A stretch of DNA of 64,000 nucleotides, taken from positions 496,001-560,000 of the forward strand of contig CANXME010002307.1 of assembly GCA_948144175.1 (NCBI GenBank), written 5' to 3'. The translations under genes were made by a program, and so were the position numbers. The notes beneath the pieces were generated by a model. That model worked only from the letters and a program-made list of their open reading frames with translations, was not told where the DNA came from and made no database searches. Origin of the DNA: Closterium sp. NIES-65. Its lineage: Eukaryota; Streptophyta; Zygnematophyceae; Desmidiales; Closteriaceae. Below are positions 1 to 64,000 of this stretch, piece after piece. Every line of letters begins with the position of its first letter. Position 1 is the first letter of the stretch.

Positions 1-401
1 GACGTCAACCTCGTCTCAGGACGCCGAGCAGTTGGGCGTCGAGTAGCAGGGCGTCAACTTGGTGACGCCGACTTCGGGTAGCCGACCTGGAGCTGGTCGG
101 AGCCGGTCGACCAGGAGTGACGTCGACCTGGAGCTGGTCGACCTGGGGTATGGTCGACCTGGTGAGGTCGACTTGGAAGTGGTCGTCAACTTGGGAGGTC
201 GACGGGCACATACCGTAGCAGCTAGTCGACGTGGTTGCATGGTCGAGCAGGTTACCTGGGTGACGAGGTTCTGCGTAGGAGTGCGACGGTCGCCCAGACG
301 GTCGGTCCCGTTTCCGTGCAGACGGTCTGTTCCACCTTGTTCTTTGCTCTCGTGTTCCACCTCTACCTTTCCTTCCACAGCCCCCTAAGTCGTCCCTCAC
401 A
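1..401 (+). other. Integrase-RT linker region of element 1, GTCGAC-rich
   Basis: No open frame with recognisable domains is seen. The stretch is built of short degenerate repeats around GGTCGACCTGGAGC, mainly between 80 and 190. Its position, immediately upstream of the RT frame, corresponds to the low-complexity linker between integrase and RT in the related elements of this window, where it encodes GGAEP-type repeats; the repeat unit here is different. Confidence 0.5.
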
Positions 402-2307
402 GTGCTTCACGACCCGTCGTCCGACTACCTCCGTGCCTCTCGTCCTGTCGTCTCCCGTGTTTTGTCCGCGTTGGTCACTCACCCGACTGCACCCCTGTCG
501 TCTGTCTCAGCTCTTGTTACCACTGTCGTTGGCTTTGCCTCTTCCCACCGCCTTGACTACGCCGCTCACGTGGTGAGTGGCCCTGATCGTTCTCCGTTAT
601 CTGGGGATGCTCCTCTCTTTCCCTTGGAGGTCCTCGAGGATAGGCAGTTCGAGCTTGGATTCCTTGCGGCCGCTGTTCCTCATCTCTGCGCCATGCTACT
701 TGCCCCTGAGAGATTTCCAGACGCCCTTGACATCCCGCTACCTTGCACTCACGCCGAGGCGGTCTCGGGACCCTGGGCTTCGTACTGGATAGCAGCTAAG
801 GAGGCAGAGATGGCATCTTATAGGTCCACAGGCACTTACGTCGACGCAGTCCCACCACCTGGGACGAACGTCGTCAGTGGCCGATGGCTCTATAAGGTGA
901 AGCGGCCGCCTGGATCACCACCTGTGTTTAAGGCGCGCTATGTGGCGAGAGGCTTCAGTCAGCGAGAGGGGGTGGACTTCTTCCAAACCTTTGCGCCCAC
1001 CCGGAAGATGACTACTCTTCGGGTGTTGCTGCATATTGCAGCACAGCCCGACTACGAGTTGCACTCCTTGGACTTTTCCATTGTGTTCCTTGAGGGGAGC
1101 CTGCACGAGCAGATCTGGCTGCGTCGCCCGCCTAGCTTCACTGGCTCTTTTCCACCTGGGACCCAGTGGCAGCTGCGTCGACCAGTCTACGGCCTGCGGC
1201 AAGCTTCACGTGAGTGGCACGACACACTTTGCTTGACCCTTGCAACGCTTGACTTCTTTCCGTCGTCTGTTGACCCGTCACTGTTCGTTCGTCGTCACTC
1301 GACCCCGTTCTTTGTCCTGGCCTACGTCGACGACCTGGTGTTCAGCACTCTCGACCGACGCGCGCTGGCCTCCGTGAAGGAGGAATTTCAGAGGAGACAC
1401 ACCTGCACTGACCTTGGTGAGCTGCAGCACTACCTTGGCCTGCAGATCACCAGGGACAGGGCAGCTCGCACCATTACGCTAACTCAGTCGCATATGGTCG
1501 AGCAGATAGATCCTCACGCGTTTTCGGTTCCCGTTCTCGAAGGTACAACTCACCCCTCTTGGTGTGGATCATGGGCTCACAGTTCCACCTTCAGACGAGC
1601 CATTTGATTCCAGCGGTCCATACCCTGAGCTGGTGGGTTATCTCATGTACCTGATGACCTGCACTCGCCCAGATCTAGCTTACCCTCTTAGCGTCCTTGC
1701 GAGTTTTGTTGCGCCTGGGAGACACCGACCTTCCCACTAGTACGCAGCTAAGAGGGTGGCGAAGTATGTGGCGAGTACATCAGGCATGGGACTTGTCCTT
1801 GGAGGGAAGCAGCCAGTTACACTCACAGGTTACTCGGACTCGTCGTGGGCCGACGACGCGGAGACGCGTCGGTCTACACAGGGGTACTCCTTTAGCCTCG
1901 GAGCAGGTGCTGTTTCGTGGCGGTCGACTCGGGCGTCGTCTGTCGCCGGTTCTAGCTATGAGGCAGAGGTGTACGCTGCGGCCATGGCTGCTCAGAAGCT
2001 TTGCTGGCTGTCTTTCCTTCTTACCAACCTTGGTGGGCGGCCTCGCTCTCCCCCAGTCTTGTTTGCCGACAACAGGTCTGCTGTCCTGTTGTGTGAGGAG
2101 CCTCGACTGGTTGGGAAGGCGAAGCACATCCAGCTTTTTTAATTCCTTCTGCGTCAGTTGCAGCAGCGTGGCCAGACACGCGTCCTACGTGTGGTCTCTG
2201 AGGCCAACACTACAGATATCTTCACCAAGGCGCTGCCGCCTTGTGACCACCAGCATTTCTGCACCCAGCTTGGCCTTGTGTCTACAGGCCCTCACTTGCT
2301 TGTTTAG
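402..2307 (+). pseudogene. Copia RT and RNase H, frameshifted (element 1)
   Basis: Frame 402-1607 encodes the copia-type RT: an upstream AEMASYRSTGTYVDAV block, then KARYVARGFSQREGVDFF, the RRPVYGLRQ block and the catalytic YVDD at 1323-1334. The frame is lost near 1530, just after TLTQSHMVEQ. A second frame (1756-2142) carries RNase H: SDSSWADD, SSYEAEVYAAAMAAQ and the ADN acidic position. It stops at 2142; the last piece, with ANTTDIFTKALPPCDHQ, lies in another frame and ends near 2307. Copia RT and RNase H copy and degrade template RNA in cytoplasmic particles. This copy cannot make a full product. Confidence 0.85.
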
Positions 2308-2418
2308 AGATGCTTTGCTTTGTACTCTGGCATCTCTTTATATTTGCTATATATATATCCATCTAGACTGGCCATGTGGCCCTGTGCTTCTGTAGAGATG
2401 CTTGTCGTGTACTCTTGC

Positions 2419-2594
2419 TGTCAGAATGTTATTCTCTAGCTTGTAGTGGGGTGCTCTATAGCGAGTACAACCCTTCTAGGGTTTGCAATTGGTATCCTCA
2501 TTCTTGCTAGTGAAAACCCTCTTTGCCTAAACTTTCTCTTGCCTAGCTAGGGCTTTCCTAGCTATGGCTCCTAAATCGTACTATACTTTTGATA
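2419..2594 (+). repeat. 5' LTR of the non-autonomous element
   Basis: The LTR starts TGTCAGAATG and ends TTTTGATA, directly followed by the primer-site-like TGGTATTAGA. It carries the block GTAGTGGGGT...GTACAACC...TAGGGTTT that recurs in all LTR families of this window. Confidence 0.9.
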
Positions 2595-2753
2595 TGGTAT
2601 TAGAAGGCGGCATGTCTGCCGCCTTCCTGTGTCTGCGCTCACCACCTACTTCCGCTTCCGTGCTGTCCACCGCGCTCCCCGTAGTGCGCGGCACTGAAAT
2701 TCGGTTTTTTTCTGCCCGCCGTGCACCCCGAGGCGCGCGGCGGTTTTCTCCTC

Positions 2754-3111
2754 GTCGCGGCGCCCTGGGAGCCCGCGCGCCGGCCCCTCCCGTCACTTCG
2801 TCGCGGCGCCCTAGGGGCCCGCGCGCCGACCCCTCCCGTCACTTCGTCGCGGCGCTTTGGGGGCCCGCGCGCAGGCCCCTCCCGTCGCCTCGTCGCGGCG
2901 CTTTGGGGGCCCGTGCGCAGGCCCCTCCCGTCGCCTCGTCACGGCACTTTGGGGGCCCGCGCGCCGGCCCCTCACGTCGCCTCATTGCGGCGCTTTGGGG
3001 GCCCGCGCGCCGACCCCTCCCGTCGCCTCGTCGCGGCGGTTTGGGGGCCCGCACACCGGCCCCACCCGTCGCCTCGACGCGGCGCCTTGGGGGCCCGCGC
3101 GCGGCCCCTTT
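2754..3111 (+). repeat. 46-bp GC-rich tandem repeat in leader
   Basis: Nearly eight copies of a 46-bp unit beginning GTCGCGGCGC and containing GGGGGCCCGCGCGC follow one another with small changes. The array lies between the primer site and the interior of the non-autonomous element. The same type of unit appears on the minus strand in 18379-18500 and, degenerate, in 4980-5250. Confidence 0.9.
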
Positions 3112-3826
3112 CATCGCCCGTCGAGCCGCCCTCGTGGGCCGCGCCCTCCTTCTTCGTTGCGCCCTGTATACCCCCCGCCGTATCCCTTTCCCTCCGTGAC
3201 CCGCCCCTCCTACTTCCCACGCTCCTCCTTGCATTAGGGTTTGGGGGTGGGGAGTGTGGGGGTGGCGGGTACGGGGGGTGGCGGTTGTGCATTCCTCCCT
3301 TTGCTCCTCCTCCTTCCTCGTCTCCCACTACTGCAGCTGTCGCTGAGGGGGGTGGGTCTGTGGAAGCCTCGGGTTTAGGGTTTAAGGGGGGTGCGTGGGA
3401 GTGGAGCTAGGGTTTGAGCAGTGGGCGTGTGTCGAGGGTGTGGGGCAGTTGGAGGAGGTTGAACGGAGGTTGCCGTCGTGTCGCCTGCAGCACCTGTAGT
3501 CCGGGGAGTTGCTCCGGTAGCCCAGTCGCAGCCAGCTGTGCCTGTCGCGCGTGGGTCCGTTGCTCGTCTGCCGCTAGTTTTAGCCGCGGAGCCAGTTACT
3601 CCAGTAGTCCGGAGCGTTGTTCCGGTAGCCGCTGTGCTAGTGTGACTCCTGTTGCCCGTGTGTCTGCAGCTTCAGCCGTCGCCTCCTATCTCCTCTCCTC
3701 TCACAGTCCCTCCTCCTCCTCACTTGCCCGCTGTGATTAGCTCTAGCTTTGCTTACCTTTGTGAACTCCTGCTCTATACTTGCTCGCTCATTGTACTGAT
3801 TACACCCCACTTTGGCTATGGGGGTG

Positions 3827-4002
3827 TGTCAGAATGTTATTCTCTAGCCTGTAGTGGGGTGCTCTATAGCGAGTACAACCCTTCTAGGGTTTGCTATTTG
3901 TATCCTCATTCCTGCTAGTGAAAACCCTCTTTGCCTAAACTTTCTCTTGCCTAGCTAGGGCTTTCCTAGCTATGGCTCCTAACTCGTACTATACTTTTGA
4001 TA
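3827..4002 (+). repeat. 3' LTR of the non-autonomous element
   Basis: This copy of the 176-bp LTR differs from the 5' copy at about five sites. It is preceded by the polypurine tract CTATGGGGGTG and followed by the CTTGC target duplication. Confidence 0.9.
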
Positions 4003-4188
4003 CTTGCATCTTCTATATTTGCTATATCCTTGCATGTGGACTGGCCTTGTGGCCCCTCGCTTGTTCTCGGACTGTGTGGTGATCTTGAGATCCACCCCGA
4101 GATTTGTTGTGTTTTTTGCGAACTGGTCCTGTGACCCTTGCTGTGTGTTGCTTTCCACAGGACTACCGTCACCTAGACTATGGGGGTG

Positions 4189-4325
4189 TGTCAAGCAATA
4201 TTTGTTTTAGATTGTTTGTGTTAGTCTAGGTGTACTTTATGTTTTCCTAGGGTTGGGGTTATGCTTGCTATATCTTGCTTGTTTTAACTTTCCTTAGTCA
4301 ACACTTCTAGTTTTGTAGCTTGACA
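4189..4325 (+). repeat. 3' LTR of element 1 (137 bp)
   Basis: It starts TGTCAAGCAATA right after the polypurine tract and ends TTGACA, giving the short terminal inverted repeat TGTCAA/TTGACA. The matching 5' LTR is outside the window. Confidence 0.75.
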
Positions 4326-4480
4326 ATTCCACCCGCCATGGAGGTCTTGGGGCGATCGCCCCTTCCACCCAAATCCGCGCTCTACCGAGTCATCGAGCGC
4401 TTCGCCATCCTCCCATCAGGCATTCTTCCAGAGGTAATTCCGAGTCGAGCGCTTGCCGAACTACACGCAGTGATAGAGAT
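4326..4480. other. Unique DNA between two copia elements
   Basis: These 155 bases resemble neither neighbouring element and hold no recognisable gene. They contain a perfect GGGGCGATCGCCCC palindrome at 4350-4363. This is probably a remnant of the target DNA. Confidence 0.5.
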
Positions 4481-4656
4481 TGTCAGAATGTATTGGCTGT
4501 CTAGCTTGCAGTGGGGTACTCTATAGTGAGTACAGCCCCGTTAGGGTTTGCTATATGTACTCAACTGCCTGCTAGTGAAAACCCTCTTCTTCCATTTCTC
4601 TTTCGTGTACCCTAAACCCTAGCTATGGCTACTAAGTTCTAGCTAGGTTACTGACA
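4481..4656 (+). repeat. 5' LTR of element 2
   Basis: It runs TGTCAG...CTGACA (176 bp) with a perfect terminal inverted repeat. It contains CCCTAAACCCTAGC near 4610-4623, a telo-box-like motif, and is followed by a primer-binding-like TGCTATTAGAGC. Confidence 0.85.
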
Positions 4657-4769
4657 TGCTATTAGAGCGAGTACACTATTGGCTTGTGAGCCCACCTGCT
4701 TCCGCTGCTATCCTGTTTGTCGCGCGCCCCGTGGCGTGCGACGTTTTTTCTTCCCGCCATGCGCTCGAG

Positions 4770-5250
4770 GCGCATGGCGGGTTTCTGCCCGCCGCGCGTT
4801 CGGGGCGCGCGGCGGTTTTCTGCCCGCCGTGCTCCCCGAGGCGCGCGGCGGTTTCCTGCCCGCCGTGCGCCACGGGAGCTTGCGGCAACCGCCGTGCGCC
4901 CCGAGGCGCGCGGCAGTTTTCTGCCCGCCGTGCGCCCCGGGAGCTCGCAGCGGTTTCGTGCTCCGTCCCGCGCGCTCCCCTCCTCCGTCATTCCCCCCAA
5001 GGACCCGCGGGCTCCCCCCGTCGTTCATCGCGGCGCCCTCAGGGACCCGCGCGCTCCCCCCCCCCCCCCCGTCGTCCGTTGTGGCGCCCTTGGGACCCGC
5101 GCGTCGCCCCCCCTCCCGTGGCCCGTCGAGGCTCCCCGGGGGCCCGCGCGTCGCCCCCCCTCCCGTCACCCGTCGTGGCGCCCCGGGGGCCCGCGCGTCG
5201 CCCCCTACCGCCGCCCGTCGAGGCGCCCAAGGGACCAGCGCGCCGCCCCG
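4770..5250 (+). repeat. GC-rich tandem repeats in leader of element 2
   Basis: The first part repeats a roughly 36-bp unit with GCCCGCCGTGCGCC and GGCGCGCGGCGG. The second part (about 4980-5250) repeats a unit of about 45 bp ending in runs of C and containing GGGACCCGCGCG. Long frames on both strands here are translations of the repeat and not genes. Confidence 0.75.
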
Positions 5251-5772
5251 CTTCCGCTCACCCACTACCCCATCTCCTGCCTGCGTTTCTGCCCTGTGCT
5301 ACATGCGTTTGGGGTGTGTGGGTGGCGAGTGTGTGACCGTCCCCTGCTCCTCCTCCTCCTTCGTCTCCCACTGCTGCAGCTGCCGCTGAGGGGGTTGGGT
5401 GTGTGGGAGCCGAGGGAGTGGTGCTAGGGGGGTGACATGGGAGTGGAGCTAGGGGTGCAGCAAGGGGTGTGTGAAAGGAGGGTGGGACAGTCGGGGGAGG
5501 TTGAGCGGAGGTAGTCGTCGTGTCGCCAGCAGCGCTAGTAGTCCGAAGGCTACAATCTCCGGTAGTCGCCCGTGGGTCAATTGCTCCATCCGCTCGGTGT
5601 AGCCGCGGAGCCAGATACTCCTGCAGTCCGGGCCATTGCTTCGGTAGCCACTGAGCCAGCCGCTCTTATGTGTCTACAGCTTCTGCCGTCGTGTCCCATC
5701 TCCTCTCCTCTCACAGTCAATCCTCCTCCTCACTTGCCCTTTGTAAATGCCTCTAGCTATGCTTGTACTTGT

Positions 5773-5795
5773 GAACCCTAAACCCTAAACCCTAG
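5773..5795 (+). repeat. Short telomere-type repeat (CCCTAAA)
   Basis: About three units of the plant-type telomere sequence CCCTAAA lie in the interior of element 2. The tract is too short to be a telomere and marks no chromosome end. Confidence 0.8.
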
Positions 5796-6356
5796 CCGCG
5801 CGCGCGCTGTTTGCAGCTGGCCCGCGCAGCCGGCCCCAAGCCCGCGCGACGCGCGCGCAGTTCACAACTGCCCCGCGCAGCCCGCACCGAGCCCGCGCAG
5901 CGCGCGCGCGGCCCGCCGCTGCCCCGCGCAGCCCGCCTAGAGCCCGCGAGGCGCGTCCGCGGCCCGCAGCGCGCTGCGCGCCGTCCGCGCATCCCGCGTC
6001 GCGCTCTGCCCGATAGTGCGCCGCCCTAGGCAGCGGCGCGCGCCACCCCACCGCCGCCACGGCATCGCCCTGCCGCCGACACGGCCCCGCCCTGCCGTTG
6101 ACACGACCCGGCCCCGCCCTGCCGCCGACACGGCCCCGCCCTACCGCTGACTCGACCCGGCCCTACAGCAACTGCCGCGGCCCTGACCTGCCGCTGTCCT
6201 TGCCCCAGCCCTGCAGCTGACGCGGCCCTTCACTATAGCCGCTGTTGCGGCCCCGCCGTCACCGCCGTCGTGCGCCGACCCTGCCGCCGTCCTCCGAGCA
6301 CCGGCCCTGCTTGCCCAGTGAGCGCCTACTCTTCCCGCCACTGGTGAGCACCTGCC

Positions 6357-8618
6357 TTGTTAGCGCGCCGCCGCGCCGCCTGCCTGCCTGCCTGCCGGCC
6401 TGCTTGCCTGCCTTCCGGCCTGCCTCCCTGTCGCGCCTGCCCTGCACGCGCTACCGCTGCTACTACTGCTATTACTACTGCTACTAGCGGTGGCCAGATG
6501 CAGCTCCAGCGACGTACGCGTGAGTCCCTCACGCCCCAGCAGCTTAGTGAGTGGTACGCTAGTTGGGGTTGTAGGGGTGGCCGCGCTGCTACTGCTGCTA
6601 CTGCTGCTACAGCTGTTACTGCTGCTACTGCTGCTACTACTCCTACTGCTTCTACTGGCGGTGGCCAGATGCAGCTCCAGCGACGTCCGCGCGAGTCTTG
6701 CATGCCCCAACAGCTTCGTGAGTGGTACGCTCAGAGTAGAGGGTCTCTCGGTACCGTTCACTTCTGTTACGCCAATCGCACTGGTGCTCGGACTCGTCAG
6801 GCTTGCGGGACGCTTAGTCACACACAGTCCTGCTGCTTCGCACGTCTGAGCGATGCCTGGTGTACCGAGTTTGGCGACGAGGCTGAGCTCCCCGACTGGG
6901 TGGAGCTGCTTGGGCAGAGGGTAGAAATATTTTCTCTTGACTATGATGCTATTCTCACTGCCATGTATGCATTGCCTACTAGTGCTGACCGTGCCTATTA
7001 CCTGTGCGTACCGCCTGACCCAGGTATAGAGCCTGCTGCTCTAGGTGCTGTTGAGGCTGCTACTCTAGGTGCTAGTGCGTCTCCTGCTCTAGGTGCTGGT
7101 GAGGCTGCTACTCCAGGTGCTTGTGAGTCTGCTCTCTCTGGTACTGCGCCTGCTGAGGCCTTGTACACCTTCACACTTGACTCTGGTGCTACTCGCTCCT
7201 TCTTTCGCGGCAGCACCACCCTCACGCCGCCCAGTCGGCCAGTTCTAGTCTCCCTGGCAGACCCCTCTGGGGGTCCACTCCGTGCGACCTCCTCCACTGT
7301 CCTCCATTGTCCTGCTGTCCCGTCCAGCACACTGTCAGGTCTTTACCTCCCCTCGTTCTCTACGAACTTGGTGGCGGGTTCTGCGCTCCAGGATGCGGGT
7401 GTTCACCAGTTCACCCGTGCCTACGAGCGTGTGACCCACTGCACGTGTGCTCAGACGGGTCATCACCTGGCTACCTTCACTCGGCAGCCGGGGTCGGGCC
7501 TGTACACACTGACCACTGAGTCCCCTCAGGTAGCTGCGTCTGCATCTGCGTCAGGTCAGTTGTCGGCCCCCTGCTCGTGTCGCGCCTTGTCGCACCAGAC
7601 CCTCCTTTGGCACCACCGCCTTGGTCACCCCTCGGTGCAGCGCCTTTGCAGCATGCACCGCCGTGTCCTTGTCTCTGGTCTTCCCAGGGTTCTCCCTCCC
7701 CTGCCACCCTCGCCTGCTCCTCCCTGTCTTCCCTGTGTCGAGGGGCGGCAGCGTGCCGCTCCTCACTCCTCCTCGTTCCCTCCCACACAGGCTCTCCTGC
7801 AGACTCTCCACCTGGACGTGTGGGGCCCAGCCCGCGTCCGTGGACAGGGCCACGAGCGGTACTTCCTGCTAGTCATCGACGACTACACGCGTTACACCAC
7901 GGTCTTCCCCTTGCGCACTAAGGGTGAGGTCCCTGATGTTTTGATCCCTTGGAGCCGCGCTGCTTGTCTCCAGCTCCGCGAGCGGTTCGGGATGGAGTTT
8001 CCCGTTCTTCGTCTGCACTCTGACATAGGTGGTGAGTTTTCCTCCGACCTCTTGGCAGCCTTTTGTGAGAAGCACGGCATCACCCAGTCGTTCACGCTTC
8101 CGGCCTCTCCGCAGCAAAATGGGGTTGCTGAGCACCGCATTGGCTTGGTCATGGAGGTCGCTCGTACCTCCATGGTCCATGCGGCTGCCCCCCATTTTCT
8201 GTGGTCGTTTGCGGTCCGGTATGCCGCGCATCAGCTCAACCTCTGGCCCCGTGTCTCCTTGCCGGAGACCTCGCCCACACTGCTGTGGACGGGGAAGGTT
8301 GGCGATGCGTTGCGTTTCCGAGTCAGGGGTTCTTGTGCCTTTGTCCACGATACCAACGAGGACAAGCTCTCCGTTTGCGTTGTTCCCTGTGTCTTCCTTG
8401 GCTTTGTCCCTGACGCGCCTGGTTGGCAGTTTTACCACCCCACCTCGTGCCATGTCTTCCCCTCTCAGGACGTCACGTTCGACGAGTTGGTTCCCTTTTA
8501 CCGTCTCTTCCCCTACCGCACTGCCCCTCTCCCACCTTCGCCGCTCTTCCTCGCTCCAGGTGCTACCCAGGCAGACCCCCTCCTCGCTCTTGGTCCTGCT
8601 CCTTTAGGTGTGTCTTAG
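6357..8618 (+). pseudogene. Copia protease-integrase polyprotein segment (element 2)
   Basis: A 753-codon frame. Its N-terminus is repeat translation and carries two copies of a QLREWY-type motif (near 6540 and 6705). Next come a Cys/His module (FCYANRTG...CGTLSHTQSC, about residues 136-160) and an aspartic protease with TLDSGA (near 7180). Integrase follows: HHRLGHPS and CLPCVEG (zinc-binding HHCC), the first Asp in HLDVWGP (7814), the second in HSDIGGEF (about 8022) and the Glu in VAEHRIG (about 8128). Protease matures the polyprotein and integrase inserts the cDNA. The frame ends at 8618, where related elements continue into the linker. The upstream gag domain is missing. Confidence 0.8.
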
Positions 8619-8621
8619 GTA

Positions 8622-10469
8622 GTCCCTCCTCCCTTGCCTACGTCAGTTGAGGTTACTGGTGACTCAGGTCCTGCTTGGGGTGCTGCTTCTGGGGATGCTG
8701 AGCCTGGGGGTGCTGAGCCGGGGGGTGCTGAGCCTGGGGGTGCGGAGCCTATGGGTGCAGAGCTTGGGGGTGCTGAGCCTGGGGATGCGGAGCTTGGGGG
8801 TGCGGAGCCTGGGGGTGCGGAGCCTGGAGGTGCTGAGCCTGAGTGTGTGGAGTCTGGGGGTGCTGAGCCTGGGGGTACTGGGTCAGGGGGTGCTGCGCTT
8901 TGGGGCACTGAGGAATCTAGTGAGCAGTCTCCCTGGAGCGGCCGTCTCCCCAGTCGCTCCGCTGGTGCCTCGCCGCTGCACTCTAGTCGTCGACCCCCTC
9001 TCTCCCCACAGCAGTTGCGTGAGTGGTACACTGGTCATCAGGGTCGTGCTGCTGGAGCTAGGGGCCCTACTACAGGAGGCGCTGGCGCTGGTGACTCTAC
9101 TACTGGAGTCGTTTCTACTGGAGGTTCTGGAGCTGCTGCGGGTGCTGGCGCTGAGGGTTCTGAGTTTGCTCTTGTGCGGTCTCCTTGGAGTAGCCGCCTT
9201 CGTCCGCGTGTGCCTCTCACCTCAAAGCAGCTGCACGACTGGTACGGTCGCTGTCAGGGTCGCGCTTCTGGAGCTCGGGGCTCTGTCGCTGGAGGTACTT
9301 CTGCTACTGTCACTGGAGCTGGGAGTGGTGTTGGTCCCGAAGGTGGTCGTACTGGAGGTACTGGAGCTGCTGGGGCTGGAGGTGCTGCTTAGCCGGAGGC
9401 TACTACTGCTGGCGACCCTGGAGCTAGGGGTGTTGCTGCTGGAGACACTGAGGCTGGAGACCCTGGGACTGGAGTTGCCGGTTATGGGGGTGCTGCTGCT
9501 GGTGGAGCTGGTCCTGGAGGAGCTAGAGCTGAGGGTTCTGAAGCTGCTTGAGGTACTGGAGCTGCTGGTGCTGGTGACACTGCCCAGCCGCGCCAGTTCT
9601 TTGCTCCGTCGTCTCAGCCACCGCCTGACTCTGTGCTTCGCCAGGTTCTTAGTCTCCCTTCGTCTACTTGTCTTCCGTTACAGCCTGGCTCACCGCTGCC
9701 TGCTCCTTCTCCTTACACTGAGCAGTCAGAGGGTATTATTGAGCGTCCTGAGCCGGCGTCGCGTCCTGTTTTGCCTGTCCGGTCTGGTTGTTCCGGTCGT
9801 AGTGTCTCTCGTTCGCGTCAGCCGGCTGTCACCGGCACTCGCCTTGTCGTCCGTCGTCCTTCCTCTCCTCCGCAACGTGTTAACCTGCCTTCCCCTCCTG
9901 TGTCTTCTCTGCCTACCATCCCTAAGCCTGAGTCTGACCACACCCGTGCTGCTGACTCTACTGTCATGCATGTGCTAGCCACTGTTGTCACTAACCTGTC
10001 GTTTGAGTCTGCTACTGCGTCTGCCTTGGTCGCTGAGCTGGTTGACTTTTCTGCTGCCTATCGTCTAGACTACGCCGCTAGTCTTGTTGCTGAGTCTGAG
10101 TCTGTCTATCCTCTGTCCGTCGAGGGTGAGTGTGCTCTTGGCACGGACGTCCTTGAGGACAGGCAGGAGGACCTTGAGTTTCTTGCAGCCGATGCGCCTC
10201 ATCTCGTGTCCATGCTGCTTGCCCCTGAGGGAGACCCGGATGCTCCAGACATCCCGGCCCCGCGCTCTTACGCTGAGGCGATCGCGGGTGAGTACTCCTC
10301 TCAGTGGCAGACAGCCATGGATGCACAGATGGCATCCTGGAAGTCCACATGCACCTACGTCGACGAGGTTCCCCCTCCCAGGGTGAACATTGTCAGTGGC
10401 ATGTGGATTTTCAGGGTGAAGCGGCCGCCAGGTTCCTCGCTTGTCTTCAAGGCGCGTTACGTTGCTTGA
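8622..10469 (+). pseudogene. Integrase-RT linker and N-terminal RT (element 2), frameshifted
   Basis: Frame 8634-9392 encodes tandem GGAEP pentapeptides (15-bp DNA unit GCTGAGCCTGGGGGT) and two QLREWY-type motifs (near 9005 and 9225). The frame then shifts. Frame 9633-10469 encodes the lead-in to RT with VLEDRQEDLEF, PRSYAEAI and MWIFRVKRPPGS, and ends KARYVA followed by a stop. In the other elements the next residues are RGFSQ and the RT palm; here they are missing, so no active enzyme could be made. Confidence 0.8.
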
Positions 10470-10482
10470 GGGTTCAATCAGG

Positions 10483-10600
10483 TTAGTCAGATTATGTATG
10501 CTAAATAGGTTTAGGCTGTAGTGGGGTAGCCAATATGGGGTACAACCCTTTCTAGGGTTTGATATTTTTACCCAACACTTCCATAGTTCATCCATTCCTG
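10483..10600 (+). repeat. LTR-like fragment replacing the RT core of element 2
   Basis: Shortly after the truncated RT, sequence with the shared LTR block (GGCTGTAGTGGGGTAG...GGGGTACAACCC...TAGGG) appears. It resembles the LTR at 18253 more than the LTRs of element 2. It may be a solo LTR or a deletion junction; I found no target duplication. Confidence 0.55.
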
Positions 10601-10670
10601 CCTATACTTCTCACACCTGCTCTGTGATCGCTTGCTCTGCTGATTATACCCCACTTTGACTATGGGGGTG

Positions 10671-10837
10671 TGTCAGAATATATTTATTGTCTAGCCTGTA
10701 GTGGGGTACTCTATAGTGAGTACAGCCCTGTTAGGGTTTGCTATATGTACTAAACTGCCTTGAAAACCCTCTTCTTCCATTTCTCTTTTGTGTACCCTAA
10801 ACCCTAGCTATGGCTACTAAGTTCTAGCTAGGTTACT
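10671..10837 (+). repeat. 3' LTR of element 2, truncated
   Basis: It follows the polypurine tract CTATGGGGGTG and matches the 4481-4656 LTR up to GCTAGGTTACT, where the sequence changes to element 3. The last bases (GACA) and the target duplication are missing. Confidence 0.85.
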
Positions 10838-10969
10838 TTCGGAATGCTATATAGCTTATACATTTGTGTAGGCTATAGTAGGGTATCCCATAGGGGGTAC
10901 AACCCAATTAGGGTTAGTACTTGTACTCACTCATTTCATAGTTCATTCATTCTCATTCTCATTTTCACA
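10838..10969 (+). repeat. 5' LTR of element 3
   Basis: It matches the LTR family of elements D, E and F (GCTTA...GTAGGCTATAGT, CCCATAGGGGGTACAACCC, TAGGG) and ends TTCACA before the primer site. Its first bases are degenerate (TTCGGAATG instead of TGTCAGAA). Confidence 0.75.
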
Positions 10970-11109
10970 TGGAATCAGAGCAGGTCCCCTCCTAGGGACT
11001 GTTCCTAGGGCCCACTGAAACGCGCCTCGGGTCGCGCTCTCCCTTTTTTTAGCGTCTCGTCGCGCCGCCCTTATGGTCGCGTCGAGCCGCCCTAGCGGCA
11101 GCGGCACGC

Positions 11110-11640
11110 CGCCCTTGCAGCAGCATGTCGCGCCGCCCTACCTCGCGGCCCCGCCGCCCCATCGCGCGGCCCCGCCCCCCTACCTAGCGGCCCCACCGCC
11201 CTTCCTTGTAGCCCCGCCGCCCCATCGCGCGGCCCCGCAGCCCTACCTCGCGGCCCCGCCGCCCCATCGCGCGGCCCCGCCGCCCTACTTAGTGGCCCCG
11301 CCGCTCGTCCTAGCGGCCCCGCCGCCCCATCGCGCGGCCCCGCCGCTCTACCTCGCGGCCCCGCCACCCTACCACGCAACCCCGCCGCCCCATCGCGCGG
11401 CCCCGCCCCCCTACCTCGCGGCCCCGCCGCCCTACCTAGCGGCTCCGCCGCCCTATCTCGCGGCCCCGCCGCCCTACCCAGCGACCCCGCCGCCCTTCTG
11501 CGGCGGCCCCGCCGCTCCTCTGCAGCGGCCCCGCCGCTCCACATCAGCGGCTCAGCCGCCCTACTCCTGCGGCCCAACCGCCCAACTTCTACGGCCCCGC
11601 CGCCATACTCGGCGGCCCCGCCACCCTACTTCAGCAGCCC
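11110..11640 (+). repeat. GC-rich tandem repeats in leader of element 3
   Basis: Units of about 18 bp (CGGCCCCGCCGCCCTAC and GCGGCCCCGCCGCCCCATC) alternate for 500 bp between the primer site and gag. They give long Pro/Ala/His or Gly/Arg frames on both strands, which are not genes. A CCGGTGAGC splice-donor-like site follows at 11850. Confidence 0.8.
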
Positions 11641-11919
11641 AGCCGAGCCGACCAGCAGCAGAGCAGCCGAGCCGCCAAGCAGCAGAGCAACCGAGCCGCC
11701 CCGCCGCTGAGCTGCACTGCAGCCGAGCCGCCCGGCCGCCCACCAGCCGAGCCGCCGTGCAGCCAAACCACCCAGCAGCCGGGCCGCCCTGCCGCCGAGC
11801 AGCCCAGCTCTCGAGCCGCCCTGCAGCCGAGCCGCCCGAGCAGCCCTCTCCGGTGAGCACAAACCCTCTGTCACTGCGTGCCCTTCCCCTACTGCTTGCA
11901 TTGCTAGTCTACTGTTGTC

Positions 11920-13193
11920 ATGGCTACCCCTAGTGTCCTCGCTTTTGACGCTGAGGGTCGAGCCATTGACTTTGAGGTCTGGGTAGATGACCTACAGCTC
12001 TTCTTACGGTGCGATAAGGCGGACGGCCTCTCTCTCTTTGACCTCACCTCTGGCACTACCACTGCCCCTGCTGCTAATGCTGACGCCACTGTTCGCTCCC
12101 AGTGGGCCACGCGCGACGCTGCTGCACGTCTTGCTGTGCGTCGCCACCTCCCTACCTCCGAGCGTGCGCACTTTAGTCAGTATAAGAGTGCTCAGACCTT
12201 GTACGACGCTGTAGTCGCGCGCTACTCCTCCCCTTCCACTGCTGCACTGAGCCGTCTCATGCTACCGTACCTCTTCCCTGACCTTGCTGCCTTTCCCACC
12301 GTAGCTAACCTCATTACGCACCTCCGCACTAATGACACTCGCTACCGCGCTGCACTTCCTGCTGACTTCTGCGCCGCGAACCCCCCCCCCCCATGTACAT
12401 CACTCTGTACTTCCTAGTTAGTCGCCTCCTTGACTCCCTTCGAGTAGTCAGGGACCACTTTCTCTCAGTCTGTCCCACCACACTCACTGTAGACCTCCTC
12501 GAGAAGGCCCTCCTCGCGATAGAGAAGAGCATAGTCGCTGTAGGAGCCTCTCGAGGTGACCCGCGCACCCCCATCTTTGAGGGGTGTTCTCCCTCCCCCC
12601 TGCTGCCCTCTGTTGCCACTGCTGCTGCGGCCGACCTCCTTGGTCTTGAGTCGGTCGGTGCGGCGTCTGCCCCTAGCGGGAGACGCCGCTCTGGCAAGGG
12701 CAAGGGGGGCAAGGGAGTAGGAGGAGCGGGCGGTGGAGGTGGAGGTGGAGGCGGTGGGGGGAGTGGGGGTGGCGGTGGGAGTGGAGGTGGGGGTGGGGGG
12801 GTCGGTGGCAGCATTGGAGGCGGAGGCGGCGGCAGCGGTGGCGGTGGGAGCGAAGGTGGCGGAGGAGGCGGCGGTGGAGGCGGCGGCGGAGGCAGCGGCG
12901 GCAGTGGAGGCAGCGGAGGCGGTGGAGGTGGTGGGGGAGGCGGTGGAGCTGGTCGCGGGTCTTCGCAGAGGAGTGGCTCCGGTGGTGGCTCGCGCCAGCA
13001 GCAGCAGGGCGGTGGTCGTCCGACCCTGTCCCCTCAGCAGCTCCGTGAGTGGTACACTGCACGCCAGCGGGGTGGGGGTTTTGGTCCGTGCACCTACGTC
13101 CTACGCACCAGCCACCGTGCGGGTGAGCAGTGTGGGGGTGCGCACCCCACCCAGCGCTGCTTTGGCCGCCTGACGGACGTGTGGCGTCACTAG
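11920..13193 (+). pseudogene. Copia gag of element 3, frameshifted at poly-C
   Basis: The gag N-terminus starts MATPSVLAFDAEGRAIDF at 11920 and has the usual copia gag fold region with LQLFLRC, SQWATRDAAARLAVRRHL and LYDAVVARYSSP. At a run of 12 C (12381-12392) the frame leaves this reading; the continuation MYITLYFLVSRL starts at 12393 in the -1 frame. Then follow a basic GKGKGGKG segment, a long Gly-rich tract, a QLREWY motif and the Cys/His module C-x13-C-x3-H-x4-C at about 13090-13163. A stop at 13191 ends it. Gag forms the virus-like particle and packages RNA. The frame change could be decay or recoding. Confidence 0.8.
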
Positions 13194-16100
13194 TTCCCGG
13201 AGGCCTCAGAGATCCCTCGCTGGGACAAGCTGTCTAGGGCGGGTGTTGCCATCTTCGATCTTGACTTTGATGCTATTCTCTCTGCCATATATGCTGTGTC
13301 TATTAGTGATGAGCGTGACTGTTACCGGTGTTCCCGCCCGATCCGGGCATTGACACTGCTGCTCTAGGTACTGGTGCGGCTGCTGCCCTAGGTGCTTGCG
13401 ACGCTGCTGCTCTAGGTGCTGGTGTGTCTGCGTCCTCAGGTACTGGTGAGTCTGCGCTCTTAGGTACTCCGTCGGCTTCGGCCTCCCTCACCTTCACCCT
13501 TGACTTTGGGGCGTCTCGCTCCTTCTTTCGAGACCGCACCACACTCACGCCACTTAGTCGGCCGGTTGCGGTCTCTGGCTGACCCCTCTCGGAGTCTCGT
13601 CCTGTCTTGCTTCTCCACAGTCCTCCTGTGTCCGGCGGCTCCCTCTGGCACCCTGTCTGGTCTCTACCTCTCCTCGTTCTCGACAAACCTGGTGAGTGGT
13701 GCTGACCTACAGGATGCGGGTGTCCACCAGTTCACTCCTCCGCGTCGGCGAGTGACCCACTGCACAGAGGCTAGCACAGGCCGACACCTGGCTACGTTCA
13801 CCCGTCAGCCGGGGTCGAGCCTGTACACTCTGACCACTGCGTGTCCTCCAGTTGCTGAGTCTGGTAGGGTAGCCGCGTCGGGTCAGGTGTTTGCTCCGGC
13901 GTCCAGGTCTGGTCCTGAGTCTGCCCCCTGTTCGTGTCGTCTCCTGTCTCACCAGACTCTCCTCTAGCACCACCTCCTTGGCCACCCCTCTCTACTTCGG
14001 CTCAGAGGCATGGCCTCCCGTCTTCTTGTCTCTGGTCTCCCCCGGTCCCTCCCTCCCCTTCCTCAGGGCCCTGGCCCTGCCTGTGTCCCCTGTGTCGAGA
14101 GGCGCCAGCGTGCTGCCCCTCACTCCTCTCAGTTTCCTCCGATAGAGGCCCCGTTGCAGACACTTCACATGGACGTGTGGGGCCCAGCCCGCGTCCGTGG
14201 ACAGGGTCACGAGTGCTACTTCCTGCTTGTTGTTGACGACTACTCGCGTTACACCGCAGTCTTCCCCTTGCGCAGCAAGGGTGATGTTACTGCGGTGCTG
14301 ATCGACTGGATCCGCGCAGCTCGTCTCCAGCTCAGGTAGAGCTTTGGCTCGGACTTTCCTGTTCTGCGTCTGCACTCGGACAAAGGCAGAGAGTTTTCCT
14401 CTGACCTTTTGAGAGCCTACTGTCGCGCACGAGGCATCCGTCAGACCTTCACGCTTCCGGTCTCCCCGCAGCAAAATGGGATTGCTGAGCGCCGCATTGG
14501 CATGGTCATGGACGTCGCTCGTACGTCTATGATGCATGCGGCTGCCCCCCATTTTCTGTGGCCGTTTGCGGTGAGGTACGCGGCGCATCAGATCAACCTC
14601 CACCCCACGGTCTCCAGGCCGGAGACCTCCCCAGCCTTGCTGTGGACGGGGAAGGTTGGCGATGCGTCCGCGTTCCGGGTCAGGGGATCTCGGGCGTTTG
14701 TCCGCGACTTGTCTGCGGACAAGCTGTCCCCTCGTGCTGCTCCTTGCGTCTTCCTGGGGTTCCCCCCTGACGCGCCTGGGTGGCAGTTCTACCACCCCAC
14801 CTCTCGACGTGTTCAGTCCTCCCAGGACGTCACGTTTGACGAGTCGGTCCCCGACTACCGCCTCTTCCCCTACCGCACTCCGTCCCTCCCCCCGCCCCCG
14901 CTCTTCCTTGTACTAGGTCCCCTCCAGGTAGACCCCCTTCCCCCTCAGGGTCCAACCCCTTCAAGTGTGTTCCAGGTAGACGCAGTCGAGCCTCTTCGTT
15001 CTGCCAATCCTACTATCACGCGTCTCTTGGCTACTGTTGTCACTGACCCTTCTTTTCGGTCCACTGCTACGTCTGCCTTAGTTGCTGAGCTTGTCGACTT
15101 TGCTGCTCGCTATCGTCTAGACTACACTGCTAGTCTTGTTGCTGAGTCTGAGTCTGTCTGTCCTCCGTCCGTCGGGGGTGAGTGTGCTCTTAGCACGGAC
15201 GTCCTTGAGGACAGGCACGAGGAGTTCCAGTGTTTTTCTGTTGTTTTGCCTCATCTCGTGTCCACGCTGATTGCCCCTGAGGAAGACCCGGATGCACCAG
15301 ACATCCCGACTCCTCGATCGTACGCTGACACGATCAAGGGTCCCTACTCCTCACAGTGGCAGTCAGCCATGGACGCAGAGATGGCTTCCTCGAAGTCCAC
15401 AAGCACCTATGTCGACGAGGTTCCCCCACCTGGGGCGAACATCGTCAGTGGCATGTGGATTTTCAGGGTGAAGCGGCCGTCGGGTTCTCCGCCTGTCTTC
15501 AAGGCGCGTTACGTGGCTCGAGGCTTCAGTCAGCGGCAGGGAGTTGACTACTTTCATACCTCCTCCCCCACCCCGAAGATGACCACTCTTCGGGTGCTGC
15601 TGCACATAGCCACTCAGCGCGACTACGAGCTTCACTCTCTTGACTTAAGCACAGCTTTCTTGCAATGTAGCTTGCACGAAGAGATCTGGCTGCGCCGCCC
15701 ACCTGGCTTCACTGGGTCGTTTCCTCCTCGTACCCAGTGGAGCCTTCGGCGGCAAGTCTACGGTCTCCGCCCGGCGCCTCGTGAGTGGCACGACACACTG
15801 AGGACTACACTTGCGGCTCTTGGGTTTGCTCCTTCTACTACCGACCCGTCGCTGTTTCTGCGCACCGACACCTCCTTGCCGCCGTTCTACATCGCCGTGT
15901 ACGTCGACGACTTGGTCTTTGCCACTACTGACACTGCTGGACTCGCCCACGCGAAGTTCGAGATGCAGAAGAGACACACGTGCAGAGACCTGGGTGAACT
16001 GCGTAGCTACCGTGGCTTGCAGATCACCCGGGAAAGAGCACAACACACCATTACCCTGACTCAGTCACACATGGTGCAGCAGGTCCTTCAGCGCTTCGAC

Positions 16101-16823
16101 TTCACGTACTCCTTTCCCCAAGCCACTCCTCTGTCTACTCGCCACTCGCTCTCAGCTCTGCCTTCGGATGAGTCCGTAGAGCCAAGTGGCCCGTACCCAG
16201 AGGTTGTTGGCTGCCTCATGTACGTGATGACCTACACACGACCCGACCTAGCATACCCTCTTAGCATCTTGGCACGCTATGTTGCTCCTGAGAGACACCG
16301 ACCAGAGCATATGGCTGCAGCGAAGAGGGTGTTGCGCTACTTGTGCAGTACGTTGGGAATGGGGCTAGTGCTTGGAGGGTGACGTCCAGTGGTCCTCACA
16401 GGTCATGTAGACGCTTCTTGGGCTGACGACCAGGCTACACAGTGGTTGTCACAGGGTTACACCTTCAGCCTTGGCCCCGGCTCTGTTTCGTGGCGGGCTA
16501 CCCGCTCGTCTTCTGTTCTTGGCTCCAGCTGTGAGGCTGAGATCTACGCGGGGGCCATGGCTGCACAGGAGCTACGCTGGCTCACCTACCTGCTGACTGA
16601 CCTAGGAGAGCCGCCTCGTTCTCCTCCGGTTCTGTACGTAGACAACAAGGCCATGCTGGCCTTGTGTCGGGAGCACAGACTGGAGCACAGAACGAAGCAC
16701 ATTGCTCTTCGCTACTTCCTTGCTCGTGACCTGCAGCAGCGTGGTCACCTGCGCCTTGCTTACGTGGCCTCTCAGGCCAACACTGCTGATATATTTACCA
16801 AGGCACTTCCGCCTTGTCATCAT

Positions 16824-16959
16824 TGTCAGAATTAGAAACGAGAATGAATGACTAGAATGAGTGTTGGGTACAAATAGGTCAAACCTAACCCTAGAAATGT
16901 GTACCCACTATAGGCTAACCCACTGTAGCCTAAACAAGCACATCATATAATGTTTGACA
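16824..16959 (-). repeat. 3' LTR of the mini-element (136 bp)
   Basis: Read on the minus strand it starts TGTCAAACATT after the polypurine tract. It lacks 16 bp present near the end of the 5' copy. Confidence 0.9.
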
Positions 16960-17185
16960 CACCCCCATAGGCAAAGTGGGGGAGAACAAGGGGTCACAAG
17001 ACCAGTCAAAGCAAAACAAAGCTCAGGGTGGATCTCAAGGATACCACACAAGTTCCGAGCACAAGCAAGCGGTCACAAGACCAGTTCACATGCAGATTTA
17101 TAAAAGAACAAGAGATACAGTAATCACAACCTAGCAAGAGTAAGCATGCAGGTATATATATATAGAGATCACTGTACAAGCAAAG

Positions 17186-17800
17186 TCAAGAAGTGAGCAA
17201 ATGAGGGATAGTAGGCACGAGGCCTAGAAGAGTACAGAAGCGCTGATGGTCACAAGGCTGAAGCGCCTTGGTGAACACGTCAGCAGTGTTGGCCCGAGTG
17301 GCCACGTAACGCAGACAAAGCTGACCTCGCTGCTGCAGCTCTCGAGCAAGAAAGTAGCGCATAGCAATGTGCTTCGTCCTGTGCTCCAGTCTGTGCTCCC
17401 CACACAAGGCAATGGTGGCCTTGTTGTCGACGTACAGCACTGGAGGAGAACGAGGCTGCTCTCCAAGGTCAGTCAGCAGGTAGGTGAGCCAGCGAAGCTC
17501 CTGGGCAGCCATGGCCGTGGCGTAGATCTCAGCCTCACAGCTGGAGCTGAGAACAGAAGAAGAGCGAGTAGAACGCCAAGAGACAGAGCCAGAGCCAAGA
17601 CTGAAGGCGTAACCCTGTGACGACCGCTAAGTAGCCTGGTCGTCTGCCTAGGAAGCGTCTGAGTGCCCAGTGAGAACAGGCCGGTCTCGCCCTCCAAGCA
17701 CTAGCCCCATGCCCGACGTACTGCACAAGTAGCGCAACACCCTCTTAGCTGCATCCATGTGCTCCTTCCGGTGACGGCCGGGAGCGACATAGCGTGCTAA
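17186..17800 (-). pseudogene. RNase H region of the mini-element
   Basis: Starting near 17800 the frame reads LARYVAPGRHRKEHMDAAKRV, the DAS metal-ligand block and, from 17512, MAAQELRWLTYLL, the VDN acidic position and ANTADVFTKAL, ending HLLTS at 17186. Two stops interrupt the upstream part (TAG for Trp near 17650 and TAG for Gln near 17630). No gag, protease, integrase or RT palm is present. Confidence 0.85.
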
Positions 17801-17838
17801 TTTTTTTAATTTTTTTTTGAAAATCCGCTTTGATACCA

Positions 17839-17990
17839 TGTCAGATGATCCACTTGTCAAAATCAGAAACGAGAATGAATGACTAGAATGAGTGTTGGGT
17901 ACAAATAGGTCAAACCTAACCCTAGAAATGTGTACCCACTATAGGCTAACCCACTGTAGCCTAAACAAGCACATCATACAATGTTTGACA
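17839..17990 (-). repeat. 5' LTR of the mini-element (152 bp)
   Basis: On the minus strand it starts TGTCAAACATTG and ends ATCATCTGACA, directly followed by TGGTATCAAAGCGG, a primer-binding site complementary to the 3' end of initiator-Met tRNA type sequence. Confidence 0.9.
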
Positions 17991-18252
17991 ATCATCAGCG
18001 CTTTTGTACGATGCTAGGTCTTGTGCCTACTTGGCCACACTTGCTCACTTCATGACCTTGCTTGTACTGTGATCTTTCTATACCTGCACTTGCTTGTTTA
18101 CCTTTATATATGATCTTGCATGTGAACTGGCCTTGTGGCCTTGCTCTTGTGCTCAGACTGTGTGGTGACGTTGTGATCCACCCTGAGCTTGCTTTGCTTT
18201 GCTTGACTGGTCTTGTGACCTCTTGTTCTCCCCCACTTTGCCTATGGGGGTG

Positions 18253-18378
18253 TGTCAAACTCATATGCAATAGTCTGTGTAGGTTGTAGTGGGGTAGACA
18301 ATATGGGGTACAACACTTTTAGGTTTTCCTACTTGTACCCACCTGCCTGCTAGTTCATTCATTCCTTGTTCTTCCATA
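18253..18378 (+). repeat. LTR at the 3' end of element 3
   Basis: It begins TGTCAAACTC right after the polypurine tract CCTATGGGGGTG. The shared LTR block is present, but overall similarity to the 5' LTR at 10838 is poor. The end is ill-defined because it runs into a minus-strand leader. Confidence 0.7.
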
Positions 18379-18865
18379 GAGAAGCCAGCGTGCGGGCCCC
18401 TAAAACGCCGCGACGAGGCGACGGTTGGGGCCAGCGCGCGGGCCCCCAAGGCGCCGCGACGAGGTGACGAGAGGGGTCGGCGCGCGGGCCCGCAGGGCAC
18501 CGCACAAAGCAGGAACCTGCCGCGCGCCTCAGGGCGCACGGCGGGCAGAAAACCGCCACGCGCCCGGAGCGCGTGGCGGGAAGAAAAATAGGAGGTCGGG
18601 CGCCACAGGGCGAGCGACACACAGTAGGGCAGCGGAAGCTGGTGGGCCCACAGGCCAGGAGCGTATCGCTCTGATAGCATGTTAAAACTAAGTACAGGTA
18701 GGCTTAGGGGCCATAGCTATGGTAGCTTAGTAGCTGAGGTTTTAGGGTTCAAGGAGAATATCGAGTGAGTTAGAAAGGAGACAAGGATATATGTAGCAAG
18801 CCCAAAAGGGTTATACTCACTTTTGAGTACCCCACTACAGACCAGACAAGCATTATAATCTTACA
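18379..18865 (-). mobile_element. Orphan minus-strand copia 5' LTR and leader
   Basis: On the minus strand: LTR 18865-18680 (TGTAAGATT...TTTTAACA), primer site TGCTATCAGAGCG at 18679, then a GC-rich leader with the GGGCCCGCGCG repeat unit also seen at 2754-3111. The leader is cut off at the junction with the plus-strand LTR near 18379. No coding region follows, so this is a broken element. Confidence 0.8.
18680..18865 (-). repeat. 5' LTR of the orphan element
   Basis: A 186-bp LTR with the shared block CTGTAGTGGGGTACTC and TATAACCC. It is followed on the minus strand by the primer-site-like TGCTATCAGAGC. Confidence 0.85.
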
Positions 18866-19039
18866 CGACTGGCCGCGAAACCGCCCCTCAAACTTTCTCC
18901 CTCGACACAACACATCAACACCAAAGATCCCCCATCCAAGTGATGATGCAACTTTCTTAGCCTAGTCATTTTTTTTTCAATATATCAAAAAATATGACAA
19001 GTACAGTTTTTTACGGGAAATACGTTTAAGCCCAGAGTT

Positions 19040-20825
19040 TTGAGCTGGAGCTGCTACTGCAAAACTCAGATCTACCATTACTTTGACATCAGTTACTCAA
19101 GCCCACTAGCGGACACTGACAACGCCAGAGTGCAACAATATAACGACTCGCTCGTGGCGAGTAACGTCTTACTGCAAAATATGTTGCCGATGGAGCAACT
19201 GGGCATTCCCTTGTTCAAAACGAACCCGGCTCCGGCCTCGGAGCTTGGTGGTACCTCACAAAGTTGTTCCAGTCAAAGGACTCAGTGTCGTAGAGCAGAC
19301 TACTCCAACAATTGATGGAGGTAAAAATGGGACCCGAGGAGAAAGCCAAGTCCTACATTAACCATTGCCGAAGCTTATGCGATCAAATCGCAAAGCACAT
19401 GAGTTCAATCTCCAAAGAAATCTTCGTCACCATCATGCCCCGAATGGTAACCATGCAAGGCGCTCCTTTGCAAAAAGGAAGCTATCTCAAAAGCTGCCCT
19501 CTACGTCGCCCTTCTCGTCGAACAACAGGACATGGATGCACATAAGGATTGTCCCGTGCCGTGACGAGAGCGACTCACCTTCTATGCCAACAACAAAGAA
19601 GAGCAATGACCGCGGCGCCACTATTGCAAAGTTTGCATAAGTTTCAGGCACTCAACGGAGTGATGCAAGTTTAACTCCAACAATGGCCAACCCAATCCGA
19701 GCACTTGGGAGCCGACAAGACTTGTGCGCCAAGACACATTTCAAGCCCATGGCTTTCAGCCCCCACTGCACAGTGCGAACTCCTCACTTCAACAGCAGTA
19801 GCCACACCCAACACAATCTGGAGGCACCTGCAACGTCCTCAACAACATGGAGATACGTCACATACGGGGAACTTGTTATCGGCGCAGTGTGTACGCAAAA
19901 CCCGATCTTTGCGTTAAAGAAATTTTACCCTTTACCGTGGACCACGACTACAACGACGACGATGGTCAAGACTGGAACCTTCCAGTCCCACTACTTGTAA
20001 GTTCCTCGCACATGTTTGACCCCATGCCAGCGCCCATCGTCTGGATTGCACGTGAACGTTTCCTGAACTATAATACCCCACACATTGTCACGACGCAACT
20101 TGCACTTCTTAAGCGCAACGACGATTAACAGAACAATTTGCATCTTGGCAGTTGTTGCGGGTAGCACATAGTTGGCTCAACGCCCCGTCGCCACCCTCAC
20201 GGTCACATATATTATAGTAATGAACAACGAAAGGTTGCGCATCCTGAATGCGCGTGACAGCAATACGCACATCACACTGAATCACGTGCTTATCATGCAG
20301 AACCTGCGCTTCAACCTACTCTTTGTGTCGCTACTGACAGATTGCAGAGTGGAAATTAGCACTGACCCAGAATCTCTTAACATCTTGCTATACTTTACCC
20401 CGCCTGACAAGACACACATGTACCTCAAACACACACACGCCTACAACAGCGTATACGTCCTGGATTTTAACATCTTGGCCTGTAGTGGGAACTTGGACGA
20501 CTTAATCGATCTCGTCCCACTCCACTTCGAATATATCCAGGAGCCTTTGGTGCTGCATCACCAGCACGCGGACGTAACAGCACTGCACAATCCTGACCCC
20601 ACGACATCTGTAGGAATTGTCACACCCCTACCGCCTCAACTACCGCCAGCATTGCCCGCAGATGACTTGCTGCGATCGCGGAAGCTAAACGATACGCGTC
20701 GCCTAACGAATGCTTATCAACGCTCGAGCTTGAAGGCGCCACACACCGCGTCTTCGGCACGCCAGCGAACACCTTTAGAGGATCGTGTGAGGAAGAAGGC
20801 ACAGATCATACAATACGCATGGTGA
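19040..20825 (+). pseudogene. Decayed copia gag-protease of another, lower-GC lineage
   Basis: Several frames fit pieces of a copia gag. The segment from 19312 has KAKSYINHCRSLCDQIAKH and SISKEIFVTIM, typical of the gag UBN2 region. At 19621-19670 a canonical CX2CX4HX4C zinc knuckle is readable with a TGA one position before its last Cys. Frame 20172-20825 has the protease-like MNNERLRILNARDSNTHI and NLRFNLLFVSLLTDCRVEI blocks that follow the DSG site in copia proteases. Base composition is clearly lower in GC than the other elements. The match is motif-based; no LTRs were found. Confidence 0.6.
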
Positions 20826-22312
20826 ACCGCGCCCGTACACCAAGGAACAATTCTTCAAGCCGTCCCCCATTGGTGCGACCTGACCAAGAAACTCTGCGTC
20901 GAAGAAGAAGAGGATCAAGCGCGCAATCGAAGCTGGAAAACTCAGCTGCAAGAGTATAGCAAAAGCACGAGGGACCTTCGTCTGCAGTGCTTGGGGCGAA
21001 GCAGGCGGAGAAGGCGCCTCCAACGAAGGCGGGTGGGGAGGCAACGAAGAATGGGGATCCAACAGAGGCGGAAGCTGGGGCAACACAGAAGGAACCTGAG
21101 CAACCGCAATCGAAGATTGGGCCACTGCAACTAGTGGATGGGGTGACACTGGAGGTGAGTGGGGAGGATCAAGTGATGCCTAGGGTGTCAGAATCCCAAC
21201 CACTAGACCATTGGGATAAAAGGGCTTGTTAAGTAGCGGGTCAGTGCGCCCATAACCCCCCAGGCCAACATGCCTGTAACCCTTCCCTAGGATCAATCGG
21301 GGATCACCATTGGACCTCTGACATAGGGCACCACACGCAACCGAGAAGAACAAAGGGGGGGAACCGGGGAAGATACCAAGCAGGATCATTAGGCGAATGT
21401 TGAACCAGCAAACAAGCAGAGGACACATGAGGTGACGAATTGCTGCATAGCAGCTGCCATTCAGGGCCAGTAGTATCGTTTCGCTAGTCCGGCAAAGGTT
21501 TTGTTACCGAAGGAATGTCCCATATATGCCACATCATGGAACTCTTCCAGTCAAATTTGATTAAGTGGGTCATAGTTTGGGGCCCATAGCTTCCCCGAAC
21601 CTTAGGAAGTTTTCCCATTGTGGCAAATTTTGCGTCTCTATTGACGCTATTTCAGGGTCGACGGAGTACCTGTGTAGGAATAAGCCATTAAGCGGAGGAT
21701 TCATTCCATCTATCTAGCTCAAAATTGTAGTTTGGGGTGGGCCTACTCGGAGTAAAGCATGTTAGTATTCACAGATAATCATGCTGGGTTCGTGACGGTC
21801 TACTATGGAGTTTTCTTATTTTGACCCACTCGGAGTTGCTAAGCTCGGTGACTGTATTGGAAAAGTGAACTTTTGATCGGGTACGGGGACTTAGGAAACC
21901 AATTTGTAACCCTAAAACTTGAAGGGCGGGCCAATCACCACCGTGAAGAACGTATAGGCCTTGTTCTGCGGGCATACAGGTCCAGGCTAAGCAAAGGGTC
22001 TGCCAAAACCTGGAAGGAAAGTCAAACCAAAACCAGCAGGTCTCCTCTTGCCCATTCGAGAAATTTCAGCATAGCGGAACAGAAAGAGGGGCTCTCCCTG
22101 AGCGAAAGACATTTGGGGTTGTGTCTGGCGCTAGGTAAAAAACATACCACATTACTTTCGGATGAGTCACGAGTTTCATGTTTCATGGTTTTTGTTGTTG
22201 TTGTTGTTTTTTTTTTTTTTTTTTTTTTTTTTAACTTGCATTCATTGGAGCAAGGGGTTTGGTGGAATAGGCTTGTCTTTTTTGTGGAGAAATATTTGGT
22301 TTCACCCCCTGC
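20826..22312. other. Intergenic sequence without recognisable genes
   Basis: The frames here are short and match nothing I know. A run of 26 T lies at 22207-22232. Bases 22308-22312 (CCTGC) are the left copy of the target duplication of element C. Confidence 0.5.
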
Positions 22313-22442
22313 TGTCAAATGTTATAGCTGCTACAATTTGTTTAGGTTGTAGTGGGGTAGTTACTATGGGGTACAGTAAGTTTAAGGTTTCCTACTTATA
22401 CCCAACTCTTTCCTAGTGCAATCACCATTTTTCATTCTGACA
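22313..22442 (+). repeat. 5' LTR of element C
   Basis: It runs TGTCAAATG...CTGACA and is followed by TGGTATCAGAGCC (primer site, initiator-Met tRNA type). Confidence 0.92.
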
Positions 22443-22707
22443 TGGTATCAGAGCCTAGGTTAGGAACCTAGGACCGCTCAGTCCTAAGGGCCCACCGTTC
22501 CGCTAGAACCGCCCTAGCGCCTTCGCGCCCTCGTGCGCCTCTCTGCTAGTGCGCCCTCGCGCGCCTCTTTCTCTCACGCTGCCCGTGCACAGCCCGCTAG
22601 CCACCCACGCGCAGCCCGGTCTTAGCGCGTGCAGCCTGCTAGCCGCCCGCGCGCGGCCTGTTTCTAGCGCGCGTAGGCCGTTAGTCGCCCACATGCGACC
22701 AGCACCG
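22443..22707 (+). other. Primer site and first part of the leader of element C
   Basis: The primer site is followed by GC-rich leader with GCGCGCAGCCCG-type repeats up to the insertion of element D. Bases 22703-22707 (CACCG) are the left target duplication of D. The leader resumes at 34523. Confidence 0.8.
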
Positions 22708-22830
22708 TGTCAGAACATATAGCTTACTTGTTTCTGTAGGCTATAGTGGGGTATCCCATAGGGGGTACAACCCAATTAGGGTTTCCTATTTGTACCCACT
22801 TCATTTCATAGTCATCCACTCCTGTTCATT

Positions 22831-22831
<1 letters not shown>
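22708..22831 (+). repeat. 5' LTR of element D (3' end replaced by A-tract)
   Basis: It matches the 34390-34522 LTR at all but one position. The last bases (GTTTCACA) are replaced by the A-tract. Confidence 0.9.

Positions 22832-22871
<40 letters not shown>
22832..22871 (+). repeat. Run of 40 A at an internal junction
   Basis: It joins the LTR of D directly to protease-coding sequence. It may be a copied poly(A) or an assembly artefact. Confidence 0.9.
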
Positions 22872-22874
<3 letters not shown>

Positions 22875-25800
22875 ACGCCGCTGAGTCGGCCGGTTGCGTT
22901 GTCCCTGGCTGACCCCTCTGGGGGACCTGTCCTGTCTCGCTTCTCCACTGTCCTCCCGTGTCCAGCGGCCCCCTCTGGCACCCTGACTGGTCTCTACCTC
23001 CCCTCGTTCTCGACGAACTTGGTGAGTGGTGCTGACCTCCAGGATGCAGGTGTCCACCAGTTCACCCCTGCTCGTCAGCGGGTGACCCACTGTACGGAGG
23101 CGGATACAGGTCGTCACCTGGCTACGTTTACACGTCGGCCAGGGTCGAGCCTGTACACGCTGACCACTGCTTCTCCTCCAGGTGCTGCGTCTGGTAGAGT
23201 CCCTTCGTCTGGTCAGGTGTTTGCTGCAGCGTCCAGGTCTGGTCCTGAGTCTGCCCCCTGTTCGTGTCGTCGTCTGTCTCACGAGACCCTCCTCTGGCAC
23301 CACCGCCTTGGCCACCCCTCTCTGCTTCGGCTCAGAGGCATGGCCTCGCGGGTCCTTGTGTCTGGTCTTCCCCGGTCCCTCCCTCCCCTTCCTCCGGGCC
23401 CTGGCCCTGCCTGTGTCCCCTGTGTCGAGGGGCGCCAGCGTGCTGCCCCTCACTCCTCCCAGTTTCCTCCGACAGAGGCCTCGTTGCAGACGCTTCACAT
23501 GGACGTGTGGGGCCCAGCCCGCGTCCGTGGACAGGGTCAGGAGCGCTACTTCCTGCTGGTGGTTGACGACTACTCGCGTTACACCACAGTCTTCCCCTTG
23601 CGCAGCAAGGGTGAGGTCACTGAGGTGTTGATCGACTGGATCCGCGCAGCTAGTCTTCAGCTTCGGTGGAGCTTTGGCTCTGACTTCCCTGTTTTGCGTC
23701 TGCACTCGGACAGAGGCGGAGAGTTCTCCTCTGGCCTCCTGAGTGCCTACTGTCGTGCGCGAGGCATCCGTCAGACCTTCACGCTTCCGGACTCACCACA
23801 GCAGAATGGGATTGCTGAGCGCTGCATTGGCATGGTCATGGACGTCGCTCGTACGTCCATGATGCATGCGGCTGCTCCCCATTTTCTGTTGCCGTTTGCG
23901 GTCAGGTACGCTGCGCACCAGATCAACCTCCACCCCAGGGTCTCTCGACCAGAGACCTCCCCAGCCCTGCTGTGGACGGGGAAGGTTGGCGATGCAACGG
24001 CGTTCCGGGTCTGGGGATCTCGGGCGTTTGTTCGCGACCTGTCTGCGGACAAGCTGTCCCCTCGTGCTTCTCCCTGCGTCTTCCTGGGGTTCCCCCCCGA
24101 CGCCCCTGGGTGGCAGTTTTACCACCCCACCTCTCGACGTGTGCTGTCCTCCCAGGACGTCACGTTCGACGAGTCGGTACCCTACTACCGCCTCTTCCCC
24201 TACCGCACTCCGTCCCTCCCCCCGCCCCCGCTCTTCTTGGTACCAGGTCCCCCCCCGGTAGTCCCCCCACCCCCCTCAGGGTCCTGCCCCTTCAGGTGTG
24301 TCCCAGGTAGACGCGGTCGAGCCTGTCGAGGTCACTGGTGACTCTGTTGCTGCTGCGGGAGCTGAGCCTGAGGGTGCGGAGTTTGGGGGTGCTGAGCCTG
24401 GGGGTACTGTGCCTGGGGGTGCTGAGCCTGGGGGTGCTGAGCCTGGGGGTGCTGAGCCTGGGGGTGCTGAGCCTGGGGGTGCTGAGCCTGGGGGTGCTGT
24501 GCCTGGGGGTGCTGAGCCTGGGGGTGCTGAGCCTGGGGGTGCTGTGCCTGGGGGTGCTTCGTCTCGCCGAGAGCCACTCCCCCCACAGGAGCTGCGTGAG
24601 TGGTTTGCCAGGCGCTGGAGGCGTGCTGCTGGTGCTGGTGGTTCTTGGGCTGCAGAGGGTACTGCTCCCACGCGTCCTGGCGGTGCTCGTACTGTGGGTG
24701 CTGGAGCTGCTGGGTCTGAGAGTTCTCCTGGAGCTGGTCCTGCTGAGGGTGTTGGCGCTGAGCCTGCGGTTGGCGGTCCGACTGACAGTGTTCCTGGTGC
24801 TGCTGCTGGAGGTTCTGGAGCTTCTGGTGGTTCTGCTGGAGGTGCTGCTGGAGTGGGTGCTCCGGACGGGGCTGCTGCTGCTGTTCCTGCTGTTTCTGGT
24901 GTCGCCGCGCGGCCCCGACCGTACTTCGTTCCGCTCCTGCAGCAGGTTCTTGGTCTTGCACCTCCTCCTGCTCCCTTAGAGGGTCCGCAGCCTGTTCGGT
25001 CACAGCCAAAGCTACAGCCTGCCTCCCCTTTGCCTGCTCCTTCTCCCTACGCTGGTCCGACTGGAGGTCTTACTGAGCGTCGTGAGCCTGCGTCTCGTCC
25101 TGCGTCGCCTGTTCGTACTGAGCGCGCTAGTGGTCGTGGTTCGCGTCAGCGTCCTCCTCCTGTCCCTGGCACGCACCGGATGTCACTGCGTCTGTCCACT
25201 GCTCCTCTGCGTGCCCCTTTGCCTTCTCCTCCTGCTTCCTCTCTTCCTGCTCTTGCCGACCCTGAGTCGGACTCTCTTCGCGCTGCCAGTCCTACTGTCA
25301 CGCGTCTCCTTGCTACTGCTGTCACTGACCCTTCCTTCGAGTCGTCTGCTGCGTCTGCCCTTGTCACTGAGCTTGTCGACTTTGCTGCGCGCTGTCGTCT
25401 AGACTACGCAACTCGTCTTGTCACTGAGTCTGAGTCCGCCTGTCCTCCGTCCGTCGGGGGTGAGTGTGCCCTTGGCACGGACGTCCTTGAGGACAGGCAG
25501 GAGGAGTTCCAGTGTCTAGCCGCTGCTTCACCTCGTCTTGCGTCTGTACTGCTAGCCCCTGAGGGAGACCCGGATGCACCAGACATCTCGACTCCGCGCT
25601 CTTACGCGGAGGCGATAGAGGGTCCCTACTCCTCTCAATGGCAGGCAGCTATGGATGCAGAGATGGCTTCCTGGAAGTCCACAGGCACCTACGTTGACGC
25701 TGTTCCCCCTTCTGGGGCGAACATCGTCAGTGGCATGTGGATTTTCAGGGTGAAGCGGCCGCCGGGTTCTCCGCCTGTCTTCAAGGCGCATTACGTGGCT

Positions 25801-27165
25801 CGTGGCTTCAGTCAGCGGCAGGGGGTTGACTACTTTCAGACCTTCTCCCCCACCCCGAAGATGACCACTCTTCGGGTTCTGCTGCACGTTGCTGCTCACC
25901 GTGACTACGAGCTGCACTCTCTTGACTTCAGCACTGCTTTCTTGCAGGGCAGCCTGCACGAGGAGATCTGGCTGCGTCGCCCACCTGGCTTCACTGGGTC
26001 TTTCCCTCTTGGTACCCAGTGGAGTCTCCGGCGTCCAGTCTACGGTCTCCGCCAGGCGCCACGTGAGTGGCACGACACACTGAGGACTACGCTCGCGGCA
26101 CTTGGGTTTGCTCCTTCTACTGCAGACCCGTCGCTGTTTCTTCGCACCGACACCTCTCTGCCGCCGTTCTACATCCTCGTGTACGTCGACGACTTGGTCT
26201 TTGCCACAGCTGACACTGCTGGACTCGCCTATGTGAAGTCCGAGCTGCAGAAGAGACACACGTGCACTGACCTGGGTGAACTGCGCAGCTACCTTGGCTT
26301 GCAGATCACCCGGGACAGAGCACGCCGCACCATTACCCTGACTCAGTCACACATGGTGCAGCAGGTCCTTCAGCGCTTCAGCTTCACGTACTCCTCGCCT
26401 CAGGCCACTCCTCTGCCTACTCGCCACTCGCTCTCAGCTCTGCCTTCGGATGAGTCCGTAGAGTCGAGTGGCCCGTTTGCAGAGCTTGTTGGCTGCCTCA
26501 TGTACCTGATGACCTGCACACGACCTGACCTCGCATACCCTCTTAGCATTCTCGCACGCTTTGTTGCTCCTGGGAGACACCGACCAGAGCACATGGCTGC
26601 AGCGAAGAGGGTGTTGCGCTACTTGTGCAGTACATCGGGCATGGGGCTAGTGCTTGGAGGGCGCAGTCCAGTGGTCCTCACTGGGCACGCAGACGCTTCT
26701 TGGGCTGACGACCAGGCTACGCAGCGGTCGTCACAGGGTTACACCTTCAGCCTAGGTTCCGGCTCTGTCTCGTGGCGGGCTACCCGCTCGTCTTCTGTTC
26801 TCGGCTCCAGTTGTGAGGCTGAGATCTACGCTGGGGCTATGGCTGCACAGGAGTTACGCTGGCTCACCTACCTGCTGACCGACCTTGGAGAGCAGCCTCG
26901 TTCTCCTCCAGTCCTGTACGTAGACAACAAGGCCATGCTGGCCTTGTGTCGAGAGCAGCGACTGGAGCACAGAACGAAGCACATTGCTCTCCGCTACTTT
27001 CTTGCTCGTGAGCTACAGCAGCGTGGACAGCTACGACTTGCGTACGTGGCCTCTGAGGCCAACACTGCTGATGTGTTCACCAAGGCACTTGCGCCTTGTG
27101 ATCATCAGCGTTGTTGCACGCAGTTGGGTCTTGTGGCTGTCTTGCCTCACTTGCTCTCCTCTTGA
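22872..27165 (+). pseudogene. Copia pol of element D (protease part to RNase H), one frameshift
   Basis: Frame 22899-24341 starts downstream of the protease DSG site and covers integrase: HHRLGHPS and CVPCVEG, MDVWGP, SDRGGEF and IAERCIG, hence a complete DDE set. An extra base in a C-rich run near 24262 shifts the frame. Frame 24298-27165 then encodes the GGAEP repeat linker, a QELREWF motif (24591), RT with YVDD (26182-26193) and RNase H with DASWADD, CEAEIYAGAMAAQ and VDN, ending HLLSS. It is nearly identical to element E. RT and RNase H look intact, but gag and the start of protease are lost. Confidence 0.85.
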
Positions 27166-27216
27166 CCTTGCTTGTACCTTCGCCTATATTTACTCTTGCT
27201 CTTGCTTGCTTGATTC

Positions 27217-27346
27217 TGTCAGAACATATAGCTTACTTGTTTGTGTAGGCTATAGTGGGGTATCCCATAGGGGTACAACACAATTAGGGTTTCCTATTTG
27301 TACTCACTTCGTTCATACTCATTTCATTCTCGCTCAATTCTTCTCA
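27217..27346 (+). repeat. 5' LTR of element E
   Basis: It runs TGTCAGAACATATAGC...TTCTCA, followed by TGGAATCAGAGC. It belongs to the same family as the LTRs of D and F but has a distinct 3' third. Confidence 0.9.
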
Positions 27347-27469
27347 TGGAATCAGAGCAGGTCCCCTCCTAGGGACTGTTCTTAGGGCCCACCGAAGCGC
27401 GCCCCGAGGCGCGCGTTCTGTTTTTTAACGACCCTGCGTGTCGCCCCTACCGTCGCGCTCCCGCCGCTC

Positions 27470-28170
27470 CCTCCTCTTACGGCCGCCCGCCCTAGTGCCC
27501 TGACGGCCGCCCGCCCTAGCGCCCTGACGGCCGCCCGCCCTAGAGCCCTGACGGCCGCCCGCCCCAGCGCCTGAACGCCGCCCGCCCTAGCGCTCGAGCG
27601 CCGCCCGCCCTAGCGCCCGAGCGCCGCCCGCCCTAGAGCCCTGACGGCCGCCCGCCCTAGCGCCCGAGCGCCGCTCGCCCTAGCGCCCTGACGGCCGCCC
27701 GCCCTAGCGCCCGTGCGCCACTCGCCCGAGCGCCCTGACGGCCGGCCGCCCGCCCTAGCGCCCGAGCGCCGCCCGCCCTTTCACCCTTACGGCCGCCCGC
27801 CCGAACGCCTGAGCGCCGCCTGCCGTCGCCCCAACGCCCTCGCGCCCGACGCCCGCGAGCCGCCCGTCGCAGCCGCCCGTGAGCTCCCTGAGCCGCCCGC
27901 GCCGCCGTCCCTGAGCCGCCTATGCAGCCGCCCGCGAGCCGCCAGTGAGCCACCCGTCGCGACACCAGCGCCGCACGAGCCGCCCGTACAGCCCAGCAGC
28001 CCGAGCCGCCCGAGCCGCCCGCGCCGCCCCAGCAACCCGAGCCGCCCGAGCCGCCCGAGCCGCGCGAGCCGCCCGAGCCGCCCGAGCCGCCCGAGCCGCC
28101 CGAGCCGCCCGAGCCGCCCGAGCCGCCCGCGCCGCCCCAGCAACCCGAGCCGCCCGAGCCGTGCCGCTGT
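27470..28170 (+). repeat. GC-rich tandem repeats in leader of element E
   Basis: The first part repeats GCCCTAGCGCCCGAGCGCC-like units (27470-27830). The second (about 28000-28170) is a 9-bp CCGAGCCGC array. A splice-donor-like CCCGGTGAG lies at 28217-28225, just upstream of the gag ATG. Confidence 0.8.
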
Positions 28171-28240
28171 TCCTGAGCTGTGTTCTTCTGCTGCTGCACT
28201 ACCCGACTCTCCCAGCCCGGTGAGACTTTCAGCTGCTGCC

Positions 28241-28687
28241 ATGGCCACCCCCAATGTCCTTACTTTTGACGCTGAGGGGAGGGCCATTGACTTTGCCGTC
28301 TGGATTGAAGACCTGCAGCTGTACTTACTATGTGATGCGATAGATGAGGTCTCTCTCTTTGACTTTGTCTCTGGCGCTGTCCCTGCCCCACCTGCTGATG
28401 CTGACTCTGCCGTTCGCTCCAAGTGGGCGACCCGCGATGCTGCTGCACGTCTTGCTGTGCGTCGCCACCTCCCTTCCTCTGAGCGTGCCCACTTTAGTCA
28501 GTGCAAGACCGCTCAGGCCTTGTACGACGCTGTAGTTGCACGCTACTCCTCCCCTTCCTCCGCTACCCTTAGCCGCCTCATGCTACCGTTTCTCTTCCCT
28601 GACCTCGCCTCCTTTCCCACTGTTGCTGACCTCGTTACCCACCTCCGTGCTAGTGACACCCGCTACCCGCGCTGCCCTTCCTGCTGA
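28241..28687 (+). pseudogene. Gag N-terminal domain of element E, frameshifted
   Basis: The ATG at 28241 opens MATPNVLTFDAEGRAIDF, matching the gag starts of elements 3 and F. The segment includes LQLYLLC, RSKWATRDAAARLAVRRHL and FPDLASFPTVADLVTHL. An extra C near 28668 (TACCCGC against TACCGC in the relatives) moves the frame, so it ends RCPSC at 28687. Without that base the frame would join the 1,880-codon frame downstream. Gag builds the particle. Confidence 0.85.
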
Positions 28688-29315
28688 GTTCCGCGCTGCG
28701 AACCCTCCTCCCATGTACATCACTCTCTACTTTCTCGTCACCCGTCTCCCTGAGTCCCTTCGTGCCGTTAGGGACCAGTTTCTCTCTGTCTGTCCCACCA
28801 CTCTCACTGTCGATCTCCTTGAGGAGTCCCTGCTAGCGGCTGAGAAGAGTATTGTCGCTGTAGGGGCCTCTCGGGGTGACCCTCGCACCCCCATCTTTGA
28901 GGGGTGTGGTCCTTCCCCCCTACTGCCCTCTGTCGCCTCTGCCGCTGCGGCCGACCTCACTGGTTTTGAGTCGGTCGGCGCGGCGTCTGCCCCCAGCGGC
29001 AGACGCCGCTCTGGCAAGGGCAAAGGGGGCAAGGGAGCGGGTGGAGCTAGAGGGGGCGGTGGAGGAGGCGGTGGGGGTGGCGGGGGGAGTGGGGGTGGCG
29101 GTGGGGGTGGTGGCGGGAGTGGAGGTACTGGTGGCGGCGGTGGAGGCGGAGGTGGCGGCGGAGGTGGTAGCGGAGGAGGCGGTGGGAGCGGTGGGAGCGA
29201 CGGTCCTGGTGGGGGAGGTGGCGGTGGAGACGGGGGTGGCGGTGGAGGCGGGGGTGGCGGTGGAGGCGGGGGTCGGAGTGGCTCGTCCCAGCGGAGCAGC
29301 TCTGGGGGTGGTCAG

Positions 29316-29346
<31 letters not shown>

Positions 29347-32300
29347 CGCAGCAGCAGCCACAGCAGCAGCAGCGCTCTCGCACCGTCCCCGGCCCTCAGC
29401 AGCTCCGTGAGTGGTACTTGCAGCGTCAGCGTGGTGGTGCGCTTGGTCCCTGCCCCTACGTTCTTCGCACAGGTGACCGTGCAGGGGAGAGGTGTGGAGG
29501 CGCCCACACAGCCCGTCGCTGCTTTGGCCGCCTGACCGACGCCTGGCGTCAGCACTTTCCGGAGGCCGCTGAGATCCCCCGCTGGGGAGAGCTGTCTAGG
29601 GCTGGTGTAGCTATTTATGATCTTGATTTTGATGCTATTCTCTCTGCTATGTATGCTGTGACTGGTAGTGATGAGGATGACTGTTACCGGTGTTTCCCGC
29701 CCGACCCGGGCATTGGTACTGCCGCGTCAGGTACTAGTGAGGCTGCTGCTCTAGGTGCCAGTGCGTCTGTGCTCTCAGGTACTGGTGAGTCTGCCCTCTC
29801 AGGTACTGTGCCGGCTTCGGCCCCTCACACCTTCACCCTTGACTCTGGAGCGTCTCGCTCCTTCTTTAGGGACCGCACCACTCTCACGCCGCTGAGTCGG
29901 CCGGTTGCGGTGTCTCTGGCTGACCCCTCTGGGGGGCCTGTCCTGTCTCGCTTCTCCACTGTCCTCCCGTGTCCGGCGGCCCCCTCTGGCACCCTGACTG
30001 GTCTCTACCTCCCCTCGTTCTCGACGAACTTGGTGAGTGGTGCTGACCTCCAGGATGCGGGTGTCCACCAGTTCACCCCTGCTCGTCAGCGGGTGACCCA
30101 CTGCACGGAGGCGGATACAGGTCGCCACCTGGCTACGTTTACACGTCGGCCAGGGTCGAGCCTCTACACACTGACCACTGCTTCTCCTCCAGGTGCTGAG
30201 TCTGGTAGGGTCCCTTCGTCTGGTCAGGTGTTTGCTGCAGCGTCCAGGTCTGGTCCTGAGTCTGCCCCCTGCTCGTGTCGTCGTCTGTCTCACGAGACCC
30301 TCCTCTGGCACCACCGCCTTGGCCACCCCTCTCTGCTTCGGCTCAGAGGCATGGCCTCGCGAGTCCTTGTGTCTGGTCTTCCCCGGTCTCTCCCTCCCCT
30401 TCCTCCGGGCCCTGGCCCCACCTGTGTCCCCTGTGTCGAGGGGCGCCAGCGTGCTGCCCCTCACTCCTCCCAGTTTCCTCCGACAGAGGCCCCGTTGCAG
30501 ACGCTTCACATGGACGTGTGGGGCCCAGCCCGCGTCCGTGGACAGGGTCAGGAGCGCTACTTCCTTCTGGTGGTTGACGACTACTCGCGTTACACCACAG
30601 TCTTCCCCTTGCGCAGCAAGGGTGAGGTCACTGAGGTGTTGATCGACTGGATCCGCGCAGCTCGTCTCCAGCTTCGGAGGAGCTTTGGCTCTGACTTCCC
30701 TGTTTTACGTCTGCACTCAGACAGAGGCGGAGAGTTCTCCTCTGGCCTCCTGAGTGCCTACTGTCGTGCGCGAGGCATCCGTCAGACCTTCACGCTTCCG
30801 GACTCACCACAGCAGAATGGGATTGCTGAGCGCCGCATTGGCATGGTCATGGATGTCGCTCGTACGTCCATGATGCATGCGGCTGCTCCCCATTTTCTGT
30901 GGCCGTTTGCGGTCAGTTACGCTGCGCACCAGATCAACCTCCACCCCAGGGTCTCTCGACCGGAGACCTCCCCAGCCCTGCTGTGGACCGGGAAGGTTGG
31001 CGATGCGTCGGCGTTCCGGGTCTGGGGATCTCGGGCGTTTGTTCGTGACCTGTCTGCGGACAAGCTGTCCCCTCGTGCTTCTCCCTGCGTCTTCCTGGGG
31101 TTCCCCCCCGACGCCCCTGGGTGGCAGTTTTACCACCCCACCTCTCGACGTGTTCTGTCCTCCCAGGACGTCACGTTCGACGAGTCGGTACCCTACTACC
31201 GCCTCTTCCCCTACCGCACTCCGTCCCTCCCCCCACCCCCGCTCTTCTTGGTACCAGGTCCCCCCCCGGTAGTCCCCCTCCCCCCTCAGGGTCCTGCCCC
31301 TTCAGGTGTGTCCCAGGTAGACGCGGTCGAGCCTGTCGAGGTCACTGGTGACTCTGGTGCTGCTGCGGGAGCTGAGCCTGGGGGTGCGGAGTCTGGGGGT
31401 GCTGAGCCTGGAGGTGCCGAGTCTGGGGGTGCTGAGCCTGGGGGTGCTGTGCCTGGGGGTGCTGAGCCTGGAGGTGCCGAGTCTGGGGGTGCTGTGCCTG
31501 GGGTTGCTGAGCCTGGGGGTGCTGGGCCTGGGGGTGCTGTCTCTAGGGGTGCTGAGCCTGGAGGTGCTGTGCCTGGGGGTGCTTCGTCTCGCCGGGAGCC
31601 ACTCTCCCCACTAGAGCTGCGTGAGTGGTTTGCCAGGCGCTGGAGGCGTGCTGCTGGTGCTGGTGGTTCTTCGGCTGCAGAGGGTACTGCTACCGCGCGT
31701 CCCGCCGGTGCTCGTACTGTGGGTGCTGGAGCTGCTAGGTCTGAGAGTCCTCCTGGAGCTGGTCCTGCTGAGGGTGTTGGCGCTGAGCCTGCCGTTGGCG
31801 GTCCGTCTGACAGTGCTCCTTGTGCTGCGGCTGGAGGTTCTGGAGCTTCTGGTGGTGCTGCTGGAGGTGTTGCTGGAGTTGGTGCTCCTGCCGGGGCTGC
31901 TGGTGCTGTTCCTGCTGTTTCTAGCGTCGCCGCGCGGCCCCGACCGTACTTCGTTCCGCTCCTGCAGCAGGTTCTTGGTCTTACACCTCCTCCTCCTCCC
32001 TTAGAGGGTCCGCAGCCTGTCCGGTCACAGCCACAGCTACAGCCTGCCTCCCCTTTGCCTGCTCCTTCTCCCTACGCTGGTCCGACTGGAGGTCTTACTG
32101 AGCGTCGTGAGCTTGCGTCTCGTCCTGTGTCGCCTGTTCGTACTGAGCGCGCTAGTGGTCGCGGGTCGCGTCAGCGTCCTCCTCCTGTCCCTGGCACGCA
32201 CCGGATGTCACTGCGTCCGTCCACTGCTCCTCTGCGTGCTCCTTTGCCTTCTCCTCCTGCTTCCTCTCTTCCTGCTCTTGCCGACCCGGAGTCGGACTCT

Positions 32301-34178
32301 CTTCGTGCTGCCAGTCCTACTGTCACGCGTCTCCTGGCTACTGCTGTCACTGACCCCTCCTTCGAGTCGTCTGCTGCGTCTGCCCTTGTCACTGAGCTTG
32401 TCGACTTTGCTGCGCGATGTCGTCTAGACTACGCTGCTCGTCTTGTCACTGAGTCTGAGTCCGCCTGTCCTCCGTCCGTCGGGGGTGAGTGTGCCCTTGG
32501 CACGACCGTCCTTGAGGACAGGCAGGAGGAGTTCCAGTGTCTGGCCGCCGCTTCACCTCGTCTCGCGTCTGTACTGCTAGCCCCTGAGGGAGACCCGGAT
32601 GCACCAGACATCCCGACTCCGCGCTCTTACGCGGAGGCGATAGAGGGTCCCTACTCCTCTCAGTGGCAGGCAGCGATGGATGCAGAGATGGCTTCCTGGA
32701 AGTCCACAGGCACCTACGTTGACGCTGTTCCCCTTCCTGGGGCGAACATCGTCAGTGGCATGTGGATTTTCAGGGTGAAGCGGCCGCCTGTCTTCAAGGC
32801 GCGTTACGTGGCTCGTGGCTTCAGTCAGTGGCAGGGGGTTGACTACTTTCAGACCTTCTCCCCCACCCCGAAGATGACCACTCTTCGGGTTCTGCTGCAC
32901 GTTGCTGCTCACCGTGACTACGAGCTGCACTCTCTCGACTTCAGCACAGCTTTCTTGCAGGGCAGCCTGCACGAGGAGATCTGGCTGCGTCGCCCACCTG
33001 GCTTCACTGGGTCTTTCCCTCCTGGTACCCAGTGGAGTCTCCGGCGTCCAGTCTACGGTCTCCGCCAGGCGCCACGTGAGTGGCACGACACACTGAGGAC
33101 TACGCTCGCGGCACTTGGGTTTGCTCCTTCCACTGCCGACCCGTCGCTGTTTCTGCGCACCGACACCTCTCTGCCGCCGTTCTACATCCTCGTGTACGTC
33201 GACGACTTGGTCTTTGCCACAGCTGACACTGCTGGACTCGCCTACGTGAAGTCCGAGCTGCAGAAGAGACACACGTGCACTGACCTGGGTGAACTGCGCA
33301 GCTACCTTGGCTTGCAGATCACCCGGGACAGAGCACGCCGCACCATTACCCTGACTCAGTCACACATGGTGCAGCAGGTCCTTCAGCGCTTCGGCTTCAC
33401 GTACTCCTCGCCTCAGGCCACTCCTCTGTCTACTCGCCACTCGCTCTCAGCTCTGCCTTCGGATGAGTCCGTAGAGTCGAGTGGCCCGTACGCAGAGCTT
33501 GTTGGCTGCCTCATGTACCTGATGACCTGCACACGACCTGACCTCGCATACCCTCTTAGCATTCTCGCACGCTTTGTTGCTCCTGGGAGACACCGACCAG
33601 AGCACATGGCTGCAGCAAAGAGGGTGTTGCGCTACTTGTGCAGTACGTCGGGCATGGGGCTAGTGCTTGGAGGGCGCAGTCCAGTGGTCCTCACTGGGCA
33701 CGCAGACGCTTCTTGGGCTGACGACCAGGCTACTCAGCGGTCGTCACAGGGTTACACCTTCAGCCTTGGTTCCGGCTCTGTCTCGTGGCGGGCTACCCGC
33801 TCGTCTTCTGTTCTCGGCTCCAGTTGTGAGGCTGAGATCTACGCTGGGGCTATGGCTGCACAGGAGTTACGCTGGCTCACCTACCTGCTGACCGACCTTG
33901 GAGAGCAGCCTCGTTCTCCTCCAGTCCTGTACGTAGACAACAAGGCCATGCTGGCCTTGTGTCGAGAGCAGCGACTGGAGCACAGAACGAAGCACATTGC
34001 TCTTCGCTACTTTCTTGCTCGTGAGCTACAGCAGCGTGGACAGCTGCGACTTGCGTACGTGGCCTCTGAGGCCAACACTGCTGATGTCTTCACCAAGGCA
34101 CTTGCGCCTTGTGATCATCAGCGTTGCTGCACGCAGTTGGGTCTTGTGCCTGTCTTGCCTCACTTGCTCTCCTCTTGA
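28669..34178 (+). CDS. Copia gag(C)-protease-integrase-RT-RNase H polyprotein (element E)
   Basis: The frame is open from 28536 to 34178; the useful part starts after the gag frameshift. In order: MYITLYFL (28713), GKGKGGKG and a Gly-rich tract, Gln-rich segment, QLREWY (29399), Cys/His module CPYVLRTG to CFGRL (29451-29530), protease LDSGA (Asp codon 29841), integrase HHRLGHP (30309) and CVPCVEG. The integrase acids are Asp 30513, Asp 30720 and Glu 30828, the last two spaced as in D-x35-E. Then come GGAEP repeats (31376-31580), QLREWF-like (31614), RT with YVDD (33195-33206) and RNase H with DASWADD (33706) and VDN. RT lacks three residues (GSP) before VFKARY that the relatives have. All catalytic residues are present, so it could supply enzymes to defective copies if expressed. 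Confidence 0.88.
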
Positions 34179-34389
34179 CCTTGCTTGTACCTTCGCATAT
34201 ATATACTCTTGCTCTTGCTTGCTTGACTCTTGTATACCTCTATATATGATCTTGCATGTGAACTGGCCTTGTGGCCTTTGAACTTGTGCTCGGAATGCGT
34301 GGTGACTTGTGATCCACCCTGAGCTTTGCTTTGCTTTGCTTGACTGGTCTTGTGACCCCTTGTTCTCCCCCACTTTGCCTATGGGGGTG

Positions 34390-34522
34390 TGTGAGAACAT
34401 ATAGCTTACTTGTTTCTGTAGGCTATAGTGGGGTATCCCATAGGGGGTACAACCCAATTAGGGTTTCCTATTTGTACCCACTTCATTTCATAGTCATCCA
34501 CTCCTGTTCATTCAGTTTCACA
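34390..34522 (+). repeat. 3' LTR closing elements D/E
   Basis: It starts TGTGAGAAC after the polypurine tract CTATGGGGGTG and ends TTTCACA before CACCG. One difference from the 5' LTR of D over 124 aligned bases. Confidence 0.9.
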
Positions 34523-34864
34523 CACCGCCCGCACGCAGCCTGCACCGTCCTCGTGCAACCCCGCGCGCAGCCCACGTGTCGTAGTTGCTTATACACCGGC
34601 CGCTGCACCCAACGCGTAGCTCGCTGCCCGTGCGCAACTGCAGCCCTGCTGTGCCATGCTGCCCCTGTTACTGCTGCTTTCTGCAGCCCGTGCACCGCTT
34701 TCTGCCTACCCGTGCGCCGCTTTCTTTCTACCCACACGCCGCTTTCTGCCTACCCGCGCGCCGCTTTCTGTCTACCCTGGCGCCGCTTTCTGTCTACCCA
34801 CGCGCCGCTTTCAGTCTACCCGCGCACCACTTTCTGTCTACCCGCGCGCCGCTTTCTGCAGCCC
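34523..34864 (+). other. Resumed leader of element C with repeats
   Basis: After the CACCG duplication the C leader continues. Between 34680 and 34860 a unit of about 27 bp (CGCCGCTTTCTGCCTACCCGCG) repeats roughly seven times. Gag starts at 34865. Confidence 0.75.
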
Positions 34865-35210
34865 ATGGCTAGTCCCACCGTTCTCGCTTTCGATGCTGAG
34901 GGCCGTCTCATTCAGTTTGAGGCTTGGCTCGACGACCTGCACCTATTCCTACATATCACTGCTAAGGACGATATCTCGATGTACGATCATGCTTCCGGAA
35001 CCGCTCTTACACCTGCTGAGACTGCTGACAGTACGGCTCGCTCCCAATGGCAGACTCGTGATGCTCACGCTCGCCTAGCCATTCGTAGCCACATGCCGTT
35101 AGATGAGCGCGCGCATTTTGGCCAGCACAAAACTGCTAAGACGATGTACGATGCCGTAGTCGCGCGCTACTTCTCGCCTGCCTCCGCTCGACCGTCTCTC
35201 GCTGCCCTAT

Positions 35211-35342
35211 TGTCAGAACATTATAGCTTACTTATTTGTGTAGGCTATAGTGGGGTATCCCATAGGGGGTACAACTTAATTAGGGTTTCATATTTGTACT
35301 CACTTCATTCATAGTTCATTCATTCACGTTCCTTTCTTCACA
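35211..35342 (+). repeat. 5' LTR of element F
   Basis: It runs TGTCAGAACATT...CTTCACA, followed by TGGTATCAGAGCAGG, the primer site. Confidence 0.93.
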
Positions 35343-35449
35343 TGGTATCAGAGCAGGTCCCATCCTAGGGACTGTTCTTTAGGGCCCACCGAAGCGCGCC
35401 CGAGGCGCGCGCCTTTTTTTTTAGCGACCCTTCGAGTCGCCCTGTTCCT

Positions 35450-36300
35450 ACTCGCGGCCCGGCCGCCGCCCTACCTTAGCGGCCCTCCCGCCGCCCTCGC
35501 TAGCGGCCCCGCCGTCCCGTCGCGGCCCCGCCACCCAGTCGCGGCCCCGCTACCCCTAAGCGCGGCCCCGCCACTCCGTAGCGGCCCCGCCACTTCGTCG
35601 CGGCCCCGCCACTCCGTTGCGGCCCCGCCACTCCGTCGCGGCCCCGCCAACCAGTCGCGGCCCACCCGCCGCCCTACCTGCGGCCTCCCCGCCGCCCTAC
35701 CTGCGACCGTCCGCCGCCCTACCTGCGGCCGTCCCGCCGCCCTACTTGTGGCCTACCCGCCGCCCTAACTGCGACCGTCCGCCGCCCTACCTGCGGCCGT
35801 CCCGCCGCCCTACCTGCGGCCTACACGCCGCCCTACCTGCGGCCGTCCGCCGCCCTACCTGCGGCCGTCCCGCCGCCCTACCTGCAGCCTACCCGCCGCC
35901 CTACCTGCGGTCGTCCGCCGCCCTACCTGCAGCCGTCCCGCCGCCCTACCTGCGGCCTACCCGCCGCCCTACCTGCGGCCCGCCCGGCCGCCCTACCTAC
36001 GCGGCCCAGTAGCAGCCGAGCCGCGCGGAGCAACCGAGCTGCCCAGGAGCCACCGAGCCGCCCAGCAGGAGCCGAGCCGCACAGCAGCAGCCGCGCCCCC
36101 CGTAGCCGCCGAGCCGCACAGCAGCAGCCGCGCCGCCCGTAGCCGCCGAGCCGCCCAGCAGCAGCCGAGCCGCCCAGGAGCCATCGAGCCGCCCAGCAAC
36201 AGCCGAGTCGCCCACCAGCAGCCGAGCCGCCCAGGAGCCGCCGAGCCGCCCAGCAGCAGCCGAGCCGCCCGGGAGCCGAGCCGCCCAGCAACCTAGCGGC
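35450..36300 (+). repeat. GC-rich tandem repeats in leader of element F
   Basis: Three blocks follow each other: GCGGCCCCGCCA-type units (35480-35660), CCGCCCTACCTGCGGCCGTC-type units of about 23-25 bp (35660-36000) and GAGCCGCCCAGCAGCAGCC-type units (36000-36290). A splice-donor-like CCCGGTGAGC lies at 36347. Frames across it are repeat translations. Confidence 0.8.
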
Positions 36301-36416
36301 CGTGTCGTCTGGCGACCTTCCTCCCGAGCCGCCCGACCTGCCCTGCCCGGTGAGCACTGCACTGCTGTCACTGCGTACCCTTCCCCTACTGCTTGCACTG
36401 CGCCACTCTCGTCGTC

Positions 36417-39400
36417 ATGGCTACACCCAGTGTCCTCGCTTTTGACGCTGAGGGTCAAGCCATTGACTTTGAGGTCTGGCTCGACGACCTGCAGCTGTTT
36501 TTACAGTGCTACAGAGCCGACAGTCTGTCTCTCTTTGACCTCACCTCTGGCGCTGTCCCTGCCCCTGCTGCTGATGCTGACGCCACTGTTCGCTCTCAGT
36601 GGGCCACGCGCGATGCAGCTGCACGTCTTGCTGTGCGTCGCCACCTGCCTACCGCTGAGCGCGCGCACTTTAGCCAGTACAAGAGTGCTCAAACCTTGTA
36701 CGACGCTGTAGTTGCGCGCTACTCCTCCCCTGCCACTGCTACACTGAGCCGCCTCATGCTCCCCTTCCTCTTCCCTGACCTTGCCGCCTTTCCCACTATC
36801 GCTGATCTCATCACGCACCTCCGCACTAGTGACACTCGCTACCGCGCTGCACTTCCTGCTGACTTCTGCGCCAAGACCCCCCCCCCATGTACATCACTCT
36901 CTACTTCCTAGTCACTCGCCTCCCTGACTCCCTTCGTGTAGTCCGGGACCACTTCCTTGCGGTCTGTCCCACTACCCTCACAGTCGACAGCCTCGACAAG
37001 GCCCTTCTTGCAGCAGAGAAGAGCATAGTTGCTGTAGGAGCCTCTCGAGGTGACCCCCGCGCCCCCATCTTTGAGGGGTGTTCTCCTTCCCCTCTCCTGC
37101 CCTCTGTCGCCTCTGCCGCTGCGGCCGACCTCGTTGGTCTTGAGTCGGTCGGTGCGGCGTCTGCCCCTAGCGGGAGACGCCGCTCTGGCAAGGGCAAGGG
37201 GGGCAAGGGAGCGGGTGGGGCCAGTGGGGGCGGTGGCGGTGGAGGTGGAGGCGGCGGAGGGAGTGGGGGTGGCGGTGGAGGTGGTAGTGGGGGTGGGGGT
37301 GCTAGTGGCAGCGGTGGCGGCGGGAGTGGCGGCGGCGGTGGCGGTGGTAGCGGAGGTGGCGGAGGTGGCGGCGGTGGAGGTGGAGGCGGAGGCGGTGGAG
37401 GCGGAGGCGGGGGTGGCGGAGGTGGAGGTGGTCGGAGGGGGGCTTCGCAGCGGAGCGGCACTGGTGGCGGTCAGCGCCAACAGCAGCAGCACCAGCAACG
37501 TTCTCGCGACGTCCCCACCCCTCAGCAACTCCGTGAGTGGTACACGCAGCGTCAGCGCGGTGGGGGTTTTGGTCCCTGCACCTACGTTCTCCGCACTGGC
37601 GACCGCACTGGAGAGCAGTGTGGGGGTGCCCACCCCGACCAGCGCTGCTTTGGCCGCCTGACAGACGCTTGGCGTCAGCAATTCCCGGAGGCCGCGGAGA
37701 TCCCCCGCTGGGGAGAGCTGTCTAGGGCTGGTGTAGCTATCTTTGATCTTGATTTTGATGCTATCCTTGCTGCCATGTATGCTGTGACCATTAGTGAGGA
37801 GGGTGACTGTTACCGGTGTTTCCCGCCCGACCCGGGCATTGGTACTGCTGCTCCAGGTGCCGGTGAGGCTTCTGCTCTAGGTGCCAGTGCGTCTGTACTC
37901 TCAGGTACTCGTGAGACTGCTCTCTCAGGTACTAGTGCGTCTGCGCTCTCAGGTACTGCGTCGGCTTCGGCCTCCCACACCTTCACTCTTGACTCTGGAG
38001 CGTCTCGCTCTTTCTTTCGGGACCGCACCACACTTACGCCGCTAAGTCAGCCGGTTGCGGTTTCCCTGGCTGACCCCTCTGGGGGTCCTGTCCTGGCTCG
38101 CTTCTCCACGGTCCTCCTGTGTCCGGCGGCTCCCTCTGGCACCCTGTCTGGTCTCTACCTCCCCTCGTTCTCTACGAACTTGGTGAGTGGTGCTGACCTA
38201 CAGGATGGGGGAGTCCACCAGTTCACCCATGCTAGTCAGCGAGTGACGCACTGCACGGAGGCTAGCACGGGTCGTCACCTGGCTACGTTTACATGTCAGC
38301 CAGGGTCGAGCCTTTACACACTGACCACTGCGTCTCCTCTAGTCACTACGTCTGGTCAGGTAGCTGCGTCGGGTCAGGTGTTTGCTGCAGCGTCCAGGTC
38401 GGGTCCTGAGTCTGCCCCCTGTTCGTGTCGCCGTCTATCTCACGAGACCCTCCTCTGGCACCACCGTCTTGGCCACCCCTCTCTGCTTCGGCTCAGAGGC
38501 ATGGCCTCCCGTCTTCTTGTGTCTGGTCTCCCCCGGTCTCTACCTCCCCTTCCTCAGGGCCCTGGCCCTGCCTGTGTCCCCTGTGTCGAGGGGCGCCAGC
38601 GTGCTGCCCCTCACTCCTCCCAGTTTCCTCCGACAGAGGCTCCGTTTCAGACGCTTCACATGGACGTGTGGGGCCCTGCCCGCGTCCGTGGACTCGGTCA
38701 CGAGCGCTACTTCCTGCTGGTGGTTGACGACTACTCGCGTTACACCACAGTCTTCCCCTTGCGCAGCAAGGGTGATGTCACTGAGGTGCTGATCGACTGG
38801 ATCCGCGCAGCTCGTCTCCAGCTCAGGCACAGCTTTGGCTCGGACTTTCCTGTGTTGCGTCTGCACTCGGACAGAGGCGGAGAGTTCTCCTCTGGCCTTC
38901 TGCGTGCCTACTGTCGTGCGCGAGGCATCCGCCAGACCTTCACGCTTCCGGACTCCCCGCAGCAGAATGGGATTGCAGAGCGCCGCATTGGCATGGTCAT
39001 GGACGTCGCTCGTACGTCCATGATGCATGCGGCTGCCCCCCATTTTTTGTGGCCGTTTGCGGTCAGGTACGCAGCGCATCAAATCAACCTCCACCCCAGG
39101 GTCTCCAGACCGGAGACCTCCCCAGCGCTGCTGTGGACGGGGAAGGTTGGCGATGCGTCGGCGTTCCGGGTCTGGGGATCTCGGGCGTTTGTCCGCGACT
39201 TGTCTGCGGACAAGCTGTCCCCTCGCGCTGCTCCCTGCGTCTTCCTGGGGTTCCCCCCCGACCCCCCCGGGTGGCAGTTCTACCACCCCACCTCTCGACG
39301 TGTTCTGTCCTCCCACGACGTCACGTTCGACGAGTCGGTACCCTTCTACCGCCTCTTCCCCTACCGCACTCCGTCCCTCCCCCCGCCCCCGCTCTTCTTG

Positions 39401-39421
39401 GTACCAGGTCCCCCCCGGTAG
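36417..39421 (+). pseudogene. Gag-protease-integrase of element F with poly-C frame changes
   Basis: The ATG at 36417 opens MATPSVLAFDAEGQAIDF. At a run of 10 C (36877-36886) the downstream reading MYITLYFLVTRL (36887) is in the -1 frame. It continues for 844 codons: GKGKGGKG, long Gly tract, QLREWY (near 37528), Cys/His module CTYVLRTG to CFGRL (37578-37660), protease LDSGAS (37993), integrase HHRLGHP and CVPCVEG, MDVWGP, SDRGGEF and IAERRIG. It ends at 39421 because a run of seven C near 39411 has one base fewer than in D and E. Integrase therefore looks intact, but the link to RT is broken. Confidence 0.88.
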
Positions 39422-41702
39422 ACCCCCTTCCCCCTCAGGATCCTGCCCCTTCAAGTGTGTCCCAGGTAGACGCGGTCGAGCCTGTCGAGGTCACTGGTGA
39501 CTCTGGTGCGGCTGCGGGAGCTGAGCCTGGGGGTGCTGAGATTGGAGGTGCTACGCCTGTGGGTGCTGAGCCTAGGGGTGCTGAGCCTGGGGGTGCTGAG
39601 CCTGGGGGTGCTGTGCCTGGAGGTGCTGAGCCTGGGGGTGCTGTGCATGAGGGTGCTGAGCCTGGGGGTGCTGAGCCTGGGGGTGCTGAGCCTGGGGGTG
39701 CTGAGACTGGGGGTGCTCCGCCTGGAGGTGCTTCGTCTCGCCGAGAGCCACTCTCCCCTCAGGAGCTACGTGAGTGGTTTGCCAGACGCTGGAGGCGTGC
39801 TGCTGGTGCTGGAGGTTCTTCGGCTGCAGAGGGTCTTGCTGCCGAGCGTCCCGGCGGTGCTCGTACTGTGGGTGCTGGAGCTGCTGGACCTGAGGGTTCT
39901 CCTGGAGCTGGTGCTGCTGAGGGTGTTGACGCTGAGACTGTCGCTGGAGGTCCGACTGGCGGTGCTCCTGGTGGTGCTGCTGGAGGTTCTGGAGCTACTG
40001 GAGGTGCTGCTGGAGCGGGTACTCCTGCTGGGGGTACTGGGGCTGTCCCTGCTGTTTCTGGCGTCGCCACGCGGCCCCGGCCGTACTTCGTTCCGCTCCT
40101 GCAGCAGGTTCTTGGTCTTACACCATCTACTGGTCCTCCTTCTCCTCCCTTAGGGGGTCCACAGCCTGTCTCGTCACAGTCACAGCTACAGCCTGCCTCC
40201 CCTTTGCCTGCTCCTTCTCCCTACGCTGGTCCGACTGGAGGTCTTACTGAGTGTCGTGAGCCTGCGTCTCGACCTGCGTCGCCTGTTCGTACTACGCGCG
40301 CTAGTGGTCGCGGTTCGCGTCAGCGTCCTCCTCCTGTCCCTGGCACGCACCGGATGTCTCTGCCTCCGTCCACTGCTCCTCTGCGTGCCCCTTTGCCTTC
40401 TCCTCCTGCTTCCTCTCTTCCTGCTCTTGCCGACCCGGAGTCGGACTCTCTTCGTGCTGCCAGTCCTACTGTCACGCGTCTTCTTGCTACTGCTGTCACT
40501 GACCCTTCTTTCGAGTCTTCTGCTGCGTCTGTCCTTGTCATTGAGCTCGTCGACTTTGCTGCGCGCTGTCGCCTAGACTACGCTGCTAGTCTTGTCGCTG
40601 AGTCTGAGTCTGCCTGTCCTCCGTCCGTCGGGGGTGAGTGTACCCTTGGCACGGACATCCTTGAGGACAAGCAGGAGGAGTTCCAGTGTCTGGCTGCCGC
40701 TTCACCTCATCTCGCGTCTGTACTGCTAGCCCCTGAGGGAGACCCGGATGCACTAGACATCCCGCCTACGTGAAGTCCGAGCTGCAGAAGAGACACACGT
40801 GCACTGATTTGGGTGAACTGCGCAGCTACCTTGGCTTGCAGATCACCCGGGACAGAGCACGCCGCACCATTATCCTGACTCAGTCACACATGGTGCAGCA
40901 GGTCCTTCAGCGCTTCGGCTTCACGTACTCCTTGCCTCAGGCCACTCCTCTGCCTACTCGCCACTCGCTCTCAGCTCTGCCTTCGGATGAGTTCGTAGAG
41001 TCGAATGGCCCGTATGCAGAGCTTGTTGGCTGCCTCATGTACCTGATGACCTGCACACGACCTGACCTTGCATACCCTCTCAGCATTCTTGCACGCTATG
41101 GTTCTCCTGGGAGACACCGACCAGAGCACATGGCTGCAGCGAAGAGGGTGTTGCGCTACTTGTGCAGTACGTCGGGCATGGGGCTAGTGCTTGGAGGGCG
41201 GAGTCCAGTGGTCCTCACTGGGCACGCGGACGCTTCTTGGGCTGACGACCAGGCTACGCAGCGGTCGTCACAGGGTTACACCTTCAGCCTTGGTTACGGC
41301 TCTGTCTCGTGGCGGGCTACTCGCTCGTCTTCTGTTCTCGGCTCCAGTTGTGAGGCTGAGATCTACGCTGGGGCTATGGCTGCTCAGGAGCTTCGCTGGC
41401 TCACCTACCTGCTGACCGACCTTGGAGAGCCGCCTCGTTCTCCTCCAGTCCTGTACGCAGACAACAAGGCCATGCTGGCCTTGTGTCGAGAGCAGCGACT
41501 GGAGCACAGGACAAAGCACATTGCTCTCCGCTACTTTCTTGCTCGTGAGCTGCAGCAGCGTGGACAGTTGCGACTTGCGTACGTGGCCTCTGAGGCCAAC
41601 ACTGCTGATGTCTTCACCAAGGCACTTGCGTCTTGTGATCATCAGCGTTGCTGCACGCAGCTGGGTCTTATGCCTGTCTTGCCTCACTTGCTCACTTCTT
41701 GA
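39422..41702 (+). pseudogene. Linker, truncated RT and RNase H of element F
   Basis: Frame 39049-40773 carries in its second half GGAEP repeats, a QELREWF motif (39760) and the RT lead-in to EGDPDALDIP. At 40765 the sequence jumps to KSELQKRHTCTDLGELRSYLGL, omitting the RT fingers and palm with YVDD. The two sides share only CG at the junction and the loss also changes frame. Frame 40770-41702 then encodes the RT connection and an apparently complete RNase H (DASWADD, CEAEIYAGAMAAQ, ADN, ANTADVFTKAL). Confidence 0.9.
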
Positions 41703-41788
41703 CCTTGCTTGTACCTTGACCTATATATACTCTTGCTCTTGCTTGCTTGACTCTTGTATATCTCTATATATGATCTTGCATGTGAACT

Positions 41789-41882
41789 GGCCTTGTGGCC
41801 CTTGACCTTGCGCTCGGAATGTGTGGTGACTTTGTGATCCACCCTGAGCTTTGCTTTGCTTTGCTTGACTGGTCTTGTGACC
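41789..41882 (+). other. Twin TTGT-loop hairpins before the polypurine tract (element F)
   Basis: Two inverted repeats, GGCC-TTGT-GGCC (41789-41800) and GGTC-TTGT-GACC (41871-41882), lie in the 3' untranslated block. The same pair occurs at 34265/34346 (D/E), 18129/18209 (element 3), 46224/46304 (C) and, with CTGT in the second loop, 4043/4125 (element 1). Confidence 0.75.
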
Positions 41883-41914
41883 CCTTGTTCTCCCCCACTT
41901 TGCCTATGGGGGTG

Positions 41915-42046
41915 TGTCAGAACATTATAGCTTACTTATTTGTGTAGGCTATAGTGGGGTATCCCATAGGGGGTACAACTCAATTAGGGTTTCATATTTG
42001 TACTCACTTCATTCATAGTTCATTCATTCACGTTCCTTTCTTCACA
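41915..42046 (+). repeat. 3' LTR of element F
   Basis: Identical to the 5' LTR except for one T/C difference; followed by CCTAT. Confidence 0.93.
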
Positions 42047-45000
42047 CCTATCTTTTCCCCGATCTGGCCGCCTATCCCACAGTCGCTGACCTCATTACAC
42101 ACCTCCGCACTAGTGACACTCGCTACTGAGCCGCCCTTCCTGCTGAGTTCCTCGCCAAGAATCCCCCCCGATGTACCTCGTTCTCTACCACCTAGTCACC
42201 CGTCTCCCTGACTCTCTTCGCGCAGTCAGGGACCACTTTCTCGCCCTCTGCCCCACCGAGCTCACCGTTGACCTGCTCGAGAAGCATCTGCTTGCAGCTG
42301 AGGCTAGCATAGTTGCTGTAGGTGCCTCTCGGCGACCCCCGCATGCCCTTCAGGTACTGCGTCTACTGAGGCACTTCACACCTTCACACTGGACTCAGGT
42401 GCTTCCCGCTGTTTCTTTCGCGATCGCACTACCCTAGCGCAGCTCCCTAGGCCTGTTGCTGTCTCCCTAGCTGACCCCTCCGGGGGTCCAGTCCTTGCGA
42501 CCTCCACCACTGCCCTCCCTTGTCCTGCTGTCCCGTCTGGCACACTGTTGGGTCTTAACCTCCCCTTATTCTCTATGAACTTGGTGGCGGGTTCCGCGCT
42601 CCAGGATGCGGGTGTTCACCAGTTCACCCATGCCTACGAGCGTGTGACACACTGCACGTGTGCCCAGACGGGTCGTCACCTGGCTACCTTCACTCGGCAG
42701 CCGGGGTCGGACTTGTACACACTGACCACTAAGTCCCCTCAGGTAGGTGCGTCTGCGTCAGGTCAGTTGTCCGCCCCCTGCTCGTGTCGCACCCTGTCGC
42801 ACCGGACGGTCCTTTGGCACCACCGCCTTGGTCACTCTTCGATGCAGCGCCTTCGTGACATGCACTCCCGTTTCCTTGTCTCTGGTCTTCCCTGGTCACT
42901 GCCTCCCCTGCCACTGTCCCCTGCCCCTCCCTGCCTTCCCTGTGTCGAGGGGCGGCAGCGTGCCACCACTCACTCCTCTGAGTTTCCCCCGACGGAGTCT
43001 CCTCTGCAGACCCTTCACATGGACGTGTGGGGCCCGGCCCGCGTCCGTGGACAGGGCAGAGAGCGGTACTTCCTGCTGGTAGTTGACGACTACACGCGTT
43101 ACACCACAGTGGAGACTCTGGTCCTGTCAAGGTAGCTGTCCACTCTGGTCCTGCGCGAGGTACTGAGCGTACTGAGCCTGAGAGTGCTGAGCCTGGTGGT
43201 GCTGGGTCTGGGGGTACTGAGACTGGGGGTGCTGAGCCTGGGGGTGCGGAGACTCGGGGTGCTGAGCCTGGGGGTGTGGAGACTGGGGGTGCTGAGCCTG
43301 GGGGTGCGGAGATTGCGGGTGCTGAGCCTGGGGTAACTGTGCCTGGGGGTGCTGAGCCTGGAGGTCCTGAGCCTGGGGGTGCTCCACCTGGGGGCGCTCT
43401 CTCTTCCCAGCAGTTGCGTGAGTGGTACTCCCGGTATTGTTGCCGCCGCCGTGGTGCTGTGGGATCAGGAGGTGCTGCTGGAGCTGGAGCTGAGGTCGCT
43501 GGGCCTACTTGAGTTGGTGTAGCTGTTGACCCTGGGGTTGGTGCTAGAGGTGCTGGAGCCACTGGTCCTGAAGGTGCTCGTACTTGCGGTACTGGAGCTG
43601 CTGGGACTGGAGGTGCTACTGGAGCTGCTGGAGGTGCTACTGGTACTGGGGCTTGTGGTACTGCAGGGGCTGGAGCAGGAGGTGATGACGCTCGTCCTCC
43701 TGCAGGTGCTGGAGCCAACGGTGCGGCTGGAGCTGGTGCTACTAGGGGTACTAGAGTTGGCACTCCTGGCGCTACTAGTGGTGCTGCAGGAGTTGGAGCT
43801 GCTGCTGGGGGTTCTGGTGCTGTCTCTGCTGGTTCTGGGGGCACTTCACGGCCGCGGCCGTACTTCGTTCCGCTCCTTCAGCAGGTTCTTGGTCAGCCGC
43901 CTCCTCCTTGTCCTGCTCCCTCCTTAGAGTGTCCTCCGCATGTCCAGTCGCAGACACAGTTATAGCCTGCCTCGCCACTCCCTGGTCCTTCTCCCTACAC
44001 TGGTCCGACAGGAGGTCTTACAGAGCGTCGTGAGCCTGAGTCTCGTCCTGTGTCGCCTGAGTCTCGTTTTGCGTCACCTGTTCGTGCTGCTCACACAGGT
44101 CGTTGTGTCTCGCGTCAACGTCCTCCTGCTGTCCCAGGCACTCACTAGATGACGCTTCGTCCTTCCACTAATCCACAGCGTGTCCCTCTGCCTTCTCCTC
44201 CTCCATCCTCCCTTCCTGCCCTTGCTGACCCGGAGTCTGACTCTCTTCGTGCTGCTAGTCCTACTGTCAAATGTCTCCTGGCCACTGCTGTCACTGATCC
44301 TTCCTTTGAGTCAGCTGTTGCGTCTGCCTTAGTTGCTGAGCTTGTCGACTTTGCTGCTCATTCTCGTCTAGACTATGCTGCGAGTCTTGTTGCTGAGTCT
44401 GAGTCTGTCTGTCCTTCGTCCGTCGGGGGTGAGTGTGCTCTTGGCACGGACGTCCTCGAGGACAGGCAGGAGGACTTTGAGTGCTTTGCCGCTGCTGTAC
44501 CTCATCTCGTGCACCTGAGGGAGACCCGGATGCACCAGACATCCCGACCCCGCGCTCTTACGCTAAGGCGATCGCGGGTGAGTACTCCTCTTAGTGGCAG
44601 TCAGCTATGGACGCAGAGATGGAATCCAGGAATTCCACTGGCACTTACGTCGAAGAGGTTCCCCCTCCTGGGGCGAACATCGTCAGTGGCATGTAGATTT
44701 TCAGGGTGAAGCGACCGCCACGTTCTCCGCCTGTCTTCAAGGCTCGTTACGTTGCTCAAGGCTTCAGTCAGCGAGAGGGAGTGGACTTCTTCTAGACCTT
44801 CTCCCCCACCCCGAAGATGACCACTCTTCGGGTGCTACTGCACGTTGCCGCTCAGCGTGACTACGAGCTTCACTCTCTTGACTTCAGCACAGCTTTCTTG
44901 CAAGGCAGCTTGCACGAGGAGATCTGGCTGCGCCACCCTCCTGGCTTCACTGGGTCGTTTCCTTCTGGTACCCAGTGGAGACTCCGCTGGCCGGTCTACG

Positions 45001-46347
45001 GACTCCGCCAGGTGCCACGTGAGTGGCACAATGCACTGAAGACTACTCTTGCGGCTCTTGGGTTCGCGCCTTCTACTTCTGACCCGTCGTTGTTTCTGCG
45101 TACCGACACTTCGCTGCCGCCATTCTATATCCTCGTGTACGTCGACGACTTGGTCTTTGCCACTGTTGACACTGAGGCTCTCGCCCTGGTGAAGTCGGAG
45201 CTGCAAAAGAGACACACGTGCACAGACCTGGGTGAACTGCGCAGCTACCTTGGCTTGCAGATCACTCGGGACAGAGGACGCCGCACCATCACACTAACTC
45301 AGTCACACATGGTGTTGCAGGTCCTTCAGCGCTTCGGCTTCACCTAGTCCTCGCCACAGCACACTCCTCTGGCTACAGGTCACTCGCTCTCAGCTCCACC
45401 TTCGAACGAGTCCGTAGAGCCGAGTGGTCCTTACCCAGAGCTAGTTGGCTGCCTCATGTACCTGATGACTTGCACTCGTCCTGACCTCGCGTACCCTCTT
45501 GGCCTTCTGGCTCGCTACGTGGCTCCTGGTCGGCACCGAAAGGTGCACATGGATGCTGCTAAGAGGGTACTACGGTACTTGTGCAGTACATCAGGCATGG
45601 GGCTCGTGCTTGGAGGGAGGAGCTCAGTTTTTCTCAGTGGGCACTCAAACGCTTCTTGGGTTGACGACCAGGCTACTCAGCGGTCGTCACAGGGTTACAC
45701 CTTCAGCCTTGGCTCTAGTTCAGTTTCTTGGCGTTCTACACGTTCGTCTTCAGTTCTCAGCTCCAGTTGTGAGGCTGAGATCTACGCCACAGCCATGGCT
45801 GCACAGGAGTTACGCTGGCTCACCTACCTGTTGACCGACTTGGGAGAGCGGCCTCGTTCTCCTCCAGTGCTGTACGTGGACAACAAGGCTCCCATTGCCT
45901 TGTGTGAGGAGCACAGACTTGAGCACAGAACAAAGCACATCGCTCTGCGTTACTTCCTGGCTCAAGAGTTGCAGCAGCGTGGTCAGGTTCGTCTGCGTTA
46001 CGTGGCCACTCGGGCCAACACTGCTGATATATTCACCAAGGCACTTCAATCTGGTGATCATCAGCGTTTCTGCACTTTGCTAGGGCTTGTGCCCACTTTT
46101 CCTCACTTGCTGTAGGCTTTACTTGTATTGTGATCTATATATATACATATACGTGCATGCTTGCTTTGTTATGTAGCGATCGATGTGATGTTTGTGTTAC
46201 ATATATGCCTCTGCATGTGAACTGGCCTTGTGGCCCTTTTCTTGTGCTCAGTGAGTGTGGTGACGTTGTGATCCAACCTGAGCTTGCTTTGCCTTTCTTG
46301 ACTGGTCTTGTGACCTCTTGTTCTCCCCCACTTTCCCTATGGGGGTG

Positions 46348-46477
46348 TGTCTAATGTTATAGCTGCTACAGTTTGTTTAGGCTGTAATGGGGTAGTAACT
46401 ATGGGGTACAATAAAATTAGGGTTTCCTACTTGTACCCAACTCTTTCCTAGTGCAATCACCCTTGTTCATTCTGACT
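46348..46477 (+). repeat. 3' LTR of element C
   Basis: It starts TGTCTAATG after the polypurine tract TATGGGGGTG and ends CTGACT; the CCTGC duplication follows at 46478-46482. Confidence 0.92.
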
Positions 46478-48044
46478 CCTGCCATATCTCCTCATCATTC
46501 CACCATTTGGACTGGGCGCAAAGGGTTAGCTAGTCGGCACAGTAGGAAGGCTCGATGTTTGTTTCTCCTTCTTGAGTCGGTCTCCCAAGTGGCCTGTTTT
46601 GCAGACTATGCTACCCCATGCACCCTTGGCTTTATCTTTTGGGCAGCCAAGACGCTTGCCGCCCAGACTTTAGCCATCGGAAGCCTGCAAACAGTTTCAG
46701 AGGTTGGAGTAAGAAAACAAGTAGAACTGGGCCTGGTGCATATCACCAAGATCATAGGATGATTGCCTCATTCAGAGGCGATCCAGAGCTTGAAAAGGAA
46801 GCCACATGGTCATTTTGGGGCGATTGGGGGAATTTCGATCGCAATCGAAGTTCCAGTCTAACTGGATAGATTGCATTGATCCGCGGAACCGACTGCGATC
46901 TATTAGGATTGGTAGATTGGGTAAGATTACAGCTTGCAAAATAACAACTAACCCCTGCAAAATTCGTTTTTCATTGCCACTACAGTAACAACAATGTTCG
47001 AATACTAAACATCCACTGAAGCTTGCTTGTGGCCTCGGCGGCGAAACTTTGCTGGTGGTACTAACATTTTTTTGCGAAATTGACTCGTCATATCGCACGG
47101 CTCAAAAGTTCGTCGATCGCCTCAGATCGAGTCAATCGAACCCGATCAATCACAACCACCACCAGATCGGGGTACACATCATAATCAAAACATCTAGAGT
47201 TGCCAAGCATATCCACCTACTCGCAAGTACACCACATCTACCTATTATGGATCGTACCAAGCATCATTCAACAGCACTCGGACGTACTCTCCAGACACGC
47301 CTTTAGGAACATAAAGGGCGGATTCATCTGGGTCTGTAGTGTAAATCTCGTGTCGTTCCGATGTGTAATATGGTGAGTTTTCTTGTTCAGATTTAACCTC
47401 TATTTTCTTTAGTCACTGGTTTGCAAGCTACATAACCGAATGGATGATTTTACGAGACACTATGAATTACTAATTGAATGCACAAAAGATGCGCCTGGAA
47501 ACTCAACAATCTCCGCGTAATTAACATGTCTACCAGTCCAAAGCGTTACTGTCAACTTTGCAAGTGATATGCGGGAAACAAGACTAGGCAAATATATTGT
47601 CATGCAGCTATCACCATGAATAATTCGAGTACCTGTTATAGATAAGTGGGTGTAAAGGGGATTCAGAGTAGGATCTTATACTGTTCATAGCTGTGAATGT
47701 TTGAACTTCAAACAAAATTGAGGGATCACGCTACGCCTGTTTGTATGTACATCGGATCCTGCACCTCGCGTATGTATCCCTGCCCCACCATCGCTGCTCG
47801 ATTCACACTCAAAACACCCGTGAAATTGACCTCACCAAGGTTGGTTACACTCTCGTTCAGTTCTCAGACCTGAAATCGTCTACGGTGTCCCTCATTCAGC
47901 ATGTTGTCGTATTCTCTAACAATCACACCCAACACTGGTGAAAGTGGACAGCACTGTATTCCTTTCCACCTACCCCGCCCGTAGTTGTTGCCAGAAATCT
48001 CCGTGAATCTTGGGGAAGCCCTGTCTGTGACCACAGCATCCCCT
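46478..48044. other. Lower-GC intergenic sequence
   Basis: After the tower the target DNA resumes. Composition is near balanced and frames are short. I recognise no gene, RNA or repeat family here. Confidence 0.5.
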
Positions 48045-48235
48045 CCCCTCCCCCCCCCCCTCCCCTCCCCTCCCCTCCCCTCCCCTCCCCTCCCCTCCCC
48101 TCCCCTCCCCTCCCCTCCCCTCCCCTCCCCTCCCCTCCCCTCCCCTCCCTCCCCTCCCCTCCCCTCCCCTCCCCTCCCCTCCCCTCCCCTCCCCTCCCCT
48201 CCCCTCCCCTTTCCTCCCCTCCCCTCCCCACCCCA
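48045..48235 (+). repeat. (CCCCT)n satellite, about 190 bp
   Basis: The pentamer CCCCT repeats some 35 times with only a few variants. The minus strand is (GGGGA)n, which can in principle form G-quadruplexes. The long Gly/Arg/Glu frames on the minus strand are repeat translation. Confidence 0.95.
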
Positions 48236-48895
48236 CCCCACCCCCCACTTGTGATCCGTCCGCCGACACTCAGGCGCGGAGAAGCTAGCTCGCGGAGGCA
48301 CAAGCGCGAACAGCACAATTCTGCCAGTGCCACCCCTCGGTGCATGCGCCGTCCCACCTTGCTGCTCCTCCTGCTGCCATTGCCTTGCCTCACCTCCCCT
48401 CCCCTCTCATCGCCGATCACCAATTCAGCGTTCGGGATCGCATTCCTTGTACCCTTCCACCAACCCCCTCCACTCACCTCCTCCCCTGTCATCTGCCTCC
48501 TCTCTCTGCATCGAGTCACTGCGCACACCTGCCGTCGGGAGCACCGATCACGGAGGCAGTGGAAAGCAGTGCTTGCACCGATCACCGATCTCCATCCCGT
48601 CTCGCCTCCGATTAGAACCATCGCCACCAGCGGCGCGTCCTCGCACCCGTTGCCCACACACGGTGGGGTGAGCGCGTCGAGTGATTGGCAGCTACCTCAC
48701 CAGTCACTTAGACTCACGTGACATTCAGTTCTCACCAGCCGCCGGTGTCAGGGAAACACCGTAGCAGCTAGATCGCAACCCTCCGTGCAGTGCAAGCTGC
48801 ATTGCTGAACCCGAGCGGCGCAGGGCGAGCTGGATCGCACACGAGGGCGCCCAGGCTCGCCAGCGCTTTGCGTGAGTGGAGGCCGCCTCGCCGCC
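48236..48895. other. Region upstream of the predicted host gene
   Basis: The stretch holds C-rich, pyrimidine-rich DNA and no clear coding frame. It may include the promoter and 5' untranslated region of the gene starting at 48896, but I see no convincing TATA box. Confidence 0.4.
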
Positions 48896-51800
48896 ATGTA
48901 CCACCCCACCCACCACGCCACCCGCACGGATCGCCTCTCTCCGCCTGCCGGCCTGGGAGGCGCGAAGCAGCAGCTCCTTGGCGGCCCTTCGGGCGGAGCA
49001 GGTGGATGCGGGGCGCGAGCCCACGGGGGGATGGTCAAGGAGCCGCCGTTGCCTCGCAGCAGCGCCGTCTTCGGATCGGGTCGCATGCCGCCTGCGCCAG
49101 CCACAGCCGCGGCGCTCTCGTTGGACGACTCGGATCTCGCCAGCGTCGTCAGCGAGAGCTGGACCAAATGCGCAGCGTCGCGCCGCCTCGCCTCCGTGGC
49201 CCCTTCCGCACTGCCCGGCCAAGGCTTGCCGCAGTCCGCAGCGAACGCGTCGTCCGCGCCCTCCGCCACCACGCCGTCGGGCTTGCCCGGGTCGCTTTCG
49301 TCTGGCAGCCGTTGCGGCCGTTTCGCAGCGTGGGGGTGCGCCGATCCACTCTTCGCGTTCGAGCGCGGCGCGCTGCTGATGGGAGAGAGCGGAGTATCTC
49401 ACGCTGCAGAAACTCCGTTCCCCGCGCGTCTCCCGCGCGTCCATCTTTCCGCGCAAGCGTCGGCGGGACATGGTGTGGCGCGCGGAAGCAGCGCGAGCAG
49501 CATTAGCACGAGCTGCCAGCACTCGGCGCTCCACCAGCGGCCGTTCTCGCCATCCGCCACGCCGGGGCACGTCGCGGACTGCTTAGAGCGCACGGCGGAC
49601 AGCGTGGGCGCGCGCCAGGGGCAATGGGGAACGGCTGAAGCGTGTGACGATAGAGTTGGAGCGGGTGGCGGAAGCAGCAGCTGCGGGAAGAGACGGTCGG
49701 CCGGCGCCCCGCCGAGCACAGTAGTCGTCGCCGCTAGCTCCGCGCACCCCGCGAACCACCATCCCACCTCCGCCGCACACGCGGTGGCGTCAGCGGCGGT
49801 AGGGTGGGAGGAAGCAAATGGGGAAGGCATGGGGGAGGCAATGGGATGCTGGGCGGAAGGGATGGGAGAAGCGGAGCGGGCGGAGGGCGCGCGCGCGGAG
49901 GACATGGAGGAGGGCTTCGAGCTGTCGGAGTACCTCAGCCTGCCCGACGACCTGGCGTGGTGCGCGTGGCCCGCCTGCGACCAAGTCGCCGTCTCCCGCG
50001 CCGTCAACCCCGCCGGCATGTCCGCCGGGCTAGAAGACGTCGCTGACCGGGCCGACGGGGGCAGCGACCCGCAGCCGAACAGCTTCTGCCGCGCGCACCA
50101 GGCGCTGACGTCAGATGCGCGCGTGCGCGGCGGGTGTCTGATGTCACTGCTAGCGCGTATGGACGGCGACGGCATGCACGCCCACCAGCCGCCAGCCTCC
50201 GCCCAGCTCTCCGCTCCCCGTTCCGCGCATTCTCCCGCGCCCTTTACTGCGCCCATCGCCACCGCCGAGTCGTCGCCGCGCCAGCCGCTCCAGCAGCGTT
50301 CGCCGCCACCCGCTGGCCGTACGGATGCGGCTTGGGGCAACGAGGCGGTGGCGCTGCTGCAGCGCGCGGAATCGGGGTCGGGACTCGGTGCGGGAACGGC
50401 GCCTGTGGCAGCGGAAACGAGCGCCGTTGGGGCAGGGGCGCGCGGAGGCTTGCAGGCGGCGATGGATGGCGCGAGCGGCGAGGGGGCGGCGGCGGAAGGC
50501 TTGCTCTGGGCGGCGCTGCCAGACGGTAAGTGCGGGAAGGTGTGCGGAGGGGGGGGGGAATGGGGGTGGGGGGGGAGGTGGTCCATAGCGCTGCCCCGGA
50601 GTAGGCGTGGCTGTGGTGCGGCGCATACCCCGCTGCAGGTGGGCGTGCGCGTTGTGCTTTCACGCTCGCTTTCCTCTCCACCTCTACATTCATCCAACAT
50701 CTTCCCGTCCCATCTACCCCTCTCACCGCCTCCCATCGCCCCGTCTTGCACATCTCCCTCTCCGCAGCGTGGTTCCGCGGGCTGGATGTGTGGGAGGATG
50801 CACAGCACGGCGGTCGGCAGGGGGATGAGCGACCCGCTCGCGAGTGGCAGGGCGCGCATGCCCGCTGGGATGGGGGGTTGGGGGAGGGAGAGGGGGAGGG
50901 TAGAGGAATGGGCGCGAAGGGGCGAGCGCACGGGCGGGATCTTATGGCGGAGGGGGAGTGGGCGGATGTAGGGGCGGCGGATGGGAGCGGTGGGTGGAGT
51001 GAGGGTGATGAGGAGAAGATGCAGTGGCAGGTGGAGAAGCATGAGGGCGTGCAGGGGGCGCATGCAGCGTGCCTGCGCGGTCAAGGGGTAGCAGCAACGC
51101 CACGCGCATCACCACATGCAGCGGCGGCAGAGGCAGCAGCACGAGATGGAGAAAGAGAGACACTGCCTGCAGTGCCTGCTGCTACGCTACCCGCTGCTCC
51201 CTGGCCCGCCGCCTCCCCGCTTGCTGCTTCTCCCCACACACCCGAATCTGCTGTTCCACTACACGCCTCGCCTGTAGCCGCGGGTGGTGGTGCGGACGGC
51301 CCAAGCAGCGCTGGAGCGGAGAGGCGTGAGAGGCGGCAGCGCAGCAGCAGAGCGGCTGCAACAGCAGCAGCAGCAGCGGGTGGGGCAAGCGCGGGAAGCG
51401 AGGCGGCAGCGATTGAGGCACGGAAAGTGCGTGACGCGGCCACTGTGGGGGCACGTGCAGGAGGGGGGAGGGAGGGCAGTGGCGCAGTGGCAGCGGGCAC
51501 AGGGCAGGGTCGTGGTGCAGCAGGAGTTGGTGGCGGGGCAGGCGCGCCCAGATTCGTGCCGTATCCCGTATGGCATCAACCCGCCGCTCCCCTCATGGCA
51601 CCCATGCTCTTCGTGCAACCGCCCTTTCACCCTCCAAGCTTGCCTTACCCGCCAGCAGGTGCGGTGTCAGCAGTGATGGGTGCAAGCCTGCCAGTGCCCA
51701 TGCGCCCTCTCACTCACAGCCCCAGATTGCTCTCCGCCCTCCCTGCTGCTCTTGCCACTCCACCCTCTGCGCCCGCCACCACCGCCGCTGCTGCTGCTGT

Positions 51801-53013
51801 GCCATCCACAGCACCTGCTGCCCGTGCCCCAGCACCCGCCTCCTCTGCCCACGTATCACCCATGTTCGGGCTCGACCCCTCGCACATGCACCACCCCCTC
51901 TTCCCACCCCCCCCTGCGCTGTACCCCGCGCCCCCCTCGCTGCACCCCACGTGTGCGGCGCGGTCCGCCGCGGCCCTGATGATGGCGGCGGCCACGGCCA
52001 CTGCCATGGCGCGGCGGCGCCACCTGCTGGGGCTGGCGGGCGAGCCCGTCATGAAGAGGAAGCGCGGCCGCCAGAAGAAGCCGCCGCCTCGCAACGGCCC
52101 GTGCGGAGCCACCACGAACCTGAGGCGCATTGTGCCCAGGGGGAAAGGGGAGGACGCACACGATGAGGGAGGCGCCGGGGCAGATGCGGCGGGTGAGGCA
52201 CGAGGGGGTACAGGGGGCTGCAACGGCAAGGCTGCAGATGGAAGTGGGCCGGGTGGGGGCTCAGGCTTGGTGGCAGGAGGGGCAGCCGCAGGGGTTGCGC
52301 AAGGACAAGCAGTCAGTGGTGGTGGTGGTGGCGGAGGGGGGAGGATAGGAGCAGGCAATGAGGGGCGTGTGCTGTCAGCGACATTTGGAGAGAGGGTGTG
52401 TGCGCCTGTGGTAGGCCCTGTGTTCATGCCTCGGGCCTATGTGCCATTCCCTCTCACCTTCCATGCCGTGCCACAGGGGATGCGCGGAGGCGCTATCACC
52501 TCGCCTTTCACCCACCTTGCTGTGCCTACTGCTACTGCTGCTGTCAGTGGTGCTGCCAGTGATGATGCTGCTGCCGCAGTGGCTGCTGCTGTTGCTAGCG
52601 CTGCATCGCCTTGTGCTGCTGCTGCTGCTGTGGTGCATATGGTTAGCTCTCCTATGCCTTGTGCTGCTCATGACAGCGTCAGCAGTGACACAGCATGTGC
52701 AGCAGCAGGCAGCACTGGTGCGAATGGAGGTGAACGGATGGCTGCTGCTGCACGTGCAATGCCTGCACCCAGCTGTGCACCACCACCTGCACTCTCATCG
52801 GCTGGGTCCCCATCTTCCGGGACTCCACCTGCTGCACAATTTGTATCTTGCTTTCCCTCCACAGCCAGTGCAGCGACTGCTTCGACGAGTGGATGTGAAG
52901 GTAGGGTGCATGGGGCAAGGCTGGTTTCAAGAATATTGGAGATGGGGGGAGTGGAGGCAAAGGATTGCACTGCTGGCGTGCATCGTTGGAAGCTTGCTCA
53001 GGTGGAACAATGA
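48896..53013 (+). CDS. Predicted two-exon host gene, unknown function (Ala/Gly/Pro-rich, AT-hook-like motif)
   Basis: Exon 1 runs 48896-50525, from an ATG in the context GCCGCCATGT. An intron 50526-50767 has donor CG|GTAAGT and acceptor CTCTCCGCAG, and joins the frames in phase (GCG, Ala). Exon 2 runs 50768 to a stop at 53013. The product would be about 1,290 residues, dominated by Ala, Gly, Pro and Ser. Near the end of exon 1 is an acidic segment (FELSEYLSLPDDLAW) followed by Cys/His pairs (CAWPAC, FCRAH). In exon 2, near 52050, is a basic KRKRGRQKKPPP motif resembling an AT-hook or nuclear localisation signal. I do not recognise a family; a nuclear DNA-binding role is a guess. Further introns or a different 3' end are possible. 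A 561-codon frame on the other strand is judged a shadow. Confidence 0.5.
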
Positions 53014-53466
53014 TCTACGGTAATATTTTTTATGAATGCCTTGGAGGGGCTAGCAAGGGTTGCACCATAGAGGCTATGCGATTGCATATAGCCCCTTAGT
53101 ATATTCCCATTCAAGTCATTCGATCCTTTGACAAATGGGTCTTGTTAGCATTCTGTTACGAGTGTAATTGAGTGAACGAACGAGAATTGCACTATTGAAG
53201 CAAGAGTACAATGAGCGAAGGCATGAGCGAAGAATATATAGCGAAACTACAGTGATTGTCACGCGATGGGCCTGGGACTGAGGTTGGGAAAAGTGTCGAA
53301 GCGGAGGCCCGGAGCGCGGGTTACCCGCCGAGCCGTGAGGTCGGGGTGCGACGCGCGAAGGTGGCGGGCGGATTGTCGATGCAAGGATTGCGAGTGGTAA
53401 CGGTGCTGACTGTGGTGCTACAGTGATGTACGCGTTGAGCAGGGACGCGAAGTAAGAAAAAAGAGA
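53014..53466. other. Intergenic DNA between the gene and the DIRS-like element
   Basis: No gene is recognised. The sequence may contain the gene's 3' untranslated region and the outer terminal sequence of the DIRS-like element, whose exact end I could not place. Confidence 0.4.
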
Positions 53467-53861
53467 ATTGTGAAAGTGTACTTAGGCTGACTGGCAAAGG
53501 CAGCGTTATCATTTCATATGGGCAAAGGCAGCGTTATCATTTCATATGGGTTGTAGTACATCGTTCTCGTCTTATATATGTCTACATAACAGCATACACA
53601 AATGGGTGGGCGGGTGGGAAATTAGAACTACAATTTTGAAAATGAAAACGTGGGTGGGGACGAATGTCCCCATGTCCCTCTTTTGTAGGCAAAAGAGGGT
53701 GAGTAGCGCTTCGGCGCTACCTTTGCTGTGTTGGCCACGTACCCCTTTTCACAATACAAAATTTTAGAAAGTGTTACATTTCATTACACTTTCAAAAATT
53801 ATCATATTGTGAAAGTGTACTTAGGCTGACTGGCAAAGGCAGCGTTATCATTTCATATGGG
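53467..53861 (-). repeat. Direct-repeat terminal region of the DIRS-like element
   Basis: The unit ATTGTGAAAGTGTACTTAGG...TTTCATATGGG (56 bp) occurs at 53467-53522 and 53806-53861, and its last 28 bp again at 53523-53550. Between the copies lie three consecutive perfect hairpins (53655-53672, 53676-53699, 53703-53720) and an inverted TACACTTTC/GAAAGTGTA pair (53786-53820). Such repeats template end formation in DIRS replication. Confidence 0.85.
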
Positions 53862-54861
53862 TCTTCTGAGGCAAGTGCAGTCGGGGCTGCCGGTGGCGTT
53901 CGATGGATAGCTGATGCGTAGCGGGCGAGGGAGCCGTCGAAGGATCCTGCAATTGCGTAGAGAGGGAGATGAGCTGATCCTGCGCGATTGTAACGTACAT
54001 CTCCTTCGCGCTGTCGCTGCGCCATCGGCCCATGCGTTTGAAGAGCCGGTCAGGAACTCCGAGGCTCGCCGCTGCAGTGGCTGCGCCTTTGCGGAATGAG
54101 TGGGTTCCGATGTGCGCGACATCCAGTCCAGCTTGCCTGCCGGCTGCGAGGCACCAGTTTCTGATCGTAACGTAGGATGGCGATTTGTCGTTCGGTGTGG
54201 CTTGTGAGTTCTTTGGGAAAACCCTTATCAGCGGTCCATGGGTCACCTTTGTGAGGCCTGCGATGTGTATGAATGCGCGCGTGCACCTCACCGGGCAGTA
54301 TGGGCCTGGAATTGCCGCCACGGGGATCCAGACTCCCCTCCCCTCCTGGTCCGTCTTGGAGTGCGGAATGAGCAGCCACATTGCCTTCTCCTCGAACTGT
54401 ACGTCATTCCATTGGAGCGAGACGAGGTCGGAGTAGTGCAAGAATGCCGAAAACATGAGAAGAGGAATCAATCATTTCTGGTATTCCGCAGGAATTGATG
54501 ATTCGAGGAAGGGACGAGCCATGTCGTGCACTTGATGGAGAGATATGGGCTCTTTGGTTCTTGTAGGGCGGGGACCATGTCTCTTGGCGAACTCCCGCAC
54601 TTGCAGGGTGAGTGGACCGGCGGTAGGGGAGGTTTCGCCTGTCATGCGGTGGGCAAAGGCTACTGCCGAACACGTGAGGTTGATCACGGAGAGAGTTGCT
54701 TTGTTGTTGAGCGCATGGATGAGATACAGCGCTAGCGTCAGGCCGGTTGCCGGGAGGAACTCGAGCTTAACTTGGGTACAGAAGGTGCGAAATCTCTGCC
54801 AATAAGGTTGGTACGTCTCGATTGTAGATGGTGCGCGAGCGTGGCTAATTACGTGCAGCAA
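53848..54861 (-). pseudogene. Tyrosine recombinase (DIRS-type), in-frame stop and altered catalytic Arg
   Basis: The N-terminal core-binding domain (54861-54475) has STIETYQPYWQRFRTFC. An in-frame TGA at 54474-54472 separates it from the catalytic domain (54471-53848). There, the position of the first catalytic Arg in tyrosine recombinases reads FLHYSDLVSLQW, with His (CAC) where Arg is expected; a CGC to CAC change would explain it. The HxxR box (HSFRKGAA), the Trp position (GRWRSD) and the nucleophile (KEMYV) are present. Such enzymes insert circular DNA copies without target duplication. This copy is probably inactive. Confidence 0.85.
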
Positions 54862-54914
54862 TTATTGCTTTAGTTTGGCCAAAAGTCCTGAAATGACACA
54901 TTGAGAAATTGTTA

Positions 54915-55802
54915 TTAGACTGCATAGTTTACACGCAAAGCAATGATTGGGCTATGAGGCAATCCGAGACCAGAGAATGCAGCTGTGTGTGAACCTGCCC
55001 GAAGGCATTGACTGCCTTGGGCAAGGGAAAGGTACTCGACTACTGCTGGAGCCCACGATTGAGTGGACGGTTGAAGAAGCGGCCACCATGACGCTCCGGT
55101 CCACTGGGGAACGACGAGCGTGAGTTCTGTCTGCGTCAGTTCCGCGTGGCGGAGTGTAGCGCGAATTAAGTGTGGAGGCGGGAAGGCAAAGCATCGCTCG
55201 CCTTTCCACGAGATGGAAAATGCGTCGACGGCGAATGCGTCGGGGTGCGGTATCTTGGAGCAGAAGCGCTGAACGTGATTGTTCTGAACGTTAGCAAAGA
55301 GATCAATTGTGTGAGGCCCCCAGCGTCGTTCCAAGAGGCGAAACCAAGGTGCATGTAGGGAGTAGTCGTCAAAATCTTGCATCTTGGATAGGTCATCCGC
55401 ATGGGCGTTGAGCTCCCTCGGAATCCATTCGATCGCGAGGCGTGTTGTGTTGCCGAGGCAGAACTGGATGATCGCTTGGCATGTCGACGTAAGATCCGCC
55501 TGACGAGATCCCCCCTTGCGCAAGATAAACATGACTGCCTGGTTGTCCACCCGGACGAGGACGTGAGCGCCCACGATTTGGGTTGCGAACGTCCGCAGTG
55601 CCCAGAGCACTCCCTCGAGCTCTCGCCGCGTACTAGATGTGGGGAGAAGCCCTTGTGGCATGCACTCGCTTGCCTCGCATGATGTACTTGGGAACTTGGC
55701 CAAGGTGGCACCCCAGTTGTGCGCGCTCGCGTCGACGTGTATCACTGCATCAAAACGCTGACTCTGGTGGAATGGGGCGCCATTGAAACGATCAAAGTGC
55801 AT
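54915..55802 (-). CDS. RNase H with methylase-like C-terminal extension (DIRS-like element)
   Basis: A 295-codon frame. The RNase H acids are all visible: Asp in IHVDASAHNWG, Glu in TRRELEGVLWALR, Asp in VRVDNQAV and Asp in NAHADDLSK. The C-terminal half reads RRWGPHTIDLFANVQNNH, DAFAVDAFSISW and FAFPPPHLIRATL, the layout found after RNase H in DIRS elements where a Dam-like adenine methylase is annotated; the usual NPPW/Y-type motif is FPPP here, so activity is doubtful. It lies 53 bp upstream of the recombinase. The frame itself is intact, but its upstream RT is broken. Confidence 0.75.
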   Translation of the reverse strand: MHFDRFNGAPFHQSQRFDAVIHVDASAHNWGATLAKFPSTSCEASECMPQGLLPTSSTRRELEGVLWALRTFATQIVGAHVLVRVDNQAVMFILRKGGSRQADLTSTCQAIIQFCLGNTTRLAIEWIPRELNAHADDLSKMQDFDDYSLHAPWFRLLERRWGPHTIDLFANVQNNHVQRFCSKIPHPDAFAVDAFSISWKGERCFAFPPPHLIRATLRHAELTQTELTLVVPQWTGASWWPLLQPSTQSWAPAVVEYLSLAQGSQCLRAGSHTAAFSGLGLPHSPIIALRVNYAV

Positions 55803-55829
55803 TGTCCAAAACAGCAGCTCCTCGGCCGC

Positions 55830-56945
55830 TTATGGTGACAATAAAACCTTTGAGTTCCATGACCATGCGGAGTCGATCAAGTGGAGCAGCTCATGGCTGA
55901 AGGCCCGCGCCGTCGTGCCCAGCGCGAGCGACATGGAGCTGAGAAATCCAGTGATCCGGGCTATCTTGCGAATCGGCACTTGACGATCCGATTGCCCTTT
56001 TTGTATAAGTAGGTGGAGCTCCTGCAGTAGTTGTTCGCGCCGATCCTTTCCGACCAGGAACATCCCTCGTTCCGTGTCAAGCTCCATCCCCAAAAAGCGC
56101 AAGTGGTGTGCGGATGCAGGTGTGATTTCTTAGAATTTATCACGAATCCTGCCGCCTTCAAGTCGTGGAGAACTTCGACGCACGTCGAACGGGCTTGCGC
56201 CTCGGAGGCAGAGGAATAGTAGATCGTCCACGTATGGTATTACGCGCACTCCGCGCGCGCGCCATCTCTTGGCTAGTTGCTTAATAGGCTGGGTGAAGAT
56301 GAACGGAGCTGTTGCCAGGCCGAAAGGTAAGGATGTGAAGCAATAGAATTTTCCGCCCAATTGAAAGCCCAAAAACTTCCAGCATGATGGGTGGATTTCG
56401 ACGTGGTGGTAGCCTGACTTGAGATCGATTGTGAACATCCAGTCGTGTGGGCGAATGATTTCCGCGACCCGACTCAAGCCTTCGTACTTGAACTTGGGAA
56501 CTTGGAGGTGAGCGTTGACCTTCCGCAGGTCAAGGATGACCCGGCATTTGTCTCGTTGCTCCACAACATTGAGCGGGCTGATGCACGTCAGTGCGGCTTT
56601 CGACGAGACATGCATCGCGGCGCCTGACGCGATGAGGTCGCTAACCGTGTCTTGGGTGAATGCCATGTGTGCTTGAACGCCTGCGTGATTGGGCGCTTCG
56701 AAGGGGAGAGGCTCTGTGCCCTTCCATGGTAGCCAGTACCCTTTGGCAATGATGGAAAGGATAAGACTGCTGTCGCACCATGATAGCCACCAATGGAGGC
56801 TGTTGCGCAATCGCATTCGCATGATGGACACCATGTTGTCCGTTATTGCGTGCTCGTATGGGTCCCAATGAGCACTCCGCCACTCGCCTTCCATTTCTGC
56901 AATTAATGGGCAACCAAGGTTGTGTGGGGGGGGGACCAGGGCCAA
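55830..56945 (-). pseudogene. DIRS-type reverse transcriptase, frameshifted
   Basis: Frame 56945-56130 carries the RT fingers and palm: RDKCRVILDLRKVNAHL, TIDLKSGYHHVEIHP (motif A Asp), FTSLPFGLATAPFIF (motif B) and IPYVDDLLFLC (motif C). The frame then changes twice between about 56160 and 56100; pieces HLHPHTTCAF and FLGMELDTERGMFLV are readable in other frames. It ends at 55830. The organisation resembles RT of DIRS/Ty3-like type, clearly different from the copia RTs of the window. Confidence 0.85.
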
Positions 56946-57035
56946 GGTCGATTAGATGCGAGATAATACAGGACACTTCGTCGGGCAAACTATGTCGCTT
57001 GTCTTCTACCGCCGTCGTGCCTCCCCGCACTCCGG

Positions 57036-57037
<2 letters not shown>

Positions 57038-57080
<43 letters not shown>
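57038..57080 (-). repeat. Run of 43 T (A on the minus strand)
   Basis: It marks the 5' break of the DIRS-like element. On the minus strand it follows TGCGCAAGCAAAGTT and precedes CCCCGGAGTGCGGGG. It may be the poly(A) tail of a retroposed sequence oriented like the LINE. Confidence 0.85.
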
Positions 57081-57083
<3 letters not shown>

Positions 57084-57241
57084 TTTGCTTGCGCAGTCAT
57101 CAGCTTTAATACCCTTGCAAGGTTTTTTTTGTTTTTTGTTTTTTTTTGTTTTTTTTTTTTTTTACATTGCCTTACAACGAGATCGGCGCATTTGCGTCAC
57201 TTGGTCCCACGACCTTGCTCCTCACGATGTCGTCGTGATAG

Positions 57242-57243
<2 letters not shown>
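57081..57243. other. Short spacer with T-rich runs
   Basis: A second T-rich stretch (57122-57163) is interrupted by G; the rest is unique sequence. No gene is seen. Confidence 0.5.
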
Positions 57244-57332
<89 letters not shown>

Positions 57333-57399
57333 CCTCTCTCGCTCTCTCTCTCTCTCCGTCTCCCTCTCGCTCTCTCGCTCTCTCTCTCTCTCCGTCTCC

Positions 57400-57438
<39 letters not shown>

Positions 57439-57474
57439 TCTCGCTCTCTCTCTATCTCTCTCGCCCTCCCTCGT

Positions 57475-57547
<73 letters not shown>

Positions 57548-57606
57548 CTCGCTCTCTCTCTCTCTCTATCTCGCTCTCCCTCCCTCTCCCTCGCTCTCTC
57601 TCTCTC

Positions 57607-57675
<69 letters not shown>
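57244..57675 (+). repeat. (TC)n microsatellite, 430 bp, downstream flank of the LINE
   Basis: Almost pure CT dinucleotides with scattered single changes (CGCT, CACT, CCCT). On the LINE-coding strand it is (GA)n and starts about 110 bp after the LINE stop codon. The long Ser/Leu and Arg/Glu frames are repeat translation. Confidence 0.95.
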
Positions 57676-57676
<1 letters not shown>

Positions 57677-57786
57677 ATGGTCCTTGTATTGATATAGCAG
57701 GAAAGTACAAGCATGCACGGTATAAGGGCCTAGGTAACCAACAAACAAAGCCAACCAGTCACACAACTACCACACCGTCACACACT

Positions 57787-58584
57787 CTAGAGCTCCAGCA
57801 AAGGCTCGACCACCGCAAAGCAGTCCCCAAGGTGCATCTCCTGCCCTATGCCTCCAACAGGTGGGTTCTCAGCTGCTGCAGCCTCCCCCAATTTGATCAA
57901 GAGTTTCACTGACTGAGCCCTCTGGAGGGCCACAGACCACCTCTGTCTGAATTGATGCAGAAACTTGGCGGCATAGAAGGATTTTGAGTCGGCGTTGAAG
58001 TGGCGCCGAGCCGCTGTGTCTGCCAGGAGCTTGAGGAAGACCGGGACCTCGGCACATGGGCAGCCGTAGGTGTCTACCGCCAGTGGGAAGAAGCCTATCG
58101 TCTCTGGGCGGTTGGCGTAATGTTTTATTTTCTTGTCCGCTTGCTCACGCGCCGCCCACCCCCTGCCCTTCTGTGCCTCAGGGTCCCTGGTGCTGATGGG
58201 GTCAGTGATGGTTACATCGCAGATGTAAACCGCCCCACTGCTTCTGTCGGTCATAGTGAAGTCGGCGGTTTGCTCCTCGATGGGGCAGTAGGCGGCCGAC
58301 TCTCTGTGCACTATAAACCCTGCGTCTTGCGCCATGCTGACGCAGGCATCCCTTAGCTCGTTGTGCGTGTTCGTGCGGTGCTTGCCTTTGCCGCAGCGGA
58401 GCAGGTGGTTCGGAAGGCGGGGGTCTGTGATAGCCGTGTGGTCAGCGCAGTCACAGTTTTCGGGGGTCGAAAACGGTAGGCCGAGTCGGAAACGAACCGC
58501 ATTTGCGAAGTGTACCGGCCCTATCCGCCTAGCAGGGGCAATGGGGATCGCGGTGAGCCAGTCGCCTGTGCCGTAGCCCGTCAT
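57787..58584 (-). CDS. C-terminal CCHC and restriction-like endonuclease domain of the LINE
   Basis: It starts MTGYGTGDWLTAIPIAP, the segment expected to follow RT in this family. The knuckle is CDCADHTAITDPRLPNHLLRC with Cys-x-Cys and His-x4-Cys. The endonuclease has ADFTM, CDVTI and KKIKHY, consistent with the acidic-acidic-Lys core of PD-(D/E)xK nucleases. In R2-type elements this enzyme nicks the target to prime cDNA synthesis. The ATG overlaps the stop of the RT frame (ATGA), so the part may be reached by reinitiation, by frameshifting, or be separated by a mutation. Confidence 0.8.
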   Translation of the reverse strand: MTGYGTGDWLTAIPIAPARRIGPVHFANAVRFRLGLPFSTPENCDCADHTAITDPRLPNHLLRCGKGKHRTNTHNELRDACVSMAQDAGFIVHRESAAYCPIEEQTADFTMTDRSSGAVYICDVTITDPISTRDPEAQKGRGWAAREQADKKIKHYANRPETIGFFPLAVDTYGCPCAEVPVFLKLLADTAARRHFNADSKSFYAAKFLHQFRQRWSVALQRAQSVKLLIKLGEAAAAENPPVGGIGQEMHLGDCFAVVEPLLEL

Positions 58585-61500
58585 TGAAACATCCTCTGTG
58601 TGTGCCCCGCAAGCGGATTCGGCTTCATGCGCCTCGTCGCCTGCACCTGCTTTGCGTATCTGCTTCCGTGGACCTTGAGTCCAAGCACGTGTTGGAGCCG
58701 GATGTCGGAACGTTTGAGCCGCTCCGTCTCGAGTATCTCCCGTGCATCCTGCGGCAGTGCCTCCTCACACTCCTTCAGCCATTCGTGTAGCGGTGTGCTG
58801 TCAGCCCGTGGCAGTAGCATATGATTCCGTGCCAGGGTGAGGGCGGTTTCTTCTTCCAGCGGTAAACACCCGAGGTACAATGCCGCCTGCGTAAAACTGG
58901 CTGCGAAACCATAGATCCCTTCGACTAGGGGGTCGGTGATGCCCAGCCCTCCCAAGGATGGCGGCAGTGATGCTTGCTCCCAGACCCGTGACTGTTCGGT
59001 TCGACACGTGGGAACACGGATATCGCAAGCTGTGAGGAGCGTGGCGAGCAGATCCCTACCCCACTGGCTCCATGTGTCACGAGGGAGAAGGTGCAGTGGG
59101 GTCGTCCTGGTGAGATATGCAACTCGTCGCGATATGCATCGCGTAAGTAGCAGCGCTGCGACCTGGGGGTCCGTTCGCTCGAGCAGGGGTAAGGGTTTCG
59201 CCATCTCGGCGAGCTGACCCGCCAGGAACCGAGCTGCGCCGCTGTCTGGCCCCACGAAGCTACCCAGTAGTTTCATGCCACCTTTAGAGAACGGCACTCC
59301 TGGCGGAAGGCAGGATGTGTCAATTGCGCAGGAGCTCCAGGCACTACACTTCTGTGGGTTGTGTTCGAGGCCCAGGCGCGCCAATTTTGTCGTGAAGCAT
59401 GTGAATGCAGCTACAGTGCGGTCTGTGTCACCCAGGAAGGTGACATCGTCAGCATATGCCAGGCACAGCACGTCCGGGTGTGCTTCGGCAGTTTCTCGGA
59501 GTGTAGCGTGTATCCCTGCTGCAAATAGAAGTGGCCCCAGTGGGTCTCCCTGGCGTACGCCGCGTTCGCTTGTCAGTGGTGCGCTGTTGAAATTGGAGTC
59601 CAGTAGTAGCTGCGACGGGTTACCGTATGTCAGTTGCACGAGCGGCAGCAGTGGCGAGAGGGTGGGCTCTTGTAACGCGTCGGCGATGGCGGAACGCGAA
59701 ATGCTGTTGAACGCGTTTGTAATGTCGGCTTGTAGTACCAGGCTGTCCGGGCGGGCATCCGAAAAAGCCCTGGCTGCGTGGATTACTGCCTCCGCCCCAC
59801 CTGGAACTGCTACCCCGTACTGTAGGGGTAAGAAAAATTCGCGGACCGGGTCTCCCATGATTAACAGGGCAGCCTTGGCTGCCAGCCTGGTTAGGCATTC
59901 GCCGATGGCGATAGGCCTAGCCCCTCCCCCCGGCTTGGCGAGGGCGATGAGTCGTGATGCCGTCAGCAGGTTCGCTACCGGGCCTGGCAATTTGCCTCCC
60001 AACACAGTGTTGACCAAGGCGTGGAGATGGGTGCTGACCATTCCGTTCGTGATCGCCGCATCGCGTAGGTGCTCGAACGTCATCCCTGAAGGTCCGGCAC
60101 CAACCCCATTCTCGCACCTCGCCAACATTTTAGCGAAGTCAGCGTGGGGGATTGACAATTTTGACCCCTGTGTTTCGGGCCACGTCACTGCCTCGTCTTC
60201 AGCACGTGGGTGCTTCTGTCGCAGCTCCTCCAATATTTCCGGACTGGGCGTGCAGACGGGCGTTGACTCGAGGGCCAACACGGCTCGGCGCAGACTCCCA
60301 CGTTTTGCTAGGCTCTCTGCGCGGCTGATGACACCAGTCGCATCTGGCTGATGTCTTGGCGGGGGCGGTGTGTTGACTGCGGTCAACGCGTCTTGGTACA
60401 GCTGATCCCATTCGCCACGCTGGAAGGCTCGGAGCCGACTCTTGACGCATGGCCAGTTCGGGCGTGCAGGCGAGGTTTGGCGAAGTGTTAGTCGCGGGAG
60501 AAACAACAGCAGTCGCCATCCCGTTTCCGAATCGGGGTTTCGTGATAGGTGGTGTAACGGTGTCAGTAGCGCTAGCGAAAACAGCTGGCACAGATTTGGC
60601 GGTAAACGCCGCGAAAGTGGGGGCTGACGACTATCGCATAGTCCTGCCAAGTCCCAGTTCGCGATGGCCGCGAACAGGTCTGTCCGCTTCGCTAGCTCAT
60701 CGGGTGAAAAGTAGCGGGGAATTGACGCCTGTAGGTGCAGTGCCGGACTGGCATTGGCGGCTCGATTTCTCCCATCGCGGCTCGCTCTCATTGGTGGGTT
60801 TGAGGTTGGATTCACACCCGTCCGATCGGCGTCGGATGGCGGCAAACCCATCTGTGACACTTGCACCACTGGCTGCTGCACTACCTCTTCCCTTCTCCTT
60901 GGTCCTTCTCTCGCCATGCCTTCCCCCTCCGTCTCCTCCTCCTCGCTCTCGGGGAGTGCTTCTTCCATATAAGTGGGGTCGTCCCGCTCGTCTTCTTCAT
61001 TATTTTTCTCCGCGTTACTTAAAGCCCTTCGTGCCGCCGCCTGATACCCGTTCTCCGGCCCTCCGCCTGTTCCGCTTACGGTTTGTCTTCTCGCCCCGCG
61101 GTTTTCCTGCTCCAGGGATGGTGGTTGCCGGTGCGCCTGAGCCGTCGCCAGAGCTCGTTGCCGCCTGGTCGGCTGTGGCCGCGACGCCTCCGGCGGAGGC
61201 CGGAAGGGCGACCACGGCGATGAAACCCCTTCTACCGCCGGCTCCGACCCTCGTGACAGCAGCCGCTGAAAAGCTTCCTCCCCACGCACCCGCGGATCCC
61301 GTTGCCCAGTCTGCAGCACATGACCCCCTGGTTCCCCTTGTCGCGCCGTCGACGTCTGCCCCTGTTGGGGTTGTTGCTGACCCCCCTGCGCCTGTCCCTG
61401 GCGCCCCTGTTGCGCTGAGCGCCTCTGTCCCTTGCTCGCCTGCGCATGCTTCTGCTTCGTCACCGAAGGCGGTGTCCGCCACCACTGGCGAGCCGGCTCC

Positions 61501-62510
61501 GTTGGTTGCGCCCGCGGCGTCGGGACCGCCCGCCCCTGCTGCGACGGCGGTAGTTCCTGCTGGCCAGCCGTCACGTCCTCCGTCGCCTGACCGTCGTTCG
61601 TCACGCCCGAATTCCCCTGCTCCCCATCAGGACCGCCGGTCCTCTCGTCGCCGCCGTGAGTCTCCGCGGCGGTTCCAGCGACACCCCCGCTGGCCTGCTC
61701 ACCCCGGGGGTCAGGGGGAATGGGGAGGTCCCCGCGCCTATGGGGGGTTGCGCCCGCCTGTGACGATGGCGGATCTTCAGCGTGAAGTGTCGAGGGCGGT
61801 TCGGGAGGAGAGGGCGGCGCAGAGTCAGAGCAGTTCGCTGCGCGCCGCGCCCGTCCACGAGGCTCCCCGTCCGGCTGCGCTCCCCCCTGTTGCTGCGCCT
61901 CCCCCTCCGATTCAGTCGTCGCCTGCGCTTGCTCCCGCCGCGTCGGCGCCCGTTCCTGGTTCTCGTCTGCAACTGCCGCCGCTTCCACCCCTTGCTGGCG
62001 TGGAGTTTGTGGCCGCGGGCGGAGGCTCGCTATCGGCTCCGTTTGCTCTCCTCGCCGGCGCTGATGAGCCGCTTCAGTTCCTGGCGGAGGCACTGCAGCC
62101 TCCGCAGACCCGTGTTCCCGAGGCGACTCTTGGACAGCTGCACCGCCTCGCTGACAGCCTCCATGCTCTGCTGCTGATTCAGGTGCTGGCTCATTCGTCG
62201 CTTCCGGTGATTCCTCCTGAGACCTTCCTTTCTCGCCAGCGTGACCCTTGCTTGGACGCGGCAGACCAGCTCGTAGTGCTGCTGGCGCCCGTGCTGGCTG
62301 CGCCCGCGGAGGGAGGCGCTGCTGCTGCGGGACAGCTCGACGAAGCTGTCCGGGGCCTGAGGCGGCACTTGCGCGCTGGATCTGGAGCCGCGGCGATCGG
62401 CGCAAGCACGCTTGTGGTCCGGGAGCTGTGGCGCTCCCTGACGGGCGTTCTTCACGCCCTTGGAGCTCACCGCATGTAGATGCGGGCTCCGCTTCTACTT
62501 GTGTCGCCAT
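58581..62510 (-). CDS. LINE polyprotein: low-complexity N-terminus and reverse transcriptase
   Basis: The ATG at 62510 (GCAATGG) opens 1,309 codons. About the first 570 residues are rich in Gln, Arg, Pro, Glu and Ala without a known domain; an acidic patch (PESEEEETEGEG) lies near 60970. From about residue 600 the sequence becomes ordinary: RYFSPDELAKRTDLF (about 60710) and an RT lead-in with GAGPSGMTFEHL and LAKPGGGARPIAIGE. RT motif A is QADITNAFNSISR (about 59735), motif B GVRQGDPLGPLLFA, motif C CLAYADDVTFLGD (about 59460), then LEHNPQKC and MKLLGSFVG. The thumb follows and the frame ends HTQRMFQ at 58581. It copies element RNA at the target site. An antisense 676-codon frame covers the N-terminal part. 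Confidence 0.85.
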   Translation of the reverse strand: MATQVEAEPASTCGELQGREERPSGSATAPGPQACLRRSPRLQIQRASAASGPGQLRRAVPQQQRLPPRAQPARAPAALRAGLPRPSKGHAGEKGRSQEESPEATNEPAPESAAEHGGCQRGGAAVQESPREHGSAEAAVPPPGTEAAHQRRRGEQTEPIASLRPRPQTPRQQGVEAAAVADENQERAPTRREQAQATTESEGEAQQQGGAQPDGEPRGRARRAANCSDSAPPSPPEPPSTLHAEDPPSSQAGATPHRRGDLPIPPDPRGEQASGGVAGTAAETHGGDERTGGPDGEQGNSGVTNDGQATEDVTAGQQELPPSQQGRAVPTPRAQPTEPARQWWRTPPSVTKQKHAQASKGQRRSAQQGRQGQAQGGQQQPQQGQTSTARQGEPGGHVLQTGQRDPRVRGEEAFQRLLSRGSEPAVEGVSSPWSPFRPPPEASRPQPTRRQRALATAQAHRQPPSLEQENRGARRQTVSGTGGGPENGYQAAARRALSNAEKNNEEDERDDPTYMEEALPESEEEETEGEGMAREGPRRREEVVQQPVVQVSQMGLPPSDADRTGVNPTSNPPMRASRDGRNRAANASPALHLQASIPRYFSPDELAKRTDLFAAIANWDLAGLCDSRQPPLSRRLPPNLCQLFSLALLTPLHHLSRNPDSETGWRLLLFLPRLTLRQTSPARPNWPCVKSRLRAFQRGEWDQLYQDALTAVNTPPPPRHQPDATGVISRAESLAKRGSLRRAVLALESTPVCTPSPEILEELRQKHPRAEDEAVTWPETQGSKLSIPHADFAKMLARCENGVGAGPSGMTFEHLRDAAITNGMVSTHLHALVNTVLGGKLPGPVANLLTASRLIALAKPGGGARPIAIGECLTRLAAKAALLIMGDPVREFFLPLQYGVAVPGGAEAVIHAARAFSDARPDSLVLQADITNAFNSISRSAIADALQEPTLSPLLPLVQLTYGNPSQLLLDSNFNSAPLTSERGVRQGDPLGPLLFAAGIHATLRETAEAHPDVLCLAYADDVTFLGDTDRTVAAFTCFTTKLARLGLEHNPQKCSAWSSCAIDTSCLPPGVPFSKGGMKLLGSFVGPDSGAARFLAGQLAEMAKPLPLLERTDPQVAALLLTRCISRRVAYLTRTTPLHLLPRDTWSQWGRDLLATLLTACDIRVPTCRTEQSRVWEQASLPPSLGGLGITDPLVEGIYGFAASFTQAALYLGCLPLEEETALTLARNHMLLPRADSTPLHEWLKECEEALPQDAREILETERLKRSDIRLQHVLGLKVHGSRYAKQVQATRRMKPNPLAGHTQRMFQ

Positions 62511-62598
62511 TGCTGCTTAGGATGTTGTTGATGCCGCCATTGTTTGTATGCCGTTTGCTTAACCTCGGTTGTGTTCGTGTTCCTTGCCGTCCCCTCAC

Positions 62599-62650
62599 GC
62601 GCGGCCGAAGGCCGCGCTGTCGAGCGTCGGCCGCCGAAGGCGGCCGACGC
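62599..62650 (-). promoter_or_regulatory. Two adjacent GC hairpins in the LINE leader
   Basis: GCGCGGCC-GAA-GGCCGCGC (62599-62617) and GCGTCGGCCGCC-GAA-GGCGGCCGACGC (62624-62650) are perfect stems, each closed by C-G around the loop GAA. On the minus strand the loops read TTC. Confidence 0.85.
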
Positions 62651-62716
62651 GAGCCGCTGGGTTAGAAGGAATGAACCCACGAAATGAATAATGAGACAAG
62701 CACCAGGCCCACGGCC

Positions 62717-62723
62717 TTATATA
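62717..62723 (-). promoter_or_regulatory. TATA-like box in the LINE leader
   Basis: The minus strand reads CCGCTATATAAGGCCG. It lies about 55 bp inside the element from the (GA)n border and 210 bp upstream of the ATG. Function is inferred from sequence alone. Confidence 0.5.
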
Positions 62724-62776
62724 GCGGAGCTAGGGGCGGCTGAGAGGCTGAGAGGCTAAGGGACTAGGGGTCTATG

Positions 62777-63026
<250 letters not shown>

Positions 63027-63048
63027 TTTTTTTTTTTTTTTTTTTTTT
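63027..63048 (-). terminator. Genomic poly(A) tract and polyadenylation signal (minus strand)
   Basis: A run of 22 A on the minus strand follows an AATAAA signal (63069-63064) by 15 bases. This is the layout of a reverse-transcribed polyadenylated RNA end. Confidence 0.8.
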
Positions 63049-63248
63049 CAATAACAACAATCTTTTATTAATCCACACAAAGGCATACAAGCCAAGCCTA
63101 CACCATAACCAGCCCCTACGGCTGCCATCTTTCCCTGGCCCCCATGGCCTATCCTACTCCCCAAGGCTCCTAACCAGCCTACGCACCACCGGTGCATCCA
63201 CCTACGCCCCCCGGCATAGTGGCAAGGGGCGCCGCCCCATGGGTCCTC

Positions 63249-64000
63249 TCACACCACGGGTGCGGGACCTTGTGCGCCACGCCCTCCCATAGGGCAATTA
63301 TTTGCCATATGGCCGGGCTGGCCGCAACGGAAACACACCCCCTTGAAGCGGGGCTCGTGGCAGCCCGCGGGTGGCATGCCTTTGCTTTCCGGTTCACCGT
63401 CTCGAGGGGGAAGGCGGCCTCCGCAGACAAAGCCGGTACGTGCACGCTTGAGGGCCGCCACGTCGGCTACCGCGAGCTTGTAAGAGCGGGATGTGAGCAC
63501 GCTCTTGGCTTGGTACAGCTGGAACCGATCCGCCGCTTCGAAACCGGCCTCATCCGCCACCAAGAGCACCTCGAAGCGTTTGTTGATCAACGTGTCGATT
63601 TGCTCCACGTTGGAGAGCGCGCCGTCGACGTCGCCGTTTTGGAGCTTGAACTCGACGTGCCTCAGGTGAGCTTGAATTGCAGAGAACACCTCCACCTGGT
63701 CACGCACTCCCTTGCGCATGAAGGTAGTAGCTGCGGGTGAAGGGTTGAGGGGGGGAAGGGGAGGTGCGGGTGCGAGAATGCGACGACGGGCAAGGTTGTC
63801 GGGGGCCTCACCGTCTTCATTTTCTGAGTCGTCGCTGTCGTCGGGGATACGGGCTTGGGTTGGTGTCGGAGCTGGGGTGGGAGCAGGAGCAGCGTTGTTG
63901 GTGCGAGCGATTTTGGTGGAGCGGGGAGCCGCGACAGGTTCCTTCTGCTTTTCGATTTTAGCTGACGCAGAAACTTCTTCAGCTGATGTAGCTGCAGACG
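63249..64000 (-). CDS. Gag-like ORF with CCHC zinc knuckle, 5' end outside window
   Basis: The frame is open on the minus strand from the right edge (64000) to a stop at 63249, about 250 codons. The N-terminal half visible here is Pro/Ala-rich with an acidic IPDDSDDSENEDGEAPD stretch. It is followed by a helical-looking region (VRDQVEVFSAIQAHLRHVEF...VEQIDTLINKRFEVLLVADEAGFEAADRF). Near the C-terminus a canonical CX2CX4HX4C knuckle, CFRCGQPGHMANNC, is present. This fits gag/ORF1 of a retrotransposon, or a host gene derived from one. The 3' untranslated region (63049-63248) ends in AATAAA and poly(A), so the sequence was retroposed or is the 3' end of a poly(A)-tailed element; no RT follows the ORF. 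Confidence 0.75.
   Translation of the reverse strand, partial: SAATSAEEVSASAKIEKQKEPVAAPRSTKIARTNNAAPAPTPAPTPTQARIPDDSDDSENEDGEAPDNLARRRILAPAPPLPPLNPSPAATTFMRKGVRDQVEVFSAIQAHLRHVEFKLQNGDVDGALSNVEQIDTLINKRFEVLLVADEAGFEAADRFQLYQAKSVLTSRSYKLAVADVAALKRARTGFVCGGRLPPRDGEPESKGMPPAGCHEPRFKGVCFRCGQPGHMANNCPMGGRGAQGPAPVV

Follow-up and report, generated by a model that had tools for sequence, protein, structure and literature searches.

Twin TTGT-loop hairpins in a conserved 3′ block of Closterium Copia elements, candidate parts of a cis-acting RNA domain

To our knowledge, what is known of cis-acting RNA signals in Copia elements comes mainly from yeast Ty1, itself a Copia-type element, and mostly from its 5′ end, while Ty3 belongs to a different superfamily. 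Retroviral packaging stem-loops comprise several small short-loop hairpins in a constrained non-coding block at the 5′ end, and the retroviral constitutive transport element, a motif that is structured and repeated, is found in the 3′ untranslated part. Minimal mobile Ty1 requires 357 nt of its 3′ end with internal genes being dispensable, and two segments of the Ty3 primer site are located in the 3′ UTR (PMC4974528); 3′ sequences of Ty3 are required in cis, and its polypurine tract is base-paired in RNA (PMC11381356). No comparable multi-hairpin 3′ domain for Copia elements was found in the literature searched.

Here, we analysed a stretch of 64,000 nucleotides from Closterium sp. NIES-65 (the window), for which an earlier note had described twin short hairpins upstream of the polypurine tract in elements 1, 3, D/E, F and C. 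Scanning of the window located GGCCTTGTGGCC (GGCC-TTGT-GGCC, H1) at the H1 starts of these five elements and GGTCTTGTGACC (GGTC-TTGT-GACC, H3) at the H3 starts of four of them (Table 1), with GGTCCTGTGACC and its CTGT loop taking the H3 place in element 1, so that all described positions are corroborated; GGTCTTGTGACC is also present on the − strand at 17071 and 16992. If up to one mismatch is allowed, 16 matches are found in the window against a shuffled mean of 2.25 and a maximum of 7 in 100 shuffles, and GGYCTTGTGRCC has 57,829 exact matches in the 874-Mb Closterium genome compared to 76 for the reversed control pattern. Tens of thousands of motif matches in a relative of land plants represent a large natural data set. 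The domain order in the open reading frame at 28536-34175 (gag_pre-integrs, rve, SH3_retrovirus, RVT_2) places integrase ahead of reverse transcriptase (RT) in pol, as in Ty1/Copia elements, and the primer site is also of the kind expected for them: TGGTATCAGAGC, which we take to be of initiator-tRNA-Met (tRNAiMet) type, adjoins the 5′ LTR at 35343 and 22443. The hairpins lie in a non-coding block of about 135 bases composed of the hairpins H1, H2 (central and longer) and H3, followed by a polypurine-tract hairpin, with GAAC/GUUC as a possible closing stem; H2 was absent from the earlier note. The spacing from H3 to the tract equals 21 bases in 38 of 47 copies. H2 of element 1 has a T-A closing pair and one inner G-C pair where the majority of copies have G-C and G.U. 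A partial repeat of the H1 region contains an H1-like hairpin that is apparently part of element 1, the 3′ region of which is interrupted by a short element (2419-4002); position 2419, considered as an LTR of element 1, turned out to be the start of this insertion.

Table 1. Coordinates of the 3′ blocks, their hairpins and the mini-element in the window
Feature	Position	Strand	Basis or remark
H1-like hairpin (GGCC-ATGT-GGCC)	2370..2381	+	in partial repeat of H1 region
Element 1, whole block	4035..4189	+	99.3 bits; lowest score among full window copies
Element 1, H1 (GGCC-TTGT-GGCC)	4043..4054	+	motif match
Element 1, H2	4065..4102	+	folding/alignment
Element 1, H3 (CTGT loop)	4125..4136	+	motif match
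Non-autonomous mini-element within element 3	16824..17990	−	target duplication ATCAT (+ strand), both flanks
Mini-element, whole block	16959..17090	−	143.8 bits
Mini-element, H1, U-A form (GGTC-TTGT-GACC)	17071..17082	−	motif match
Mini-element, H2, GTGGTATCC...GATCCAC type	17021..17060	−	
Mini-element, H3	16992..17003	−	motif match
Element 3, whole block	18121..18253	+	
Element 3, H1; H2; H3; tract hairpin	18129-18140; 18151-18188; 18209-18220; 18230-18250	+	
Element D/E, whole block	34257..34390	+	
Element D/E, H1; H2; H3; tract hairpin	34265-34276; 34288-34324; 34346-34357; 34367-34387	+	H2 and tract hairpin from alignment, not from folding of this copy
Element F, whole block	41781..41915	+	
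Element F, H1; H2; H3; tract hairpin	41789-41800; 41812-41849; 41871-41882; 41892-41912	+	
Element C, whole block	46216..46348	+	
Element C, H1; H2; H3; tract hairpin	46224-46235; 46246-46283; 46304-46315; 46325-46345	+	

Compared with the described systems, the block is similar to retroviral packaging stem-loops in its small hairpins and constraint, although theirs are placed at the 5′ end while the Closterium ones lie at the 3′ end; with the constitutive transport element it shares the structured 3′ repeat but neither sequence nor fold. The Ty1 3′ cis region (mini-Ty1, CYC3) likewise belongs to a Copia-type element; its minimal mobile form is gene-poor and requires the 3′ end (PMC4974528). 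However, CYC3 pairs with 5′ CYC5, whereas in four elements the block gave no duplex beating shuffles with either the 5′ leader or a tRNAiMet sequence, thus providing in this crude test no sign of cyclisation of the Ty1 CYC type or the Ty3 tRNA-bridge type. Ty3 resembles the Closterium block in having a 3′ cis sequence and a tract in paired RNA (both predicted here), while a twin-hairpin block is not mentioned for Ty3 in the available part of the source (PMC11381356).

The most prominent property of the block is its conservation. Over 44 copies (946 pairs, 24 of the copies having been picked via the C.A variant), mean identity is 0.84 for the block interior (positions 6-99 from H1) versus 0.67 just upstream and 0.61 at the LTR start, the interior exceeding the adjacent 120 bases in 874 and the LTR start in 895 of the 946 copy pairs. 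Coding sequence of pol (positions −460 to −131) reaches 0.86 in the 812 pairs with aligned coding, and the interior is higher in only 287 of them; the block is thus conserved about equally to pol, not above it. Comparison between window families reveals the same island. In an earlier version of this comparison the block window contained both anchors used to pick copies, and the RNase H mean of 0.76 was depressed by poorly aligned columns and pairs. Although non-coding, the block looks as if it was kept by selection.

Folding of eight copies gave z-scores from −1.15 to −3.24 (below −1.8 in six), and a common fold with H1, H2, H3, the closing stem and the tract hairpin was predicted for five of them. 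Among 60 copies the H1 stem is pairable in 54 and the TTGT loop unchanged in 41; a TCT loop occurs in 11, with paired stem in 10 of these, and since the TCT copies look like one group, it possibly reflects a single event. For pair 3-10 wobble prevails over mismatch (501 versus 371, binomial p 1.2e-5), as it does over C.A in the H3 context (about 90 versus about 55, p 0.0046), these counts taking in related copies; strand-asymmetric RNA-level errors could be another source of the excess. At one H2 pair, all 96 cells of A2 and 56 of 57 in A1 hold G.U, A-U or G-C; A1 and A2 are the alignments specified below. In H3 the loop is conserved equally to the stem. Lower variability of paired than unpaired columns is seen only as a trend (p 0.10).

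Copies for covariation analysis were mostly recruited via at least one exact motif, 115 nhmmer matches being reduced to 93 distinct sequences and 89 unique cores; alignment A1 retained 60 copies after exclusion of 29 picked via the C.A variant, while C.A and U.G copies were purposely included in A2, which drew on 9 of the 30 loci L110-L139. In the test over a phylogenetic null, which the earlier note had proposed, neither A1 (57 distinct rows) nor A2 (98) had a pair reaching E<0.05, the power being low with 0-5 changes at most A1 stem columns; the best structural pair stayed at E of about 10 (A1) and 31 (A2), so that covariation above the null, the mark of evolutionarily conserved RNA structure, was not detected. 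Pairs with double changes in A1 do not exceed the null (4 versus 2.8, reached in 127 of 500 simulations). Stem transitions keeping pairing outnumber those breaking it in A2 (45 versus 37) and A1 (32 versus 20) without significance, the count omitting seven named rows and two pairs of A2 and one A1 row; a Fisher test on them was set aside because of base-composition bias. The A2 excess of double changes (13 pairs versus 6.1) was discarded as inflated by L215 and L227 (tract hairpin) and by L143 and L147, all misaligned or block-less rows, and a high proportion of paired cells relative to the null is mainly an effect of where changes fall on the tree. Double changes in H2 are present in element 1, L221 and L144. 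For H3 one compensated copy (L230) is confirmed against about 145 single changes; of four C-G matches in H3 context initially regarded as compensated, three proved to be H1 of other families (two identical). Support for selection on the RNA fold itself is still weak: of the earlier proposal of a selected RNA structure, the covariation argument largely fails by the refuting condition that the note itself had set, with no significant pair and H3 mostly uncompensated, while the conservation argument stands, comprising constraint on non-coding sequence, the neighbouring polypurine tract and the block retained in the mini-element.

This mini-element, 1.17 kb in total, has LTRs of about 135 bases (134 of 137 bases identical) and retains about 0.6 kb of the RNase H side of pol, leaving no space for other domains, in agreement with the previously noted loss of gag, protease, integrase and the RT palm. 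Short LTRs, a target duplication and no coding domains define TRIM elements; given the remaining pol fragment, it is better called a non-autonomous deletion derivative despite its short LTRs and ATCAT duplication. GGTC-TTGT-GACC occupies both its H1 and H3 positions, which bears out the double stem change with kept pairing reported for its first hairpin. The same change is found in the longer relatives L113, L117 and L120, which over about 0.9-1.0 kb share 90, 90 and 88% identity with the mini-element and have upstream RT sequence absent from it. Since this compensated form is confined to one clade of eight A2 copies, seven sharing the H2 type and one being the deletion derivative L146, it counts as one event. 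It is identical to H3 across about 15 bases, making gene conversion with a tract of at most 15 bases a possible source, and exchange between copies seems to occur, as L182 and L191 combine H1 GGCC with the H2 type of the U-A clade.

We see about an even chance that the twin hairpins, whose sequence, position, copy number and island of constraint are established by the data above, belong to a 3′ domain that acts in cis, probably at the RNA level, in a large Closterium Copia population. In the element RNA, H1, H2 and H3, perhaps closed by GAAC/GUUC, would stand directly before the polypurine-tract hairpin; this fold would form in cells, be the target of selection and serve genomic-RNA packaging, or else the priming and strand-transfer steps of reverse transcription, its putative partner most likely being the element's own Gag or RT. 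A 3′ packaging or copying domain would explain why the block persists in a mini-element devoid of most genes. More tentative, and on the unlikely side, is the extension that a compact cloverleaf-like multi-hairpin domain together with the tract hairpin may form a joint signal for packaging and plus-strand priming, on which gene-poor mini-elements hitch-hike. Absence of H1 and H3 from the short element 2419-4002 and from family L143/L160 counts against necessity of these hairpins. With a 3′ non-coding block that approximately matches pol coding sequence in conservation, and with a mini-element, these elements are suited to the study of RNA choice and copying.

The block could also be kept as DNA or linear sequence, with H1 and H3 being palindromic sites of host transcription or chromatin factors acting on the LTR and the RNA hairpin being incidental. 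The double occurrence of a 12-base near-palindrome, the similar conservation of H3 loop and stem and the non-significant covariation fit this reading, but in 11 of 60 copies the H1 half-sites are spaced by 3 rather than 4 bases, which would be unusual at a site bound by a dimer, wobble variants are more frequent than mismatches, the twin motif is shared by neither H2 nor the tract hairpin, and the block adjoins the tract outside the LTR; we regard it as unlikely. By analogy with retroviral export elements, the block might instead be a 3′ RNA element for transcript handling (unspliced export, stability or 3′-end formation) rather than for packaging or priming, which its location immediately 5′ of the 3′ LTR would suit and to which several Closterium gene models treating part of the region like an intron may point; yet such models are possibly gene-prediction artefacts and the largely constant H3-tract spacing suggests a tie to the tract, making this quite improbable. 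Least credible is the complete lack of function, where similarity would come from recent bursts of few founders and the H1 double change from conversion by H3: restriction of the U-A form to one clade, its match to H3 and the mixed L182 and L191 copies agree with it, but in the same copies the sequences flanking the block diverge strongly on either side, so that the island is not explained by shared ancestry alone, and the interior-flank comparison over 44 copies disfavours this reading as far as the island is concerned.

Relatives of the block were also sought elsewhere. Rfam gave no matches over the whole window and, for four loci at E up to 1, two matches, neither of them in the block and both scoring far under the gathering threshold. 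Neither a protein-pattern search of viral contigs nor a search of plasmid DNA found anything similar, in collections which may omit the window's own genome. Short-motif matches in viral contigs look like chance, since none of 108 loci has a correctly spaced second motif or tract. One motif match in genome contigs belongs to an Elusimicrobia MAG.

Predicted Closterium proteins run through H1 and H3 in frame, and this read-through was used as a proxy for hairpin conservation. Among pattern-countable matches, W-S-C-D stands at H3 in all 31 and TGLV-T in 52 of 53; the pattern required D, N or E ahead of W and therefore missed P0047, whose W-P-C-D corresponds to an uncompensated H3. The read-through shows conservation for strains NIES-53/54 and contributes no covariation. 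Among the listed proteins, eight read N-W-P-C-G at H1, against 7 PG in a tally that mislabels P0127, and query and pattern were biased toward this form.

Motif search of the window confirmed every coordinate that the earlier note had given for the paired TTGT-loop hairpins of its Copia elements, and in copies sampled from the genome these hairpins, H1 and H3, proved to be components of a single non-coding block of about 135 bases preceding the polypurine tract (the tract), with a further hairpin, H2, between them. With at most one mismatch, the hairpin motif matches the window 16 times versus 2.25 in shuffled sequence, and none of 100 shuffles attains 16. Closterium is a streptophyte alga, and in the window's own 874-Mb genome GGYCTTGTGRCC was found 57,829 times versus 76 for the reversed pattern. 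Integrase precedes RT in one pol ORF, which is the Copia order, and all 120 listed RT-region relatives (8000 scored) belong to Closterium sp. NIES-53 or NIES-54; by a term search, retrotranspos, LTR and copia are absent from the main text of the genome paper on these two (PMC10407611).

Layout of the hairpin block and positions of elements without H1 and H3
Feature	Position	Description
Block, 5'→3'		GAACT, H1, variable linker, H2, T-rich linker, H3, GTTC, tract with 5' arm
H1		4-bp stem; loop usually 4 bases
H2		6-bp outer stem GCTCRG/CYGAGC; inner stem GTGG/CCAC
H2-H3 linker		T-rich, variable length
H3		4-bp stem, TTGT loop
Tract		5' arm CCCCCA able to pair with TGGGGG
L143/L160 family	L143:60-182; L160:2804-2926	H2 and tract hairpin, without H1 or H3
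Second short element	window 2419-4002	176-base LTRs 97% identical; CTTGC target duplication

The constraint on this segment was estimated from 44 copies with flanks, picked by anchors at both block ends; 24 of these had entered the sample by way of the C.A mismatch variant. Mean pairwise identity reached 0.84 in the block interior, 0.67 in the preceding 120 bases and 0.61 in the LTR start, the interior being more alike than the upstream flank in 874 and than the LTR in 895 of 946 copy pairs. Farther upstream, coding sequence could be aligned in 812 pairs, giving 0.86 versus 0.84 for the interior, which was the higher of the two in 287. The block is thus constrained to roughly the same degree as pol, with loose flanks on either side. 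The same island recurs between the window's own element families, and recent shared ancestry alone does not produce it. The cis block of this algal Copia population is real, conserved and highly abundant.

Folded individually, five of eight copies were predicted to form the H1/H2/H3 arrangement with a GAAC/GUUC closing stem, z-scores over the eight ranging from -1.15 to -3.24; in L198, L170 and element 1, all of them diverged, the minimum-energy fold retains H1 and loses some other parts. Locus L140 carries two blocks on opposite strands, 972-1103 (+) and 1232-1363 (-), within less than 400 bases overall. Several Closterium gene models (P0010, P0011, P0048 and others) contain an apparent predicted intron that drops H1 and H2 and joins RNase H to the H3 region; this 3' intron may be genuine or may be an error of gene prediction.

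Whether the hairpins are selected as paired RNA was judged from several kinds of substitution. Pairing of the H1 stem is possible in 54 of 60 copies (alignment A1), while the H1 loop is TTGT in 41; a TCT loop of three bases occurs in eleven copies that resemble a single group, ten of them with a paired stem. At stem pair 3-10, genome-wide counts gave 501 U.G wobbles versus 371 C.A mismatches (p 1.2e-5), a figure tempered by possible relatedness of copies (several of the U.G copies retrieved fall in a common subfamily) and possible asymmetry of RNA-level errors; subtracting both from the 57,829 leaves 56,957 that are C-G or U-A. Since each variant is the complementary transition to the other and their sequence contexts match, the wobble excess speaks for pairing. 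The H3 context gave about 90 U.G versus 55 C.A, and the hairpin proved to be H3 in 8/8 C.A and 8/8 U.G loci fetched to check these counts. One pair within H2 takes the form G.U, A-U or G-C in 96/96 cells of A2, the larger alignment including deliberately chosen C.A and U.G copies, and in 56/57 of A1.

Against this stands the covariation on which the earlier note would have the question decided: with our own R-scape-like implementation (G-test with APC, random substitution placement on a FastTree tree), no pair attained E<0.05 in either alignment (A1 with 57 distinct rows, A2 with 98), the power being low because most A1 stem columns have 0 to 5 changes. On one tree, double changes in A1 occupied 19 cells versus 5.6 expected (attained in 14/500 simulations) and, at pair level, 4 pairs versus 2.8 (127/500); on a tree from unpaired columns both cells (77/500) and pairs (303/500) were non-significant. 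A simpler shuffling control, which ignores relatedness, was exceeded for cells and covariation score; A1 pairs and pair types were not above it. Stem transitions revealed no significant excess of pairing-keeping ones, the H3 loop is as conserved as its stem, and L230 is the sole confirmed compensated H3 copy. The compensated H1 change seen in the mini-element (16824-17990, minus strand) exists, in 8 copies of A2, but is no proof of the selected structure that the earlier note had suggested; it is confined to one clade. This clade also contains longer elements with RT sequence (L113, L117, L120, L146), so the change was inherited, as one event in the sample. L182 and L191 join H1 GGCC to the H2 type of this clade, a combination which suggests exchange between copies. 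Selected RNA structure in the block is plausible and favoured, although not demonstrated.

H1 and H3 are dispensable for some elements, as both are missing from L143/L160 and from the short element, which keeps the tract hairpin, lacks H1-H3 altogether and is inserted within the element 1 3' region. In the latter region, part of the H1 stretch is also repeated, and this repeat has a hairpin of its own at 2370. Element D has a 3' region (27103-27217) that stops at an LTR start at 27217, and the block was not found beyond; insertion of the next element, or deletion, could have truncated it. Elements D, E and F are apparently nested inside element C (about 22310-46480), judged by its LTR-like start and end.

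The mini-element does retain the hairpin block, as had been claimed for it. The yeast relatives Ty1 and Ty3 need 3' sequences in cis: Ty1 requires 380 nt at its 5' end together with 357 nt at its 3' end (PMC4974528), and in Ty3 RNA the tract is paired (PMC11381356). The Closterium block has the right place. In crude tests of two known mechanisms at the 3' end, made on four elements, pairing of the block with the 5' leader or with initiator tRNA did not rise above shuffles. A role in packaging, dimerisation or priming is possible, the data not separating the three.

LTR starts (e.g., window 41915-42040) carry a AGTGGGGT box, with at most one mismatch in 59/66, complementary to CCCCACT just 5' of the tract, and 38/66 fit a loose GTACA...TGTAC inverted-repeat pattern. 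Downstream of the element F primer site, 35589-36019 holds repeats in steps of about 23 bases, and 58581-62510 on the minus strand encloses an ORF of 1309 residues with an RVT_1 reverse transcriptase domain.
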